Shown here: one piece after another, positions 1-64,000 of the stretch
Layout of the letters: the number at the start of each line of letters is the position of its first letter
Position numbering within the stretch: the first letter of the stretch is position 1
From: Dokdonia pacifica
Lineage (GTDB): Bacteria > Bacteroidota > Bacteroidia > Flavobacteriales > Flavobacteriaceae
DNA: 64,000 bases
Assembly: GCF_900188275.1 (NCBI RefSeq)
Contig: NZ_FZNY01000001.1
Span: 1,054,001 to 1,118,000 of the forward strand
Direction of reading: 5' to 3'
Position numbers and translations under genes: made by a program
The notes under the pieces: model-generated
Told to the model about the DNA's origin: nothing
Database searches by the model: none
Seen by the model: only the letters and a program-made list of their open reading frames with translations

Positions 1-674
1 ACGAAACAGAGAGAAAAACAACCGTTGTGTATCAAGAAGATTGGCACAAAGGTGTGATAGGTATTGTTGCCTCTAGACTTACTGAAACCTATTATCGTCC
101 TACATTAGTTTTTACAAAAAGTGGTGAAAATCTTGCCGCCTCTGCTAGATCTGTAAAAGGATTTGATGTCTATAATGCATTGCATCAGTGTGAAGAGTTT
201 ATAGAGCAATTTGGAGGTCATAAATATGCCGCAGGACTGACCTTAAAAGAAGAAAATTACGAAGCATTTAAACAACGCTTTGAAGAGGTAGTAAAAGCAT
301 CATGTGAAGAACGATTATTGATTCCAGAAATCACCATAGATGCCAAAATTAATCTTACTGATATTACACCAAAGTTTTATCGTATTTTAAAACAATTTGC
401 TCCCTTTGGACCTGGTAATATGAAACCTACCTTTATGACAGAAAATCTTGTAGATACAGGATATGGAAAAAAAGTAGGCGCAGACGAATCACATCTTAAA
501 GTAACGGTTACCCAAAATAATACAGGGCCACGCATAGGAGGCATTGGTTTTGGACTAGGAAATGCATATGATCTCATTAGTAATAAAAAACCATTTAGTG
601 CAGCTTATGTACTAGATGAAAATACATGGAATGGTGAAGTAAGTTTACAATTACGAATAAAAGACATTAAATAA
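1..674 (+). CDS. recJ: RecJ single-stranded-DNA exonuclease, 3' end only
   Basis: C-terminal part of RecJ, the 5'-3' single-strand DNA exonuclease of recombination and mismatch repair; the gene begins before the window. The reading frame is open from base 3, so the GTG at 27 is internal. The fragment starts in the DHHA1 substrate-binding domain: EDWHKGVIGIVASRL with YRPTLVF resembles the same stretch of known RecJ proteins, and GGHKYAAG is the family's glycine-rich signature. The rest, from about residue 100 of the fragment, fits the C-terminal OB-like domain. The catalytic DHH half is not visible. The stop is two bases before the next gene, suggesting co-transcription. Confidence 0.93.
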   Translation, partial: ETERKTTVVYQEDWHKGVIGIVASRLTETYYRPTLVFTKSGENLAASARSVKGFDVYNALHQCEEFIEQFGGHKYAAGLTLKEENYEAFKQRFEEVVKASCEERLLIPEITIDAKINLTDITPKFYRILKQFAPFGPGNMKPTFMTENLVDTGYGKKVGADESHLKVTVTQNNTGPRIGGIGFGLGNAYDLISNKKPFSAAYVLDENTWNGEVSLQLRIKDIK

Positions 675-676
675 CT

Positions 677-874
677 ATGAAAGTAAAACATATACTCGCA
701 TTATTCTTGATCGCATATATTGTGATGACTGTAGGGGCACTATTAAAAGTTATGCATTGGCCTTATGGGAATGAACTCATTACATTTTCTACAGTATTAA
801 AAGTAATTGCGGCCTTAACTGCTATATGGAAGGTCTTCACCATGCAAAGCTTCAAAGACTTTCTGAATAAATAG
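677..874 (+). CDS. Small GldL-like two-helix membrane protein
   Basis: A 65-residue protein with two predicted transmembrane helices (about residues 4-24 and 37-53). Between them is GALLKVMHWPYGNE, which resembles the GALFKIMHWP-type motif at the N-terminus of GldL, the inner-membrane motor component of gliding and type IX secretion. It is much shorter than GldL and lacks its cytoplasmic part, so it is a GldL-related small protein and not GldL itself. It starts two bases after the recJ stop, so the two are probably one transcript. The function is unknown; the similarity is from inspection. Confidence 0.75.
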   Translation: MKVKHILALFLIAYIVMTVGALLKVMHWPYGNELITFSTVLKVIAALTAIWKVFTMQSFKDFLNK

Positions 875-882
875 AGAAGAGA

Positions 883-1815
883 TTACTTAATAAATGCTAA
901 AATCATCTGTACAATTTCCTGTGGCTTCTCTTCTTGAATAAAATGCTTTGCCTCTAGAATATGTACATCTTCATCGTTTATTCCTAAATCCTTCTGAATA
1001 GCTACTTGCTGTGGTTCAAGTTTTAAGAATGTGTCATTCTTTCCCCAAATAATTGTAGTAGGCGTATCCATTTTTTGAATCATAGGCTGATACTCTGGAA
1101 GTTCATTACAAGTTTGTGTAAAAAAGTAATACATAGCTCGAGTTTTCCCTTCTTTAAGTGGTCGTTTATACCCTTCTATGTCTGTTTTATTTAAGTTGTT
1201 TTCTGTGAGTCCTTCTTTAAAAAGACCCTTCAACATCATATTTGTTGTAATACCATTACGATAACCCCACATAGCCACGCGTGCCATAAATCCTGGTTCA
1301 AAACGTATAGGAGGGTCAAACCCTTCTTCATAAATAATGGTATTTAAAATAACTAAATGATTTACTTTATCCGAAGCTTGTTCTAAAAGTTCCCAAGTCC
1401 ACAAACCTCCAGCATCATGCATTACGTGTGTCCAAGAATCTATATGAAGATGGTCTAATAATTCTAATAATCGTTGTGCATGCATCTCTTCAGAATAAAT
1501 CTCATAGCCTTCTGGAGAATCACTATTTCCAAAGCCTAGCATATCTGGCGCAATCACACGATAGCCACTATCTACTAATGGATCTATCATTTTACGATAT
1601 AACCATCCTGACGTTGGAACTCCATGTAATAAGACAATAACAGGACCTTCACCTTTGTCTATATATTTTATAACACCATCTCTTGAAGTATACGATTTTT
1701 GCTGTGCTCTAAAACTATCATACGTTATTTGTTCTGGTCTCATAGTAGTTGACTGATAAGGTTTACAAGCCGTGAAAAATAAAACAAAAGATAATATTGT
1801 AAGAATGTATCGCAT
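883..1815 (-). CDS. Alpha/beta-hydrolase lipoprotein, haloalkane dehalogenase-like
   Basis: A 310-residue alpha/beta-hydrolase with a lipoprotein signal peptide ending in LFFTAC (Cys17), so probably anchored in the envelope. HGVPTSGW (from residue 64) is the oxyanion-hole segment and HDAGG (Asp134) sits where the nucleophile elbow is expected. An Asp nucleophile is the pattern of haloalkane dehalogenases and epoxide hydrolases; esterases have Ser. GKNDTF and the late EAKHFIQEE provide the acid region and catalytic His. The substrate cannot be told. The gene ends 8 bases from the convergent small membrane gene and lies 27 bases downstream of lpxH in the same direction. Confidence 0.85.
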   Translation of the reverse strand: MRYILTILSFVLFFTACKPYQSTTMRPEQITYDSFRAQQKSYTSRDGVIKYIDKGEGPVIVLLHGVPTSGWLYRKMIDPLVDSGYRVIAPDMLGFGNSDSPEGYEIYSEEMHAQRLLELLDHLHIDSWTHVMHDAGGLWTWELLEQASDKVNHLVILNTIIYEEGFDPPIRFEPGFMARVAMWGYRNGITTNMMLKGLFKEGLTENNLNKTDIEGYKRPLKEGKTRAMYYFFTQTCNELPEYQPMIQKMDTPTTIIWGKNDTFLKLEPQQVAIQKDLGINDEDVHILEAKHFIQEEKPQEIVQMILAFIK

Positions 1816-1842
1816 AACTCTTAATTTCTATAAATATACACC

Positions 1843-2610
1843 TTAGTCTTGAGTAGGCTCAAATTTCTTAATTAAAAACGATGTTCCATCAAAAACACCA
1901 TAGGTATAATGATCAATCCAATCTCCTATATTAAAATAAGTAGATTGTTCTCCTACTTTAATTTCCATAGGTAAGTGACGATGTCCAAAAACAAAGTAGT
2001 CGTAATGTTCGGTCTCAAGCTTACGCTTTGCATATGCTGCTAGCCATTCATTTTCTTCTCCTAAAAAGATATGATCGTCATTTCCAGAGATTAACTTATT
2101 TTTTACTGAAAAGTATTGTGCGATACGCATCCCAATATCTGGATGTCCCCATCTAAATATCCACTGAAAAAAACGACCTCTAAAGACTTTTTTCATGCGT
2201 TTATATCCTTTATCTCCTGGTCCTAATCCATCACCATGTCCTAAAAAAAACTTTTTGTCATTCATGGTGAAAACCTTAGGGTCATGATATACCGGAATAC
2301 CTAGCTCGTCTTCAAAATAACCATTCATCCATAAATCATGGTTTCCAACAAAAAAATAAATTTCTATTCCACTATCTCTAAACTCGGCAAGTTTGCCTAA
2401 TGTCCTGACAAACCCTTTTGGAACTACCGTTCTGTATTCAAACCAAAAGTCAAAAAGATCTCCTAATAAGAAAATAGCATGTGCATCTGGTCGAATCTCA
2501 TCTAGCCAACGCAAAAACTTTTTTTCTCTAGGTCTACTCTCATTATGTGTAGGAGCTCCTAAGTGATTATCACTAGAAAAATAAACTTTCTTTCCTGCTG
2601 GAATATTCAT
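1843..2610 (-). CDS. lpxH: UDP-2,3-diacylglucosamine diphosphatase (LpxH type)
   Basis: Calcineurin-like metallophosphoesterase of 255 residues that fits LpxH, which cleaves UDP-2,3-diacylglucosamine to lipid X and UMP in lipid A synthesis at the inner membrane. Metal-binding motifs appear in order: SSDNHLG near residue 12 (D-x-H), LLGDLFDFW near 48, FVGNHDLW near 87 and FGHRHLP near 208. Length is in the family range. It starts three bases after the queD stop, so the two are translated from one message. Bacteroidota often carry several related phosphoesterases, so a paralogue with another substrate is possible. Confidence 0.85.
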   Translation of the reverse strand: MNIPAGKKVYFSSDNHLGAPTHNESRPREKKFLRWLDEIRPDAHAIFLLGDLFDFWFEYRTVVPKGFVRTLGKLAEFRDSGIEIYFFVGNHDLWMNGYFEDELGIPVYHDPKVFTMNDKKFFLGHGDGLGPGDKGYKRMKKVFRGRFFQWIFRWGHPDIGMRIAQYFSVKNKLISGNDDHIFLGEENEWLAAYAKRKLETEHYDYFVFGHRHLPMEIKVGEQSTYFNIGDWIDHYTYGVFDGTSFLIKKFEPTQD

Positions 2611-2613
2611 AGG

Positions 2614-3063
2614 CTAATTATCGCTTGCAAACCACTCTGCATAACTAGAACGAGTCTCTTGAAGTCGTAGTGAGTGGAGTTTAATATGATCTGGAAGTAA
2701 GGGTTGAATTTTTTGAGCAAAATCAATGACCATCATTTCACTAGTAGGTTGATAATCTACAAGCAATACATTATGTCCTCTATCTGAAAGCTCTTTGGCA
2801 AGTTCAACATGAGGTGTATTCTTATTAAAAACAGTAGCATGATCAAACACATCTACAATTTCTTTATTTACTATCTTTTTGAGGTCTCCAAAATCAATAA
2901 CCATCCCATATTTTACATGATTTGAATCAGAGATAGGAGATCCTATTACAGTGACACTTAATTTATAACTATGACCGTGTACATTTTTACATTTTCCGTC
3001 ATACCCATAAAGTGCGTGACCCGTTTCAAATGTAAATTGTTTTGTAATGCGAATATTTGCCAT
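2614..3063 (-). CDS. queD: 6-carboxytetrahydropterin synthase family (QueD/PTPS)
   Basis: 149-residue protein of the 6-pyruvoyl-tetrahydropterin synthase family. In bacteria this usually converts dihydroneopterin triphosphate to 6-carboxytetrahydropterin for queuosine synthesis. Zinc-ligand histidines appear in FETGHALYG (near residue 15) and VHGHSYKL (near 29-31), with Cys in GKCKN as the expected catalytic residue; DFGDLKK and HATVFNK are also typical. Upstream gene of the queD-lpxH pair. A copy of the 14-bp palindrome lies just before the start codon, at 3069-3082. Confidence 0.9.
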   Translation of the reverse strand: MANIRITKQFTFETGHALYGYDGKCKNVHGHSYKLSVTVIGSPISDSNHVKYGMVIDFGDLKKIVNKEIVDVFDHATVFNKNTPHVELAKELSDRGHNVLLVDYQPTSEMMVIDFAQKIQPLLPDHIKLHSLRLQETRSSYAEWFASDN

Positions 3064-3068
3064 TATAT

Positions 3069-3082
3069 GCTTTCGCGAAAGC
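3069..3082. repeat. Iterated palindrome GCTTTCGCGAAAGC, copy 1
   Basis: Perfect 14-bp palindrome, followed by GTAC. It lies between the queD start codon and the stop of the 34-residue ORF. Confidence 0.95.
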
Positions 3083-3088
3083 GTACTA

Positions 3089-3193
3089 TTAACGCTTTCT
3101 ATTCTTAATTTTATTGTATAAAAATACGATAATTAATACGAGTGCCAGTATTAGGAATAAACCGCTTCCACTCAAAAAACTCAAAAAGTCCAT
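3089..3193 (-). CDS. 34-residue single-pass membrane peptide
   Basis: Small ORF between trpS and queD on the minus strand, starting MDFLSFLSGSG. A hydrophobic run (about residues 11-26) is followed by a basic tail YNKIKNRKR, giving a clean single-pass topology with a positive-inside end. This is unlikely by chance in such AT-rich DNA. It has its own ATG and stop and fills the otherwise empty trpS-queD gap. No Shine-Dalgarno sequence is seen, which is normal for this phylum. The function is unknown. I judged it by composition and topology only. Confidence 0.55.
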   Translation of the reverse strand: MDFLSFLSGSGLFLILALVLIIVFLYNKIKNRKR

Positions 3194-3257
3194 ATGATAA
3201 AATTATTTTTAACTATGAGGTTATATACTTTCTTTTAATTTCTGTTCTACTATTTAA

Positions 3258-4229
3258 TTAATATCCTACCACTTTTCGTACTCTAGACAAGACATCATTT
3301 GCAACTATTCTTGCTTTTTCTGCTCCAATAGCAAGCGCCTTGTCTATCTCATTTAAATTTGCCATATAGTGATTATAACGCTCTCGTTGTGTTGCGTACC
3401 TATCAATAATGAGTTCGAAAAAAGCTTGTTTTGCATGACCATATCCATAATTACCACCTTCATAATTTGCACGCATCTCAGTAATCTGCTCTGGAGAGGC
3501 AATAAGTTTATACAATGCAAATAGATTACACGTGTCAGGATTTTTAGGCTCTTCTAAGGGTGTACTATCCGTTTGGATGCCCATGATTTGCTTGCGTAAT
3601 TTCTTATCTGGCTGAAAAATATCAATAATATTGCCTTTAGATTTACTCATTTTGCCTCCATCTGTTCCAGGAACATACATGGTATCTTCATTATGCTTTA
3701 CCTCTGGCATAACAAATATTTCCTTCCCTGTAGTGGCATGAAAACGATTTGCTACATCTCGCGTCATTTCTAAATGTTGCGCTTGATCTTTCCCTACAGG
3801 AACAATCTCTGCATCATATAAAAGAATATCTGCTGCCATTAACATAGGATATGTAAATAGTCCAGAGTTTACATCTTCCAAGCGATCTGCTTTGTCTTTA
3901 AAACTATGCGCAAGTGTTAGTCTTTGATATGGAAAAAAGCAACTTAAATACCAAGAAAGTTCTGTTACTTGAGGAATATCACTTTGTCTATAAAATACTG
4001 TCTTTTCTATATCTAGTCCAAAAGCTAACCAAGTAGCTGCAGTACTATAAGTGTTCTGTCTTAAAATATCCCCATCTTTAATTTGAGTAAGCGAATGCAT
4101 ATCTGCAATAAAAAGAAAAGATTCATTGCCGGGTGCATTTGCCATTTGAATTGCTGGAATGATTGCTCCTAATAAGTTGCCTAAGTGAGGCGTTCCTGTG
4201 CTTTGTACACCTGTTAAAATTCTTGCCAT
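3258..4229 (-). CDS. trpS: Tryptophanyl-tRNA synthetase
   Basis: Class I aminoacyl-tRNA synthetase of 323 residues that charges tRNA-Trp. The HIGH-type motif is GTPHLGNLLGA near residue 12, and the KMSKS motif is GGKMSKSKGN near 192. SGLFTYPMLMAADILLY and VPVGKDQAQHLE are characteristic of TrpRS. Length is normal for the bacterial enzyme. It is transcribed away from plsC, and their shared upstream region carries inverted repeats. Confidence 0.97.
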   Translation of the reverse strand: MARILTGVQSTGTPHLGNLLGAIIPAIQMANAPGNESFLFIADMHSLTQIKDGDILRQNTYSTAATWLAFGLDIEKTVFYRQSDIPQVTELSWYLSCFFPYQRLTLAHSFKDKADRLEDVNSGLFTYPMLMAADILLYDAEIVPVGKDQAQHLEMTRDVANRFHATTGKEIFVMPEVKHNEDTMYVPGTDGGKMSKSKGNIIDIFQPDKKLRKQIMGIQTDSTPLEEPKNPDTCNLFALYKLIASPEQITEMRANYEGGNYGYGHAKQAFFELIIDRYATQRERYNHYMANLNEIDKALAIGAEKARIVANDVLSRVRKVVGY

Positions 4230-4299
4230 ACTAATAACCTACAAAAGTAGGTGTCACATTATATAATTATTATTTGATCTAGACACATTCTGTAAGATT

Positions 4300-4370
4300 A
4301 TGCCTAGTTTTTACAGCAAAGTTACTTTTTTCTAGGCATAGGCTACTACCTTTTGCCTATTTTTGAGGCA
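4300..4370. promoter_or_regulatory. trpS/plsC intergenic inverted repeats and TATTTTTG box
   Basis: ATGCCTAG (4300-4307) and CTAGGCAT (4332-4339) form a perfect 8-bp inverted repeat. A second pair, TGCCT (4354-4358) and AGGCA (4366-4370), directly abuts the plsC ATG. The second pair brackets TATTTTTG (4359-4366), which matches the Bacteroidota -7 element TAnnTTTG. Used as a promoter, it would put transcription start at or just after the ATG at 4371. The arrangement is seen directly; a regulatory role is inference. Confidence 0.4.
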
Positions 4371-5114
4371 ATGAATTTTTTTAGAAAAATTGGGATGGCA
4401 TTATGGAGGATATGGTTTTATCTTCTTATGCTTATTATTATACTCATATTATTTCCGATACTTATCATAAGTATCTTAAAGGAGTCTTGGTATCCTTTAT
4501 TTTTTAGATTGGCTCAAATATGGGCAAGAGGCATTATGCTTGGAATGGGCTTTTATCCTAGTGTTATTAGGGAGCAAAGCTTGACAAAGGGAGAGAGTTA
4601 TATGCTTGTCTCTAATCATGCTTCTATGCTAGATATTATGCTGATGCTTCATCTCTCTAAAAACCCTTTTGTTTTTGTAGGAAAAGCTGAACTTGCAAAA
4701 ATTCCATTATTTGGATTCTTTTACAAACGTACTTGCATTCTAGTAGATCGTGGTAATGCGAGAAGTCGTAAAGCGGTATTTGATCAAGCTCAAAAAAGAC
4801 TTCAACAAGGATTGAGTATTTGTATTTTTCCTGAAGGAGGAGTTCCTAATGATACGTCTATTGTTTTAGATAGTTTTAAAGATGGGGCTTTCAGACTTGC
4901 TATAGATCATCAAATAGCTATCGTTCCGATGGTATTTTATGACAATAAAAGATTATTTCCTTACCAATTTTATGAAGGAGGCCCTGGAAAAATGAGGGCA
5001 AAAGTTTTTTCTTTTATTCCTACAAAAGGAATGTCTCAAGATTCTAAAAAAGAACTGAGAGAGCAAACACGCACCGTTATATTGGATGCATTATTAGAAG
5101 ATCAAAAACCTTAA
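4371..5114 (+). CDS. plsC: 1-acyl-sn-glycerol-3-phosphate acyltransferase
   Basis: Membrane acyltransferase of 247 residues that makes phosphatidic acid from lysophosphatidic acid, or a related ornithine-lipid type enzyme. An N-terminal hydrophobic helix (about residues 8-33) is followed by the catalytic SNHASMLD (NHx4D) motif and the substrate-binding IFPEGGVPND motif. An in-frame TTG at 4353 would add six residues, but the ATG at 4371 is the better start. It is transcribed divergently from trpS and ends at the bidirectional hairpin at 5129. Confidence 0.9.
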   Translation: MNFFRKIGMALWRIWFYLLMLIIILILFPILIISILKESWYPLFFRLAQIWARGIMLGMGFYPSVIREQSLTKGESYMLVSNHASMLDIMLMLHLSKNPFVFVGKAELAKIPLFGFFYKRTCILVDRGNARSRKAVFDQAQKRLQQGLSICIFPEGGVPNDTSIVLDSFKDGAFRLAIDHQIAIVPMVFYDNKRLFPYQFYEGGPGKMRAKVFSFIPTKGMSQDSKKELREQTRTVILDALLEDQKP

Positions 5115-5128
5115 TATATTAAAAAGAA

Positions 5129-5153
5129 AAGGCGTCGTAACCAGCGACGCCTT
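5129..5153. terminator. Bidirectional intrinsic terminator
   Basis: AAGGCGTCG (5129-5137), a 7-base loop, then CGACGCCTT (5145-5153). On the minus strand the stem is followed by TTCTTTTT, so it best ends the minus-strand gene whose stop is at 5229. On the plus strand it follows plsC. Confidence 0.85.
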
Positions 5154-5228
5154 CTTGTAATTATTGCAAGATTTTGCAACAACTAACCTAACCAACTAAA
5201 AAACTAACCTAACGGCAAGTATTCTTTT

Positions 5229-6761
5229 TTAAAAGCGATAATTCACTCCTGTGTATAACCCCACATAATATGGCTTAAATTCACCTACATTATTGTTGTA
5301 AGCATTAAGCTGATATTTAAGTGACGGTTCTATATTTATTTTTACTTTTTCTGTTACTTTATAATTAAGACCTAATCCTAAATTTGTAGTAAAACTTACA
5401 TCATTAAGAGCGTTTGAAGTCCCTAAACTTGTACGTAAACCATTTGATTCTAAAAAGACCTCATTATTATTCAATACCAAAGTACTCAGACCTCCTATAA
5501 GTTCAACTCCTAATCGCTTATCTGAAAGCACATAAATAGCCTCTAAAGGAATTTCTATATAACCTACATTTTGTTGAATCTCTCCATTAGAAACAGTATT
5601 TCCTCCTTGCCCGAATCCATCTTCAGAAGGGCTTGCAAGTGTAGTTGATGGGTTTACCCTATCTGTTATTTCTAAAAAACTAGCATTTTGAGAAAAATCA
5701 ACACCTCTCAATGTTTGAGCACTATTACTAGGTGTAAATGAAATATCTTGTGTATTATAATTAAGATCAACATTACTAACTCCTGTACGTACTTTAAATT
5801 TTGGAGTAACTGCATAACTTACTTGTACACCATAACTCAAATTTAAATCACTTGTTTTGTTATTATCTTTAAACTGAGGATCAATTCCTGAACCCCCAAA
5901 ATCACCATAATAAACAGGAGCTGCTACAGCCCCCACATCCCATCTGCGTGCAATGGCTTCTTTTTCTTGTATATCTTCTTCTTCTGCATTAGCTTCCGCT
6001 ATACGTGCAGCTTCATCAACAAGAGATTTTTTATTTTCTTCTTCTAGATTTTCTTCTGCATCTTGATTCTGAGATGTATCTGTTGTTTCTTCTGTAACAG
6101 CGACAGCAGTATCATCTATAGTGTTATCTATCGTAATATTAGGATTAATCAGATCAGATCTTTTTTGTGGAGTATTATTATTTTGTTTTTCTTCAGTTGT
6201 AGCTACACCAGTGGTTGTAGACTGTTCTGTATCTATAATAGTAGTCGCATCACTATACGTTTGATTTGACTTTTCTTTATTTTCTATCTGCTGACGCGCA
6301 GTGGGGCTTTCTTGATTAGCTATCGCTCCTTGAGTGTCACTAACTCCAAAAAGAGCGTTTTTTTCTCTTTTTTGTGGTTCATCTTCAGAAGACAATTCAT
6401 TAGAATTTGCATTTTCAACAGCAATTCCTGATTCTGTTTGTTTGGATTGAATAGGTTCTACAGCATTATTAGACTTAGTGTCTGTAGTTGTTGAATTGTT
6501 TTTGTTTTGATCTGACTGAACAAGTTCTGGAGTTGTATCATTGACATCTGAAGCATTATTCCATATTGCAATACCCGCAGTAAAAAGCAATAAAGCTATT
6601 GCAGCTACACCCGCTAGTCGCCACCATATAGGGACAATCTTGCGATCTTTTTTCTTCTGCTTTGCATTGACAATATTTTTCCACACCTGATCACTAGGAT
6701 GTGCTTCAAAATTTTTAAATTTCTCCTGAAAAAGCCTATCTATATTCTTTTTCTCTTTCAT
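5229..6761 (-). CDS. Sigma-factor partner: membrane helix plus C-terminal beta-barrel
   Basis: 510-residue protein encoded directly after an ECF sigma factor, with the ATG overlapping the sigma stop. The N-terminus (about 1-45) is charged and probably cytoplasmic. One transmembrane helix WRLAGVAAIALLLFTAGIAIW (about 47-67) is followed by roughly 200 low-complexity residues rich in T, N, E and Q. From about residue 275 a beta-barrel-like domain ends in a terminal phenylalanine (YTGVNYRF), as outer-membrane proteins do. The best reading is an anti-sigma-like N-terminus joined through a periplasm-spanning linker to an outer-membrane barrel. I do not recognise the signal it would sense. Confidence 0.7.
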   Translation of the reverse strand: MKEKKNIDRLFQEKFKNFEAHPSDQVWKNIVNAKQKKKDRKIVPIWWRLAGVAAIALLLFTAGIAIWNNASDVNDTTPELVQSDQNKNNSTTTDTKSNNAVEPIQSKQTESGIAVENANSNELSSEDEPQKREKNALFGVSDTQGAIANQESPTARQQIENKEKSNQTYSDATTIIDTEQSTTTGVATTEEKQNNNTPQKRSDLINPNITIDNTIDDTAVAVTEETTDTSQNQDAEENLEEENKKSLVDEAARIAEANAEEEDIQEKEAIARRWDVGAVAAPVYYGDFGGSGIDPQFKDNNKTSDLNLSYGVQVSYAVTPKFKVRTGVSNVDLNYNTQDISFTPSNSAQTLRGVDFSQNASFLEITDRVNPSTTLASPSEDGFGQGGNTVSNGEIQQNVGYIEIPLEAIYVLSDKRLGVELIGGLSTLVLNNNEVFLESNGLRTSLGTSNALNDVSFTTNLGLGLNYKVTEKVKINIEPSLKYQLNAYNNNVGEFKPYYVGLYTGVNYRF

Positions 6762-7306
6762 TGGTTTTGAGATTGACTTAAGGTATAGTCTTGACTAACC
6801 TCAATTTTATTCTTTAATATTTTGCGAGCACGCGCTAAATTAGATTTAGATGTGCCCTCTGAAATTTCTAATAAATCAGAAATCTCTTTATGAGAATACC
6901 CATCTAATACATATAGGTTAAACACCATTCTGTATCTATCGGGTAATTCTTGGATAATTCTAAGTAAATAATCTAGAGGCACACTTTCTTCTTCTACCTC
7001 TACATCGACTTCACTTATATTTTCTTCATTTATCAAATTAAGTACTCCTGCTTTTCGATATCGCTGAAGTGCTGTATTGATAGCTATTCTTTTTAACCAA
7101 CCCTCAAAAGAACCTTGGTTTTTATATTGAGAGACCTTATCAAAAATGATGATAAAAGTGTCTTGCAGTATGTCTTCGGCATCTGCATAACTAGAAGCAT
7201 ATTTCAAGCAAACCGAAAAAAGTGAACTAGCATAACGCTTGTATAACTCTTCTTGGGCTTTTGCATGTTTCTTTTTACAATTATCAATGAGTCGTTCTAA
7301 ACTCAA
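6758..7306 (-). CDS. ECF-type RNA polymerase sigma factor
   Basis: 182-residue sigma-70 family protein with only regions 2 and 4, as in ECF sigma factors. Region 2 includes YADAEDILQDTFIIIF (about 40-55) and GSFEGWLKRIAINTAL. Region 4 includes LPDRYRMVFNLYVLDGYSH, with the helix-turn-helix HKEISDLLEISEGTSKSNL. The stop overlaps the start of the fused membrane/barrel protein by four bases (ATGA), so the two are translationally coupled and probably form a sigma/anti-sigma pair. The regulon is unknown. Confidence 0.93.
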   Translation of the reverse strand: MSLERLIDNCKKKHAKAQEELYKRYASSLFSVCLKYASSYADAEDILQDTFIIIFDKVSQYKNQGSFEGWLKRIAINTALQRYRKAGVLNLINEENISEVDVEVEEESVPLDYLLRIIQELPDRYRMVFNLYVLDGYSHKEISDLLEISEGTSKSNLARARKILKNKIEVSQDYTLSQSQNQ

Positions 7307-7334
7307 AATATCTTTATTGGTTAGTTTCCTTAAT

Positions 7335-7748
7335 TTATTCTACAATAGGTACATTAAATGTTATAAATGTAGGGTCTCCTATTTCATTATTTCCTGTAAA
7401 AAAACTTAAATTTAATTGGCCTGCTGCTTCTGGTGTAATTACCAGAGGAGCTGTTCTTAAATCATTTTCTAAATCGGAACAGGTAGCTCTTCCCTCAACT
7501 ACTTTGGTAATTACTGCAATCTCTCTTATATCTCCATCATTTGTAATATCAAATCCATTAAATGCATGACATGTAGAAGGTCTTCTATATGTTACTTGTA
7601 TAGTATCGGTTTGACCTACCACAAAAACATCTGGCACATCACTCACGACATTTACGGGTGTCACTTCAAAAAAGAAGAAAGGAGCATCATCTGTACTACA
7701 TCCTATAAGAAGTAAAAAAATAATGGATAATATGCTTATTTTTTTCAT
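7335..7748 (-). CDS. Small lipoprotein of unknown function
   Basis: 137-residue protein from the ATG at 7748 (MKKISILS). A lipoprotein signal peptide ends in LLLIGCS, so the mature protein should be anchored in the envelope. The mature part contains two later cysteines (RPSTCHAF and RATCSDL) that could form a disulphide, and a beta-rich composition. An in-frame ATG at 7763 would add five residues before the signal peptide and is less likely. It lies between recA and the sigma factor, in the same direction. I do not recognise the family. Confidence 0.75.
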   Translation of the reverse strand: MKKISILSIIFLLLIGCSTDDAPFFFFEVTPVNVVSDVPDVFVVGQTDTIQVTYRRPSTCHAFNGFDITNDGDIREIAVITKVVEGRATCSDLENDLRTAPLVITPEAAGQLNLSFFTGNNEIGDPTFITFNVPIVE

Positions 7749-7810
7749 ATACAATGGCGGCATTATATACTTATAGATACAAGATAGGGTAAAAGGTTGC
7801 GTCTATTTAT

Positions 7811-7842
7811 AAAAAAACCTCCTAACTTTAGGAGGTTTTTTT
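7811..7842. terminator. Intrinsic terminator after recA
   Basis: Stem CCTCCTA (7818-7824), loop ACTT, TAGGAGG (7829-7835), flanked by seven A on the left and seven T on the right. It lies seven bases beyond the recA stop on the minus strand and could work in both directions. Confidence 0.88.
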
Positions 7843-7848
7843 ATATAT

Positions 7849-8856
7849 CTATTCGTTTGAAACTTTAATGGCTTCGTGAATTTTAGTTTCTAATTCTTCC
7901 ATAAGATCAGGATTGTCTAACAGCAATGCCTTTACTGCGTCTCGACCTTGACCTAATTTAGTGTCTTGATAACTGAACCAAGAACCGCTTTTCTTGACTA
8001 TTTCATAATTTACACCTATATCTATAATCTCACCTACTTTAGAGACTCCTTCTCCATACATAATATCAAACTCAGCCATTCTAAATGGAGGTGCTACTTT
8101 ATTTTTGACAACTTTTACTCGGGTTTTATTTCCTATAACATTCGAGTTGCTGTCTTTAATTTGAGTAGATCTTCTTATATCTAAACGTACAGAGGCGTAA
8201 AATTTTAATGCGTTTCCTCCAGTCGTTGTTTCTGGATTACCGAACATCACCCCTATCTTTTCACGTAATTGATTAATAAATATAACTGTACAGTTGGTTT
8301 TACTAATGGATCCCGTAAGCTTACGTAAAGCTTGTGACATTAATCGAGCATGTAATCCCATTTTAGAATCACCCATCTCTCCTTCTATCTCGCTTTTAGG
8401 TGTTAAAGCAGCAACAGAATCAATAACTATAATATCAATAGCTCCTGAGCGTATCAGGTTATCTGTAATTTCTAATGCTTGCTCTCCATTATCTGGTTGT
8501 GATATGATGAGGTTTTCTATATCTACATTTAATTTTTCTGCATAAAAACGATCAAAAGCATGTTCTGCATCAATGAAAGCAGCAATTCCTCCTGCTTTTT
8601 GAGCTTCGGCTATAGCATGTAGTGTCAAGGTTGTTTTTCCAGAAGATTCTGGTCCATATATTTCAATAATACGTCCTCGAGGATATCCTCCTACTCCTAA
8701 AGCAACATCTAATCCTAAAGACCCTGTAGGAATAGCTTCTACATCTACAATAGCTTGATCTCCCATCTTCATTACGGCTCCCTTACCATATGTTTTGTCT
8801 AGTTTGTCTAGGGTAAGTTGTAATGCTTTTAATTTTGCATCTTTTTCACTACTCAT
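7849..8856 (-). CDS. recA: Recombinase RecA
   Basis: 335-residue RecA, the strand-exchange ATPase of homologous recombination and SOS co-protease. Walker A GPESSGKT is at about residues 68-75 and Walker B is in [32 protein letters not shown] is the conserved DNA-binding loop region, and [12 protein letters not shown] is typical. The start is the ATG at 8856 ([12 protein letters not shown]). The frame stays open to 8958, but that extension runs through the promoter and a palindrome copy and has no RecA similarity. Confidence 0.98.
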
Positions 8857-8891
8857 TTTCTTCTCTGTTTTGAATTCTAAAAATTGGATAG

Positions 8892-8922
8892 TAAAAGTAG
8901 GGTTTCTATTTGAAGGGGGCAA
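8892..8922 (-). promoter_or_regulatory. Probable recA promoter
   Basis: On the minus strand TTG (8922-8920), 20 bases, then TACTTTTA (8899-8892). This fits the Bacteroidota -33 TTG / -7 TAnnTTTG pattern and gives a leader of roughly 30 bases. No LexA-type site was recognised. The iterated palindrome lies six bases upstream. Confidence 0.55.
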
Positions 8923-8927
8923 GGTAC

Positions 8928-8941
8928 GCTTTCGCGAAAGC
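8928..8941. repeat. Iterated palindrome GCTTTCGCGAAAGC, copy 2
   Basis: Perfect copy preceded by GTAC, just upstream of the probable recA promoter. Confidence 0.95.
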
Positions 8942-9059
8942 ATAATATTTTTTAACAAAAAAAATACGCAACCCTTTTCTTTTTTGAAAGTCTACTTCAT
9001 GAGAAGTAATATTAAAAATGAGTTTACAACGAATTAAATACAATAAAATCCAGCTTAAA

Positions 9060-9211
9060 GCAAGGCGTTATTTGATGCTAACGTATTGCAGAAAGTTGGA
9101 AGGCGGCTAGTTTTGATCCTATTTCTGTGCTTGTAACACAAAGAAATAAGTCTAACAAATGAATTAGCCGTTCAAAAAAATGCCCGCAGGATCGACCTCC
9201 GGGCATTTTTT
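9060..9211 (+). ncRNA. Candidate structured RNA with its own terminator
   Basis: The gap between divergent recA and trhO holds three consecutive hairpins. The first pairs CGTTA (9066-9070) with TAACG (9079-9083), inside GCAA/TTGC. The second is long: CGGCTA (9104-9109) with TAGCCG (9165-9170), enclosing TATTTCTGTG (9120-9129) with CAC and AGAAATA (9137-9148), separated by an internal bubble. The third is a terminator, ATGCCCG (9180-9186) with CGGGCAT (9200-9206) and a T run. No gene feeds this terminator, so a short transcript is likely. A long stem with a central bubble is 6S-like; the 6S-Flavo family is one possibility. Strand and 5' end are inferred. Confidence 0.45.
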
Positions 9212-9244
9212 GTGGTAAGAACTCTTCCATTTTTTTAAATTGTC

Positions 9245-9252
9245 TATTTTTG
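9245..9252 (+). promoter_or_regulatory. Probable -7 element of trhO
   Basis: TATTTTTG matches TAnnTTTG and would give a leader of about 33 bases before the trhO ATG. No clear -33 box was found. Confidence 0.45.
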
Positions 9253-9289
9253 CAAAAAATTAATTCTTTTAAACTTAAAAAAGTATAGC

Positions 9290-10327
9290 ATGCAACTGTA
9301 CAACAAATTAAGTGCAAAAGAGAGAGCAGCTCTTATTGACGAGGCTGGAGACGAGCGTTTCACACTCTCTTTTTATCAATATGCACACATCGGTAATCCT
9401 GAACTTTTTAGAAATCATTTATTTATCGCTTGGGACGAAATGGACGTTTTAGGTCGTATTTATGTAGCCAAAGAAGGTATAAATGCTCAACTTTCTGTGC
9501 CTGCAACAAATTTCAACACATTCAAATCATTTTTAGACGGTATTCATTTTTTATATAATGTACGCCTCAATATTGCTATAGAACAAGACAATAAATCCTT
9601 TTTAAAGCTCAAAGTAAAGGTTCGTAATAAAATTGTAGCAGATGGTCTAAATGATGATAGCTTTGATGTAACAAATAAAGGAGTTCATGTAGATGCAAAG
9701 ACTTTTAATACGCTTATCGAAGATCAAGATACCGTTTTGGTAGATATGCGTAATCATTACGAAAGTGAGATTGGTCATTTTAAAAATGCTGTAACACCAG
9801 ATGTAGATACCTTTAGAGACTCATTAGATATTATAGAAGATGATTTAAAAGATCATAAGGAAGACAAAAAACTTGTGATGTATTGTACAGGGGGTATTCG
9901 ATGTGAAAAAGCGAGCGCTTACTTTAAACATAAAGGATTTAAAAATGTATATCAACTTGAAGGTGGTATTATAGAATATGCACGTCAAATTGAACAGCAA
10001 AACCTTGAAAATAAATTTAAAGGGAAAAATTTTGTGTTTGATCACAGAAGAGGGGAACGTATCTCTGAAGATATTATCTCAAATTGTCATCAATGCGGGA
10101 ATCCTTGTGATACCCATGTAAACTGTGCCAACGAGGCTTGTCATCTTTTATTTATACAATGCGAGTCCTGTGCGGCACAAATGGAAAACTGTTGCTCTCA
10201 AGAATGTGTTGAGATCACACATTTGCCATATGAAGAGCAGAAAAAACTACGTAGTGGTAAAGGAAATAGCAATAAAATATTTAAAAAAGGGCGTTCAGAA
10301 AAGCTCAAGTTTCAAAATAAAGTATAG
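9290..10327 (+). CDS. trhO: tRNA uridine(34) hydroxylase, rhodanese-like TrhO
   Basis: 345-residue YceA/TrhO family protein, which introduces the 5-hydroxyl at wobble uridine 34 of tRNAs. The N-terminal domain contains GRIYVAKEGINAQLS. The rhodanese domain follows (about 145-235), with the active-site loop YCTGGIRCEKA carrying Cys199 and Cys205. The C-terminal part (about 255-310) has several CxxC pairs (CHQCGNPC, CESCAAQ, CCSQEC) consistent with a metal-binding tail. It converges with the M23 peptidase gene, with eight bases between stops and no obvious terminator. Confidence 0.93.
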   Translation: MQLYNKLSAKERAALIDEAGDERFTLSFYQYAHIGNPELFRNHLFIAWDEMDVLGRIYVAKEGINAQLSVPATNFNTFKSFLDGIHFLYNVRLNIAIEQDNKSFLKLKVKVRNKIVADGLNDDSFDVTNKGVHVDAKTFNTLIEDQDTVLVDMRNHYESEIGHFKNAVTPDVDTFRDSLDIIEDDLKDHKEDKKLVMYCTGGIRCEKASAYFKHKGFKNVYQLEGGIIEYARQIEQQNLENKFKGKNFVFDHRRGERISEDIISNCHQCGNPCDTHVNCANEACHLLFIQCESCAAQMENCCSQECVEITHLPYEEQKKLRSGKGNSNKIFKKGRSEKLKFQNKV

Positions 10328-10335
10328 TTTTTCTA

Positions 10336-11730
10336 TTACTTTTTAAGAACTCTTAGTAATGTTTGTGCATCAGAATCTAGTGCTTCTGCTGTTACAAAGT
10401 AAATACCTGTTCTTAAATATGAGAAATCCATTTCTAAACTAATCGTATTTAAATCACGATATTCAAGAACTGTTCTCCCTACAGCATCTCTTACTATGAT
10501 TTGCTTAAAGGGAACGGGTGCACCTATAGTAACTACATCACTAGTTGGGTTTGGAAATAGCCTTACCTCATCAAAAACTTGATCTTCTAAAGAAAGTTGC
10601 CCCACATTAAAGGTGTGAGTGTCGCTTTCTCCATTATAAGTAACAACATACGTCCACTCTCCTGTTTCGTCACTAATTGTTCTTTGTTGTGCCCACCAAG
10701 ATGCTACAAAATCATCATTAAAATTGGTGTCCCAACTTGAAAATAAATCGCCGCTAGGATCATAAATTTCATTAAGAGCCGATGTTCCTGTAACTTGATC
10801 TTTAAAGTATCCTGCAAACCATATAGTATCCCCTGGATCAAATTGAGTACTTTCAAAAGTCTCTTCTATTTCAGGGCACGTTCCAAAATCAGGAAGATCA
10901 GTATGGGTAAGCGCTGCATTCACTCCGGGGTTAAGATATTCTTTTTGATCTACCCACCAGCTTGTATCATTTAAATCATTACAAGGACCAGCATAAGGGT
11001 CTATAAGGTTATTATTTTCGTCATACACTTCAAAATGTAAATGTGGACCCGTAGAGTTTCCAGAACTAGCAACAACCCCAAGATATTCCCCTTGTGCCAC
11101 AGTATCTCCTACGCTTTTTGAAGTAAGACTCCCAGCTTTCATGTGCCCGTACCAAGCAATACTCCCATCAGAATGCTCTACAAAAACAGCATTCCATTGT
11201 TGACCATTTCCGCCAGCAGTACAATTTTTATCAAAGCTTCCATCGTTTTTATAAATGATCTGACCTGCAGCTGCTGCAATAATCTCCGTTTGTTCTTCTT
11301 CAACTTGTTTCCAAGTAAACGGCCATAAGAAAATATCTACTCCTTGATGATCATATCCACTAGATGTATCATATGTACGAGTGCCACAATTCCAATCTTC
11401 TAATCCTCCCGTAGTATCATCATGATCAAAATACACAGAAATTGCCCATGTACTATTATACTCAAAACCATCTGTTTGTTTCACAGGCCATATGAAAGAA
11501 ACTTGTTGTTCAGAACGACTTACATTATTCTGATATAATCGTAATCCTTCTCGAGATAGATATTCTTGATTTGTAGCAACAGCATTATGATATATTTCAT
11601 ATTCTTCGGAAGAAACACAATTAACTCCATCAGGATTAAAAACTCTTTCTCCTCCAATAGTTTGTGCAACACTTGTACTAAGCGCTAAAAACATACACAA
11701 TAAAAAGGATACACGTAGAATTAGTTTCAT
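10336..11730 (-). CDS. Secreted M23 metallopeptidase with T9SS sorting domain
   Basis: 464-residue exported protein from the ATG at 11730 (MKLILRVSF). A signal peptide ends near STSVAQT. The M23 (lysostaphin/LytM-type) domain has HQGVDIFLWPF for the H-x3-D zinc ligands and GPHLHFEVYD for the H-x-H motif. A beta-sandwich region follows. The last about 75 residues form a type A T9SS sorting domain (VRLFPNPTSD through GIYFVTAEA to LLRVLKK), so it should cross the outer membrane by type IX secretion. Likely substrates are peptidoglycan cross-links or other glycine-rich peptides. The frame is open further upstream, but only this start gives a signal peptide. Confidence 0.9.
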   Translation of the reverse strand: MKLILRVSFLLCMFLALSTSVAQTIGGERVFNPDGVNCVSSEEYEIYHNAVATNQEYLSREGLRLYQNNVSRSEQQVSFIWPVKQTDGFEYNSTWAISVYFDHDDTTGGLEDWNCGTRTYDTSSGYDHQGVDIFLWPFTWKQVEEEQTEIIAAAAGQIIYKNDGSFDKNCTAGGNGQQWNAVFVEHSDGSIAWYGHMKAGSLTSKSVGDTVAQGEYLGVVASSGNSTGPHLHFEVYDENNNLIDPYAGPCNDLNDTSWWVDQKEYLNPGVNAALTHTDLPDFGTCPEIEETFESTQFDPGDTIWFAGYFKDQVTGTSALNEIYDPSGDLFSSWDTNFNDDFVASWWAQQRTISDETGEWTYVVTYNGESDTHTFNVGQLSLEDQVFDEVRLFPNPTSDVVTIGAPVPFKQIIVRDAVGRTVLEYRDLNTISLEMDFSYLRTGIYFVTAEALDSDAQTLLRVLKK

Positions 11731-11912
11731 AAGGTGAACTTTAAGTCTTAAATTTGTTCGATAACTTTTTCTAATGCTCATAGAATACCTTAATAAATTG
11801 GTATCTTTAAACTTTAGCTTGATTATCAAATCTATTAATAATAACGAGTAAAACACATAAATATATTAATTATATATTGATTTTAAGTGTTTTGCCTTAA
11901 GATATATACTAT

Positions 11913-13217
11913 ATGGCGTGTGGAAATTGTGGAACAGGGGCTGATGGGCAACCAAAGGGTTGTAAAAATAATGGCACTTGTGGAACAGATGGATGTAATA
12001 AACTTACCGTTTTTGATTGGCTTTCAAACATGACTATTCCAGAGGGTCAAGAAGCATTTAATTATATAGAAGTCCGTTTTAAAAATGGACGTAAAAACTA
12101 TTACAAAAACACTGAAAACTTAACGTTAAGCATTGGAGACATTGTTGCTACTCAAGCAGCATCAGGACATGATATAGGAATGGTTACACTTACAGGAGAG
12201 CTTGTTCGTGTGCAGATGAAACGCAAAAAAGTTAAGCAAGACACGGAAGATACCTTAAAAGTATATCGAAAAGCAACTCAAAAGGATATTGATATCTGGA
12301 CAAAAGCTAGAGATCGAGAAGAACCAATGAAGGTAAAAGCTCGTCAAATAGCTATCCGATTGGAATTACAAATGAAAATTTCAGATATCGAGTTTCAGGG
12401 AGATGGATCAAAAGCCACTTTTTATTATACCGCCGAAGATCGTGTAGACTTTAGACAACTTATCAAAGAATTTGCACAGGAGTTTAGAACTCGTATTGAA
12501 ATGCGACAAATTGGACTGCGTCAAGAAGCCTCTAGATTAGGAGGAATTGGATCTTGTGGTCGTGAGTTATGTTGCTCTACTTGGTTAACAGATTTTAGAT
12601 CGGTTACCACTGGAGCTGCTAGATACCAACAACTATCACTTAATCCTCAAAAACTTGCTGGTCAATGTGGGAAGCTTAAATGTTGTCTTAACTATGAGTT
12701 AGACGCATATATGGATGCCTTAAAAGAATTTCCTAAAACAGAGGTCAAATTATATACAGAAAAAGGAACTGCTGTATGCCAAAAAATAGATATTTTCCAA
12801 GGGTATTTATGGTATGCTTACGAAGGAGAGTGGATGAACTGGCATAAACTCACTGCAGCTCAAGCTAATGAGATAATTGCATCAAACAAAGCAAAAGAAC
12901 CTGTTGCGAGTCTTGAGGAATATTCTTCAGAACTCGTATTGGACACTAAAATTGACTTTGGAAACGTTGTAGGACAAGATAGCCTTACGCGATTTGATAA
13001 ACCAAAAACAACAAACAAACGTCGAAACAACCGAAATCGAAACAAAAAACGCGCAACAGCTACCGCCAACAATAAAACAAATCAAAAGAAAACCGCTCAA
13101 AAAAACAACCAAAATAAAGCGGATTCAAAAAAGTCAGCTCAAAAAGAAAACACAAACGCCAAACGATCTAATAATAGACGTAATAGATCAAAAAAGAAGC
13201 CTAATAACAATGCATAA
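11913..13217 (+). CDS. ricT: PSP1/RicT-family cysteine-rich regulatory protein
   Basis: 434-residue PSP1-domain protein of the RicT (YaaT) family. In Bacillus this is part of an iron-sulphur Ric complex affecting RNA maturation. The N-terminus has clustered cysteines (CGNCGTG, CKNNGTCGTDGC). The conserved core includes GGIGSCGRELCCSTW and GQCGKLKCCLNYE, both typical cysteine pairs. From about residue 365 the tail is a low-complexity N/K/R/Q-rich stretch, probably disordered and nucleic-acid binding. Its end overlaps the gldH start by eight bases. RicT's role in Bacteroidota is not established; the family assignment is firm. Confidence 0.88.
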   Translation: MACGNCGTGADGQPKGCKNNGTCGTDGCNKLTVFDWLSNMTIPEGQEAFNYIEVRFKNGRKNYYKNTENLTLSIGDIVATQAASGHDIGMVTLTGELVRVQMKRKKVKQDTEDTLKVYRKATQKDIDIWTKARDREEPMKVKARQIAIRLELQMKISDIEFQGDGSKATFYYTAEDRVDFRQLIKEFAQEFRTRIEMRQIGLRQEASRLGGIGSCGRELCCSTWLTDFRSVTTGAARYQQLSLNPQKLAGQCGKLKCCLNYELDAYMDALKEFPKTEVKLYTEKGTAVCQKIDIFQGYLWYAYEGEWMNWHKLTAAQANEIIASNKAKEPVASLEEYSSELVLDTKIDFGNVVGQDSLTRFDKPKTTNKRRNNRNRNKKRATATANNKTNQKKTAQKNNQNKADSKKSAQKENTNAKRSNNRRNRSKKKPNNNA

Positions 13218-13692
13218 AGTAGCCATACTTTTACTGCTTGTGGTCATGATGACCTCTTGTGATCCTAACCGTGTATATGACAATTATGAAACGGTAAGTA
13301 ATGGTTGGAATATAAATGATTCCATCCAATTTGAGATTTCTGACGTAGATAGTATAACACCACATAATGTATTTATTACATTACGTAACACAAATGCCTA
13401 TAAATACAGTAACATATTTCTTATCGCAAAAATGGATTTTCCAAATGGTAAACAGCTTACAGACACCCTTGAGTATGCCATGGCTACACCTGAAGGAAAA
13501 TGGTTAGGAACTGGATTTAATGACATAAAAGAAAATAAGTTATGGTATGAAGAAGGGGTACGCTTTCGCGAAAGCGGCACCTACAACTTTTCCATAAAGC
13601 ATGCAGTACGTAAAAATGGAAGCATCAGTGGTGATGAACGTTTAGAAGGAATTACAGAAGTAGGATTGCGTATAGAACGCTCTCAAAAATAA
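13210..13692 (+). CDS. gldH: Gliding motility lipoprotein GldH
   Basis: 160-residue lipoprotein; the signal peptide ends in MMTSCD. GldH is required for gliding in Flavobacterium and is part of the gliding/T9SS accessory set. Features include a DSIQFEI strand region, DFPNGKQLTDTLEYAMA and the conserved GKWLGTGFNDIKENKLWYEEG. The start at 13210 overlaps the end of ricT by eight bases; an upstream in-frame extension has no signal peptide and reads through ricT. A palindrome copy is embedded in the coding sequence at 13562-13575 and encodes RFRES. The neighbours ricT and PBP1A are the usual flavobacterial ones. Confidence 0.93.
   Translation: MHKVAILLLLVVMMTSCDPNRVYDNYETVSNGWNINDSIQFEISDVDSITPHNVFITLRNTNAYKYSNIFLIAKMDFPNGKQLTDTLEYAMATPEGKWLGTGFNDIKENKLWYEEGVRFRESGTYNFSIKHAVRKNGSISGDERLEGITEVGLRIERSQK
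13562..13575. repeat. Iterated palindrome GCTTTCGCGAAAGC, copy 3 (in gldH)
   Basis: Perfect copy inside gldH, preceded by GTAC; translated as RFRES in this frame. Confidence 0.95.
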
Positions 13693-13697
13693 TAACA

Positions 13698-16028
13698 ATG
13701 GCAAAGAAGCAAATTAAAAAAAAGCAAGCTACAAGTACTCAACCCAATTTTAAAAAATTCATTAAATGGTTTTGGGGATTATTTGCAGGAGGACTTTTAG
13801 CTGTCGTGCTACTATTTTTACTAGCAAGTTGGAATGTATTTGGCAAACTTCCCACCTTTGAAGAATTAGAAAATCCAGAAAGCAACCTAGCGACCAAAAT
13901 CCTCTCTGTAGATGGAAAACAACTAGGTACATATTACAATGAAAATCGTACACCTATTAAGTATGAAGATTTACCGCAACATCTTGTAGATGCATTAGTA
14001 GCTACTGAAGATGAGCGTTATTTTGATCATTCTGGAATCGATTTTAAAGGAACAGCAAGGGCTTTTGCTTTTTTAGGAAGCAGAGGTGGAGCAAGTACAG
14101 TAACACAGCAATTAGCCAAATTACTATTTTCAGATACGCCTAGGTCTACCCCAGAGCGTTTAATTCAAAAAGTAAAAGAATATGTCATTGCTACACGTCT
14201 AGAGCGACAATACACTAAGGAAGAGATTATTACCATGTATCTCAATAAGCAAGGATTCTTGTTTAATGCTATTGGAATAAGCTCTGCTTCTCGTATTTAC
14301 TTCAATAAAAATGTAAGTGATTTATCTATAGAAGAATCTGCTGTTTTTGTTGCCATGCTTAAAAACCCTAGACAGTTCAATCCACATCGTAAAATATCTA
14401 GAGAAAAGTCCAAGAGACGTCGTAATCAGGTATTCAAGCAAATGGAAAAAAATGGCTTTCTCACTACTGCCGAAAAAGACTCTCTTCAAGCATTACCCAT
14501 GGTGGTTCGATTTACACCTGAAGGTCATAGAGATGGAATGGCAACGTATTTTAGAGAAAACCTTAAAAAATTCTTAGCAGATTGGATTAAGAAAAATCCA
14601 AAAGGTGAAGATGATGACGGAAATCTAGAATACTATAATATTTACAGAGATGGATTAACGATCACAACAACCATAGATTCTAGAATGCAACAAATGGCAG
14701 AAGAAGCTGTAAAAAAACACATGCCTAGATTGCAAGCTGAATTTGACAAACAAAATATAAAAAACAAAATAGCTCCTTTTAGAGATATAGAAGAAAGTGA
14801 AATAGAAACCATTTTTAATAATGCTATAAAAAGTTCTGAGCGTTGGCGTAAAATGAAGGCCGCAGGAAAGAGCGAAAGCGACATTCGAAAATCTTTTGAT
14901 ATAAAAACAGATATGTCCATTTTCTCTTGGCAAGGAGATATAGATACGGTGATGACACCTCGTGATTCTATACGTTATTATAAAAAATTCTTACGTACAG
15001 GTATGATGTCTATGGTGCCGCAAACTGGAGAGGTTCGTGCTTGGGTAGGAGGTATTAATATGTCACATTTTCAATATGACCATGTACAAACAGGAAAACG
15101 CCAAGTAGGGTCTACATTTAAACCTTTCTTATATGCAACTGCTGTAGATCAGCTACATATTTCACCATGTGATACGCTTCCAAACACCTTGTTTTGTATT
15201 GCTGAAGGGAAAATGGGAAATACAAAAGAATGGTGTCCTAAAAACTCTGATGGAAAATATGGTGGTATGATGACCATGAAAGACGCCCTTGCAGGATCTG
15301 TAAATACGATCTCTGCAAGATTAATGAATGAAGTAGGACCTCAACCCGTAATTGACCTTGCCGAAAAACTAGGCGTAGATGTAAGCAATATTCCTCCTGT
15401 TCCATCTATCGCTTTAGGAACAGCAGATTTAAGTTTGTATGAAATGGTCTCTGCCTATAGTGCTTTTGCAAATCAAGGCGTATATATAGAACCACAAATT
15501 GTAAGCACTATTCAAGATAAAAACGGAACTATTTTATATCAACACGTTCCAAAAACACACGATGTTATAAGTGAAGAAGCAGCTTATGTAACCTTAAAAT
15601 TGATGGAAGGTGTTACCCAGTCTGGATCAGGTAGAAGATTACGTACCGGAAAATCTAATCGAGCTGACTACAAAAATGTAGTCACTGGACATCCGTATTC
15701 TTTTACAAATCCAATTGCTGGAAAAACAGGAACCACACAAAACCAAAGTGATGGTTGGTTTATGGGGATTGTTCCTAACCTAGTAACTGGTGTCTGGGTA
15801 GGAGGTGATGATAGAGCTACCCACTTTAGAACAACAAGATATGGACAAGGAGCTACTATGGCATTACCTATATGGGGACTCTATATGAAAGATGTATATA
15901 GTAATAAAGACCTTAAAATTTCTAATGGTAAGTTTACAAAACCTGAGGATATTTCTATCGAGGTAGATTGCGAAAAATATAAATCACAAAATACAGATAA
16001 TGATGATTATGACGAATTAGATTTTTAA
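13698..16028 (+). CDS. Class A penicillin-binding protein (PBP1A type)
   Basis: 776-residue bifunctional peptidoglycan synthase. The N-terminal cytoplasmic basic segment and one transmembrane helix (about 24-48) are followed by the glycosyltransferase domain with EDERYFDHSGID (about 104-115) and GGASTVTQQLAKLL. The transpeptidase domain has the S-x-x-K motif in GSTFKPF (near 471), SVN near 534 and KTGTTQ near 675. It should polymerise lipid II and cross-link stem peptides at the inner membrane. It starts five bases after gldH, so ricT-gldH-PBP is probably an operon, closed by the terminator at 16055. Confidence 0.96.
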   Translation: MAKKQIKKKQATSTQPNFKKFIKWFWGLFAGGLLAVVLLFLLASWNVFGKLPTFEELENPESNLATKILSVDGKQLGTYYNENRTPIKYEDLPQHLVDALVATEDERYFDHSGIDFKGTARAFAFLGSRGGASTVTQQLAKLLFSDTPRSTPERLIQKVKEYVIATRLERQYTKEEIITMYLNKQGFLFNAIGISSASRIYFNKNVSDLSIEESAVFVAMLKNPRQFNPHRKISREKSKRRRNQVFKQMEKNGFLTTAEKDSLQALPMVVRFTPEGHRDGMATYFRENLKKFLADWIKKNPKGEDDDGNLEYYNIYRDGLTITTTIDSRMQQMAEEAVKKHMPRLQAEFDKQNIKNKIAPFRDIEESEIETIFNNAIKSSERWRKMKAAGKSESDIRKSFDIKTDMSIFSWQGDIDTVMTPRDSIRYYKKFLRTGMMSMVPQTGEVRAWVGGINMSHFQYDHVQTGKRQVGSTFKPFLYATAVDQLHISPCDTLPNTLFCIAEGKMGNTKEWCPKNSDGKYGGMMTMKDALAGSVNTISARLMNEVGPQPVIDLAEKLGVDVSNIPPVPSIALGTADLSLYEMVSAYSAFANQGVYIEPQIVSTIQDKNGTILYQHVPKTHDVISEEAAYVTLKLMEGVTQSGSGRRLRTGKSNRADYKNVVTGHPYSFTNPIAGKTGTTQNQSDGWFMGIVPNLVTGVWVGGDDRATHFRTTRYGQGATMALPIWGLYMKDVYSNKDLKISNGKFTKPEDISIEVDCEKYKSQNTDNDDYDELDF

Positions 16029-16054
16029 TTCTTCTCATCATAAAACAGCTACAG

Positions 16055-16083
16055 AACCCTATCTTTTTTGATAGGGTTTTTTT
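16055..16083 (+). terminator. Intrinsic terminator of the ricT-gldH-PBP operon
   Basis: AACCCTATC (16055-16063), a T6 loop, GATAGGGTT (16070-16078), then a T run. A palindrome copy begins three bases later. Confidence 0.88.
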
Positions 16084-16085
16084 AT

Positions 16086-16099
16086 GCTTTCGCGAAAGC
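16086..16099. repeat. Iterated palindrome GCTTTCGCGAAAGC, copy 4
   Basis: Perfect copy followed by GTAC, between the PBP terminator and the scoA promoter region. Confidence 0.95.
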
Positions 16100-16145
16100 G
16101 TACTCCCCTCTAATTTTTGTATTTTTAGTTCAAATTACAAGAACA

Positions 16146-16847
16146 ATGATCACAAAGAAAGTAGACGGGGTCCAAAATGCCTTACAAGGAGTAAAAAGCG
16201 GAATGACAATGATGCTTGGAGGTTTTGGATTAAGTGGTATTCCAGAAAATGCTATCGCAGAACTCGTGCGTCTTAATATAAATGAACTCACCTGTATCTC
16301 TAATAATGCTGGAGTAGATGATTTTGGACTCGGATTATTACTTCAAAAACGGCAAATCAAAAAAATGATTTCTTCTTATGTGGGAGAAAATGCTGAGTTT
16401 GAAAGACAAATGCTTAGTGGAGAACTTGATGTAGAGCTTATCCCCCAAGGAACACTTGCAGAGCGATGTAGAGCTGCTCAAGGTGGTTTTCCAGCATTTT
16501 ATACCCCTGCAGGATATGGCACTGAAGTTGCCGAAGGAAAGGAAACACGCGAGTTTAATGGAAAAATGCATGTATTAGAATATGCCTTTGATGCAGATTT
16601 TGCCTTTGTAAAAGCATGGAAAGGAGATACCGCTGGAAATCTTATTTTTAAAGGAACTGCTCGAAATTTTAACCCAAATATGTGTGGCGCTGCCAAAATT
16701 ACTGTGGCAGAAGTAGAAGAGCTTGTTCCTCCAGGAACCCTAGATCCTAATCAAATACATATTCCAGGCATTTTTGTACAACGGATTTTTCAAGGAGAAC
16801 ACTATGAAAAACGAATCGAACAACGAACCGTTAGACAAAAAAAATAA
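16146..16847 (+). CDS. scoA: 3-oxoacid CoA-transferase subunit A
   Basis: 233-residue alpha subunit of succinyl-CoA:3-ketoacid (acetoacetate) CoA-transferase, used in ketone-body or branched amino-acid catabolism. [19 protein letters not shown] near the N-terminus is the conserved CoA-transferase family I glycine-rich signature; [19 protein letters not shown] is typical of subunit A. The ATG at 16146 gives the normal family start; an extension to 16068 would run through the terminator and palindrome. It is followed 38 bases later by scoB. A TAATTTTTG box upstream may be the promoter. Confidence 0.94.
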
Positions 16848-16885
16848 AAACATTAAATTGATTACACCATTAACTCATTGTAGAT

Positions 16886-17542
16886 ATGGCATTAGATAAA
16901 AATCAAATTGCGCAACGTATTGCTCAAGAAGTAAAAGATGGCTATTACGTAAACTTAGGTATAGGTATTCCAACATTGGTCGCAAATTATGTGCGTCATG
17001 ATATAGAAGTAGAATTTCAAAGTGAAAATGGCGTATTAGGTATGGGACCTTTTCCATACGAAGGTGAGGAAGATGCCGATATTATAAATGCTGGAAAACA
17101 AACCATCACAACACTTCCAGGAGCAAGTTTTTTTGATAGCGCTACAAGCTTCGGAATGATTCGTGGGCAACACGTAGATCTTACCATTCTAGGAGCTATG
17201 GAAGTAGCCGATAATGGAGACATAGCAAACTGGAAAATACCAGGTAAAATGGTAAAAGGAATGGGAGGTGCTATGGACCTTGTTGCTAGCGCAGAAAATA
17301 TTATCGTTGCTATGATGCATACAAATAAAGCAGGTAAGTCAAAATTATTAAGTAACTGTAGTTTGCCACTTACTGGAGTAGGCTGTGTGAAAAAGATTGT
17401 TACAAACCTAGCTGTATTAGAAGTAACTCCAGATGGCTTTTTACTTTTAGAAAGAGCACCTGGCGTTTCTATAGAAGATGTAAAAAATGCTACCGAAGGA
17501 AGATTAACCATCCCTGAAAATGTTCCAGAAATGAATATATAA
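16886..17542 (+). CDS. scoB: 3-oxoacid CoA-transferase subunit B
   Basis: 218-residue beta subunit that completes the ScoAB enzyme. FQSENGVLGMGP (about residues 44-55) contains the catalytic glutamate that forms the glutamyl-CoA intermediate. GIGIPTLVANYV, LGAMEVADNGDIANW and GMGGAMDLV are further family motifs. Length is normal. It ends three bases before the next gene, an HExxH protein, which is therefore probably on the same transcript. Confidence 0.95.
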   Translation: MALDKNQIAQRIAQEVKDGYYVNLGIGIPTLVANYVRHDIEVEFQSENGVLGMGPFPYEGEEDADIINAGKQTITTLPGASFFDSATSFGMIRGQHVDLTILGAMEVADNGDIANWKIPGKMVKGMGGAMDLVASAENIIVAMMHTNKAGKSKLLSNCSLPLTGVGCVKKIVTNLAVLEVTPDGFLLLERAPGVSIEDVKNATEGRLTIPENVPEMNI

Positions 17543-17545
17543 TAT

Positions 17546-18202
17546 ATGGTTATTTACGACCTTCAAGACCACCCACATCGATATATATATGATGAAGATC
17601 GTGATTATACTGCTGTTCCTGATCGATTTTTACGCAATTGCTTTAAAGCACTAGATTATTTACATAAAACCAATGCGCTTACAATTACCTATGAGGATGA
17701 TGGTATTTTGGAAACTGTAGATATTATAGATGTTCTCATTGCAGATACTCAAAACGATATTAAAATTGTTTATTCTGAAGGCCGAAACTTTTATAACCCT
17801 TCAAACAATACTGTAGGTTTTTATGACACCCATGGAGTGGTATTTAGAAAGAACCACAGAAAAAAATGGTTTACAAAAAACAAGGGATATAATTCTCCTA
17901 TGGCAGTGCTTGCGCATGAGCTTATACATTGTTATAATGAATTATATGAAACAGAAGATTATCTCAAACGAAAGAGAGACCATTCTCCTAGAGGAAAAAA
18001 ATTAGATCACATAGGTCGTGACCTTTCTTTTCCTAATAAAGAAGAAGAATTTGTTATCAGAATGACAAATCAAGTTACAAAACGACTTCAAGAAGATAAT
18101 CGCTCCAACTACGGAAGATCATATTACAAAGTTGCAGATGTTTGTGATGTACGAAAACACGGAAAAAACAAAAAAGGAAGAATTAAGCAGATTTTTAAAT
18201 AA
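17546..18202 (+). CDS. Putative zinc metallopeptidase (HExxH, M91-like)
   Basis: 218-residue protein with AHELIHCYNELYE (about residues 126-138), a classical HExxH zinc site with the catalytic Glu. Upstream is NPSNNTVGFYD and downstream KEEEFVIRMTNQV, whose Glu could be the third zinc ligand. This order resembles the M91 family (NleD-type effector peptidases). No signal peptide or transmembrane helix is visible, so the protein looks cytoplasmic or is exported by an unrecognised route. The C-terminus is strongly basic. It starts three bases after scoB. The zinc site is clear; the family call is tentative and the substrate unknown. Confidence 0.65.
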   Translation: MVIYDLQDHPHRYIYDEDRDYTAVPDRFLRNCFKALDYLHKTNALTITYEDDGILETVDIIDVLIADTQNDIKIVYSEGRNFYNPSNNTVGFYDTHGVVFRKNHRKKWFTKNKGYNSPMAVLAHELIHCYNELYETEDYLKRKRDHSPRGKKLDHIGRDLSFPNKEEEFVIRMTNQVTKRLQEDNRSNYGRSYYKVADVCDVRKHGKNKKGRIKQIFK

Positions 18203-18255
18203 TTTCGTTTCCTAAAAACACTTCTTCCAACAAGCATTTTTCTTTATTTTTCTCA

Positions 18256-18290
18256 TTTCAACGATTAAAAACTCAATAAAATCGATGAAA
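18256..18290. promoter_or_regulatory. Inverted pair of TTTCATCGA-like motifs
   Basis: TTTCAACGA (18256-18264) faces TCGATGAAA (18282-18290), the reverse complement of the TTTCATCGA motif that also precedes the three large peptidase genes. The second arm continues as TACACA, matching the TGTGTA that precedes the motif at 26047. It lies about 45 bp upstream of the candidate small-RNA promoter at 18334. Confidence 0.4.
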
Positions 18291-18333
18291 TACACAAAAT
18301 TTTAACATTCAAACGAAAAATTTAAGAATAAAG

Positions 18334-18364
18334 TTTGCACAAGTGAAAAATTATACTACTTTAG
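18334..18364 (+). promoter_or_regulatory. Strong Bacteroidota-type promoter with no downstream gene
   Basis: TTTG (18334-18337), 19 bases, TACTTTAG (18357-18364): close to the -33 TTTG / -7 TAnnTTTG consensus at normal spacing. No ORF follows; the next structure is a candidate small RNA ending in a terminator. Confidence 0.6.
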
Positions 18365-18368
18365 CAGT

Positions 18369-18522
18369 CCCCAAATACAATAATTGATACCGATAAAGTG
18401 TACGAAAAATCAGATTAATGACCAACTAGACTTTATCTCAACCAAATAGCTTTAAAAACTCATACGAGTGTTTAATGTTATGATTTGTTAGAAATCCGCA
18501 GGGGGAGCCCTGCGGATTTTGT
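18369..18522 (+). ncRNA. Candidate small RNA of about 150 nt
   Basis: The intergenic stretch 18203-18658 has no credible ORF. It contains a promoter (18334-18364), a perfect 8-bp pairing GATAAAGT (18392-18399) with ACTTTATC (18430-18437), a small ACTC/GAGT hairpin, and a strong terminator. The terminator is AAATCCGCAGGG (18492-18503), loop GGAG, CCCTGCGGATTT (18508-18519), then TTGTTTT. Promoter plus structure plus terminator within about 190 bp argues for an independent short transcript. The alternative is a long 3' UTR of the HExxH gene. From 18523 to 18658 I see nothing. Confidence 0.5.
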
Positions 18523-18658
18523 TTTATCCCTAAATGACTAACATGCAAAAAAAGTACGCCCTACAACCTTTCAAATCAATTTTCGATAGTATTAAAGAAG
18601 CTTTTACATTTATGGTAAATTGCCTATACCTTGCTAAAAAGGTATTCCTATTTATGAT

Positions 18659-20344
18659 TTAAGCACCTTTAGGTATTGCATCAATCAAGTTTTTAGTATA
18701 CGCTTTCTGAGGATTTCTATAAATATGATCTGCCTCACCTATTTCCTCAATTTTCCCTTTATTCATTACCACAAGCTGATCTGCCATATATTTAACCACA
18801 GCTAAATCATGTGATATAAATATATATGTAAACTTAAAATCTTGCTTAAGTTCATTAAGTAAGTTTAATACTTGTGCTTGCACAGAAATGTCTAATGCAC
18901 TCACAGACTCATCACATATAATTAATTTAGGCTGTACGGCAATAGTACGTGCAATTCCTATACGTTGTCGCTGACCACCACTAAACTCATGAGGATATCT
19001 ATTAAAATGAGAACTGTCTAAGCCAACCCTTTTCATGATCTCTAATGCTTTCTCTTTACGTGCTTCCTTGCTTGAAAAAAGTGTATGAACCTCCATAGGT
19101 TCAATAATAGCTTGCCCGACAGTAAGCCTAGGGTTTAGTGAAGCATATGGGTCTTGAAATATAATCTGTATTTCTTTTCGTAATGCTCTTAATGCTTTTC
19201 CTTTAAGTTGTGTAATGTCTTCTCCTTTATATAATATACTTCCTGCCGATGCTTTATCTAATTGTAAAATAGCATTCCCTAAGGTTGATTTCCCACAACC
19301 CGATTCTCCTACAAGTCCCAACGTTTCTCCCTCATAAAGAGAAAAAGAAACATCATTTACTGCTTTTACAATTCTAGACTTTCCAAACAATCCTGTTTTT
19401 GAAATATATGTTTTCGCTACATTATGTACTTCTAAAATAGGTGATGTGTCATATAACTCTTTTAACCGCTGTGTACGCTCTTCTGGAATTTCAATTTCTG
19501 TTTGTAATGTATCAGATAGGTAATCTTTAATAGTTGGTAATGTAATGAGTCTATTTTCAAGAGAGGGTCTTGCGTTTAGTAATGCTTTAGTATAGGTATT
19601 TTGAGGAGATCTAAAAAGTGTTTCGGCTGGAGCTTCTTCTACAATATCTCCTTTATACATGACAAGTACTCGATCTGCAATCTCTTTTACCAATGATAAA
19701 TCATGAGAAATAAAAATAATACTCATCCCTGTTTCTTTCTGAATATCTTTCAAAAGTTGGATAATTTCTTTTTGAACGGTAACATCCAGTGCTGTTGTAG
19801 GTTCATCAGCAATAAGGATTTCAGGATCGCAAGCAATAGCCATGGCAATCATAACACGTTGCTTTTGACCTCCACTTATTTGATGCGGATACGCATTAAA
19901 TAATTCTTTAGGATCTGGCAGCTTTACTTTTTCAAAAAGTAATAGTGTCTTCTCCTTTGCTTCTTTATTAGAAAGAGACGTATGCTGTTTTAAAATTTCC
20001 ACCACTTGATAACCGCACGTAAGAGAAGGATTTAAGGAACTCATAGGCTCTTGAAAAATCATAGATATGACACGCCCACGAATGTTTCTATATTCCGATT
20101 CAGAGAAAGAAAGTAATTCTTGATTTTTAAAATTGATCGCTCCTTTTACAATTGCCTTCTTATCTAATAATCCTAAAGTTGCAAGAGTTGTGATAGATTT
20201 TCCAGATCCAGACTCTCCAACAATAGCTAGAATTTCATTCTTATAAAGATGAAAAGAAATTTGATGTATAATTTCTTCCATTTTTTTCCCTTGAGGAAAG
20301 GATATTGAAAGATTTCTAATAGAAAGTAGCGTTTCCTGATCCAT
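18659..20344 (-). CDS. Peptide-type ABC transporter ATPase with two fused NBDs
   Basis: 561-residue protein with two complete ATP-binding cassettes, equivalent to a DppD-DppF or OppD-OppF fusion. NBD1 has GESGSGKS (about 43-50), ISGGQKQR and ILIADEPTTALD. NBD2 has GESGCGKS (about 355-362), FSGGQRQR and LIICDESVSALD. Each cassette has the C-terminal extension typical of oligopeptide importers. It should power peptide or nickel-type uptake or export through permeases not encoded in this window. The ATG at 20344 (MDQETLL) is preferred over an in-frame TTG nine bases upstream. No terminator is obvious after the stop. Confidence 0.92.
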   Translation of the reverse strand: MDQETLLSIRNLSISFPQGKKMEEIIHQISFHLYKNEILAIVGESGSGKSITTLATLGLLDKKAIVKGAINFKNQELLSFSESEYRNIRGRVISMIFQEPMSSLNPSLTCGYQVVEILKQHTSLSNKEAKEKTLLLFEKVKLPDPKELFNAYPHQISGGQKQRVMIAMAIACDPEILIADEPTTALDVTVQKEIIQLLKDIQKETGMSIIFISHDLSLVKEIADRVLVMYKGDIVEEAPAETLFRSPQNTYTKALLNARPSLENRLITLPTIKDYLSDTLQTEIEIPEERTQRLKELYDTSPILEVHNVAKTYISKTGLFGKSRIVKAVNDVSFSLYEGETLGLVGESGCGKSTLGNAILQLDKASAGSILYKGEDITQLKGKALRALRKEIQIIFQDPYASLNPRLTVGQAIIEPMEVHTLFSSKEARKEKALEIMKRVGLDSSHFNRYPHEFSGGQRQRIGIARTIAVQPKLIICDESVSALDISVQAQVLNLLNELKQDFKFTYIFISHDLAVVKYMADQLVVMNKGKIEEIGEADHIYRNPQKAYTKNLIDAIPKGA

Positions 20345-20801
20345 ATGTTTCAAAATTACACATTAATTTATGGTATTCTGTCGATAAAAGCAGTAGCACT
20401 TTCTTTATTTTAAAAAATATCCCATCTCTTTTAAGATAAAAACTCAAATATTTCTGTGTTCGCTTTCGCGAAAGCGTAATTTTCATGCAAAAATCCTTAA
20501 AAAAAGAGTTTTTACCATAAGAATTACTTTTTAAACTACATAATTGCCATAAGAAAAAACTATAGCTCATAGATAATTAACATATTTCATTTTTAGCGCT
20601 TTTTTTTCCTTTTTAAACCTAATTTATTTTCTCGTTTTTCTACTCATTCCGCTTTAAACAAGCTTTTTCCTCTTCATTTAGTTTGTTTTAGAAGCAAGCC
20701 TTTTGTTGCCATAATATTGCAGTGTCAAAATAATCGAACGCATTTACAATTCGATTTACAAAACTGAATTAAGAAAAAAACAATATCAAAAAAATTTAAA
20801 A
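20345..20801. promoter_or_regulatory. Divergent intergenic region, with hairpin in the spondin leader
   Basis: This 457-bp AT-rich gap between divergent genes has no credible ORF. It holds palindrome copy 5 (20462-20475). Toward the plus-strand gene are TTTTGTTG (20701-20708) and TAATATTG (20712-20719), a possible but closely spaced promoter. A perfect inverted repeat follows, AATCGAA (20732-20738) and TTCGATT (20750-20756), in the presumed 5' leader. Promoter assignment is weak; the repeats are seen directly. Confidence 0.4.
20462..20475. repeat. Iterated palindrome GCTTTCGCGAAAGC, copy 5
   Basis: Perfect copy extended to CGCTTTCGCGAAAGCG, in the ABC ATPase/spondin intergenic region. Confidence 0.95.
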
Positions 20802-22262
20802 ATGAAAAAGACAATTTTATCAGCATTTGCTTTATTAACGATACTCGCAGCATGTGAGTCTGATGACAACGATATATTCGTTGAAGAGCAACAAGAAGAA
20901 CAGCAAGAAGAACAACAAGAAGAGGCGAACTTAGTAACCTTTGACATTACAGTAACTAACGCTGCAAATTATTTTGAGGCGATTCCTTTCTCTGAGCGTT
21001 TAAGAGATGGTGATGCTCCTACTACTGGACCACTTACTCAAAATGGAGATCAATACCAAATTTCTTTCCAAGCAGTACCAGGTACAAAATTTACACCTGT
21101 TACAATGATGGGTAATAGTAATGATTGGTTTTTAGCACCCGAAGATTTTGCAGGTATTGATTTATGGCAAAACGGAGCTCCTCGTACGGGAGATATCGCA
21201 AGTGAACTTATCTTATTTGATGCAGGAACAGAAGCAGACAATCTTCCAGAATTTTTTCCTCCAGCTGGAGCAAATGTAGGTCCTGAAGATCCAAATCCTG
21301 CAACACGTATTGTAGATAGAGGAGGTCTTCGCGGTGACACCTATTTAACAGCAGTTCTTAGCTATGAAGCAGGTACAGCAAATAGTGCTGGTACGTTTAC
21401 ATTTACAATTACTGCTATTATGACTCCAGATCCAGATCAAGCACCTAGCTCACAAAATGGATTTGTAGTGACACCTGGTATTACTGTATTACACGCCCTA
21501 GCTAATCCATTATTTACATTAGGAGAAGTAGATCGCGGTGTGGGTCTTGAAGGTATTGCTGAAGATGGAATGCCAGCGGTTTTAAATAACTGGTTCCATG
21601 AAGAAGGACCTAACGGAGATCCTATTCGTTTATCATCTACATACAGTGTACTTTCAGGAGGTGTTGCATATGCATTTACTCAAGAAAGTGATCCTTGGTT
21701 CTCTCAAGGGAGTGCTGCAAACCCAAATAGTGGTGTAGAAGAAATCGCTGAAGATGGTAATAGAACTGTAGCAGTAGCTTATTTAAATACACTTGAAGGT
21801 GTAACAGCAGTTGCAAATAATGAAAATGCAAATGTGCGTCCAGGTGAGAGCCTTACTTTTGAATTAACAGTACCTGTAGGAGCAGCCTATAAATTTGGAT
21901 ACGGAACCATGCTAGTAAATACAAATGATTGGTTTATTGCATATAACAATGTAGGATTCCCATTATTTGAAGAAGATGGAGAAACTCCATACTCAGGATT
22001 TGGAGCCTCTGCAAGATCGTACTTATATGATGCAGGAACAGAAGTAGATCAAGCTGTAGGATTTGGTGCAGATCAAGCACCTCGCCAAGCAGGTCCTAAT
22101 ACTGGAGCAGTAGATTCAAATACAACCATACGTCGTGTAAGTAATCTTGAAGATGTACAATATGGTAAAGGAGTATATAACAGTGGCCCAGGAGTGGTAG
22201 CTGTAGAAGATGGACGAGGAGGTTACAACTTAGTAACGGTTGAAATACGTCCAAGAAACTAA
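20802..22262 (+). CDS. Spondin-domain lipoprotein
   Basis: 486-residue lipoprotein; the signal peptide ends in LAACES. A linker made of three EEQQ repeats (about residues 27-42) is followed by two spondin-N-like domains. The first (about 45-205) includes GNSNDWFLAPEDFAG and LILFDAGTEADN. The second (about 220-485) includes ALANPLFTLGEVDRGVGLE, NTNDWFIAYNNVG and YLYDAGTEVDQ. The NDWF and DAGTE motifs recur in both halves. Bacterial spondin proteins are surface or periplasmic and of unknown function. The gene stands alone, followed by a terminator at 22303 and preceded by a 5' leader hairpin. Confidence 0.85.
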   Translation: MKKTILSAFALLTILAACESDDNDIFVEEQQEEQQEEQQEEANLVTFDITVTNAANYFEAIPFSERLRDGDAPTTGPLTQNGDQYQISFQAVPGTKFTPVTMMGNSNDWFLAPEDFAGIDLWQNGAPRTGDIASELILFDAGTEADNLPEFFPPAGANVGPEDPNPATRIVDRGGLRGDTYLTAVLSYEAGTANSAGTFTFTITAIMTPDPDQAPSSQNGFVVTPGITVLHALANPLFTLGEVDRGVGLEGIAEDGMPAVLNNWFHEEGPNGDPIRLSSTYSVLSGGVAYAFTQESDPWFSQGSAANPNSGVEEIAEDGNRTVAVAYLNTLEGVTAVANNENANVRPGESLTFELTVPVGAAYKFGYGTMLVNTNDWFIAYNNVGFPLFEEDGETPYSGFGASARSYLYDAGTEVDQAVGFGADQAPRQAGPNTGAVDSNTTIRRVSNLEDVQYGKGVYNSGPGVVAVEDGRGGYNLVTVEIRPRN

Positions 22263-22302
22263 ATATATAAAGTGTTCATAATTGATTGGTTTGGTTTGTT
22301 GA

Positions 22303-22331
22303 AGGGCTGTAATATCTTATTACAGCCTTTC
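22303..22331 (+). terminator. Intrinsic terminator of the spondin gene
   Basis: GGCTGTAATA (22305-22314), a 3-base loop, TATTACAGCC (22318-22327), then TTTCTTTTT. Confidence 0.85.
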
Positions 22332-22426
22332 TTTTTATATGTATATATCTTAAAATTGAGGGAATCCCTCAATTTAAGTTGTTGGTTTTCATCAAAACAT
22401 GCAATTTCAAATGTTAAAATTGTGTC

Positions 22427-22487
22427 TTTCATCGATGAAATTTTCCACTTATTTACGGGTAAAAGATTTTTTTGCACATTTCATCGA
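22427..22487. promoter_or_regulatory. Two TTTCATCGA motifs before the first S8 peptidase gene
   Basis: TTTCATCGATGAAA (22427-22440) is a perfect palindrome preceded by TGTG at 22421. TTTCATCGA (22479-22487) follows, preceded by GCACA. The second copy is 95 bp before the ATG at 22582. The same motif is found about 100 bp before the next two peptidase genes. Shared regulation is inferred from position. The rest of the 22263-22581 gap holds the spondin terminator and no ORF I trust. Confidence 0.5.
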
Positions 22488-22581
22488 AAAATTTTTTTCT
22501 TTCTAATTTTTTGATTGACTTTCGCCGCCGTAGTAAAAACATTGTAATGTAGTTACTTACCCCGAACCATAAACAACAATC

Positions 22582-25500
22582 ATGAAAAAAAACTACCTAA
22601 GAGGACTCTCTTTAGGATTGGCATTATGCGCAACACAAGTATATGCACAAACGCCAAACCAAATCGCACAAATCACCAAAGAAAACAATCAGGAACGTCT
22701 TGCTCAACTAGAACAACAATTTCTACAAGTAAGCGCTCAACAACGCCAATTTGCAAAGCAACAAGCTTCTCAAAAAGGAATCCCTACACAAATTACATTA
22801 GATAACGGAGGGATTGCTGAGCTACAACGTATCCTTCCTGACGGAACCCCTATTTACTATAGCACTTTTAATGCAGATGCTGCAATTTCTACTAGAACAA
22901 CACACATTAATGCTGGAGGTTCATTAGGTTTAAACTTAATGGGTCAAAATATGACAGCATATGTATGGGATGGTGGTCATGCAAGAGCATCTCACCAAGA
23001 GTATGACGGAGCAGGAGGCACAAATCGCTACACAGTTCAAGATGAAGCTAGTGAAGGCATTCAACTTAATTTTCATGCTGCGCACGTAACAGGAACTATT
23101 ATGGCTTCTGGAGTTCAAGCTGAAGCTCAAGGAATGGCTCCACATGCAAAAATTAACGGATACCGTTGGAATGATGATGTAGCAGAAGCAACTGCCGCTG
23201 CTAGCAACGGAATGCTTATTTCTAATCACTCTTATGGATTATTAGGAACTAATATTCCAGACCAATGGTTTGGATCTTATTCTAGTGAGTCTCAGAGCTG
23301 GGATGAAATTATGTATAACGCACCTTTTTACCTTATGGTTGCCGCTGCAGGTAATGAAGGAAATATAAACACATACAACGGTGCTCCTTTAGGAGGAAAT
23401 GCTGCTTATGATAAACTTACTGGAAAAGCTATTACAAAAAACAACCTTGTCGTAGCAAATGCTCAAGATGCTACTATCGCAGCCGATGGCTCTCTAATAA
23501 ATGTAAATATAAACAGCGGAAGTAGTGAAGGTCCTACTGATGATTTCCGTATCAAACCAGATATTGCTGGTAACGGTACAGAAGTATATTCTACATACCA
23601 AAACAGTGATACAGCTTATAATTCTATTACAGGAACGTCTATGGCGTCTCCAAATGTAATGGGATCATTGTTATTAATACAACAACATTATAATGATGTG
23701 AATGGCGCTTTCGCGAAAGCGGCTACATTAAAAGGACTTGCTTTACACACAGCAGATGATGCCGGAGCAATTGGTCCTGACGCTATCTTCGGATGGGGAT
23801 TATTAAATGCAAAAAGAATGGCAGAAACAATTACTGCCAATGGAACAACTACTACCATTGATGAACGCACATTAGCAGATGGTGGATCATACCAAACACA
23901 AGTTACTGTACCAGCGGGTAAAATTTTACAAGCATCTATTTCTTGGACAGATGCTCCAGGAACTCCAGTAACAGGAACAAATGATCCTACACCAGTACTT
24001 ATTAATGACCTTGACTTACGTATTACTAAAGATGCAGACACATTCATGCCATGGAGATTAACTGGTGTAGACTCAAATGCAAAACAAGATAACGTAGTAG
24101 ATCCATATGAACGTGTAGATGTTGCTGATGCAGATGGAACATATACAGTTACCGTAACTCATAAAGGAAGTTTATTCTCTGGAAGTCAAAATTACTCCCT
24201 TATCATAACAGTAATAGATACTCCAGTAGAGCCAGACAATAGCTGTGTAGCAGAAGTAACTGCTTTCCCTTACAGTCAAGGCTTTAATAACACTATTGGA
24301 CAGTGGTCTCAAGATACTAATGATGATTTTAACTGGACAGTAAATAGCGGAACTACTCCTTCTAATAGTACAGGACCTTCGGGAGCTGTAGAAGGGTCTC
24401 ATTATATATATATGGAGACTTCAAATCCTAACAATCCTGCAAAAGTAGCTAACTTAAACTCTCCTTGTTTTGATTTTACGGGAATGACAGAAGCACATGC
24501 TACTTTCCAATATCAAATGACAGGAAATGCAGTAGGTACTATTCGTTTAGAAGCAAGTACTAATAGCGGTATCTCATGGACAGAAGTATGGTCTAAATCT
24601 GGAGATCAAGGAGCGAGCTGGCAAAATGCTATCGTAAACTTAGATGCTTATACAGGAGGTACTCTTACATTGAGATTTAATGGAACGTCAGGAAACTCTT
24701 GGCAAGGTGATATTGCTATAGATGACCTAAGAATTGCTGAAGGAGCATTTGCAGATACAGTAGCACCTTCTACACCTATTAATTTGATAGCATCAAATAT
24801 AACAGAGACTACAGTTGATTTGTCTTGGGATGCTTCTACAGATAACGTTGGTGTAACTGAATATGATGTATATGTAGATGGGTTAATTTCTACAACTGTT
24901 GTTGGAACAACATCACAAATACAAGGTCTTGTTCTTGACACTACTTATGATTTTCAAGTTCGTGCAAAAGATGCAGCAGCTAATGCTTCTACATTAAGTA
25001 ACACACTTACTATAACTACAGCTGGTGGTATACCTACTGGATGTGTAGGAGGAGAAGCAATTCCTTACTCTGAAGGATTTGAAACAAGTATTGGTTTATG
25101 GACGCAATCTACCAATGATGATATTAATTGGACTAGAGATGCAAATGGAACACCTTCAAGAAGTACAGGTCCATCAAGCGCATCTGAAGGTGCTTACTAT
25201 ATGTATGTAGAAGCATCAGGTAACGGAACTGGATTTCCAAATAAACAAGCAATTATTAACTCTCCGTGTCTTGACTTAACAGGATCTTCTGTAATCAATT
25301 TCTCTTTTGATTATCATATGTATGGATCTTCTAATGGAGGAAGTATTGCCTTAGAAATTAGTGATGATGATGGTGCTAATTGGACAGCTATATGGACACA
25401 AACTGGAAATCAAGGTAATCAATGGAATACTGTATCGCTAGATTTATCTTCATATGCAGGTATAGGAATCCAACTTAGATTTAATCGTATCACTGGAGGA

Positions 25501-25854
25501 ACTTGGCAATCTGATGTCGCTATTGATAATATTTCTCTTGATTCAAGTGCTACGAACGTAACAAATTCTAATGAAGAAAGTATTTTGACTTCTTCAACAA
25601 CAGAAGAAAATATATCAATTGAAGAATCATTTGACTTTACTGTATTCCCTAATCCAGTAACTAGAGGACAACTTTCTATTCAAGTTGTAGGAGCAGATGT
25701 AGAGAAGTACACAATCTATAATATGCTAGGTCAAATTGTAAAATCAGGATCATTTAATAACACATTAGATGTTTCTGGACTTAAAGCTGGGATGTATATT
25801 ATTGAAGTTGCTACAGGTAGTGAAGCGCACACCAAGCGATTTGTTAAAAAGTAA
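22582..25854 (+). CDS. Secreted subtilisin-like S8 peptidase, MAM-FN3-MAM, T9SS-sorted
   Basis: 1090-residue exported peptidase. The signal peptide ends near TQVYAQ and is followed by a helical propeptide. The S8 domain has Asp130 in AYVWDGGHARASH, His168 in FHAAHVTGTI and Ser353 in GTSMASPN. A prohormone-convertase-like beta domain follows, then a MAM-like domain (about 555-715), FN3 (about 725-812), a second MAM-like domain (about 815-990), and a type A T9SS sorting domain (FTVFPNPVTRG to KRFVKK). It should digest extracellular protein. A palindrome copy at 23707 encodes AFAKA. It resembles the next S8 gene throughout but is clearly diverged from it at DNA level. Confidence 0.93.
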   Translation: MKKNYLRGLSLGLALCATQVYAQTPNQIAQITKENNQERLAQLEQQFLQVSAQQRQFAKQQASQKGIPTQITLDNGGIAELQRILPDGTPIYYSTFNADAAISTRTTHINAGGSLGLNLMGQNMTAYVWDGGHARASHQEYDGAGGTNRYTVQDEASEGIQLNFHAAHVTGTIMASGVQAEAQGMAPHAKINGYRWNDDVAEATAAASNGMLISNHSYGLLGTNIPDQWFGSYSSESQSWDEIMYNAPFYLMVAAAGNEGNINTYNGAPLGGNAAYDKLTGKAITKNNLVVANAQDATIAADGSLINVNINSGSSEGPTDDFRIKPDIAGNGTEVYSTYQNSDTAYNSITGTSMASPNVMGSLLLIQQHYNDVNGAFAKAATLKGLALHTADDAGAIGPDAIFGWGLLNAKRMAETITANGTTTTIDERTLADGGSYQTQVTVPAGKILQASISWTDAPGTPVTGTNDPTPVLINDLDLRITKDADTFMPWRLTGVDSNAKQDNVVDPYERVDVADADGTYTVTVTHKGSLFSGSQNYSLIITVIDTPVEPDNSCVAEVTAFPYSQGFNNTIGQWSQDTNDDFNWTVNSGTTPSNSTGPSGAVEGSHYIYMETSNPNNPAKVANLNSPCFDFTGMTEAHATFQYQMTGNAVGTIRLEASTNSGISWTEVWSKSGDQGASWQNAIVNLDAYTGGTLTLRFNGTSGNSWQGDIAIDDLRIAEGAFADTVAPSTPINLIASNITETTVDLSWDASTDNVGVTEYDVYVDGLISTTVVGTTSQIQGLVLDTTYDFQVRAKDAAANASTLSNTLTITTAGGIPTGCVGGEAIPYSEGFETSIGLWTQSTNDDINWTRDANGTPSRSTGPSSASEGAYYMYVEASGNGTGFPNKQAIINSPCLDLTGSSVINFSFDYHMYGSSNGGSIALEISDDDGANWTAIWTQTGNQGNQWNTVSLDLSSYAGIGIQLRFNRITGGTWQSDVAIDNISLDSSATNVTNSNEESILTSSTTEENISIEESFDFTVFPNPVTRGQLSIQVVGADVEKYTIYNMLGQIVKSGSFNNTLDVSGLKAGMYIIEVATGSEAHTKRFVKK
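23707..23720. repeat. Iterated palindrome GCTTTCGCGAAAGC, copy 6 (in S8 gene)
   Basis: Perfect copy in coding DNA of the S8 domain; read as AFAK(A). Confidence 0.95.
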
Positions 25855-25886
25855 TACTACTTGAACACACTTTTTAAACTAGTGTA

Positions 25887-25919
25887 AAAAAACCCGATGC
25901 AATTTGTATCGGGTTTTTT
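25887..25919 (+). terminator. Intrinsic terminator of the first S8 gene
   Basis: AAAAAACCCGATGC (25887-25900), loop AATTT, GTATCGGGTTTTTT (25906-25919). Its ACCCGAT/ATCGGGT stem is shared with the terminator of the next peptidase gene. Between here and 26160 I see only the motif at 26053. Confidence 0.9.
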
Positions 25920-26046
25920 GTTTATCGTAAATGCATAATCCTACTACTGATTTTCGCATTTTTCTCAAAAAAAACAAACAATTATTGCTATTCTTTTAAA
26001 GAAACCATTTTATTTCTTTCTTTTTTTAAAGATTTTTCTAAAAATA

Positions 26047-26061
26047 TGTGTATTTCATCGA
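26047..26061. promoter_or_regulatory. TTTCATCGA motif before the second S8 peptidase gene
   Basis: TGTGTATTTCATCGA; the core TTTCATCGA (26053-26061) ends 100 bp before the ATG at 26161. AAAAAATTTT follows, as at the neighbouring sites. Confidence 0.5.
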
Positions 26062-26160
26062 AAAAATTTTAGCAGTTGTCAATAATTCCTTTTTTTTGCG
26101 AAAATGTTTAACTCTTTCTTAAGAATTAACATAAAAACACTAACCAAAATTAAACAAATC

Positions 26161-29100
26161 ATGAAAAAACAGTACTTAAAAGGATTTTTCCTTTTAGCAG
26201 TGCTTTTTGGATCCATGCATGTCTTTGGACAAACTCCCGCTCAGATTCAAGAAATCACAAAAGATTACGATCAATCTAGACTCGTACAATTAGAACAAAA
26301 ATTCTCCCAAATCAATCAACAACAAAAACAGCTAGCAAAGCAACAAGCTGCACAACGAGGATTGGCACTAAAAATAACTCTAGATGATGGTGGATTTGCA
26401 GAATTGCAACGCATTTTACCAGATGGTACTCCTATTTACTACCGTACATTTAATGTAGATGCTGCGAGATCTACACGTACTAATCATTTAAATACAGGAG
26501 GGTCTTTAGGGCTTAATCTAATGGGACAAAATATGACTGCCCACGTTTGGGATGGAGGTCATGGTCGTGTAACGCATCAAGAATATGATGGTCCTGGAGG
26601 AACAAATCGCCTAACAATTAGAGATCTTGCTTCTGAAGGAGGGACACAATTAAACTTTCATGCTGCACACGTATCTGGAACTATTATGGCATCTGGTGTA
26701 CAACCCGATGCTAAAGGAATGGCTCCTTATACAAAAGTAGATGGATATATGTGGAATAACGATATAGCAGAAGCTACTACTGCTGCAGCAAATGGAATGC
26801 TCATATCTAACCATTCTTATGGCTTTAGAGGTGATCTTGTTCCTGATCAATATTTTGGAGCTTATATTGATGAGTCTCGTAATTGGGATGAAGTAATGTA
26901 TAATGCACCAAACTATCTTATGGTAGTTGCCGCTGGTAATGATGGAAATCAAAATGGCTATAATGGAGCTCCTTTAGATGGAAACTCATCTTATGATAAA
27001 CTAACAGGACATTCTACTTCAAAAAACAATCTTGTTGTTGCAAATGCACAAGACGCAAATATTGCAGCAGATGGTACTTTAGTAAGTGTTTCTATTAATA
27101 GTAGTAGTAGTGAAGGACCTACAGATGATTATAGAATTAAACCTGATATTACTGGAAACGGTACGGGGGTTTATTCAACATATCAAAATAGTGATACTGC
27201 TTACAATTCTATTACAGGAACATCAATGGCTTCTCCAAATGTAGCAGGATCTTTATTATTACTTCAAGAGCATTATAATAATGTAAATGGTTCCTTTGCT
27301 AGAGCTTCAACAATTAAAGGATTAGCATTACATACTGCAGATGATGCAGGGCCAAATGGACCAGATGCTGTTTACGGATGGGGATTATTAAATGCCAAAA
27401 AAGCAGCAGAAACAATTTCTGGAAATGGAACATCATCTATTGTAAGTGAATTATCTCTTGCAAACGGAGGTTCATACCAAGTACAAGTAGATGCTAATGG
27501 AGGACCACTTTTGGCTTCTATATCATGGACAGACCTTCCAGGAACTGCAACTACAGCTACTAATTCTTCAACTTCTAGATTAGTAAATGACCTTGATATA
27601 CGTGTTACTAAAAACGGAACTACATCTACACCTTGGAGACTTACTGGAATTACAACAAATGGAAAAGGTGACAATACTGTAGATCCTTATGAGCGTGTAG
27701 ATATAGATAATGCAACAGGAACATATACTATTACAGTAACACATAAAGGCTCTCTTTCTGGAGGAAATCAAGCTTTTACTTTAATTGTAACTGGAAATGG
27801 AACAGCAACACCTCCTCCACCTATTACATGTAGTACAACTGTTTCTAGTTTCCCATATAATGAAGGGTTTGAAAACACATTAGGTGCTTGGTCTCAGGAT
27901 ACAAGTGATGATATAGATTGGACTATAAACTCTGGAGGAACTCCTTCTAATAGTACAGGACCTTCTGCAGCTAACGAAGGAACTTTCTATATCTATATGG
28001 AAGTATCGGGTGACGGTGCTGGATTCCCTAATAAAACGGCAATCCTTAACTCTCCATGTTTCAACCTTACAGGCGTAAACGCTCCTTCTGCATCTTTCAG
28101 TTATCAAATGACTGGTAATGCTGTAGGAACTGTAAGACTAGAAGCAAGAGAAGATGGATCACAAACTTGGACAGAAATATGGTCGCAATCAGGTGATCAA
28201 GGAGCTGCTTGGATTGATCAAAATGTGAGCCTTGCTGCTTACTCAGGTACTGTACAACTAAGATTCCGTGGTACAAGTGCCGCTTCTTGGCAAGGAGATA
28301 TCGCTATTGATGGATTCAGTGTTGAAGGTGCACAAGCAGGAGATACACAAGCGCCAACAGTGCCAACAAATCTTGCTGTAACTGGAGTAACTACTAGCTC
28401 GGTAGCACTATCATGGACAGCGTCTACTGATAATGTAGGGGTAACTGCTTATGATGTATTCCAAGGAAGCTCTAATCTAGGAGAAGTTACAGGAACAACA
28501 GCGAACGTAACTGGACTTGCAGAAGGAACAACTTACCAATTCTCTGTAAGAGCTAAAGATGCTGCTGGAAATGTATCGGCTAATAGTAATACCGTTTCTG
28601 CAACTACTAGCACAACTCCTCCTCCAACTGGCGGATGTTCTGGTGGTGTGGATACATTGCCTTACGGCGAAAGCTTTGAAGCTAACTTAGGATTATGGAC
28701 TCAAGCAGGAGGAGACGACCTGAACTGGACACGTGACTCTGGAGGAACTCCTTCTAACAATACAGGACCATCTTCAGGATCTGATGGATCTTTCTATATG
28801 TATGTAGAAGCATCTGGAAACGGAACTGGATTCCCGAACAAAAGAGCTATCTTAAACTCGCCTTGTTTTGACTTAAGTGCACAAACTGAAGCTTCTTTCA
28901 TATTTGACTACCACATGTTTGGATCTACTGATGCAGGACGTGTAGACCTTGAAGCAAGTACGGATGACGGTGCTACTTGGACTAGTATCTGGAATCAAAC
29001 AGGAAACCAAGGTAACCAGTGGAATAATGTAACTATTGATCTCGCTGCTTACTTAGGAGGATCTGTGCAATTAAGATTTAACCGTATCACTGGGGGTACA

Positions 29101-29889
29101 TGGCAATCTGATGTCGCTATTGACAACACAAGAGTAGTCGCTGGTAACGGAAATGATCCTAACCCACCATCTGGATATTGTGCATCTAATGGACAAAATA
29201 CAAATGATGAGTATATTTCTAGAGTACAGATAGGAAGTATTGATAATTCATCTGGAGCAGGTGCTGGAGGATATCAAGACTTTACAAACTTATCTACAAA
29301 CTTAAGTGGTAGTGCATCTATTACTATTACTCCTACATGGACAGGTACTGTTTATAATGAAGCATATGCCGTATTTATAGATTGGAATAGAGATGGAGAT
29401 TTTGCAGATGCAGGAGAAACAGCATTCTCGCAATCACCTACTCAAGCAACTTCTATCTCTGGTACCATTACAGTGCCGTCTGGAGCAGCTCAAGGACTTA
29501 CCCGTATGCGTGTATCTATGAAGTACAACGCAGCACCAACTTCTTGTGAAAGCTTTAACTTCGGAGAAGTAGAAGATTATCTAGTAAATGTGAGCACTAA
29601 TTCAGCTAACACTACTTTTTCAGATCCTAATACGTTAGATAATGACGGTACTACAATTTCTTCTTTTGATTTTACAGTATCGCCTAATCCAGTAACTAGA
29701 GGTCAACTGAATGTACAGGTAACTGGTGCTGAAGCGGAACGTTATACTATTTATAATATGCTAGGGCAAATTGTTAGTTCTGGATCATTTAATAACACAT
29801 TAGATGTATCTAGACTTAAATCTGGTCTATATATTATAGAAGTCGCTATAGAAAATGAAACACATACGAAGCGATTTATTAAAAAATAA
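26161..29889 (+). CDS. Secreted S8 peptidase, MAM-FN3-MAM-GEVED, T9SS-sorted
   Basis: 1242-residue paralogue of the preceding S8 peptidase, starting at the ATG at 26161 (MKKQYLKGF), which gives a proper signal peptide ending near HVFGQ. The catalytic triad is in VWDGGHGRVTH, FHAAHVSGTI and GTSMASPN. The C-terminal modules are MAM (from about residue 560), FN3 (about 725-815), MAM (about 818-990), a GEVED domain (about 1000-1145, SFNFGEVEDYLVNV) and a T9SS sorting domain ending KRFIKK. From 27838 to 29594 the DNA is almost identical to 32100-33856 in the M36 gene. An in-frame ATG at 26104 would precede the signal peptide and is rejected. Confidence 0.93.
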   Translation: MKKQYLKGFFLLAVLFGSMHVFGQTPAQIQEITKDYDQSRLVQLEQKFSQINQQQKQLAKQQAAQRGLALKITLDDGGFAELQRILPDGTPIYYRTFNVDAARSTRTNHLNTGGSLGLNLMGQNMTAHVWDGGHGRVTHQEYDGPGGTNRLTIRDLASEGGTQLNFHAAHVSGTIMASGVQPDAKGMAPYTKVDGYMWNNDIAEATTAAANGMLISNHSYGFRGDLVPDQYFGAYIDESRNWDEVMYNAPNYLMVVAAGNDGNQNGYNGAPLDGNSSYDKLTGHSTSKNNLVVANAQDANIAADGTLVSVSINSSSSEGPTDDYRIKPDITGNGTGVYSTYQNSDTAYNSITGTSMASPNVAGSLLLLQEHYNNVNGSFARASTIKGLALHTADDAGPNGPDAVYGWGLLNAKKAAETISGNGTSSIVSELSLANGGSYQVQVDANGGPLLASISWTDLPGTATTATNSSTSRLVNDLDIRVTKNGTTSTPWRLTGITTNGKGDNTVDPYERVDIDNATGTYTITVTHKGSLSGGNQAFTLIVTGNGTATPPPPITCSTTVSSFPYNEGFENTLGAWSQDTSDDIDWTINSGGTPSNSTGPSAANEGTFYIYMEVSGDGAGFPNKTAILNSPCFNLTGVNAPSASFSYQMTGNAVGTVRLEAREDGSQTWTEIWSQSGDQGAAWIDQNVSLAAYSGTVQLRFRGTSAASWQGDIAIDGFSVEGAQAGDTQAPTVPTNLAVTGVTTSSVALSWTASTDNVGVTAYDVFQGSSNLGEVTGTTANVTGLAEGTTYQFSVRAKDAAGNVSANSNTVSATTSTTPPPTGGCSGGVDTLPYGESFEANLGLWTQAGGDDLNWTRDSGGTPSNNTGPSSGSDGSFYMYVEASGNGTGFPNKRAILNSPCFDLSAQTEASFIFDYHMFGSTDAGRVDLEASTDDGATWTSIWNQTGNQGNQWNNVTIDLAAYLGGSVQLRFNRITGGTWQSDVAIDNTRVVAGNGNDPNPPSGYCASNGQNTNDEYISRVQIGSIDNSSGAGAGGYQDFTNLSTNLSGSASITITPTWTGTVYNEAYAVFIDWNRDGDFADAGETAFSQSPTQATSISGTITVPSGAAQGLTRMRVSMKYNAAPTSCESFNFGEVEDYLVNVSTNSANTTFSDPNTLDNDGTTISSFDFTVSPNPVTRGQLNVQVTGAEAERYTIYNMLGQIVSSGSFNNTLDVSRLKSGLYIIEVAIENETHTKRFIKK
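27838..29594 (+). repeat. 1757-bp near-identical segment, copy A
   Basis: Matches 32100-33856 base for base with a constant offset of 4262 and no gaps. By eye there are a few dozen mismatches at most, clustered near both ends; roughly 28210-29200 looks identical. It encodes MAM-FN3-MAM-GEVED. Outside these limits the two genes diverge abruptly. Confidence 0.93.
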
Positions 29890-29920
29890 TTCTATCTGAA
29901 TATTCAAAAAGTTAATATTC

Positions 29921-29953
29921 AAAACCCGATATCAATATATGATATCGGGTTTT
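29921..29953 (+). terminator. Intrinsic terminator of the second S8 gene
   Basis: AAAACCCGATATCA (29921-29934), a 5-base loop, TGATATCGGGTTTT (29940-29953), then T's. The core stem resembles the terminator at 25887. Confidence 0.9.
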
Positions 29954-30055
29954 TTATTTCATAATTCCATTTTACGTAAAGTCTATCGATTTGGTAGGTT
30001 TTTGTTTAACGTTTTTGCTAAAAAATTAAATCTTAAAGAAATCTTAAAAAAAAAC

Positions 30056-30070
30056 TGTGCGTTTCATCGA
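30056..30070. promoter_or_regulatory. TTTCATCGA motif before the M36 peptidase gene
   Basis: TGTGCGTTTCATCGA followed by TTAAATTTC; the core (30062-30070) ends 98 bp before the ATG at 30168. Confidence 0.5.
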
Positions 30071-30167
30071 TTAAATTTCATTTATTTCAAAATTATTGCG
30101 TTTTTTATCAAAAATCTTGAGTTTTTTACAAACAAGTTCCTAATTAACAAACAAATTAATAACGATT

Positions 30168-33100
30168 ATGAAAAAAATGTACACATTTTTCTTAACAGCT
30201 TTTCTGTTAGGATCAACTGCGTTTGCACAAAATATGGATGGCATTGTCCAGAATTATTTTGGAAAACACACAGAAAAATCCGAAACCGGGTTTTCATCTC
30301 AGGATGTATCTGAATGGAGAGTTACAGATATTGTCCCTTCTTTAAACCCACAAATACAACACGTATATGTGCAACAGATGTTTCAAGGAGTACCTATTCA
30401 AAATGGTACTTATAAGTTAACTGTTAAAAACGGTGAAGTAACTTGGGAAATTAATCAATTTATTAGTGACTTAGGAGCAAAAGCGAGTGTTACCCAAGCT
30501 TCATTAACACCAGAGAGTGCGATTATGTCTGTTGTTAATGCACATCAAATTTCAACACCTTCAAATTTAAATTCAACCCAAAAATCGAAAGATGTATTTG
30601 TATACGAAAATTCGGGAATAAGTATTGAACCTATTAGTGTTGAAAAAGTATACTTATATCAAGACAGCACTTTACATTTAACATGGAAAGTATCTATTTA
30701 TCCACTTGATGGGGAACATTGGTGGAGTGTAAATGTGGATGCTACTTCGGGAACTATTTTAAGAACTGAAGACTGGGTAATTTCTTGTAGTTTTGGAACA
30801 CCAGATCATTCAAATCATGGTCACGATGCTACTGTTGCAGAAGAAAGCATAGAAATGGGACCTGTTGCTTATAGCATGACTGCAGTAGATGCTGCTTTAG
30901 TTGGCGGTGGTACTTACAATGTATACCCATTAGGAATTGAAAGCCCTAATCACGGAAACCGTGTATTAGTTTCAGATCCTGCAAATGCTACAGCATCACC
31001 TTTTGGATGGCATGATACAAATGGAAGCGCAGGAGCAGAATTTACAACAACTGTAGGTAACAATGTTACAGCTCAAGATGATACAAATGGAAATAATGGA
31101 ACAGGATCGAGACCAAATGGAGGAAGCTCTCTTAATTTTGATTTCCCATTAAATCTTAATAATGCACCATCTACTTTCTTACCAGCAGCAACAACAAACT
31201 TATTCTATTGGAATAATATCATGCATGATGTATGGTACCAATATGGTTTTAATGAAGCTTCAGGAAATTTCCAAGAAAACAATTATGGAAACGGAGGAGC
31301 TGGTAGTGATTCTGTAAATGCAGATGCTCAAGATGGTAGTGGAACAAACAATGCAAACTTTGCGACTCCGCCAGATGGATCGAACCCTAGAATGCAAATG
31401 TTCTTATTTACAAACCCAACTAGAGATGGAGATTTAGATAATGTGATTATTGCTCATGAGTATGGTCATGGTATTTCTACACGTCTTGTAGGAGGTCCTG
31501 GAACAAATGCATTAGGAGGCTCTGAGCAAATGGGAGAAGGATGGTCTGATTGGTTTGGATTAGTAATGACAATTCGCCCTGGAGATGATAGAAACACAGC
31601 AAGAGGCGTAGGAACCTATGCCATAGGACAACCTACTACAGGAGCGGGAATTCGTCCAACAAGATATTCTACAGATTTAGCAGTAAATGGTACTGATTAT
31701 GGAGATATAGGAGGTCTTGCTGTTCCACATGGTGTAGGATATGGTTTTGCTACTATCTTATGGGATATGACTTGGGATCTTATTGATCTTGAAGGATATG
31801 ATGCAAATCAATATACAGGAACAGGAGGTAATAATATTGCAATGGCACTTGTTACTGAAGGTCTTAAAAACACAGCTAATAATCCAGGATATGTATCTGG
31901 ACGTGATGGAATTCTTCAAGCAGATCAAGATCTTTATGGAGGTCAGTATAATTGTTTAATATGGGATGCTTTTGCTAGAAGAGGTGTAGGTGTAGATGCT
32001 GTTGAAAATTCAAATGGAGGAACTAACACAAATACTGATCAGGTAATATCATTTACAAGCGGATGTGCTGGACCACCACCACCTGCAACTTGTAATTCTA
32101 CTGTTTCTAGTTTCCCATATAATGAAGGGTTTGAAAACACATTAGGTGCTTGGTCTCAGGATACAAGTGATGATATAGATTGGACTATAAACTCTGGAGG
32201 AACTCCTTCTAACAGTACGGGACCTTCTGCAGCTAACGAAGGAACTTTCTATATCTATATGGAAGTATCGGGTGACGGTGCTGGATTCCCTAATAAAACG
32301 GCAATCCTTAACTCTCCATGTTTCAACCTTACAGGCGTAAACGCTCCTTCTGCTTCTTTCAGTTATCAAATGACAGGAAATGCTGTAGGAACCGTAAGAC
32401 TAGAAGCAAGAGAAGATGGATCACAAACTTGGACAGAAATATGGTCGCAATCGGGTGATCAAGGGGCTGCTTGGATTGATCAAAATGTGAGCCTTGCTGC
32501 TTACTCAGGTACTGTACAACTAAGATTCCGTGGTACAAGTGCCGCTTCTTGGCAAGGAGATATCGCTATTGATGGATTCAGTGTTGAAGGTGCACAAGCA
32601 GGAGATACACAAGCGCCAACAGTGCCAACAAATCTTGCTGTAACTGGAGTAACTACTAGCTCGGTAGCACTATCATGGACAGCGTCTACTGATAATGTAG
32701 GGGTAACTGCTTATGATGTATTCCAAGGAAGCTCTAATCTAGGAGAAGTTACAGGAACAACAGCGAACGTAACTGGACTTGCAGAAGGAACAACTTACCA
32801 ATTCTCTGTAAGAGCTAAAGATGCTGCTGGAAATGTATCGGCTAATAGTAATACCGTTTCTGCAACTACTAGCACAACTCCTCCTCCAACTGGCGGATGT
32901 TCTGGTGGTGTGGATACATTGCCTTACGGCGAAAGCTTTGAAGCTAACTTAGGATTATGGACTCAAGCAGGAGGAGACGACCTGAACTGGACACGTGACT
33001 CTGGAGGAACTCCTTCTAACAATACAGGACCATCTTCAGGATCTGATGGATCTTTCTATATGTATGTAGAAGCATCTGGAAACGGAACTGGATTCCCGAA

Positions 33101-34142
33101 CAAAAGAGCTATCTTAAACTCGCCTTGTTTTGACTTAAGTGCACAAACTGAAGCTTCTTTCATATTTGACTACCACATGTTTGGATCTACTGATGCAGGA
33201 CGTGTAGACCTTGAAGCAAGTACGGATGACGGTGCTACTTGGACTAGTATCTGGAATCAAACAGGAAACCAAGGTAACCAGTGGAATAATGTAACTATTG
33301 ATCTCGCTGCTTACTTAGGAGGATCTGTGCAATTAAGATTTAACCGTATCACTGGGGGTACATGGCAATCTGATGTCGCTATTGACAACACAAGAGTAGT
33401 CGCTGGTAACGGAAATGATCCTAACCCACCATCTGGATATTGTGCATCTAATGGACAAAATAATAGTGAAGAGTTTATCTCTAGAGTACAGATAGGAAGT
33501 ATTGATAATTCATCTGGAGCAGGTGCTGGAGGATATCAAGACTTTACAAACTTATCTACAGACTTAAGTGGTAGTGCGTCTATTACTATTACTCCTACGT
33601 GGACAGGTACTGTTTATAATGAAGCATATGCCGTATTTATAGATTGGAATAGAGATGGAGATTTTGCAGATGCAGGAGAAACAGCATTCTCGCAATCACC
33701 TACTCAAGCAACTTCTATCTCTGGTACCATTACAGTACCGTCTGGAGCAGCTCAAGGGCTTACCCGTATGCGTGTATCTATGAAGTACAACGCAGCACCA
33801 ACTTCTTGTGAAAGCTTTAACTTCGGAGAAGTAGAAGATTATCTAGTAAATGTGAGTAGTTCTGCTAATTTTGGACCAACAACTCCTGCTGGAAATGAAT
33901 TATCTGAAAACCCAGCATTTGATTTCTCTATCTTCCCTAACCCGGTAACTAGAGGAGAACTTAATGTAAGTGTAATTGGTGCTGAAGCACAAAACCTTAC
34001 GATATACAATATGCTAGGGCAAGTTGTACGTAAGGGAGCATTTACAGAAACAGTAGATGTATCTAAACTTGATGCTGGAATATATGTTCTAGAAATAGAA
34101 GTAGAAGGCAGCAAAATGATAAAAAGGTTCATCAAAAAATAG
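30168..34142 (+). CDS. Secreted M36 (fungalysin-type) metallopeptidase, T9SS-sorted
   Basis: 1324-residue exported metallopeptidase. The signal peptide ends near STAFAQ. A fungalysin/thermolysin propeptide region (about 25-210) precedes the M36 catalytic domain with HEYGH at about 430-434 (zinc ligands and catalytic Glu), and EQMGEGWSDWFGL supplies the third ligand. From about residue 645 come MAM, FN3, MAM and GEVED modules nearly identical to those of the S8 gene upstream. The T9SS sorting domain (FSIFPNPVTRG to KRFIKK) differs from it. Third of three consecutive exported peptidases, each with its own upstream motif and terminator. Confidence 0.94.
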   Translation: MKKMYTFFLTAFLLGSTAFAQNMDGIVQNYFGKHTEKSETGFSSQDVSEWRVTDIVPSLNPQIQHVYVQQMFQGVPIQNGTYKLTVKNGEVTWEINQFISDLGAKASVTQASLTPESAIMSVVNAHQISTPSNLNSTQKSKDVFVYENSGISIEPISVEKVYLYQDSTLHLTWKVSIYPLDGEHWWSVNVDATSGTILRTEDWVISCSFGTPDHSNHGHDATVAEESIEMGPVAYSMTAVDAALVGGGTYNVYPLGIESPNHGNRVLVSDPANATASPFGWHDTNGSAGAEFTTTVGNNVTAQDDTNGNNGTGSRPNGGSSLNFDFPLNLNNAPSTFLPAATTNLFYWNNIMHDVWYQYGFNEASGNFQENNYGNGGAGSDSVNADAQDGSGTNNANFATPPDGSNPRMQMFLFTNPTRDGDLDNVIIAHEYGHGISTRLVGGPGTNALGGSEQMGEGWSDWFGLVMTIRPGDDRNTARGVGTYAIGQPTTGAGIRPTRYSTDLAVNGTDYGDIGGLAVPHGVGYGFATILWDMTWDLIDLEGYDANQYTGTGGNNIAMALVTEGLKNTANNPGYVSGRDGILQADQDLYGGQYNCLIWDAFARRGVGVDAVENSNGGTNTNTDQVISFTSGCAGPPPPATCNSTVSSFPYNEGFENTLGAWSQDTSDDIDWTINSGGTPSNSTGPSAANEGTFYIYMEVSGDGAGFPNKTAILNSPCFNLTGVNAPSASFSYQMTGNAVGTVRLEAREDGSQTWTEIWSQSGDQGAAWIDQNVSLAAYSGTVQLRFRGTSAASWQGDIAIDGFSVEGAQAGDTQAPTVPTNLAVTGVTTSSVALSWTASTDNVGVTAYDVFQGSSNLGEVTGTTANVTGLAEGTTYQFSVRAKDAAGNVSANSNTVSATTSTTPPPTGGCSGGVDTLPYGESFEANLGLWTQAGGDDLNWTRDSGGTPSNNTGPSSGSDGSFYMYVEASGNGTGFPNKRAILNSPCFDLSAQTEASFIFDYHMFGSTDAGRVDLEASTDDGATWTSIWNQTGNQGNQWNNVTIDLAAYLGGSVQLRFNRITGGTWQSDVAIDNTRVVAGNGNDPNPPSGYCASNGQNNSEEFISRVQIGSIDNSSGAGAGGYQDFTNLSTDLSGSASITITPTWTGTVYNEAYAVFIDWNRDGDFADAGETAFSQSPTQATSISGTITVPSGAAQGLTRMRVSMKYNAAPTSCESFNFGEVEDYLVNVSSSANFGPTTPAGNELSENPAFDFSIFPNPVTRGELNVSVIGAEAQNLTIYNMLGQVVRKGAFTETVDVSKLDAGIYVLEIEVEGSKMIKRFIKK
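32100..33856 (+). repeat. 1757-bp near-identical segment, copy B
   Basis: Partner of 27838-29594 inside an unrelated peptidase gene. Protein differences are few, for example NNSEEF here against NTNDEY, and TDLSG against TNLSG. Confidence 0.93.
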
Positions 34143-34174
34143 AAGTATTTTTTGACACTAACCATTCAATTATG

Positions 34175-34205
34175 AAAAAAACCCCAGTCATTGACTGGGG
34201 TTTTT
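34175..34205. terminator. Intrinsic terminator of the M36 gene, probably bidirectional
   Basis: CCCCAGTC (34182-34189), loop ATT, GACTGGGG (34193-34200), with an A run on the left and a T run on the right. The convergent exonuclease gene ends at 34230, so the hairpin could serve both. Confidence 0.9.
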
Positions 34206-34229
34206 GTTTTATCTATACTTTTAAAATAT

Positions 34230-34943
34230 TTATACTGAGATCACTTCATGCGGTTCTAGCAATTTTTCATTGCGCAATCTAAGTAAGATTTGAGCAACTG
34301 CTAGTGTATCTTTTTCACAATAAATAAGAATCCTATCTATATCACCTTCCTCATAATATACACTTCGCACCTCACTTCCATCCATATCATCTTTTGGAGA
34401 AGGAATTCCTAAAATATGCGTAAGTAATTTGAGAGATGTATAGTGTTTATAATCTCCAAACTTCCACAAATCTAATGTGTCTAAATGTGGCACTTCCCAT
34501 GGTTTTTTGCCAAATAGGTTAAGCTTATACGGTAACTCTACACCTAATATAATCATACGTCTTGCGATATATGGAAAATCAAACTCCTTCCCGTTATGAG
34601 CGCATAGTATGTGATGTGATCTATTAAAATGTGTTTCTAAAAGATTTTTAAACTCTATAAGAAGTGTTCGTTCATCTCCATAAAAAGATGTAGTTCTAAA
34701 TGATCTATTGTCTCCTGTTGTTTTAAAATAACCAACAGATATACATACTATTTTTCCAAATTCTGCCCAGATACCAGCTCTTTCATAGTATTCTTCGGGG
34801 GTATATTCTTCTTTACGAAGGTATTTTGTTTTATCTGCATATAATGTTTTAGTAGTCTCATCTAACGTGTCAAAACTCTTGGCTTGTGGCACTGTTTCGA
34901 TATCTAAAAAAAGGATGTGTTCTAATGTTAACTTTGAGATCAT
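34230..34943 (-). CDS. Predicted 3'-5' exonuclease (PolB-exonuclease-like)
   Basis: 237-residue DEDD-type nuclease resembling the exonuclease domain of family B DNA polymerases. FLDIETVPQ (about residues 12-20) holds the first D-x-E pair, CAHNGKEFDFPYIARR the second motif, and ILIYCEKDTLAVAQI the last, with the Y-x3-D arrangement. All four catalytic acids seem present. There is no polymerase domain, so it is a stand-alone exonuclease, probably in DNA or RNA repair or turnover. The gene stands alone, 43 bases downstream of the S41 gene. Confidence 0.85.
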   Translation of the reverse strand: MISKLTLEHILFLDIETVPQAKSFDTLDETTKTLYADKTKYLRKEEYTPEEYYERAGIWAEFGKIVCISVGYFKTTGDNRSFRTTSFYGDERTLLIEFKNLLETHFNRSHHILCAHNGKEFDFPYIARRMIILGVELPYKLNLFGKKPWEVPHLDTLDLWKFGDYKHYTSLKLLTHILGIPSPKDDMDGSEVRSVYYEEGDIDRILIYCEKDTLAVAQILLRLRNEKLLEPHEVISV

Positions 34944-34986
34944 AGCTTTGTTTAAAGCTCTAATGTAAGAAAGTGTTTTTTATATA

Positions 34987-37200
34987 CTAGCTTCCTATGA
35001 TCTCAATTGCTTTTTCTATGAGTTCATCTCTTCCTTCTTTGATTCCTTTTATCGTTGGTTTTACTTCAATATCTGGAACGATACCCACCCGTTGGGTAGG
35101 AGAACCATCTGGATAAAATACACCTATTCCAGAAATCATAGTTCGTAAACCTCCAGGCAATAAAATACTAGACACATTCCCATCTGCGCCAGCAGTTGTA
35201 CTACCTATAATCGTACTATTAGGAGCTGCTCTAAATGCCATAGCTGTATATTCTGCTTGACTTTGACTCAGTTCATTTACTAAAACTACTACTTTCCCTT
35301 TGAATTTGTCTTTTGCTATGTTGCCTGCGCCTATCATTAAAGGGGAGCCCATAACAAACTCACCTGGGTTTTTAAGATTAGGTCGTGTAAATTTCACAAA
35401 CTCTGTTCCTCTTGGAGCAATAAATTGACCTAGTGCAAAAGGCATAAATGCAGAAGGATAGTTTCTAATATCAATGATGATTCCTTTACAATTAAGAAAC
35501 TCTTTTGAGATAGATTTTGGATCTTCTCGTGTAATGTTTGCTAATGTAATATACCCGATATTATCCGGGAGCATTTTATAGCTTTTTACACCATCTTCAG
35601 GCTCTCTATACCAGCCGTAAATATCCAATTCCTTCCTTTCGTACAATGGCATCTTTATTTTAATTTCTTTTCCATCTCTCAAAACAGTTAGATCAAGAGA
35701 TTCTCCATCTCCCTTAAGTATCTCTGATGAAATATCCCTCATTCTTGCCTCATGATTGGATGCAGGATAATACGGAATTTTCTCTTCTATTATTTTTGAA
35801 GCAGGAACTCCTTTTATTGCTATAATAGCATCCCCTAATTCTAAATCAAGAGAAGATTTCATTTCTGGATTATAAAAATCTACAACAACTAATTTGTTTT
35901 CTATAAATTGAATATGTACAGGAGGGAATTTACTTCCTTTTGTAGCTTCCCATTGATCATCTCCTCCCCATAAATTAGCATGCGTATCTTTGATATCTCC
36001 TATAAGTTGAAGTGCAGCAATTTCATACTCTAATTCATTTTTTGCGTTTATAAATTGAGGAATATATTCTCCTAAAACAGCATTCCAATCTTTATCCATC
36101 ACATCTTTATAAGGAAAATAATAATGTATCATATTCCAATATCTATAAAGTGATAATAATCGAAAACCCGTATCGGGATATTTCATAGATGCGTATGTAT
36201 TCTCATTAGAAAATACAGGATTACCAACACGCGGCGTTTTATCTATATAATAATGTTTCCCTTGATATCTATTTATATAAATATATTGAAGTCGTTCTTG
36301 TAAAGCTTCAGAAATACCATTTGATGCCATCCATGCATTATCTGGCTTTAAATACGCTTCATCATCTGTTTCTTTACATTTTTTACACTTAGGAATAGTA
36401 CCATAACTATCTATCCATTTGAGGATACGTTGGTCTCTTTCTGAGTCCGCTTTCGCGAAAGCGATATCTTCCATAACCCTAAATAATTCATAGTCCCAAT
36501 TAATATCTCCTATAGCGACTGCTGGGTGATGGTACTTAAGAAAACCCCAAACCTTTCCTAATACTGTAAGATTTTTAAGTTGTTGTGTTGTAGGTTTGGA
36601 TATAGAAAACTGAGACCCTTCATCAAAAGCAGTGTCTTTTTGAGCTCCAGATAGCTTTTTAGGAGGTGCCTTATCAAGAGATTTGCCATCTACGGTTACC
36701 TCCAAATCATCTATCCATATTTTTCCTTTTCCAACAAGAATTCCTCCTACTACTATATTTGTAGCTTCATTAGGTTTTAAATCAAGTTCTATTTCATATT
36801 TCTTCCAATCTGTAGATCCTTTAATCCCTCTATTGTTCATATTGTCAAAACCAACTTGGGGATCAATACGCATCCATAAACCACCATATCCATCAGATAC
36901 ATTTTCTGTCTTTACATACCCTGTAAGCTTTATTTTTTTTCCTCCAAAAGTTGCTGGAATCGTAAATCCCCAAGCACTAAAGTCTTTTCCTTTTTTTATA
37001 CTTTCTATAGAGGCTGAATAGTTACCTTGTTTTACAACCGTAGAATCAATATTTACTTTGTAATCATCTCCTCCAAAACTGTTCCATTGTGATGGTTTAT
37101 TTTCAGAGATTTGTTCAAAATCTAAATTAAGCGTTGGAGTTTGTTGTGCAGAAACAATACTGGCAATAAATATTGCGAAATAAAATATAGTTATTCTCAT
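34987..37200 (-). CDS. S41-family peptidase with N-terminal carbohydrate-binding-like domain
   Basis: 737-residue exported protein; the signal peptide ends near ASIVSAQ. Residues about 22-175 form a beta-sandwich of the kind found in carbohydrate-binding or galactose-binding modules. A tail-specific protease (S41) region follows from about 200, with a PDZ-like section (LELGDAIIAIKGVPASKII). The C-terminal catalytic core contains KGIIIDIRNYPS, VVVLVNELSQSQAEYTAMAF (Ser nucleophile region) and IGSTTAGADGNVSSI. A cysteine pair CKKCKE sits near 276. A palindrome copy at 36449 encodes AFAKA. The substrate is unknown. Confidence 0.87.
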   Translation of the reverse strand: MRITIFYFAIFIASIVSAQQTPTLNLDFEQISENKPSQWNSFGGDDYKVNIDSTVVKQGNYSASIESIKKGKDFSAWGFTIPATFGGKKIKLTGYVKTENVSDGYGGLWMRIDPQVGFDNMNNRGIKGSTDWKKYEIELDLKPNEATNIVVGGILVGKGKIWIDDLEVTVDGKSLDKAPPKKLSGAQKDTAFDEGSQFSISKPTTQQLKNLTVLGKVWGFLKYHHPAVAIGDINWDYELFRVMEDIAFAKADSERDQRILKWIDSYGTIPKCKKCKETDDEAYLKPDNAWMASNGISEALQERLQYIYINRYQGKHYYIDKTPRVGNPVFSNENTYASMKYPDTGFRLLSLYRYWNMIHYYFPYKDVMDKDWNAVLGEYIPQFINAKNELEYEIAALQLIGDIKDTHANLWGGDDQWEATKGSKFPPVHIQFIENKLVVVDFYNPEMKSSLDLELGDAIIAIKGVPASKIIEEKIPYYPASNHEARMRDISSEILKGDGESLDLTVLRDGKEIKIKMPLYERKELDIYGWYREPEDGVKSYKMLPDNIGYITLANITREDPKSISKEFLNCKGIIIDIRNYPSAFMPFALGQFIAPRGTEFVKFTRPNLKNPGEFVMGSPLMIGAGNIAKDKFKGKVVVLVNELSQSQAEYTAMAFRAAPNSTIIGSTTAGADGNVSSILLPGGLRTMISGIGVFYPDGSPTQRVGIVPDIEVKPTIKGIKEGRDELIEKAIEIIGS
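36449..36462. repeat. Iterated palindrome GCTTTCGCGAAAGC, copy 7 (in S41 gene)
   Basis: Perfect copy in coding DNA; read on the minus strand as AFAKA. Confidence 0.95.
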
Positions 37201-37277
37201 GGTGGATGTTAATTAGTGCTTTAAAACTATAAGGTATTAAACTTATGAATCTAAAGATTACGTTAAATAACATCTTT

Positions 37278-38435
37278 TTAAGAGTTTTCAAGCATCGCAT
37301 AGGCTTCATCAATATAGATGAAGAAGTCTTCTGTAAAAGAGGCGTTAGGCATAAAATTTCCTCTTTTATGGCCTAGCCTAACAATAATAAGGTTGTCTTC
37401 TGGAATAGTAATTACATATTGTCCCAAAATACCTCGCATTACAAATATTTGTTTGTTTTTGTGATTACTAAGCCAAAACCCGTAACCATACATATCATCT
37501 CTTGAAAACCTAGGATGGGTTGACTTCGCAACAAAGGTGGAATCTAGTAGTTGTTTTCCATTCCACTTTCCATGATCCTTATAGAGTTTTCCAAATTTTG
37601 CAAAATCTCTAGCATTACTTGCTATACAACAGTATGTTTTTACGAGTCTGTTTTCAGTATCGTCTACTTGCCATAATGCTGATTGTTCCATACCTAAGGG
37701 TTTCCAAAAACTTTCCGAGAGATATGAGGCTAATTTTTTACCTGTTGCTTTCTCTAATACCATCCCTAATAACTGAGTATTACCACTTAAGTATTTGAAA
37801 GACTCTCCTGGTGTTTCTACTACTTTTTGATTCAGTATGGTTTCTGCTAAATCATCATCATAATAAGCTCTTGCCGTTACACTAAAAGGGCTTGTATAGC
37901 TTTCTTCCCAATCTAGTCCTGATGACATAGAAGACAGGTCTCCAACAGTAGTTTTAGTTCCTCGGTATTGTTCAAAAAAGTCTCCTAATGGTTGATCCAA
38001 ACTTTTAATGTAACCGTCTTCAATTGCTTTTCCTAATAAAGCACTTGTTATGCTTTTTGCCATAGAGAAAGAATTTGTTTTTGAAGTAGGCCCGTATGTT
38101 ATTTCTTCATCATTTTTATAATCTTCATACCAAATACTATCATTTTTTATAATCAAAAATGCTATAGTTCCTAGCTCTTTATTTGTTTCTTGTAGTGCTG
38201 TCGTTGCTTTAACAGTATTATATGATTGGTGTAATGGCCAAGGTTGTGGAGTGCTGTTTATTATTTCTTCATTTTCAAAATGAGGATAATCATCTATATA
38301 AGCAGTTACATGCCCTGTCATATATACAACTCGTACTCCTTTTAGGATGTATTCATAATCTGTTATATATGCAATCACAACTAAAAGAAGGATGATACTA
38401 ATGAATCCTTTTAAAAATTTCTTTATAAACTTCAT
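37278..38435 (-). CDS. Membrane-anchored beta-lactamase-fold serine hydrolase
   Basis: 385-residue protein with one N-terminal transmembrane helix (about 9-24) and a class C beta-lactamase/penicillin-binding fold (Pfam beta-lactamase type). FSMAKSIT gives the S-x-x-K motif (Ser124, Lys127), and YLSGNTQLLG (about 214-223) the Tyr motif region. A late HKRGN may stand in for the KTG box. Such proteins are often peptidases, esterases or amidases and not antibiotic-resistance enzymes, and I infer no resistance. It lies 77 bases upstream of the S41 gene in the same direction. Confidence 0.85.
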   Translation of the reverse strand: MKFIKKFLKGFISIILLLVVIAYITDYEYILKGVRVVYMTGHVTAYIDDYPHFENEEIINSTPQPWPLHQSYNTVKATTALQETNKELGTIAFLIIKNDSIWYEDYKNDEEITYGPTSKTNSFSMAKSITSALLGKAIEDGYIKSLDQPLGDFFEQYRGTKTTVGDLSSMSSGLDWEESYTSPFSVTARAYYDDDLAETILNQKVVETPGESFKYLSGNTQLLGMVLEKATGKKLASYLSESFWKPLGMEQSALWQVDDTENRLVKTYCCIASNARDFAKFGKLYKDHGKWNGKQLLDSTFVAKSTHPRFSRDDMYGYGFWLSNHKNKQIFVMRGILGQYVITIPEDNLIIVRLGHKRGNFMPNASFTEDFFIYIDEAYAMLENS

Positions 38436-38467
38436 AACACTAAAATGTCATTTAAAATGATGTATTA

Positions 38468-38941
38468 TTAAAAAAGTGAAACCTGTTTTACGGGACTTTC
38501 GTGTTCTAGTAGCCATTTTTTACGATGTAATCCCCCTGCGTATCCTGTAAGAGATCCATCACTTCCAATAACTCGATGACAAGGAATGACAATAGAAATA
38601 GGATTTTTACCATTTGCACTTGCAGCAGCACGAATAACTTTAGGGTCTCCAAGTGTTTTTGCCATATCTAAATATGACGCTGTCTTTCCAAAGGGAATCG
38701 TTTGTAATGTACGCCAAACTTTTGTTTGAAATTCTGTGCCTTGGGCATTCAGTTTTAAGTCAAAAACAGTTCTTTTTTTAGCAAAATATTCATCAAGTTG
38801 TTGTACAGCATCTTTCAAACTCTCTGGTATCACTGTAGATGGAGCCACCTCTTTATCTAAAAAAGTGATTGCCATAATCCCTTGATCATCGCCCTCAATT
38901 TCTAAATCTCCCATTGGGCTTTTTATATATATTTTGTGCAT
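38468..38941 (-). CDS. ogt: Methylated-DNA-[protein]-cysteine S-methyltransferase
   Basis: 157-residue suicide DNA-repair protein that removes alkyl groups from O6-alkylguanine. IVIPCHRVIG carries the acceptor cysteine. IPFGKTASYLDMAKTLGDPKVIRA is the DNA-binding helix-turn-helix with the conserved Tyr, and GYAGGLHRKKWLLEHE is the typical end. The ATG at 38941 (MHKIYIKS) gives the usual Ogt start. An upstream ATG at 39007 would add 22 basic residues and nearly touch the divergent kinase gene at 39019. Either start is possible. Confidence 0.92.
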   Translation of the reverse strand: MHKIYIKSPMGDLEIEGDDQGIMAITFLDKEVAPSTVIPESLKDAVQQLDEYFAKKRTVFDLKLNAQGTEFQTKVWRTLQTIPFGKTASYLDMAKTLGDPKVIRAAASANGKNPISIVIPCHRVIGSDGSLTGYAGGLHRKKWLLEHESPVKQVSLF

Positions 38942-39018
38942 ACATAAAGGTATGGATTTTGTAAAAAGTTTGTTATTCTTTTTTTGAGTAATTTTGTTTA
39001 GCCTCATAATCCCCGTAG

Positions 39019-41238
39019 ATGAAGTGTAACCTATGCTATATCATCCTTTTTTGCTTATGCGCAAATCATACATTTGCGCAAGAGAAATCAATATCTGAAA
39101 TTTCTCAAGACAGTATATACAGCTTAAGCTTTTTAGTATATAACAGCATAGATAATCTTGAATACAAGAATGCTATTGAAATTGCTACACAAATTATAGC
39201 TGAGGGTGAAAAACAACAAAATCCGTACTATGTTTTTATGGGCTATGATCTCATGGGGAGTATTAATAGCGAAATGAAGGATACCATTCAGGCTAGATTA
39301 AATCACGAAAAAGCTCTTAAAATTGTAAAAGAAACCAAGCAGGATTCATTGCTTTCATGGGCTTATTTAAGTTTAGGAAATGTAGAGTCTGATGGAAAAA
39401 AGAACTATCAGAAAGGAATCGATTATTATAAAAAAAGTATTGAATTAAATACTGAGGGCAATGAATTTGAAAATATCCCTCCTCTTCTTAATATAGCTTG
39501 GACATATCTAGACGAGAATAAAGCTAATGAAGCACTTCCTTATTTACTTCAAGTAGAAAAACTCTATCAAAAAGATACAATATACCCTGTAGAGGTTGCA
39601 GAAACGAAAACCTTACTAGGAAGATATCACACCCAAAAGGGTAATTATGCTTTAGCAGGAGAAGTATTTAAAGAAGTAGAAGTAATTCTCAAAACAGAAA
39701 AGTATCCTTCTGTCGCTTTAGAGTTTTATAAATACTATGGGGAACTTTCTGAAATGCAAGGGAATTATGAAAAAGCATATCAGTTACTAAAAAAAGCAAA
39801 AGAACTAGATGATAAAAAATATGAGCAAGATAAATTGAGGGAAGTCCAAGCTGCAAAAACTCGATTTAATATTAAGGAATATGAACGAACGATAGCTTCT
39901 GCTAGAAATGAGCAAATCATCAACGATAAGCTTATTGAAAAATCTAGAGATCTTAGAAATATATTTATTATCGCTTCTACTATTCTATTAATTGCACTCA
40001 TTGCTATCTTTTTTGCTTTTAAGTCTCGAAAAAAATACATTAAACGCCTTCATGAGAAGAACAATCAATTAATGGTTGCAAAAGATAATGCAGAGCGATT
40101 ATCACAACTCAAAACACAATTTTTTTCTACTGTAAGTCATGAATTACGCACCCCACTCTATGGGGTTATTGGACTTACTTCTATTTTATTGGAAGACGAA
40201 ACTTCAAAAAACAAAGAAGATCTTAAATCTTTAAAATTTTCAGCAGATTATTTAATGGCGCTTATAAATGATGTGCTTCTTTTAAATAAAATGGATGCCG
40301 ATGGTATTACTCTAGAAAAGACATCTTACCGACTATCTAGTCTTGCAAAGAGCATTACACGTTCTTTTGAGTTTAGTTTAGAACAAAATAACAACAAAAT
40401 ACACTTACATATAGATGAAAACATTCCAGATAAACAGATAGGAGACTATGTAAGACTTTCTCAAATTCTGATGAACTTAATAGGAAATGCTATAAAGTTT
40501 AATGAAAATGGAAATATCTGGGTATCTATTGATCTTTTAGAAAAAACAAAAACAGGATTATATAAAACACAGTTTACAATAAAAGATGATGGAATAGGGA
40601 TTCCTGTTAGTAAACAAAAAACAATTTTTGAAGAGTTCTCTCAAGTAGAAAATCGAAACTATAATTATCAAGGTACAGGACTTGGGTTACCAATTGTAAA
40701 AAAACTATTGGCTTTATATGAAAGTGAAGTTATATTAAAAAGTGAAATGGGTAAAGGGTCTATATTTACTTTTACTATTGATCTCGAAGCAAATATATCT
40801 GATGAGAGCGAAGCAAGAAAGAACCTTGAAAATGAAGGAACTGCTATTCATGTGTTTGAAAATGTTCATATTTTAGTAGTAGATGATAATCGAATTAATC
40901 AAAAAATTACTCAAAAGATTCTTGAAAAACGTCAATTTAAATGTTCTCTTGCCGATGATGGTGAACAAGCAATTGCTCTAGTAAAAGAAAATACTTATGA
41001 TCTCATTCTTATGGATATCCACATGCCTAAAGTAGATGGTGTAGAGGCAACAAAAGAAATTAGAAAATTTAATACTGAAGTGCCTATCGTAGCACTTACA
41101 GCTGTAGAACTGGATGAAATGCGTGCTACGATTATGAATTCAGGCATGAATGACATCATTCTAAAACCTTATGATATCTCACAGTTTTTAACTACCATTT
41201 TGAGAAACCTTAATAAAGCATTTGCAAAGTCTCGATAG
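39019..41238 (+). CDS. Hybrid histidine kinase/response regulator with TPR sensor
   Basis: 739-residue protein. The signal peptide ends near HTFAQE. A periplasmic TPR-type region (about 30-290) is followed by a transmembrane helix (about 313-335) and a coiled linker. HisKA follows with the phospho-accepting His374 in STVSHELRTPL, then the ATPase domain (DDGIGIP, GTGLGLPIVKKL). The C-terminal receiver domain has VVDDNRINQ, phospho-acceptor Asp666 in LMDIHMP, and LKPYD. It should sense an envelope signal and start a phosphorelay; no DNA-binding output or partner regulator is next to it. It is divergent from ogt, with 11 bases between the longest possible frames. Confidence 0.93.
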   Translation: MKCNLCYIILFCLCANHTFAQEKSISEISQDSIYSLSFLVYNSIDNLEYKNAIEIATQIIAEGEKQQNPYYVFMGYDLMGSINSEMKDTIQARLNHEKALKIVKETKQDSLLSWAYLSLGNVESDGKKNYQKGIDYYKKSIELNTEGNEFENIPPLLNIAWTYLDENKANEALPYLLQVEKLYQKDTIYPVEVAETKTLLGRYHTQKGNYALAGEVFKEVEVILKTEKYPSVALEFYKYYGELSEMQGNYEKAYQLLKKAKELDDKKYEQDKLREVQAAKTRFNIKEYERTIASARNEQIINDKLIEKSRDLRNIFIIASTILLIALIAIFFAFKSRKKYIKRLHEKNNQLMVAKDNAERLSQLKTQFFSTVSHELRTPLYGVIGLTSILLEDETSKNKEDLKSLKFSADYLMALINDVLLLNKMDADGITLEKTSYRLSSLAKSITRSFEFSLEQNNNKIHLHIDENIPDKQIGDYVRLSQILMNLIGNAIKFNENGNIWVSIDLLEKTKTGLYKTQFTIKDDGIGIPVSKQKTIFEEFSQVENRNYNYQGTGLGLPIVKKLLALYESEVILKSEMGKGSIFTFTIDLEANISDESEARKNLENEGTAIHVFENVHILVVDDNRINQKITQKILEKRQFKCSLADDGEQAIALVKENTYDLILMDIHMPKVDGVEATKEIRKFNTEVPIVALTAVELDEMRATIMNSGMNDIILKPYDISQFLTTILRNLNKAFAKSR

Positions 41239-41241
41239 TTG

Positions 41242-41760
41242 CTACCATCCGCTATAATCTGGAGGAACAATTGTATTTAAATTAAGATATACTATTATTT
41301 GCCCTCTATGATGTGTAAGATGATCTTGTAAAAGATTTAAAATTTGGAGTTTAGATTTAGGTCCTGCAAAAAAGTTTACCGTTTCTTTTAACTCTTCTTC
41401 TGGAGTTTGTTGAACAAACTCATATACTTCATCAAAAGACTTTTTTAATGCATTAATAATGGCTTGTTTTCCTTCTGGTATGTTTTGAGAAAGTGTTTTT
41501 CTATCAAATCCTTTAGAAGAAAAATAAGTATTGCCCAACCAAAGCATATTACCCCTCATATGTAATAATTGCTCACCAAAATTCATTTCTCTTTCTGTAG
41601 GAGCGTATGTATATTTATCTTCTGGCATTGCCTCTGCAATAGCGATTAAATAGTTTTTAGAATTATTCCATTTTTCAAGGAAGGCATCTTTTGCATTGTC
41701 TTTTTGTGCGTAAGTAAATGTGGTAAAAAAACAAAGTACTATACATCCTATTTTACTCAT
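41242..41760 (-). CDS. Exported DinB-superfamily protein
   Basis: 172-residue protein from the ATG at 41760 (MSKIGCIVL), with a signal peptide ending near TFTYAQ. The DinB/YfiT-like four-helix fold is suggested by spaced histidines, in LLHMRGNMLWLGN and DHLTHHRGQIIVYL, that form the usual metal site. The start overlaps the CorC-type gene's stop (ATGAGTAA), so the two are translationally coupled. Exported DinB proteins are common in this phylum; the function is unknown. Longer in-frame starts lie inside the upstream gene and would bury the signal peptide. Confidence 0.8.
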   Translation of the reverse strand: MSKIGCIVLCFFTTFTYAQKDNAKDAFLEKWNNSKNYLIAIAEAMPEDKYTYAPTEREMNFGEQLLHMRGNMLWLGNTYFSSKGFDRKTLSQNIPEGKQAIINALKKSFDEVYEFVQQTPEEELKETVNFFAGPKSKLQILNLLQDHLTHHRGQIIVYLNLNTIVPPDYSGW

Positions 41761-42844
41761 CTGATTCCTTATTTTCATCCAAAAGCCCAAGTTCTTTTGC
41801 TCTTTTTTCCCAATTTTTTCTAGCTAATGTTTGTAAATCTGCAACACGATCACTCTCATCCATGATTTCAAGACCTAATAATGTTTCTATAACATCTTCC
41901 ATGGTTACTAAACCACTTGTGGTTCCGTATTCATCAACTACCAATGCAATATGGTTTTTTGAAGATATTAATTCTTCAAAAAGCTCAGGAATGGGAAGAT
42001 TGCGATTGGTAATCATTATAGGACGTTGTATATCATCTAATGTTTTTGTGTGATTATCAAGTGCCATTTCTCTATATACTTCACTTTTTAAAACAATCCC
42101 TGTGATATGATCTATATTTTTATCATACACTGGAATTCTAGAAAAACGTAATTCTTGATTTTCTTTAAAGAAATCACTTATGCTCGTTTTAGATGCTGCC
42201 GTTTTCATCACTGTACGAGGAGTCATCACATCTTTTGTGAGCACATCTTTGAAGGAAAGTAAATTGGTTAATATCTTACTTTCTGATTCTTCAAATACAC
42301 CTTCATCACTAGCCATTTGTGCCATTGCAGTAAAATCTTCTCTACTTAAAACACTTCCGTGGTGTCCCTTGCCACCTACAAGTTTTGTGGTAAGTTGTAA
42401 TAACCATAAAACCCCTGTCCATTTAAGCGGAAAAATAAGAACCCTGAGTGCTTTTGCAGTAAAGTTTGCTAGTTGTTTCCAATAGGTAGCTCCTATTGTT
42501 TTGGGTATAATTTCTGATGCAACTAGTATAAGAAATGTCATAATACCAGAAACTAATCCAACAAAGTTTACTCCTATAATAGTAAAATCAGGATATAAAT
42601 CTGCTGCAACATTACCCACCATCATTGCACCTACCGTATGTGCCAATGTATTTAAGGTTAATATAGCTATAAGAGGTTTATCTACATCTTTTTTTAAATC
42701 TTCAAGATCGGAGGCATAGGTTTTACCCTCCCCCTTTTTAATATTTATAAATGTAGGAGATATACTTAGCAATACCGCTTCTAATATAGAGCACAAAAAT
42801 GAAAAGAAAATTGAAACGGTTGCCCAAAAAATGAGTTGACCCAT
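41753..42844 (-). CDS. CNNM/CorC-type transporter-associated protein (DUF21 + CBS pair)
   Basis: 363-residue membrane protein. The N-terminal DUF21 region has about four hydrophobic segments (residues 3-25, 60-80, 92-112, 135-155), with SEIIPKTIGATY near 110. A cytoplasmic CBS-domain pair (about 200-330) includes DVMTPRTVM and a second CBS copy with HIALVVDEYGTTSGLVTMEDVIETLLG. Such proteins are linked to magnesium or other divalent cation transport. The C-terminal CorC-HlyC domain seen in longer relatives is absent. It is the upstream gene of the pair with the exported DinB protein. Confidence 0.9.
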   Translation of the reverse strand: MGQLIFWATVSIFFSFLCSILEAVLLSISPTFINIKKGEGKTYASDLEDLKKDVDKPLIAILTLNTLAHTVGAMMVGNVAADLYPDFTIIGVNFVGLVSGIMTFLILVASEIIPKTIGATYWKQLANFTAKALRVLIFPLKWTGVLWLLQLTTKLVGGKGHHGSVLSREDFTAMAQMASDEGVFEESESKILTNLLSFKDVLTKDVMTPRTVMKTAASKTSISDFFKENQELRFSRIPVYDKNIDHITGIVLKSEVYREMALDNHTKTLDDIQRPIMITNRNLPIPELFEELISSKNHIALVVDEYGTTSGLVTMEDVIETLLGLEIMDESDRVADLQTLARKNWEKRAKELGLLDENKESDE

Positions 42845-42968
42845 GGTTTATTAGACTGTTTGTGTAAAGGTATATAAATTGAATTGAATTTGCAGAAAGA
42901 AAATTTGCAACCATTAAAATATAGAAGTACGATTATTTTAAAACAGTATTCTTTACTTAATTTTTGGG

Positions 42969-43006
42969 CATAAAAAAAGGCGGAAAGTTCCACCTTTTTT
43001 TGCCCC
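42969..43006 (-). terminator. Probable terminator of purF with long imperfect stem
   Basis: Read on the minus strand: GGGGC, T/A-rich arm A7, GGTGGAA, short loop, TTCCGCC, T7, then GCCC. The stem is nearly continuous with one mismatch. It lies about 150 bases beyond the purF stop; the rest of the gap 42845-43153 holds only the direct repeat at 43081. Confidence 0.65.
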
Positions 43007-43080
43007 AAATCTACCATGAACTTAACCTACTTATGCTATGGCTCTGCTAATATAGTATTGATTTGCAACCATACAATATC

Positions 43081-43117
43081 TTTTAGACCAAATACACGAT
43101 TTTTAGACCAAATACAC
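43081..43117. repeat. 17-bp direct repeat, two tandem copies
   Basis: TTTTAGACCAAATACAC occurs at 43081-43097 and again at 43101-43117, a 20-bp period, within the purF 3' untranslated region. Confidence 0.9.
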
Positions 43118-43153
43118 AAAAAATATAAGATTTGTGATTTACTTAAGATCAAA

Positions 43154-45052
43154 CTAATAGGCTCTAGCGCTATTTCCCTCCATATAATTTATAAAAGCAC
43201 GGTTAACGACGCGATTCCCTCCATTAGTAGGGTAGTCTCCCGTAAAATACCAATCTCCTAAATTTTTTGGACATGCTTTATGAAGGTTTTCTACCGTCTG
43301 ATAAATAATTTCTACTTCTGGCTTTACAGTTTCATCACTCAATAATTCTGAGATTTTTGATGAAATTTCTTGATCTGTAAAAGGGGCATAAATTTCTTTT
43401 ACAAAATTTTGCACCTCTTTATCTTTAAGGTCTACCTGAGCCTTACATTTCTCATATACTTCAGAAATGATAGCGTCATTTCCTTTTTCTTTAAGCAATG
43501 CTATTGCGGCTCTAAACGCGATAAAGTCTTCTAATTTTGCCATATCTATCCCGTAACAATCAGGATATCGTATTTGCGGAGCAGAAGAAACTACAATGAT
43601 TTTTTTAGGATTGAGACGTGCCATCATTTTAATGATACTCTTCTTAAGTGTTGTCCCTCTTACAATACTATCATCTATAATAACAAGCTTATCTTCAGGC
43701 TTAACAACACCATATGTCACGTCATATACGTGAGCAACGAGGTCATCACGACTACTATCTTCTGTTATAAATGTTCTAAGTTTTGCATCTTTTATAGCAA
43801 TCTTTTCAGTTCTTAGCTTACGCGAAAGTATACGCTCAAGTCCTGTTTGATCTAGTGTTCCTTTTGCTTCAAGTATTTCTTGTCCTTTCTGCTTATTGAG
43901 TTCATCTTGGGCAGCTTCTACTAGTCCATAAAAAGAAGTTTCGGCTGTGTTTGGAATAAAACTAAATACTGTATTCTTAGTATCATGATCGATACTTTTT
44001 AGTACTTCTGGCATAAGTAGCCTTCCTAGTAATTTACGCTCTTTATATATTTCGGCGTCACTTCCTCTAGAAAAATAAATGCGTTCAAAAGAGCACGCTT
44101 TTCGCGTAAGCGGTTCTAAAACTCTTTTAATACTTAATTCCCCATTTTTCTTTACTATAAGAGCTTTTCCAGGATCTAATTCCTTTACTTCTTCAAAAGG
44201 AACATTAAATGCTGTCTGAATTACTGGACGCTCACTAGCTACAACAGCCACCTCATCATCTTCATAATAATAAGCGGGACGAATACCTGCTGGATCTCTT
44301 AATACAAAAGCATCTCCGTGTCCTAAAAGACCTACCATGGCATATCCACCATCCCAGTCTTTTGAAGCTCTTTTTAAGATTTTTTCAACTTTTAGACGTT
44401 CTGCTATTTGTGGAGAAGCCTGTTGTTTATTATATCCTTCTTTTTTTAATTTCTTGTATAATTTTGCTACTTCGTCATCTAGAAAATGTCCTATTTTCTC
44501 CATGACAGTAATTGTATCTGCATGTTCTTTAGGATGTTGCCCCAATGAAACAAGCTTATTAAAAAGCGTACTTACATTGGTCATATTAAAGTTACCTGCA
44601 ACAATCAAGTTACGATGCATCCAGTTATTTTGGCGTAAAAATGGGTGTACACTTTCTACACTGTTTTTTCCAAAAGTTCCATATCGTACATGACCTAAAA
44701 GAACTTCGCCTAAATACGGCACATTACTTTTTTGCCAATCTACATCATCTTTACGATCTGGATTTGCTGTCATAACTTCATTGATACGACCATTAATCTG
44801 CGCAAAAATATCTTGTATAGGTTGTTGCTCTGTAGATCGTTGTCTAGAAATATAGCGTTGTCCAGGAGCCATATCTAATTTAATGCTTGCAAACCCAGCA
44901 CCGTCTTGACCACGGTTATGCTGTTTTTCCATCATTAAATACATTTTATTTACACCATAAAATGCTGTGCCATACTTCTCTTTATAATAGGTAAGTGGTT
45001 TTTTTAATCGTATTAGGGCGATTCCACATTCATGCTTTATTGCATCACTCAT
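43154..45052 (-). CDS. purF: Amidophosphoribosyltransferase, Bacteroidota type
   Basis: 632-residue enzyme that transfers ammonia from glutamine to PRPP, the first step of purine synthesis. The start is the ATG at 45052 (MSDAIKHECGIAL), with the nucleophile Cys in ECGIAL. The class II glutaminase half has HNRGQDGAG, GHVRYGTFG and AGNFNMTN. The phosphoribosyltransferase half has VIIDDSIVRGTTLKKSI, the PRPP-binding loop. It is longer than the E. coli enzyme (about 505), as is usual in this phylum, because of insertions and a C-terminal extension. Translation from upstream would run through a terminator-like hairpin. Confidence 0.93.
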   Translation of the reverse strand: MSDAIKHECGIALIRLKKPLTYYKEKYGTAFYGVNKMYLMMEKQHNRGQDGAGFASIKLDMAPGQRYISRQRSTEQQPIQDIFAQINGRINEVMTANPDRKDDVDWQKSNVPYLGEVLLGHVRYGTFGKNSVESVHPFLRQNNWMHRNLIVAGNFNMTNVSTLFNKLVSLGQHPKEHADTITVMEKIGHFLDDEVAKLYKKLKKEGYNKQQASPQIAERLKVEKILKRASKDWDGGYAMVGLLGHGDAFVLRDPAGIRPAYYYEDDEVAVVASERPVIQTAFNVPFEEVKELDPGKALIVKKNGELSIKRVLEPLTRKACSFERIYFSRGSDAEIYKERKLLGRLLMPEVLKSIDHDTKNTVFSFIPNTAETSFYGLVEAAQDELNKQKGQEILEAKGTLDQTGLERILSRKLRTEKIAIKDAKLRTFITEDSSRDDLVAHVYDVTYGVVKPEDKLVIIDDSIVRGTTLKKSIIKMMARLNPKKIIVVSSAPQIRYPDCYGIDMAKLEDFIAFRAAIALLKEKGNDAIISEVYEKCKAQVDLKDKEVQNFVKEIYAPFTDQEISSKISELLSDETVKPEVEIIYQTVENLHKACPKNLGDWYFTGDYPTNGGNRVVNRAFINYMEGNSARAY

Positions 45053-45074
45053 AGTAAGTACTTTATAGTAAAAG

Positions 45075-45104
45075 CAAATGCGCCCCAAATTTGGAGCGCA
45101 TTTA
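45075..45104 (-). terminator. Hairpin between the PfkB kinase gene and purF
   Basis: AAATGCGC and GCGCATTT arms enclose CCAAATTTGG, with one mismatch pair. It sits just after the kinase stop (45107) and 23 bases before the purF ATG. The T run is weak (GCTTTT), so partial read-through or attenuation is possible. Confidence 0.6.
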
Positions 45105-45106
45105 TA

Positions 45107-46030
45107 TTAATTAAGTTCTATTTCAAACTGCGTTAGTTGTTTAAACTGCTGCAAGCGTTTTCTTATTTCTTCGGTTGTTACGTTTTCCAATCGTTCTGTT
45201 CCAAATTTTTCTACGGTAAATGAAGCTAGACAAGATCCATAAATCAAGGCTTGTTTCATGTTTTCAAAGGTAATATCTCCACTACGCGCTAAAAATCCAG
45301 CAAATCCCCCTGCAAATGTATCTCCTGCTCCTGTTGGATCAAATACTTCTTCTAATGGTAATGCAGGTGCAAAAAACACTTCATCATTATGAAAAAGTAA
45401 TGCGCCATGCTCTCCTTTTTTAATAACAACATACTGAGGGCCCATCTCATGTATTTTTCTTGCTGCAGTAACTAAAGAATATTCTCCACTTAATTGACGA
45501 GCTTCTTCGTCATTTATTGTAATAACATCTACTTTTTTTAATGTTGTCTTAAGCTCATCTAGGGCAATATCCATCCAAAAATTCATGGTGTCTAAAATAA
45601 CAAGCTTAGGATTGCTCATCTGTTCTATCACGCTTAATTGTACGGTAGGTTGTAAATTACCTAACATTACAATTTCTGCATCCTGATAGGAAGCTGGAAC
45701 TTGAGGGTTAAAATCTGCAAGTGTATTTAATTCTGTAACAAGAGTATCACGAGTGTTCATATCATTATGATATTTACCACTCCAGAAAAAGGTTTTTCCT
45801 CCTTTAACAATTTCAAGACCTTCTAGATTAATATTTCTATTTGTTAATAGGTCTATATATTCTTTTGGGAAATCTTCTCCTACTATAGATACAATAGATG
45901 AGTCTACTTTAAATTGAGAAGCTGCAAGACCTATATATGTGGCTGCACCACCTAGTATTTTATCTGTTTTACCAAAAGGGGTCTCAATAGCATCAAATGC
46001 ACATGTACCAACAATAACTAATTTACTCAT
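45107..46030 (-). CDS. PfkB-family sugar or nucleoside kinase
   Basis: 307-residue ribokinase-like protein. Near the N-terminus is GGAATYIGLAASQF, the conserved glycine-rich substrate region. The C-terminal signature DPTGAGDTFAGGFAGFL carries the catalytic Asp and anion hole. The phospho-acceptor could be ribose, adenosine or another sugar alcohol and cannot be told from sequence alone. It is adjacent to purF on the same strand, separated by a terminator-like hairpin, so a purine-linked role is possible but not shown. Confidence 0.9.
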   Translation of the reverse strand: MSKLVIVGTCAFDAIETPFGKTDKILGGAATYIGLAASQFKVDSSIVSIVGEDFPKEYIDLLTNRNINLEGLEIVKGGKTFFWSGKYHNDMNTRDTLVTELNTLADFNPQVPASYQDAEIVMLGNLQPTVQLSVIEQMSNPKLVILDTMNFWMDIALDELKTTLKKVDVITINDEEARQLSGEYSLVTAARKIHEMGPQYVVIKKGEHGALLFHNDEVFFAPALPLEEVFDPTGAGDTFAGGFAGFLARSGDITFENMKQALIYGSCLASFTVEKFGTERLENVTTEEIRKRLQQFKQLTQFEIELN

Positions 46031-46087
46031 CTATATTTTTTTGCAAAGATATAGTTTTAAAGAAAAAGAAAAACACGAAATCTTGCT

Positions 46088-46702
46088 TCAATTTTGAGCT
46101 ATTTCTTTATGCGAATCTAATTTACGATGTAGCTCTTTAAATGTTTTAAAAGGTCCCTTTACAACAAGAGGGTTTACAATGATTGCAGGCACCCTCCCTC
46201 CTGGATCCATATGTATTTGTTGTGTGGCTCTTATGCCTCCTTCTTCTTTCTCTAATAACCAAAACCCTGAAAGTTTCTCAATACGTAAACAATTATTTTG
46301 AATATCTAGAACATCAGACACCGTCTCTATAGATAAGTATACTCTATCTTCTGTGTACTCTATTAGTTTTAGTTCTGTAACAACATCCCTATCTTTTAAA
46401 GGCCATGGCATTTCTTGTTTGTAATAAAAAAAACGTGAGCTTTCTTTCTCACTAGCTATGCGATAACTAATATTAAAATCACAAGTAGGTGTATACATTG
46501 GAGCATCATATAGCTCTTGTAATAGCTCTTCAAATGTAGTATCTAAAACCGATGTCGCTTTAAATTCTTTAAAAGGACTATCTGGATATGCTCGGGTGTA
46601 TATCTCTATAGCATCTTTTGCTTTTTTAAGCTTCCATGGCCCAGGAGTAGTTACACTCAAAGGTAGTATCATAAAAAAAGTTAGATAAAAAAATGTCTTC
46701 AT
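46088..46702 (-). CDS. Exported START-domain lipid-binding-like protein
   Basis: 204-residue protein with an N-terminal signal-like helix (MKTFFYLTFFMILPLS). The rest fits a START/SRPBCC fold: WKLKKAKDAIEIYTR, RFFYYKQEMPWPLKDRDVV and the long C-terminal helix beginning near IIVNPLVVKGPFKTF. Bacterial START proteins bind hydrophobic ligands; no ligand is known here. It lies between rnhA and the PfkB gene, same direction, with short gaps. Confidence 0.8.
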   Translation of the reverse strand: MKTFFYLTFFMILPLSVTTPGPWKLKKAKDAIEIYTRAYPDSPFKEFKATSVLDTTFEELLQELYDAPMYTPTCDFNISYRIASEKESSRFFYYKQEMPWPLKDRDVVTELKLIEYTEDRVYLSIETVSDVLDIQNNCLRIEKLSGFWLLEKEEGGIRATQQIHMDPGGRVPAIIVNPLVVKGPFKTFKELHRKLDSHKEIAQN

Positions 46703-46760
46703 AGCGGGGCTTTAGTAGCGGAAAAAAGAAAAAAATTACATGTTAAGAATGTTAATATGG

Positions 46761-47399
46761 CTATTTTCTTCCAAAGTCTGCAGGAATCTCTCCCCATGCT
46801 TTTGTTTCCCACTTTACAATGGTAGTGGTATATGTATTTGTTTTAAGCCATTGTTCTGCACGACGTACGAGATTGTATACATCTTTATTTCTAGGAGTTT
46901 CTTGCAGTTTTGTATTGCAGGCTTTCTTTTTAACCCATCCGATAGCAATACGTGAATCTGAATAAATAATACGATCACTTCCTATTTTTTTTAAATACGC
47001 CAGTCCGTGTACAAGAGCAAGAAATTCTCCAATATTATTTGTTCCCTGTTTAAAAGGTCCTTGATGAAAAAGCTGTTTTTCAGTTTGTGTATCTACACCT
47101 CGATACTCCATAACACCGGGATTTCCAGAACTCGCAGCGTCTACTGCAATAGAATATAGATTTGGCTCACCATAAGCTGCTTTTTCTTCTGGAGTAAGGA
47201 CTTTCTTTTTTTTAGAAGTTCCTTTTACATCTGCATAGTCTTTATTGTAAGCGGTTTTTGCTTCGGCAAATGTTGGAAAAGATTTATACTGTGCTCCTGC
47301 AAATCCATCTATCATGGCTTTACAATCTTTCCAAGTAAGATAAATTCCTGGTCTCTTACCTTGCCACACCACATAAAACTTTTCTTTTTTCTTAGACAT
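46761..47399 (-). CDS. rnhA: Ribonuclease H with N-terminal viroplasmin-type domain
   Basis: 212-residue RNase H1. The N-terminal KFYVVWQGKRPGIYLTWKDC through FPTFAEAKTAY (about residues 7-50) is the hybrid-binding (caulimovirus viroplasmin) domain. The catalytic domain (about 75-212) has AVDAASSGNPG (first Asp), NNIGEFLALVHGL (Glu) and IYSDSRIAIGWV (Asp). It degrades the RNA of RNA-DNA hybrids. This two-domain form is common in Bacteroidota. Confidence 0.93.
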   Translation of the reverse strand: MSKKKEKFYVVWQGKRPGIYLTWKDCKAMIDGFAGAQYKSFPTFAEAKTAYNKDYADVKGTSKKKKVLTPEEKAAYGEPNLYSIAVDAASSGNPGVMEYRGVDTQTEKQLFHQGPFKQGTNNIGEFLALVHGLAYLKKIGSDRIIYSDSRIAIGWVKKKACNTKLQETPRNKDVYNLVRRAEQWLKTNTYTTTIVKWETKAWGEIPADFGRK

Positions 47400-47442
47400 A
47401 TGTATTTATATTCTCCATAAAGATGGAGTTTTCATGTTTAAA

Positions 47443-48030
47443 TTATTGACTCTTCAGCAACTTTTCTATGACTATAGGAAAGTGTTCATGTTCTAATTGA
47501 TGCACTTTTTGAGCAATGGTTTCAGGAGTATCCTCTTGGGTAACTTCTACTTTTTCCTGAAAGATATATGCACCTTTATCATATTCAGGAGTTACCTTAT
47601 GAATCGTTATTCCTGTAAAGGTTTTTTTTCCTTTATGCGCTTTCGCGAAAGCGTAAACAGCCTCATGAACATGCTTTCCATACATACCTTTACCCCCAAA
47701 ATCAGGTAATAATGCTGGATGAATGTTTATAATTTGGTCTGGAAACAGATTTATTATTTTTTCTGGAAAAAGCCATAAAAAACCTGCTAGCACAATTAAA
47801 TCTGGTTGCGTTGCTTGTAAAAGATGTACAATATCATCTGTTTCATAAAGCGCTGTTCTGTTAAAACTAATCGCACTAATTTTACTCTTATTTGCGCGTT
47901 CTAAAACTTTGGCACCCTTGTTGTTACTGAGCACTTGCACGACTTGAGCATCCGTACGACCCTTAAAATGATTAATGATACGTTGGGCATTTGTACCGTT
48001 CCCTGAAGCAAAAATTACAATACGTTTCAT
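47443..48030 (-). CDS. purN: Phosphoribosylglycinamide formyltransferase
   Basis: 195-residue folate-dependent GAR transformylase, third step of purine synthesis. FASGNGTNAQRII at the start binds the phosphate of GAR. LAGFLWLFPE, NIHPALLPDFGGKGMYG (catalytic His and neighbours) and TGITIHKVTPEYDKGAYI (catalytic Asp) are the standard motifs. A palindrome copy at 47639 falls in a surface stretch and encodes AFAKA. It is transcribed divergently from acpP. Confidence 0.94.
   Translation of the reverse strand: MKRIVIFASGNGTNAQRIINHFKGRTDAQVVQVLSNNKGAKVLERANKSKISAISFNRTALYETDDIVHLLQATQPDLIVLAGFLWLFPEKIINLFPDQIINIHPALLPDFGGKGMYGKHVHEAVYAFAKAHKGKKTFTGITIHKVTPEYDKGAYIFQEKVEVTQEDTPETIAQKVHQLEHEHFPIVIEKLLKSQ
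47639..47652. repeat. Iterated palindrome GCTTTCGCGAAAGC, copy 8 (in purN)
   Basis: Perfect copy in coding DNA; read on the minus strand as AFAKA. Confidence 0.95.
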
Positions 48031-48132
48031 ATATTTATGACACTGTTATAATGTGCAAAACAAACGATTATTATTAACAATTTGAAGGTTTTTTGTAGAG
48101 AAATTCTTTAATATTTACGTAAATTACCTTCA

Positions 48133-48183
48133 TATTTTTGTGGCAATAGTGATCAAACCATAAAGGTTTGTTATTTTTGCCAC
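48133..48183 (+). promoter_or_regulatory. acpP upstream region: duplicated TATTTTTG and nested inverted repeats
   Basis: TATTTTTG, a match to the -7 element, occurs at 48133-48140 and 48172-48179. GTGGCAA (48140-48146) and TTGCCAC (48177-48183) form an outer inverted repeat, and CAAACC (48154-48159) with GGTTTG (48165-48170) an inner one. The second -7 box is inside the outer arm, so an operator or leader hairpin would affect it. No clear -33 box was found for either. Confidence 0.5.
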
Positions 48184-48210
48184 TTAATTAAAAAATTAAA
48201 TTTAGAAATT

Positions 48211-48444
48211 ATGTCAGACATTGCATCAAGAGTAAAGGCGATCATCGTAGACAAATTAGGCGTAGATGAGAACGAAGTTGTAACCGAAGCTAGCTTCACA
48301 AACGACTTAGGTGCCGATTCACTAGACACTGTTGAACTTATTATGGAATTTGAGAAAGAATTTGATATTCAAATTCCTGACGATCAAGCAGAGAATATTG
48401 CTACCGTAGGTCAAGCAATTTCATATATAGAGGACGCAAAATAA
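48211..48444 (+). CDS. acpP: Acyl carrier protein
   Basis: 77-residue acidic ACP that carries acyl chains in fatty acid synthesis. [11 protein letters not shown] contains Ser37, the 4'-phosphopantetheine attachment site. Length and charge are typical. First gene of acpP-fabF-rnc; fabF starts 11 bases after its stop. Confidence 0.98.
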
Positions 48445-48455
48445 GTCTTAAACTT

Positions 48456-49709
48456 ATGGAGTTAAAGCGAGTAGTAGTTACTGGACTTGGTGCACTTACA
48501 CCAATAGGAAATAATATTCAAGAGTACTGGGATGGATTATCTTCAGGAAAAAGTGGGTGTGCTCCTATTACATATTATGATGCAGAAAAGTTCAAGACAA
48601 AATTTGCTTGTGAACTTAAAAACTTTAACGCTCTAGATTTCTTTGACCGTAAAGAAGCTAGAAGGTTAGACAAATTTGCCCAGTACGCGTTGGTGGCTTC
48701 AGATGAAGCCATCAATGATGCTGGAATTGACTTAGATAAAGTTGATAAATTCAGAGTGGGTGTTATTTGGGGTGCCGGAATTGGAGGATTAGAAACTTTT
48801 CAAAATGAAGTTATTAATTTTGCTCAAGGTGACGGTACACCTCGATTCAATCCTTTCTTCATTCCTAAAATGATCGCAGATATTGCACCCGGTAATATCT
48901 CTATTAAGCATGGCTTTATGGGACCAAATTATACAACGGTCTCTGCTTGTGCTTCTTCAGCAAATGCAATGATAGATGCTATGAACTATATACGTTTAGG
49001 GCATTGTGATATTATTGTTACTGGAGGAAGTGAAGCAGCTGTGACACAAGCAGGAATGGGAGGGTTTAATGCTATGCATGCATTATCTACTAGAAATGAA
49101 GATCCACAAGCTGCATCAAGACCTTTTGATGCAACACGTGATGGTTTTGTTCTAGGAGAAGGTGCAGGTGCATTAATATTAGAAGAATATGAACACGCAA
49201 AAGCTAGAGGAGCCCATATCTATGCAGAAGTTGTAGGTGGAGGTATGTCTAGTGATGCCTATCATATGACAGCACCACATCCTGATGGAATAGGTGTAGA
49301 ACGTGTAATGCTTAATTGTTTACGTGATGCAGGAATGAGCCCGCAAGACGTAGATCATATTAATACGCATGGTACCTCTACTCCTTTAGGAGATGTCGCT
49401 GAGTTAAAAGCTATTTCTAAGGTTTTTGGAGATCACGCAAAAAACATCAATATTAATTCTACAAAATCTATGACGGGTCATCTTTTAGGTGCCGCTGGAG
49501 CTATAGAAGCCATTGCTTCTATACTTGCTATGAAACATAGTTTAGTACCTCCAACAATCAATCATAGTGTTGTAGACGAACGTATTGATCCTTCATTTAA
49601 TCTTACATTAAATGAAGCACAACCTAAAGAAATCAATATAGCCATGAGTAATACCTTCGGTTTTGGAGGACATAATGCTTGTGTACTATTTAAAAAAATA
49701 GACGCTTAA
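48456..49709 (+). CDS. fabF: 3-oxoacyl-ACP synthase II
   Basis: 417-residue beta-ketoacyl-ACP synthase II that extends acyl-ACP with malonyl-ACP. The nucleophile Cys165 is in TVSACASSANAM, and the catalytic histidines are in INTHGTSTPLGD and KSMTGHLLGAAG. The C-terminal NTFGFGGHNA is conserved. Downstream of acpP and four bases upstream of the longest rnc frame, the usual order in this phylum. Confidence 0.97.
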   Translation: MELKRVVVTGLGALTPIGNNIQEYWDGLSSGKSGCAPITYYDAEKFKTKFACELKNFNALDFFDRKEARRLDKFAQYALVASDEAINDAGIDLDKVDKFRVGVIWGAGIGGLETFQNEVINFAQGDGTPRFNPFFIPKMIADIAPGNISIKHGFMGPNYTTVSACASSANAMIDAMNYIRLGHCDIIVTGGSEAAVTQAGMGGFNAMHALSTRNEDPQAASRPFDATRDGFVLGEGAGALILEEYEHAKARGAHIYAEVVGGGMSSDAYHMTAPHPDGIGVERVMLNCLRDAGMSPQDVDHINTHGTSTPLGDVAELKAISKVFGDHAKNININSTKSMTGHLLGAAGAIEAIASILAMKHSLVPPTINHSVVDERIDPSFNLTLNEAQPKEINIAMSNTFGFGGHNACVLFKKIDA

Positions 49710-49713
49710 TATT

Positions 49714-50451
49714 ATGAGCGGCATAAAAAAAATATTTTCTTCCCGTTCAGATACGAACGGGATTTTTTTTATGCGTATGCAAAGTATTTTAGGGTTTAAG
49801 CCTAAAGAAATAAGTCATTACGAAAAAGCATTTACACATAGATCTCTCGGGCTTAAAAAAGAAGATGGCAATCCTTTAAATTATGAACGATTAGAGTTTT
49901 TAGGAGATGCAATGCTAGGAGCTGTTATTGCAGCACACCTTTTTGAAGCAGTTCAAGGAGGAAATGAAGGATATCTTACTAAAATGCGATCTAAAGTTGT
50001 GAGTAGAAAGCACCTAAATGAATTAGGTAGTGAGCTCAATTTATTACGATATGTAAAAGCTAATATTCCAAAAGAAAACTTTGGAGTTAATATTCATGGA
50101 AATTTATTTGAAGCACTTATTGGGGCTATATATTTAGATCGAGGATATACCTATTGTAAAAAATTTATTTACAAAAGAGTCATAGAACCTTATGTGGATA
50201 TAGAAAAACTTGAAGGTCGAATTATAAGTTATAAAAGTGTTCTTATAGAATGGTGTCAAAAAGAGAAAAAGACATTTAAGTTTGATACTTATGAAGATAC
50301 TGGAAAAGATACCGTTAAACATTTTGCTGTTAGATTGTACATTGATGGTAAAATTGTAGCGAAAGCACGGGCAACATCTAAGAAAAAAGCAGAAGAGATA
50401 GCTTCCAAACGATCTTTTTATGCTTTTCAACGACAAATAGAAAACAAATAA
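49714..50451 (+). CDS. rnc: Ribonuclease III
   Basis: 245-residue double-strand RNA endonuclease that processes rRNA precursors. The catalytic signature is NYERLEFLGDAML, with HGNLFEALIGAIYLDRGY. A dsRNA-binding domain (about 175-240) includes VRLYIDGKIVAKARATSKKKAEEIASKRS. I chose the ATG at 49714 because SRSDTNGIFF before ILGFKPKEIS resembles, from memory, the N-termini of flavobacterial homologues. The ATG at 49771 is the alternative and would leave the terminator-like hairpin at 49742 outside the gene. Confidence 0.93.
   Translation: MSGIKKIFSSRSDTNGIFFMRMQSILGFKPKEISHYEKAFTHRSLGLKKEDGNPLNYERLEFLGDAMLGAVIAAHLFEAVQGGNEGYLTKMRSKVVSRKHLNELGSELNLLRYVKANIPKENFGVNIHGNLFEALIGAIYLDRGYTYCKKFIYKRVIEPYVDIEKLEGRIISYKSVLIEWCQKEKKTFKFDTYEDTGKDTVKHFAVRLYIDGKIVAKARATSKKKAEEIASKRSFYAFQRQIENK
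49742..49770 (+). terminator. Terminator-like hairpin within the start of rnc
   Basis: CCCGTTC (49742-49748), a 6-base loop, GAACGGG (49755-49761), then A and eight T. It has all marks of an intrinsic terminator but lies inside the first 20 codons of rnc, immediately before an internal ATG at 49771. It may end acpP-fabF, attenuate rnc, or be only a coding coincidence. Confidence 0.55.
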
Positions 50452-50506
50452 GCTACATTGTTAAGATTTTATTTACATTTGTTGTTTAACAGAGCCCTAA
50501 CTCTAC

Positions 50507-52126
50507 ATGTCGTTCCGTTTACCAAAAAAATATTATTTTGTTTTTGCACTATTTGCTATTATTAGTGGCATTCTCGTATTTTGGGCTGACTCATACATCA
50601 CTGAAAAGGAAAAAACAAACAGGAAAATACGTTTAGAGAAGTTAAACAGAAAAACAGCTTCCGATTTTCAGAATGCACTGAATAACTATGCTACTTTGAT
50701 GTCTGGCATACGTTCTTATGTTAAATTATCACCCGAATTCCCTTCCCAAGAAGCGCTTTATGAGTTTGTAAATTATCAGTTATCTGGTCTTCCTATAGAT
50801 GATAGTTATGTTATTTCTTATGTAGATTCTACACACCTTTTTAAATATTCTTTTACTAAAGATCAAATCAATCCTAGCAACCTTATAGGAACTTCTATTA
50901 AAAACCTCGTAAGCGAGAAAGGAATGAGGTTAATGGAAAAGAAGTTAAACAAAAAGGATTATGTTGCTTTCAATCCTTATAATATCGTAGAAGGGCGCGT
51001 GGGATTACCTATCGGTTTTAAAGTTCATGATCATACAGGCTATTTTTCTATCATAAAAGATTTTAAGCCCATTATTGATCGTGTATATAGTAATATAGAC
51101 ACCTCTCAATATGCCTTTAGATTTAAAACATCTACAGGCGTTGAATTTGATAGAGAACGCGTATATGATGGGAAGAAGATATACAATACTAAAAAAGATG
51201 AGCAATACTGGAGAAACTTTAAATTACAGGATAGTGATTTTATAGGGACTCAAATTCCTTTTTTCAATAAGAAGTTTATTATAGAAACCGCTTATAAAAA
51301 ACCTTATAAGAGAAACCCTGGGTTACTATTAATGATGATACTATGGTATACGTTGCTTTTAAGTTTTATGCTATCTGTTATTATACAAATGTATGTATAC
51401 AAGCGTAAAAACAGAACAATAGCAAAACAGAAAAAAGAACTATCAGAACATGTTGCTACAAAAAATAAGTTCTTTACTATTATTGCTCATGATCTTAGAA
51501 GTCCTTTATCTTCTGTGATTAATTTTTTAGATCTTTTAAAAGAAGAGCAAAATCCAAACAATCAAACAAATCAAATTATAGATGCTTTAGGAGATTCTAG
51601 TAAAAATAGCCTCTCTCTTTTAGATAATTTATTAAAATGGTCGAAAATTCAAACTGGCAAAATCCACTACGAGCCACAAAAAATTGATATTCTTAATCTT
51701 ATAAAAGATCAGGTGAAAATTCAAAAACAACAGGCCACTAGAAAAAATATAAACATTGTTATAGAAGCAAGTACAAATAGTAAGGTCATGGCCGATAAAA
51801 ATATGATTGCTACTGTGATTCGTAATTTATTATCTAATGCTATTAAGTATTCCCATCCTCAAGGAATTATTGTTATAGAATTAAATAAGGTAGATAATTC
51901 TTTAGCTTTTAGTATTGAAGATAATGGTATTGGTATCCCTGAAGAATACCTCGCTTCTCTATTTGATGTTACCAAAATAACAACTCAAAAAGGAACTTTA
52001 AAAGAAAAAGGTTCTGGATTGGGACTTATATTATCTAAACAATTTATAGAAATCCATAATGGAGTCCTGATAATAGAAAGTACACAAGGCAAAGGAACTA
52101 TTGCCTCTTTTACACTTCCGATATAA
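50507..52126 (+). CDS. Membrane sensor histidine kinase, CHASE-like sensor
   Basis: 539-residue kinase with transmembrane helices near residues 9-27 and 270-296. The periplasmic region between them (about 28-268) resembles a CHASE sensor (ASDFQNALNNYATLMSGIRSY). The cytoplasmic part has HisKA with His328 in IIAHDLRSPLSS and an ATPase domain with NLLSNAIKYSHP, EDNGIGIPEEY and GSGLGLILSKQF. No receiver domain and no adjacent regulator. It probably has its own promoter: TACATTTG (50474-50481) lies 25 bases before the ATG. Confidence 0.9.
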   Translation: MSFRLPKKYYFVFALFAIISGILVFWADSYITEKEKTNRKIRLEKLNRKTASDFQNALNNYATLMSGIRSYVKLSPEFPSQEALYEFVNYQLSGLPIDDSYVISYVDSTHLFKYSFTKDQINPSNLIGTSIKNLVSEKGMRLMEKKLNKKDYVAFNPYNIVEGRVGLPIGFKVHDHTGYFSIIKDFKPIIDRVYSNIDTSQYAFRFKTSTGVEFDRERVYDGKKIYNTKKDEQYWRNFKLQDSDFIGTQIPFFNKKFIIETAYKKPYKRNPGLLLMMILWYTLLLSFMLSVIIQMYVYKRKNRTIAKQKKELSEHVATKNKFFTIIAHDLRSPLSSVINFLDLLKEEQNPNNQTNQIIDALGDSSKNSLSLLDNLLKWSKIQTGKIHYEPQKIDILNLIKDQVKIQKQQATRKNINIVIEASTNSKVMADKNMIATVIRNLLSNAIKYSHPQGIIVIELNKVDNSLAFSIEDNGIGIPEEYLASLFDVTKITTQKGTLKEKGSGLGLILSKQFIEIHNGVLIIESTQGKGTIASFTLPI

Positions 52127-52207
52127 AATCTTTACTTAATTATCTAACTCAAACGTTTGCGTATCTTTTTATACAAGATTGTCGCTTATAACCATACTCC
52201 ATAAGAT

Positions 52208-52215
52208 TACTTTTG
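52208..52215 (+). promoter_or_regulatory. Probable -7 element for IPExxxVDY-pyk
   Basis: TACTTTTG matches TAnnTTTG 28 bases before the ATG at 52244. A TTG at 52179 is somewhat far for a -33 box. Confidence 0.45.
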
Positions 52216-52243
52216 TGTATCTTTAAATTTCGCAGTCATTTTT

Positions 52244-52729
52244 ATGGGGACATTTAAACTAGTATTAGAGGATGATTTTGGTTATGACTTTACGCTTATT
52301 GCTATACATGGAGCTATAGAGTCTTATTACCTTGCCTATTTACTTAATAAGCATTTAAAACTTAGACTTAAAAGAAGTAGGAATGATTTAATTATAAGTC
52401 ATGATGTTATAGCTGCTGAGTTTCCTATGTATGAATATCATAACGAAAAACAATACACAACCTATCATCTTTTTAGTAATCTTACAAGAATTAAAAAAGA
52501 ACCTGCCGATAATCTTTCTAGCCTGTTTAAAACCGAAACTGCTATAGAAAGACGTTTTTTTTTAGAAGATTTACCTCGTGTAGACTATTTATTAAAAATA
52601 CGTGAAGAAGGAAGTGGTTTTGCAAAAACAAAAACACTAAAAGAACTTAATCAAATACCACAAATTATAACAGCATATACTGTTGATATAGAAGAACTTA
52701 AAACTAAAGAAAACTTAATTTTTGAATAA
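52244..52729 (+). CDS. IPExxxVDY family protein
   Basis: 161-residue uncharacterised protein of a Bacteroidota-specific family that is typically encoded next to pyk. The C-terminal RFFLEDLPRVDYLLKI aligns with the family-naming IPExxxVDY segment, here with L-P and no I-P-E. There is no signal peptide or membrane helix, so it is likely cytoplasmic. Its stop overlaps the pyk start by one base (TAATG), so the two proteins are made together. The conserved pairing suggests a link to pyruvate kinase, but no function is established. Confidence 0.8.
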   Translation: MGTFKLVLEDDFGYDFTLIAIHGAIESYYLAYLLNKHLKLRLKRSRNDLIISHDVIAAEFPMYEYHNEKQYTTYHLFSNLTRIKKEPADNLSSLFKTETAIERRFFLEDLPRVDYLLKIREEGSGFAKTKTLKELNQIPQIITAYTVDIEELKTKENLIFE

Positions 52730-54156
52730 TGCCAACTAGAAAAAAAACCAAAATTGTTGCTACCTTAGGTCCTGCTACAAGTACTGAAGAGACTCTTTTA
52801 AAAATGATGAAAGAAGGGGTTGATGTTTTTAGAATTAATTTTTCACATGCCGATTATGAAGATGTCATAGAGCGTATTAAAATGATTCGTAATCTTAGTA
52901 AAAAACACAAATACAATACTTCCATTTTAGCAGATCTTCAAGGGCCAAAACTAAGAGTAGGGCGTATGAAAGAAGAAGTAGTTGTAAACCCTGGTGATAA
53001 AATTACTTTCTCTACAAAAGAAGAATTTGAAGGAACTAAAGACAGCGTATATATGAATTATGCTCAGTTTCCTAATGATGTAAAAAAAGGCGAACGTATT
53101 TTACTAGATGATGGTAAACTTATGTTTGAAGTGGTAAAAACTGATGGTAAAAACGAAGTAGAAGCGAAGGTTATACAAGGCGGTCCTCTACGTTCAAAAA
53201 AGGGTGTAAATCTTCCAAATACAAATATTTCTCTACCAGCATTAACAGAGAAAGATGTGAAAGATGCCATTTTTGCAATCAGTCAAAAAGTAGATTGGAT
53301 TGCACTTTCTTTTGTAAGGCATGCAGAAGACTTAAAACAACTTCAAGCAATAATAGACAAACATTCAGATCATAAGATTCCAATCATAGCAAAAATTGAA
53401 AAACCAGAAGCTGTAGAAAACATAGATAAGATTGTTGCTTATTGTGATGGTTTAATGGTTGCCCGTGGAGATTTAGGTGTAGAGATTCCAGCAGAAGAGG
53501 TTCCGCTTATCCAAAAAAAGCTAGTTCTTAGAGCTAAAAAAGCTCGTATCCCTGTAATTATAGCAACTCAGATGATGGAAACAATGATTTCTAGCCTCAC
53601 TCCTACAAGAGCAGAGGTAAATGATGTTGCAAACTCAGTTATGGATGGAGCAGACGCTGTAATGCTTAGTGGAGAAACATCCGTTGGAAAATACCCTGTA
53701 CAGGTAATCCAAAAAATGGCTTCCATACTAAAAAATGTAGAAGACTCTGAACTTATTCAAGTACCTCAGGATCCACCACATATTCGTACAAAACGATATA
53801 TTACGAAAGCTATTTGTTATCATGCGGCACATATGGCAAATGAAATTAGCGCCAAAGCAATTTCAACACTTACAAATAGCGGATATACTGCCTTTCAAAT
53901 ATCTGCTTGGAGACCACAAGCACACATCTTAGTATTTACATCAAACAAACGTATCTTAACACAACTTAATCTTTTATGGGGTGTTAAGGCTATCTTTTAT
54001 GATAAATATGTAAGTACAGATGAAACAGTAGAAGATGTCAATAAGATTGCACATGAAAGAGGATTTGTAAAGAAAGGAGATATGCTTATAAATTTAGCCG
54101 CAATGCCTATCGTAGAAAAAGGGATGGTAAACACTTTACGTGTTTCAGAAGTATAA
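52729..54156 (+). CDS. pyk: Pyruvate kinase
   Basis: 475-residue glycolytic enzyme making pyruvate and ATP from phosphoenolpyruvate and ADP. TKIVATLGPATSTEETL and FRINFSHADYE lie at the N-terminus. IIAKIEKPEAVENID has the catalytic Lys, MVARGDLGVEIP follows, and IATQMMETMISSLTPTRAEVNDVANSVMDG is the family signature region. The C-terminal domain is present and of normal size. It is coupled to the upstream IPExxxVDY gene and ends at a terminator. Confidence 0.97.
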   Translation: MPTRKKTKIVATLGPATSTEETLLKMMKEGVDVFRINFSHADYEDVIERIKMIRNLSKKHKYNTSILADLQGPKLRVGRMKEEVVVNPGDKITFSTKEEFEGTKDSVYMNYAQFPNDVKKGERILLDDGKLMFEVVKTDGKNEVEAKVIQGGPLRSKKGVNLPNTNISLPALTEKDVKDAIFAISQKVDWIALSFVRHAEDLKQLQAIIDKHSDHKIPIIAKIEKPEAVENIDKIVAYCDGLMVARGDLGVEIPAEEVPLIQKKLVLRAKKARIPVIIATQMMETMISSLTPTRAEVNDVANSVMDGADAVMLSGETSVGKYPVQVIQKMASILKNVEDSELIQVPQDPPHIRTKRYITKAICYHAAHMANEISAKAISTLTNSGYTAFQISAWRPQAHILVFTSNKRILTQLNLLWGVKAIFYDKYVSTDETVEDVNKIAHERGFVKKGDMLINLAAMPIVEKGMVNTLRVSEV

Positions 54157-54181
54157 TAATCTTCTTCTATTTGAAAAAAAT

Positions 54182-54208
54182 AAAAAGCGTTCCTGAGGAA
54201 CGCTTTTT
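54182..54208. terminator. Intrinsic terminator of pyk
   Basis: AAAAAGCGTTCC (54182-54193), loop TGA, GGAACGCTTTTT (54197-54208). Symmetric A and T runs mean it may also serve the convergent lipoprotein gene ending at 54231. Confidence 0.92.
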
Positions 54209-54230
54209 TAATTCTTAAGATCTAAACTTC

Positions 54231-55040
54231 TTATTTAGAAACCTCAACCTCTTTTACAATAAATCCTTTTTTATCTTTTGCAATAGTAACGCTTCTACTA
54301 TAACCTCTTAACTGATAAGAATATACAATCGATGTGATTTCTGATGTAGTCCCTCTATTTACTGCTATTTCATCTTTAAATGTTTTTTCTCTTTTGTTAC
54401 TATTAGCTACTATCTCAGATTTTTTCTTTGAAACAAGATCTGGTTGTAGGCTTTTAGGCAAATCGAATAATTCTTTAGTAATTCTATATGCTTCTGTCCA
54501 GGTAGAGGCAGGTAGCTCAATGCGTGTTGTAATACCAAATGCTTCCCCTTTTGGGTTTTTAATCTTAGTAACCTTTACGGTATGATCTTTTGTAGAGATA
54601 CGTTTTGCATAGCCCTCTACAGATTCCCCTTCTTGTGGAGGGGCTAATCGTGTAAGATATCCATCAAAAACAAAACCTCTCGCCCCTTGATATTCTACCT
54701 CAATCATATCTCCCGTTATGCCAGCAATGGTCATTGTTGTGTGTTCTGGAGAGCTGAGGTGTTTTATTTGTGATCCATAAGGAAGTGTCAATATTTTCTT
54801 TGAACGTAAATTTGTACCTGATCGTAATGAAAGACCGCTCGTGGCGTTTACATAAAATACCGAAGCAACTGGAGCTTCTGTTGGTGTATCTAATTGTGCT
54901 AATAATGGCTTTTCTGAGGCAATGTCACTCTTCTTTTCAGAAGTTGTAGCATCCTTTTTAGGAGTTACCTCTTTTTGTGTGTTTGTACAGCTAGTTAGTA
55001 AAATAGTTGCAGCGGCGATAGTTGTGATGATAATCTTCAT
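54231..55040 (-). CDS. SH3-domain lipoprotein
   Basis: 269-residue lipoprotein; the signal peptide ends in LLTSCT. After a short K/T/S-rich linker comes a bacterial SH3 domain (about 60-130) with VNATSGLSLRSGTNLRSKKILTLP and ARGFVFDGYL. Such domains often bind peptidoglycan or cell-surface ligands. The C-terminal half (about 150-269) is beta-rich and unrecognised. It converges with pyk and stands alone. Confidence 0.82.
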   Translation of the reverse strand: MKIIITTIAAATILLTSCTNTQKEVTPKKDATTSEKKSDIASEKPLLAQLDTPTEAPVASVFYVNATSGLSLRSGTNLRSKKILTLPYGSQIKHLSSPEHTTMTIAGITGDMIEVEYQGARGFVFDGYLTRLAPPQEGESVEGYAKRISTKDHTVKVTKIKNPKGEAFGITTRIELPASTWTEAYRITKELFDLPKSLQPDLVSKKKSEIVANSNKREKTFKDEIAVNRGTTSEITSIVYSYQLRGYSRSVTIAKDKKGFIVKEVEVSK

Positions 55041-55164
55041 AATAAACAGGTTTTAGTTAAACAATTTATTATGGAAACACATATAACGTGCCATTATTTT
55101 AATTGATTATGTTAAAAAATTGATAATAATTCAAAATTTTAACTTAAAACGATCAAATAATTAA

Positions 55165-57393
55165 TTAAAATTGAAAACCAATAGCAATAAACCACTCTCC
55201 CGCCTTTACTTCAGGACTGTATGTATACTTCAATTCAAGCGGACCCAAAAAGGTATCCATGCCGTACCCTAATGCATATCCAGTAAAATCAGGACTTGTA
55301 AGCCACTCTTCAGAAGTAAAAAGATTATACCCTGCATTTGCAATATTTACACCTATATTCAAATGATTTTTTTTAAGAAACTCATAATCTATAGAAAACC
55401 CTGCTTTTACATATCCATCTCCAGCAACACTTATAAAATCATATCCATAAAAAGGAACTAGATTATTGATCTTTTTATTGCCATACCCACCTAGAAAAAA
55501 ATCAAGAGATCGCACATCTTCTCCTCCTATTTTAAATCCCCCACTTATTTCTGATAGAAATGTCCATTTTTTAGCAATACTTGCTGCATACAAGAAATAG
55601 GCATTTGCAATAGAAAACTCAGTAAAATTATCATTGAAGTCTGAAGAAAAAAGGGTTAAATCAAAATCGCCATCAAAATACACTCCTGATTTAGGAAAAT
55701 ATCTATTGTCTAAAGAGTCATATCGCAACTGTCCATAAGCTCCAAAAAAATGACTCTTTTCAAAAACAGAGCCAGGGATATCATCATCATCGTCTACAGT
55801 TTCTGTTTCTACATCCAAGAACTTATGCTGGACACCTAAATCTAAAGAAAATTGTTTTACAAATAATGTCTGTAGATAAAGCTGATTAGTGATATCTTGA
55901 TAATCTAATGTAACTCTACTAAGCCCTGTTAAATCAGCACTGCTCACTTCCTCTACAAGTCGGGCGCTTACCCCCTTTTCAAAATTATTATACGTAGATC
56001 TTATCCCTACACTCCAATAATAACCCTTATCTATATAGTAATTAAAAGCATATCGGATATTATCTCCTATAATAAGATCAAACGTAGCAATATCATTATC
56101 AAAAAGAATGCGTTTTCTTGTATAATTTACAAGCGCTGCGCTTCGATATAAATCATCATAATGTAACCCTAAACCTATAGACTGCTTACTTTTAGATTCT
56201 TGAACATCTATCTTTAATAATGTGCCTTCTGGAATGGGCTTAAAACGATGCCCTATACGATCAAAATTTGCTGTTGCCGCAAGATTATTAATTCCATTAC
56301 TGAAACGTTCATAATCTAATGTAACTGGCGGATCTAATTGTAATTTTCCTAAGATGTAAGAACGTGTATAATCTTTATTTCCACGTATCACAACAGCATC
56401 TATTTTGATACTATCCTTTAGTTTAGGTTCCTCTATACGCTTTCGCGAAAGCGTACGCTGTTTTGTCGCAATTTCTTTTAACGCATCAAATTGTTTTAAG
56501 GCTTCAGTCTCTCCACGATCAATAATCACATTAGCTTGATCAAAATCTACCACACTAAAATCTTTGATATCAGGCCGTATATACACATCTGTACTATCTC
56601 GCTTACCTTCCATTTCCTTTATAGTACGGTAGTTATTAATCTGTAAAAAAATATCTGGAGCCGTCGTAAGCTTGTCTCTCTTACGAAGTCCGTCTTGTAC
56701 ATCTATTCCTATGATAACATCAACTCCTTTGGCGCGAAGTTCGTTGATGGGATAATTGTTTAAAACTCCCCCATCTATAAGGATTCTGTCTCCTAAAGTA
56801 ACAGGTTTAAATAACGTAGGAAGTGCACCACTTGCACTTATGGCTTCTGGTAAAAAACCGGTGTCTAAAATTACTTGTTCTGCTTTTTCTATATCAGTAG
56901 CAACACAAAAAAATGGAATAGGTAATTGTGTAAAATCATTGGTGTCGCTTACATGTTCCAGAAGTCGAATCAATAGATTATAGGTATTCTGCCCTTTAGA
57001 AATAGATTGTGGGAGTGATAATTTAAAATTATCAAAGGGTAATGAAACGGCATACTTCTCTGATGCTTCTTTTTCATAAAATGTCTTTGCCTTACGTGGC
57101 AACTCATCTTGAATGATTTTATCAAAATCTACTGCTCTAAAAAGAGAGTCTAATTGCGTTGCACTATATCCAGAAGCGTATAACCCTCCTACAATAGCAC
57201 CCATACTTGTTCCAGCAACATAATCTACTCGTACACCTGCCTCTTCTAATACTTTAAGTACACCCACATGTGCAAGCCCTTTTGCACCACCACCACTCAA
57301 CACAACACCCACTTTAAGGTCTTGTTCATGAGTTACCTGAGCACTTAAAGAAAGCACACAAAACAACAACAAAAATGTAAGTTTTAGTTTCAC
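55165..57393 (-). CDS. Patatin-like phospholipase with BamA-type barrel
   Basis: 742-residue exported protein (signal peptide ending near LSAQV). The patatin domain (about 27-300) has the oxyanion loop SGGGAKGLAHVG, nucleophile Ser63 in GTSMGA and catalytic Asp in LIDGGVLNNYP. A POTRA-like segment (about 330-400) and an Omp85/BamA-type 16-strand barrel follow, ending in IAIGFQF. It resembles PlpD-type autotransported phospholipases. The start is a GTG whose G is shared with the uvrC stop (TAGTG), so its translation depends on uvrC. A palindrome copy at 56439 encodes LSRKR. Confidence 0.9.
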   Translation of the reverse strand: MKLKLTFLLLFCVLSLSAQVTHEQDLKVGVVLSGGGAKGLAHVGVLKVLEEAGVRVDYVAGTSMGAIVGGLYASGYSATQLDSLFRAVDFDKIIQDELPRKAKTFYEKEASEKYAVSLPFDNFKLSLPQSISKGQNTYNLLIRLLEHVSDTNDFTQLPIPFFCVATDIEKAEQVILDTGFLPEAISASGALPTLFKPVTLGDRILIDGGVLNNYPINELRAKGVDVIIGIDVQDGLRKRDKLTTAPDIFLQINNYRTIKEMEGKRDSTDVYIRPDIKDFSVVDFDQANVIIDRGETEALKQFDALKEIATKQRTLSRKRIEEPKLKDSIKIDAVVIRGNKDYTRSYILGKLQLDPPVTLDYERFSNGINNLAATANFDRIGHRFKPIPEGTLLKIDVQESKSKQSIGLGLHYDDLYRSAALVNYTRKRILFDNDIATFDLIIGDNIRYAFNYYIDKGYYWSVGIRSTYNNFEKGVSARLVEEVSSADLTGLSRVTLDYQDITNQLYLQTLFVKQFSLDLGVQHKFLDVETETVDDDDDIPGSVFEKSHFFGAYGQLRYDSLDNRYFPKSGVYFDGDFDLTLFSSDFNDNFTEFSIANAYFLYAASIAKKWTFLSEISGGFKIGGEDVRSLDFFLGGYGNKKINNLVPFYGYDFISVAGDGYVKAGFSIDYEFLKKNHLNIGVNIANAGYNLFTSEEWLTSPDFTGYALGYGMDTFLGPLELKYTYSPEVKAGEWFIAIGFQF
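56439..56452. repeat. Iterated palindrome GCTTTCGCGAAAGC, copy 9 (in patatin gene)
   Basis: Perfect copy followed by GTAC; read on the minus strand as LSRKR, a different frame from the AFAKA copies. Confidence 0.95.
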
Positions 57394-59186
57394 TACTTTG
57401 TATGATAATGATTATAAATTATAGCCGCTTTTGAGGTTCCCACTACTTCTGTAAGGCTTTTTTTACTTGCTTCTTTTACTTTAGAAACCGATCTGTAATG
57501 TTTCAACAATGTAACAATTGTTTTTTCTCCTATTCCTGAGATTTCTTCTAGTTCTGTACCTAACGCAGCATTGCTTCTTTTATTTCTATGAAAAGTGATT
57601 CCAAAGCGATGGGCCTCATTACGTAATTGTTGTATAATTTTAAGGCTTTCTGTTTTTTTATCCAGGTATAATGGAATACTATCCCCTGGATAGTAAATCT
57701 CTTCCAGTCGTTTTGCAATACCTACAATAGCTATTTTGCCTCGTAACCCTAATGTTTCTAACGCTTTTAAACCACTAGAGAGCTGTCCTTTTCCTCCATC
57801 TACGATAATGAGCTGCGGTAGCGGTTCGTCCTCTTCAAGTAGTCTTTTGTAACGTCTAAAAACCACCTCTTCCATACTTGCAAAATCATCGGGTCCTTCT
57901 ACTGTTTTTATATTAAACTTGCGATAGTCTTTTTTGCTGGGTTTTCCATTTTTAAAAACTACACAAGCGGCTACAGGATTTGTTCCTTGTATGTTAGAAT
58001 TATCAAAACATTCTATATGTCTAGGCTCTTCAGAAAGTCTTAAATCTACTTTCATCTGTGCCATAATTCTATTGGTATGTCGGTCTGGATCTACAATTTT
58101 AGTTTGTTTAAAACGCTCCATTCTATAGTACTTTGCATTGCGTTCTGAAAGTTCTAAGATGCGTTTTTTATCCCCTAATTTAGGGATCGTTACCTTTATT
58201 GAATCTCCTAGGTCAACTTCAAAAGGCACATAAATCTCTTTAGATTGTGAATCAAATCGCTGCTGAATTTCTATGATTCCTATTTCTAGCAATTCTTTAT
58301 CTGTCTCGTCAAGTCGTTTTTTAAGTTCTAGCGTATGAGATCTAATAATAGCCCCATGTGATAATTGTAAAAAATTCACATACCCATAGCCTTCATCACT
58401 AATAATAGAAAACACATCTACATTGGTGATTTTAGGGTTTACAACGGTACTTTTTGCTTGGTAATTTTCAAGAATGTCTAATTTTTCTTTAATGCGTTGT
58501 GCTTCCTCAAACTCCATAGCGGCCGCATGTTTTTGCATCTGGTTTTTAAACTGATGTAAGGATTCTTTAAAATCACCTCGTACTATCTGACGAATGTGTT
58601 CTACATGCTTGTGATAATCTTCTTCTGTTTGTTTTCCTTCACAACCTCCTTCACAATTACCAAGATGATATTCTAAACAAACTTTATATTTTCCAGCTTC
58701 TATCTTTTCTCTAGACAGATCATAATTACACGTTCTGAGCTTATATAGACTTTTAATAAGATCTAGTAAGATCTTTACTGTTTTCATGCTTGTATAAGGC
58801 CCGTAATACTCACTTCCGTCTTTAATTAAGCGTCGTGTAGGAAATACTCTAGGGAAACGCTCATTTTTTATACAAATCCATGGATAACTTTTATCATCTT
58901 TTAAAAGGACATTATATCGAGGTTGATATTTTTTAATCAGATTATTCTCTAGAAGCAATGCGTCGGTTTCTGTGGCCACTACAATATGACGTACTTCATG
59001 TATTTTTTTAACCATTGTACGAATACGACCATTATCAATAGTTTTATTAAAATACGAGAGCACTCTTTTCTTTAAATTCTTTGCCTTTCCTACATAAAGT
59101 AACTTCTCTTCTTTATCATAATACTGATAGATTCCAGGGCTTGTTGGGAGTGTTTTTAATTGTATGTCTAGTTGAGAAAGCTCCAT
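57393..59186 (-). CDS. uvrC: Excinuclease ABC subunit C
   Basis: 597-residue nucleotide-excision-repair nuclease that makes both incisions around lesions. The N-terminal GIY-YIG domain has SPGIYQYYDKEEKLLYVGKAK. A UVR (UvrB-binding) segment FEEAQRIKEKLDIL is near 215. The RNase H-like nuclease half has CFDNSNIQGTNPVAACVVF and IVDGGKGQLS. C-terminal helix-hairpin-helix repeats end near 590. The ATG at 59186 (MELSQLD) is preferred; an open upstream extension to 59339 crosses a palindrome copy and lacks UvrC similarity. Confidence 0.95.
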   Translation of the reverse strand: MELSQLDIQLKTLPTSPGIYQYYDKEEKLLYVGKAKNLKKRVLSYFNKTIDNGRIRTMVKKIHEVRHIVVATETDALLLENNLIKKYQPRYNVLLKDDKSYPWICIKNERFPRVFPTRRLIKDGSEYYGPYTSMKTVKILLDLIKSLYKLRTCNYDLSREKIEAGKYKVCLEYHLGNCEGGCEGKQTEEDYHKHVEHIRQIVRGDFKESLHQFKNQMQKHAAAMEFEEAQRIKEKLDILENYQAKSTVVNPKITNVDVFSIISDEGYGYVNFLQLSHGAIIRSHTLELKKRLDETDKELLEIGIIEIQQRFDSQSKEIYVPFEVDLGDSIKVTIPKLGDKKRILELSERNAKYYRMERFKQTKIVDPDRHTNRIMAQMKVDLRLSEEPRHIECFDNSNIQGTNPVAACVVFKNGKPSKKDYRKFNIKTVEGPDDFASMEEVVFRRYKRLLEEDEPLPQLIIVDGGKGQLSSGLKALETLGLRGKIAIVGIAKRLEEIYYPGDSIPLYLDKKTESLKIIQQLRNEAHRFGITFHRNKRSNAALGTELEEISGIGEKTIVTLLKHYRSVSKVKEASKKSLTEVVGTSKAAIIYNHYHTK

Positions 59187-59241
59187 ACTCAAAGATATAG
59201 ATTCTCTTGGATAGACGCTATGAGATATGCATAAAAAGTAC

Positions 59242-59255
59242 GCTTTCGCGAAAGC
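59242..59255. repeat. Iterated palindrome GCTTTCGCGAAAGC, copy 10
   Basis: Perfect copy preceded by GTAC in the uvrC/rimK divergent region. Confidence 0.95.
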
Positions 59256-59376
59256 GTATAAAGAATCCTTACAACCCTTAAAAAACACATTCATTAAATT
59301 ATGTAAATTGCAAAAGTGATTCTTGTTAAGAAGAAACAATTCTTACAAATGAATTTCTTTTTTAAATCTCTCTTTC

Positions 59377-60249
59377 ATGAATTTGAAAATACTTTCTCGT
59401 AATGCACATCTATATTCTACAAAAAGACTTGTAGAAGTAGGTTTGCAAAGAGGTCATAGTGTAGAGGTCGTTGATCCCTTAAAATGTGATCTTATCATTC
59501 AAAAAAAGAACCCAACGGTGTACTATAAAGGTAGGCATCTTGATACTACAGATGCTATTATACCTCGTATAGGAACTTCAATAACGTATTACGGAACAGC
59601 CGTGGTAAGACAGTTTCAAATGATGGGGGCTTTTACGACAACCACTTCAGACTCTCTTATTAAAAGTAGAGACAAATTGCGAAGCTTACAGATTCTTTCT
59701 AAGTGTAAGTTAGGACTTCCTAAAACTATTTTTACAAACTATTCTAGAGATGTAAAGGAAGCCATACAGCATGTAGGTGGTGCTCCCTTGGTCATAAAAT
59801 TATTAGAAGGTACGCAAGGTCTGGGAGTGGTTCTTGCTGAAACAGAAAATGCTGCCGAATCAGTAATCGAAGCCTTTAATGGTCTTGAAGCAAGGGTTAT
59901 TGTACAAGAGTATATTAAAGAAGCTCAAGGAGCAGATTTAAGAGCTTTTGTTGTAGATGGAAAGATTGTAGGTGCTATGAAGCGTCAGGCAAAAGAAGGA
60001 GAATTCAGATCTAATTTACATCGAGGAGGCACTGCGAGAATTATTAGACTTTCTGAAGCCGAGCAATATGCGGCTATTAAAGCCGCTGAGGCGATGGGGT
60101 TAGGAGTTGCTGGAGTTGATATGTTACAAAGTGATAGAGGCCCTCTTATTTTAGAAGTAAACTCGTCACCAGGACTTGAAGGGATAGAAAGAGCTACCGG
60201 AACAGACATTGCGACCGCAATTATTTCCTATATTGAGCGAAATATATAA
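59377..60249 (+). CDS. rimK: RimK-type ATP-grasp ligase (S6 glutamate ligase)
   Basis: 290-residue ATP-grasp ligase matching RimK, which adds glutamates to the C-terminus of ribosomal protein S6. PRIGTSITYYGTAVVRQF lies in the N-terminal domain. The ATP-grasp core has LVIKLLEGTQGLGVVLAE, VQEYIKEAQGADLRAFV and the Mg-binding ILEVNSSPGLEGIE near the end. It lacks the short C-terminal extension of E. coli RimK. The next gene, nine bases on, is a zinc carboxypeptidase-like enzyme, a pairing common in this group. Confidence 0.9.
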   Translation: MNLKILSRNAHLYSTKRLVEVGLQRGHSVEVVDPLKCDLIIQKKNPTVYYKGRHLDTTDAIIPRIGTSITYYGTAVVRQFQMMGAFTTTTSDSLIKSRDKLRSLQILSKCKLGLPKTIFTNYSRDVKEAIQHVGGAPLVIKLLEGTQGLGVVLAETENAAESVIEAFNGLEARVIVQEYIKEAQGADLRAFVVDGKIVGAMKRQAKEGEFRSNLHRGGTARIIRLSEAEQYAAIKAAEAMGLGVAGVDMLQSDRGPLILEVNSSPGLEGIERATGTDIATAIISYIERNI

Positions 60250-60257
60250 AGAGATAC

Positions 60258-61268
60258 ATGGCATTTATAGATACTGATAATATACTCACCTTATTAGGTC
60301 AAAAAGTAGCACCGGGCGAAAGTGCTACTATCAACTTTAATCTTGCCAAATTATACACTACGTCATCTGTTGAGATACCAGTTATTGTGGAGCGCTCTAA
60401 AAAAAGAGGGCCTGTTATTTTAATTACGTCTGGTATTCATGGAGATGAAATAAATGGTGTTGAAATTGTACGTCAACTTATCGCTAAAAAAATAAACAGG
60501 CCTAAAAAGGGAACAGTTATTTGTATTCCTGTTCTCAATATCTTTGGGTTTTTGGATATGAAACGTGCCTTTCCAGATGGAAGAGATTTAAATCGTGTGT
60601 TTCCAGGAAACCCAAGAGGGTCTTTAGCTAGTAGATTTGCCTATCAGTTTGTAAAAAAAATACTTCCTATTGCAGATTACTGTTTAGATTTTCATACAGG
60701 AGGTGCAAGTAGGTTTAATGCGGCACAAATTCGTATAGAACCTCAAAATAAAATCGCTGCCGAGTTTGCTGCCATTTTTAATGCCCCATTTACATTACAT
60801 TCAAAAACAATCCCAAAATCATACAGAGCAACGTGCTCTAGATTAGGGGTTCCTGTTTTATTGTTTGAAGGGGGCAAATCTAAAGTAAGTGATAAGGAAA
60901 TTGCTAGAGTAGGAGTAGATGGAGCCATTCGTTTTTTAAATCACTTAGGGATGTTAAGAGCAGCTATTGAAGTGCCAGCTATTCAAGAACACTCTGTTCT
61001 TGTAGAAGCCACCAGATGGATGCGCGCAAAATACAGTGGATTAATGCATGTAAAAGTAACATGTGGACAATATATATCTAAAGGAGAGCATATCGCAACT
61101 ATAACTGATCCCTATGGGAAATTTAGACATCCCGTAAATGCTCCACATGATGGGTACATTATTAATGTAAATGAAGCCTCTCTTGTATATCAAGGAGATG
61201 CAATCTTTAATATCTCTACAGATAAAACCACTAGACATGGAAAAAAAGAAGCTGAGGAAGAAGTATAA
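60258..61268 (+). CDS. Succinylglutamate desuccinylase/aspartoacylase family protein
   Basis: 336-residue zinc amidohydrolase of the M14-like AstE/ASPA family. SGIHGDEINGVEIV (about residues 57-70) holds the H-x2-E zinc ligands, RDLNRVFPG follows, and CLDFHTGG (about 138-145) carries the third ligand His. A C-terminal beta domain follows (about 250-336). Its position directly after rimK suggests it trims or reverses glutamate tails or acts on a related amide. The true substrate is unknown. Its end overlaps the fau start by 32 bases. Confidence 0.88.
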   Translation: MAFIDTDNILTLLGQKVAPGESATINFNLAKLYTTSSVEIPVIVERSKKRGPVILITSGIHGDEINGVEIVRQLIAKKINRPKKGTVICIPVLNIFGFLDMKRAFPDGRDLNRVFPGNPRGSLASRFAYQFVKKILPIADYCLDFHTGGASRFNAAQIRIEPQNKIAAEFAAIFNAPFTLHSKTIPKSYRATCSRLGVPVLLFEGGKSKVSDKEIARVGVDGAIRFLNHLGMLRAAIEVPAIQEHSVLVEATRWMRAKYSGLMHVKVTCGQYISKGEHIATITDPYGKFRHPVNAPHDGYIINVNEASLVYQGDAIFNISTDKTTRHGKKEAEEEV

Positions 61269-61800
61269 AGAACTCAGAGCAAATTTATCTGAAGAAGAAA
61301 TAGACACAAAAAGCCTAGCCATAGCAAATCATTCTCTTGAATTAGACATATGGGACTATGAATACTATCATATTTTTTTACCTATAGTCAAACAAAAAGA
61401 AGTAGATACTTCATACATTTTAAATATTCTTCAAGGAAAAGATAAACACATACTTATTTCAAAAAGTGATTTTACAACAAATCGTATGAAGCATTATTTA
61501 CTTACAGATGCTACACGATTTGTTATAAACGATTATGGAATTCCAGAACCTGAAAATGGTATTGAGATAGATTCAAAAAAAATAGATGTTATTTTCTTGC
61601 CTTTATTAGCTTATGACCTTCAGGGAAATAGAGTTGGATATGGCAAAGGGTTTTATGACAGGTTCCTTTCTGAGTGTAAAAAAGAGGTTGTAAAAGTAGG
61701 TCTTTCATTCTTTGAACCCGAGATGAGGGAAATACGTAAGGATGATACGGATTTACCTCTAAACTACTGTATATCAGCAAGAAAGATACATAAATATTAG
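61237..61800 (+). CDS. fau: 5-formyltetrahydrofolate cyclo-ligase
   Basis: 187-residue enzyme that converts 5-formyl-THF to 5,10-methenyl-THF with ATP. KKLRKKYKELRANLSEEEI at the start is the phosphate-binding basic helix. LPLLAYDLQGNRVGYGKGFYDRFL is the family signature. The start at 61237 overlaps the preceding gene by 32 bases, and its first codon follows the THR in that gene's final residues; the in-frame ATG at 61171 would give an unlikely N-terminus. Confidence 0.93.
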   Translation: MEKKKLRKKYKELRANLSEEEIDTKSLAIANHSLELDIWDYEYYHIFLPIVKQKEVDTSYILNILQGKDKHILISKSDFTTNRMKHYLLTDATRFVINDYGIPEPENGIEIDSKKIDVIFLPLLAYDLQGNRVGYGKGFYDRFLSECKKEVVKVGLSFFEPEMREIRKDDTDLPLNYCISARKIHKY

Positions 61801-61847
61801 TTTTTATTACAAAATTTAGATATATTATGAATCCCAAATCATAATAT

Positions 61848-62984
61848 ATGTTACTAAAAAGACGAAATCGCTTCAGTGTTTTTTCCTCTAAGATAAACAC
61901 CTCCAGTTATATAAATTCTTTATGTAATAGTTTTCGTTATCATGATATTTCAAATGTAACCGCTTCTGGATATTGGGGTGTAGATTTTATTAAAAAACAA
62001 TCTCATTTAGACCCTCAAGCAAGAAAACTGTTGCAAATACCTTCAGATTATATCCCTTCTTTAAAAACTGGCTATCGTTTTTTTGATCTAAATGATCTAG
62101 AAAAAGCAGCTACTTTATTTTCCTTATGCTCAAAAGGAGAATCGTTCAAGACGGAAATAAAAATGAAAACTTTTCATGGAAAAGCTTTTTATGCTAGAGC
62201 ACAAGGAAAAGCTATAAAAAATGAGCAAGGTAATATCATAGGAATACGAGGTGTTTTCCAAAACATTGAGGAAGAAAAAAAGCAAGAATTAAGATTACAA
62301 AAATCTCTTAAACATACTGAAAAACAAAATATGTGGTTATATCAATTATCTCACATTGTAAGTCATAATCTCCATGCTCATGTATGTAATTTACAGCTTA
62401 CTTCTAAGCTTATAGATGTTGAAACATTAACCAAAGATCAGGAGGAGTTGGTTAATAGTATAAAAAGCATTAGTCATCGTTTAGAATGTACCTTGGAGCA
62501 CCTTAATACAATTGCTACTTTACATAGTACTAATAAAAAGCTTCAATACATTGTTGTAAAAGATCTATATCAAGAAGTAATTCAAAAAATTAAAAATTCT
62601 AATATCCAGCAAAGAGCATTATACTATACTGAGTTTTCTGAAGTTGAAGTTGTAAAATATATTCCTGCATATTTAAAAAACATTCTTTTTCATCTTATTA
62701 AAAATTCTCTATTAAATAAGCATCCTGAAAGAGAGTGTGAAATCAATGTATTTACCTATGAAGAAAACAAAAAAATATACTTAGTTGTTAAAGACAATGG
62801 AATTGGATTAAGCCAAAATAAGATAGATTATTTACTATCAAAAACTCAGACTGGGTATTCTTATGTAGAAGATGAATCTGGTCTGGGTATTTTTCTTATA
62901 AAAAGTCAAGTAGAAGCTATGGGGGGAACTTTATTGATAGAAAGTAAATTGGGAAAGGGAGCAAAATTTACTATACAGCTATAA
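61848..62984 (+). CDS. Soluble PAS histidine kinase
   Basis: 378-residue kinase with no signal peptide or membrane helix. A PAS-like sensor (about 35-145) ends in IRGVFQNIEEEKKQE. The dimerisation helix has an unusual H-box IVSHNLHAHVCNL (His173), where the usual motif is HELRTPL. The ATPase domain is compact: FHLIKNSLLN (N-box), DNGIGLSQNK and GLGIFLIKSQ. No receiver or output domain is attached. The following gene is a clear paralogue with the same layout. Confidence 0.87.
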   Translation: MLLKRRNRFSVFSSKINTSSYINSLCNSFRYHDISNVTASGYWGVDFIKKQSHLDPQARKLLQIPSDYIPSLKTGYRFFDLNDLEKAATLFSLCSKGESFKTEIKMKTFHGKAFYARAQGKAIKNEQGNIIGIRGVFQNIEEEKKQELRLQKSLKHTEKQNMWLYQLSHIVSHNLHAHVCNLQLTSKLIDVETLTKDQEELVNSIKSISHRLECTLEHLNTIATLHSTNKKLQYIVVKDLYQEVIQKIKNSNIQQRALYYTEFSEVEVVKYIPAYLKNILFHLIKNSLLNKHPERECEINVFTYEENKKIYLVVKDNGIGLSQNKIDYLLSKTQTGYSYVEDESGLGIFLIKSQVEAMGGTLLIESKLGKGAKFTIQL

Positions 62985-63150
62985 CAAAAATGCTTCAGAA
63001 ATAATTAAAATTGATTGTTTTTTCCGTGCTTAACAGTTTGAAATATCGACAAAATACACGTATTTATCGGCGAAAAACGCATTTTCTTTCAAAAAAGCAT
63101 ATTAATTCAAAAAAATCTAACTAACTTACGACGTTGAACATTCAATTGTC

Positions 63151-64000
63151 ATGGAGTTAAAATCTATTAAAAAACATTTACGCCCCTCTTTAAAACGCAT
63201 CTCTGAAGAAAAAACAAATTTCTTTGCTATGGATGATTTCTATTATGAAGAAATCTCTAATCTTACACAAGCTGGAGGATGGAGTGTTGATTTTGTAAAC
63301 AAAAAAAGTTTTTTTGACAAGCAAGCAAGAAGAATACTTAAAGTCCCAGATACATATATACCTACTTTAAATCAATCTTACTTATTTTATGCTGAAGAGC
63401 ATATGCAAAAAGCAACCAATTTGTTTTTTGCCTGTGCCCAAGGAGAATCTTTCTCTGCCGAAGTCAAAATGGTTACCTATACAAAAGAGGTGTTTTGGGC
63501 AAAAGCCCATGGTAAACCTGTAAAAAACGAAGAAGGAGAAATTATAGGTATACGAGGTGTCTTTCAGAGTATAGATGATGAAAAGAAAAAAGAACTACAG
63601 ATAGAAGCTTCACTAGATATTATAGAAGGACATAATAAGCGGCTATATAATTTTGCGCACATTGTATCACACAACTTAAGATCACATGTGAGTAATCTAC
63701 AATTAACCACAGCTCTTTTTGAAACTAAAAATTTAGATCAGGATCAAAAAGAACTTTTTGATAATTTCTCTAAAATTGCTACAAACCTAGATGTAACTCT
63801 AAAGCATCTTAATGAAATTGTTACATTACAAACAAATGTTAATAAAGAAAAAGAGAACGTAAACATAGAGATAGTATACAAAAGAGTTATAAATTCTATA
63901 CGACAAATAAGCCTTCAAAACAGAGTCGTATACTATACTGAATTTTCTGAGGTTGAAGAGTTTCCATATGTATCTGCATACTTAGAAAGTATATTACATA
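63151..64000 (+). CDS. Soluble PAS histidine kinase, paralogue, 3' end missing
   Basis: Frame open from the ATG at 63151 to the window end (283 codons), so it is cut by the edge. The order matches the preceding gene: PAS region with GGWSVDFVNKKSFFD, IIGIRGVFQSIDDEKKKE, then H-box IVSHNLRSHVSNLQL (His174) and YYTEFSEVEEFPYVSAY, where the paralogue has YYTEFSEVEVVKYIPAY. The ATPase domain should follow beyond the window. The pair looks like a tandem duplication. It has a 166-bp upstream gap that could hold its own promoter; AAATAC and GTATTT form a short inverted repeat near 63053-63066. Confidence 0.85.
   Translation, partial: MELKSIKKHLRPSLKRISEEKTNFFAMDDFYYEEISNLTQAGGWSVDFVNKKSFFDKQARRILKVPDTYIPTLNQSYLFYAEEHMQKATNLFFACAQGESFSAEVKMVTYTKEVFWAKAHGKPVKNEEGEIIGIRGVFQSIDDEKKKELQIEASLDIIEGHNKRLYNFAHIVSHNLRSHVSNLQLTTALFETKNLDQDQKELFDNFSKIATNLDVTLKHLNEIVTLQTNVNKEKENVNIEIVYKRVINSIRQISLQNRVVYYTEFSEVEEFPYVSAYLESILH

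Follow-up and report, generated by a model that had tools for sequence, protein, structure and literature searches.

A dyad-symmetric DNA site of about 50 bp, consisting of a nearly always exact 14-bp core, GCTTTCGCGAAAGC, and degenerate arms of about 20 bp on either side, recurs throughout the genomes of Dokdonia. This Dokdonia-type palindrome is probably a mark of "self" for DNA uptake, recombination or chromosome organization, and many of its copies are old and have been retained, with turnover, by selection or drive at the level of DNA. Among the functions considered, a candidate signal that marks DNA as self during uptake or recombination, in the manner of the uptake sequences of Neisseria and Haemophilus, ranks first, followed by a nucleoid-protein site, a two-way Chi-like signal and HIP-type methylation; we advance the first of these tentatively, at somewhat less than an even chance.

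The palindrome in the window and in the genome

The window, which is the whole 64-kb stretch of Dokdonia pacifica DNA analysed here, was described in a first-pass annotation as holding ten perfect copies of the palindrome, with far fewer than one expected by chance. All ten coordinates proved exact (Table 1), and the statement on chance is borne out: base composition predicts 0.0001 exact copies, which places the 14-mer about 157000-fold over expectation, and 100 dinucleotide shuffles yielded 0 copies. A longer unit had also been proposed, and seven of the ten copies do extend to the 16-mer CGCTTTCGCGAAAGCG. The GTAC flanks reported beside several copies are present, but they belong to an arm that is longer and degenerate and that most often reads TTAC/GTAA at intergenic sites of the Dokdonia genome G199. 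The count of five intergenic copies fits if the TTG-start ORFs 7849-8958, 16068-16847 and 57393-59339 begin too early, whereas a gene caller restricted to ATG starts gives three intergenic and seven genic copies. Several readings had been noted for the genic copies, which are found in all three reading frames, and we judge the accompanying view, that the target of selection is the DNA rather than the protein, to be right.

Table 1. Copies of the 14-bp palindrome in the window and the gene used to anchor the orthologous-locus test
Feature	Position	Strand	Context
Palindrome copy 1	3069..3082		Exact match; intergenic, ORFs end at 3063 and start at 3258
Palindrome copy 2	8928..8941		Exact match; 5' end of TTG-start ORF 7849-8958 (-), possibly intergenic
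Palindrome copy 3	13562..13575		Exact match; within ORF 12994-13692
Palindrome copy 4	16086..16099		Exact match; 5' end of TTG-start ORF 16068-16847, possibly intergenic
Palindrome copy 5	20462..20475		Exact match; intergenic
Palindrome copy 6	23707..23720		Exact match; within ORF 22582-25854 (large, secreted-looking), frame read as AFAKA
Palindrome copy 7	36449..36462		Exact match; within ORF 34987-37200 (C-terminal processing peptidases, weak match)
Palindrome copy 8	47639..47652		Exact match; within ORF 47443-48030
Palindrome copy 9	56439..56452		Exact match; within ORF 55165-57393
Palindrome copy 10	59242..59255		Exact match; 5' end of uvrC in orthologous loci
uvrC (anchor)	57393..59339	-	TIGR00194, E 7e-156

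A genome-wide count, set in advance as a test able to refute the pattern, found the exact 14-mer 903 times and its reversed control not once (5.52 Mb, 31 contigs). The objection that the motif might be confined to the window also fails, as it is abundant in other species and in other genera.

Taxonomic distribution

Each of 18 Dokdonia genomes carries 369-905 copies. Across the family, surveyed with one genome for each of 199 genera, any copy at all was found in 44, and dense coverage was limited to Dokdonia, G010 (578 copies) and G190 (408), with 17 and 16 copies in the next genomes. In a sample of 395 genomes from the order, none outside the family held more than two copies. Three dense flavobacterial genera against 196 sparse ones, each represented by a single genome, provide a comparative handle, and a protein common to the dense lineages should read the motif.

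Sequence identity to named loci places two of the dense lineages near Dokdonia and Nonlabens, respectively: named Dokdonia loci share 93% identity with G199 and 71% with the window, and G010 is nearest to Nonlabens (75.5% over 8.9 kb, versus 71.9% to Dokdonia). G190, a genome of 46% GC and the sole member of its genus in the set, has an identity of 72.4% with Dokdonia and of 69.0% with Nonlabens across 7-8 kb, and a ParB tree held too little signal to place it. Among named genomes the 16-mer occurs in at least 102 stretches (at least 41 from Dokdonia, at least 41 from Nonlabens, at least 5 from Flavobacteria bacterium BBFL7 and at least 15 from others), in a scan from which records of the D. 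pacifica genome itself are possibly omitted. With 82 of the 102 matches listed belonging to Dokdonia or Nonlabens, the hosts differ from the cyanobacteria that carry HIP1.

Other dialects of the motif were sought in stretches of 11 sparse genomes chosen for holding it, where no other 12-mer palindrome exceeded two copies. Neither the 12-mer nor the 14-mer occurred in the literature searched, a scope outside which most subscription journals lie, searches of it on related topics listed no report of the motif, and the titles and abstract openings of texts containing the 10-mer pointed to no genome-motif report.

Architecture of the core and arms

Sites were compared in 880 kb of G199 and 600 kb each of G010 and G190. 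Exact copies outnumber one-mismatch copies by 226 to 28, 116 to 13 and 81 to 19, respectively, and by 10 to 0 in the window; the core thus comes near to being all-or-none, and G190 is the least strict in this respect. On both sides, the strand that reads 5' to 3' towards the core is rich in GT and poor in C; C is scarce over some 20 bases 5' of the core and G scarce 3' of it, an effect that is strong in G199 and G010 and weak in G190. T is preferred at every third arm base, at intergenic and genic sites alike, and the same phase is present in coding copies of two other frames. In intergenic arms of G199, positions -1, -2, -3 and -4 are mostly C, A, T and T (92, 78, 86 and 72%, respectively), and those of G010 favour T at -4, -7, -10 and -13 (88, 63, 85 and 62%). 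Ranked among 495 choices of columns, the T phase came 1st at intergenic sites and 5th in frames 1 and 2 of G010, and 10th and 21st in the corresponding sets of G199. Arm scores showed no dependence on gene direction in G199, G010 or G190 and no clear effect of local GC skew in G199 or G010, and two G190 sites lie at positive local GC skew. The difference between left and right arm scores in G010 (7.6 and 6.5) was taken as noise.

The GT-rich, C-poor strands that enter the core from both sides recall Chi, which likewise recurs every few kb with a GT-rich strand. A resecting helicase-nuclease of the AddAB/RecBCD type might cease degradation at the site and load RecA there, onto the strand rich in GT; owing to its palindromic form, such a candidate bidirectional signal would be active from either side, for recombination or for self-protection. 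The spacing of Chi in E. coli, close to the 4-7.5 kb of the present sites, and the lack of the motif in two related phages whose annotations include ERF and YqaJ recombination domains are in line with this proposal. Known Chi sites, however, are short, single-stranded and oriented, whereas the Dokdonia motif is palindromic, with 14 bp and arms on both sides, and as a single strand could fold. RecA prefers TGG repeats, which resemble Chi, according to statements in PMC3763553, and the GT-rich arms fit that preference, but TGG is only moderately enriched in them (1.7 to 2.4-fold). On balance we consider a Chi-like signal of this kind unlikely.

Palindromy and the many intergenic copies would suit a spreading mini-element, a terminator or an RNA hairpin, and the arms of G199 sites pair slightly over chance at distance 2. 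In total, however, these arms pair no more than chance, and at distances 5, 6 and 8 they pair less often than chance would give, which argues against a long hairpin; hairpin and cruciform were both rejected. As to terminators, T lies on the 5' side and A on the 3' side, the reverse of intrinsic terminators, and the sites display neither a GC stem followed by a T run nor a preference for convergent gene ends. Together with the mini-element, which is considered below, these explanations are barely credible. The site is most simply viewed as double-stranded DNA read by a symmetric protein, the candidate reader.

Each site carries 33-44 bits of information, upper figures that count exact copies only and take the core as invariant, and 12-13 bits would suffice to mark as many places.

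Spacing and genomic placement

At about one site per 4-7.5 kb, the motif is spread with marked regularity. Four 200-kb blocks of G199 contain 56, 56, 48 and 46 copies (p 0.66, uniform), and the CV of the gaps is 0.69 in G199, 0.45 in G010 and 0.69 in G190. Gaps below 1 kb number 8 of 221, 0 of 110 and 0 of 80 in these genomes, where 50, 19 and 10 were expected; a simulation that keeps the intergenic bias (G199, 800 kb) gave a CV of 1.08, and the observed value was reached in 0 of 2000 runs. Per base, sites are in intergenic excess by 8.4-fold in G199, 5.7-fold in G010 and 1.9-fold in G190, as divided by our own gene calls with ATG starts only, and there is no preference for convergent or divergent gaps. 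Genic copies favour the frame read as AFAKA (57 of 96 in G199, 32 of 60 in G010 and 35 of 64 in G190). In one conserved case, shared by six Dokdonia genomes and G190, a copy 40 bp past the stop codon of parB encodes AFAKAQ, the apparent end of a signal peptide, but few frame-0 copies fall inside the first 35 codons (10 of 57, 6 of 32 and 3 of 35, respectively), and signal peptides thus account for only part of these copies.

A nucleoid or chromosome-organizing protein could produce such a layout if a lineage-specific dimer bridged, looped or loaded clamps once per few kb. The dyad symmetry over about 50 bp, the uniform coverage of the four chromosome blocks, the mutual repulsion of sites and their lack of any tie to gene direction are consistent with this explanation, as are the sites found in some phage-like contigs and a copy number not clearly linked to size among genomes of 2.9-5.5 Mb. 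The usual abundant sites of nucleoid proteins are unlike the present ones in excess information and sharpness, and both the surplus over 12-13 bits and the small number of degenerate copies count against it. The dense genomes tested also have neither a second ParB in common nor a ParB column that separates them from sparse ones. We hold a nucleoid site to be somewhat unlikely. Excess information, repulsion and permissive placement are, taken together, expected of biased uptake and gene conversion. Against a self signal maintained in that way stands the relation to genome size: among 12 Dokdonia genomes at least 99% complete, copy number shows no clear rise with size (rho 0.32, p 0.31) and motif density falls with genome size (rho -0.80), a combination not directly predicted by a drive model.

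Conservation and turnover at orthologous loci

A search of 18 genomes gave a uvrC ortholog in all but one, and at each of these 17 loci the core at the 5' end of the gene is exact. The copy within the ORF at 56439 is unaltered in 12 of 17 species and one substitution off in two more. Between the window and G213, 8 of 10 copies are kept; the copy at 47639 is one substitution off there, as it is in G215, and that at 36449 falls in an unaligned gap. Comparison of the window with G215 gave one copy kept, two found only in the window, each one substitution off in G215, and one found only in G215, and comparison with G199 gave three kept and one found only in G199. G199 in turn retains 15 of 19 mapped copies relative to G202 and 13 of 18 relative to G205. 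Within Dokdonia, 26 of 32 comparisons are exact (0.81, versus the 0.30 expected of a core diverging as fast as its flanks), in a tally that counts reciprocal pairs twice and scores shifted alignments as lost. Comparing Nonlabens loci with one another gave an exact core in 2 of 7 cases; the figures were 2 of 5 for Dokdonia against G190, 0 of 2 for Dokdonia against Nonlabens and 0 of 2 for G190 against Nonlabens. The unevenness of retention, with one copy kept between the window and G215 and the low fraction among Nonlabens loci, speaks against a self signal, as does the shape of divergence: in three alignments identity is 0.96-0.985 up to 7 bp from the centre and close to background farther out, with no gradient around the sites.

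Orthologous loci had been suggested as the means of telling insertion from mutation. Wherever the letters were readable, lost sites appeared as point variants or unrelated letters, most of them aligned without a gap; some other losses lie in unaligned gaps, and neither insertion junctions nor filled empty sites, the latter being what a MITE would leave, were seen at the loci compared. The losses thus look like substitutions rather than excisions, and the spreading mini-element once listed among candidate roles is rejected.

Search for a reader

No type IV pilus platform, second ParB or methyltransferase of three families, the last sought in 14 of the 20 dense genomes known, was universal in the dense lineages. 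PF00482, representing the pilus platform, is present in the D. pacifica genome and absent from G010 and G190, and the platform gene of the machine that accompanies DUS and USS is accordingly missing in two of the three dense lineages; a link to type IV pili was rejected. PF00482 also occurs in 38 of the 199 genera other than Dokdonia, none of them dense, which counts against a self signal. The import channel ComEC, likewise a feature of DUS and USS systems, was found in 14 of 14 dense genomes, but it does not discriminate, as 21 of 22 sparse genomes have it too.

Chromosomal ParB was found in 36 of 36 genomes tested. Second ParB matches occurred in two dense and four sparse genomes, G010 and G190 not among them, and ParB was rejected as the reader since no second copy is common to dense genomes. 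No column of a ParB alignment (8 dense, 22 sparse) separates dense from sparse, TTTCACGTGAAA appeared in no locus examined in this test, and no other palindrome near parB is shared as widely. The kinship with ParB and Noc sites put forward earlier holds for the form, TTTC-centre-GAAA, but is otherwise weak, there being no ParB paralog or column specific to dense genomes. Relative to parS and Noc sequences the half-sites of the Dokdonia motif lie one base nearer the dyad, and parS and Noc sites differ from its hundreds of evenly spread copies.

The palindromic centre, CGCG within TCGCGA, would suit a resident methylase that recognizes the core, with mismatch repair making and keeping the sites, and cyanobacterial HIP sites generally accompany cognate methylases in the account given in PMC4390886. 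Among the 14 dense genomes, however, PF00145 was found in 6, PF02086 in 9 and PF01555 in 2 over the cut-off (4 at E 0.001), so that each family is missing from some, and G204, with 808 copies, lacks all three. Outside the motif, TCGCGA reaches just 1.1 to 1.2 times the Markov expectation in G199, G190 and G010, and the 20-bp arms are unexplained by a mismatch model. The role of methylase target proposed at first is disfavoured on these grounds, and we regard methylation of the HIP1 type as improbable.

Relation to known systems and a proposed role

That the pattern is of the HIP1 or uptake-signal kind was rightly recognized at the outset. The site would function in the way an uptake sequence does and is similar to HIP1, GCGATCGC, yet it is a member of neither class, because the pilus and methylase features sought were not found throughout the dense lineages. 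HIP1, for which we know of no agreed function, and the alternate HIPs are likewise short palindromes far over chance, exactly repeated in great numbers both inside genes and outside them, and likely under selection on DNA. HIP1 differs in having 8 bp, versus 14 bp with 20-bp arms, and in being cyanobacterial and accompanied by methylases, whereas the Dokdonia motif belongs to Bacteroidota and no tested methyltransferase family is in all dense genomes. Its frequency, about one per kb in the passages cited (PMC4390886), also exceeds the one per 4-7.5 kb found here. With the DUS of Neisseria and the USS of Pasteurellaceae the Dokdonia motif shares its excess, a sharp core with weaker arms, even spacing, permissive places, strong conservation and a number of copies of about a thousand; it is palindromic, longer and sparser than they are, and the pilus platform gene is missing in two of the three lineages.

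To our knowledge, uptake sequences come from two proteobacterial families only, and we know of no palindromic example, which weighs against a self signal. We nevertheless incline, with less than even confidence, to an independently evolved Bacteroidota signal that would be palindromic and pilus-independent, with a putative dimeric receptor, and, if recombinational, would act as a two-way Chi-like site. A homodimeric protein peculiar to the dense lineages would bind the site as double-stranded DNA, and fragments bearing it would be favoured for import via ComEC, for RecA-dependent recombination, or for both. Its sequence could then spread by biased gene conversion until it stood once per few kb, the receptor being something other than a type IV pilin in at least some lineages. 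Such a mechanism would account for the regular spacing, the surplus of information, the sharp core and the lack of sites in two related phages whose host is of Nonlabens type.

Precedents exist for several of these features. Neisserial DUS are described in the relevant part of PMC2397512 as core-located, placed permissively and highly conserved, with a spacing that matches conversion fragments, and the H. influenzae USS as relatively evenly distributed, as expected from drive, in the statements cited from PMC7811141. Within Bacteroidota, Riemerella columbina is reported to prefer its own DNA, with no signal established for this preference (PMC7965970). The Dokdonia motif offers a test of sequence-biased natural transformation in this phylum.

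Phages and sparse genera

Two phages, named and assigned to a Nonlabens-type host as deposited, hold no copy of the motif in 71 kb, even when one or two mismatches are allowed. They are closely related, so that their absence of sites counts once, and the lack of an annotated integrase suggests that both are lytic. A BLAST search with the consensus against phage and plasmid collections returned only weak chance matches. Among viral contigs, 32 of 132 scored sites lie above zero, and one such contig has three copies and also shows matches to terminase, baseplate hub and transposase. Some phage-like contigs hold sites with proper arms, a point against a self signal.

In stretches of sparse genomes, the arm score exceeds 5 at 24 of 33 sites, whereas 6 of 6 matches from other phyla score negative, on a scale whose AT-rich background lowers the values of GC-rich genomes. 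We read the copies in sparse genera as islands moved from motif-rich hosts, and the motif seems to mark DNA that has passed from dense hosts to other genera. Locus L039 is an example: its copies lie in a region encoding proteins that appear, from their sequences, to be TolC-like, multicopper-oxidase-like and P-type-ATPase-like, and its pair of sites, 933 bp apart, recurs in G078, G087, G101, G160 and G076.

Motif copies in motif-sparse genera and on a phage-like contig

A stretch from a motif-sparse genus (L039) carries a motif pair spaced 933 bp apart, in a region whose encoded TolC-like, multicopper-oxidase-like and P-type-ATPase-like proteins, as read from sequence, give it a metal-resistance-like character. 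This pair is found again in regions of G078, G087, G101, G160 and G076, which represent several genera of Flavobacteriaceae, and the source of this type of region seems to have been a motif-rich host. G076, a genome with only 16 motif copies in total, also has ten of them clustered within 44 kb; this cluster probably represents a large island that came from a motif-rich donor.

Motif-bearing regions in motif-sparse genera
Region	Coordinates	Motif copies
Metal-resistance-like region	L039:115-8000	2
G076 cluster	G076:C3:32331-76110	10

Three copies were likewise found on the 38-kb phage-like contig IMGVR_UViG_3300039191_000362 (L234, L251, L256), which has matches to a terminase, a baseplate hub and a transposase; arm scores, which measure the fit of the flanks to the arm pattern, are near 10 for two of the three.

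Position and copy number in motif-dense genomes

A motif copy lies 40 bp past the parB stop at the same position in G190 and six Dokdonia genomes (L350, L356-L358, L360-L362), representing two genera that differ in GC content. This copy encodes AFAKAQ, which resembles the final residues of a signal peptide. Across Dokdonia genomes (2.9-5.5 Mb), copy number shows no clear tie to genome size, while the densest genome has 274 copies per Mb and the least dense 133.

Rare six-letter palindromes

Word counts over 880 kb of the Dokdonia genome G199 (L118-L157 and L367-L370) revealed 4 TCATGA and 17 TCCGGA, versus 189 and 351, respectively, in 600 kb of G190. G010 likewise has few TCCGGA (4 occurrences). 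Subword-based expectations for G199 are equally low (4.7 and 20.4), and some shorter word within these palindromes is therefore avoided, perhaps because of restriction. In the Nonlabens phages P12024S and P12024L (L423, L424), TCGCGA is absent against expectations of 3.7 and 3.8, and CGCG is depleted nearly four-fold.
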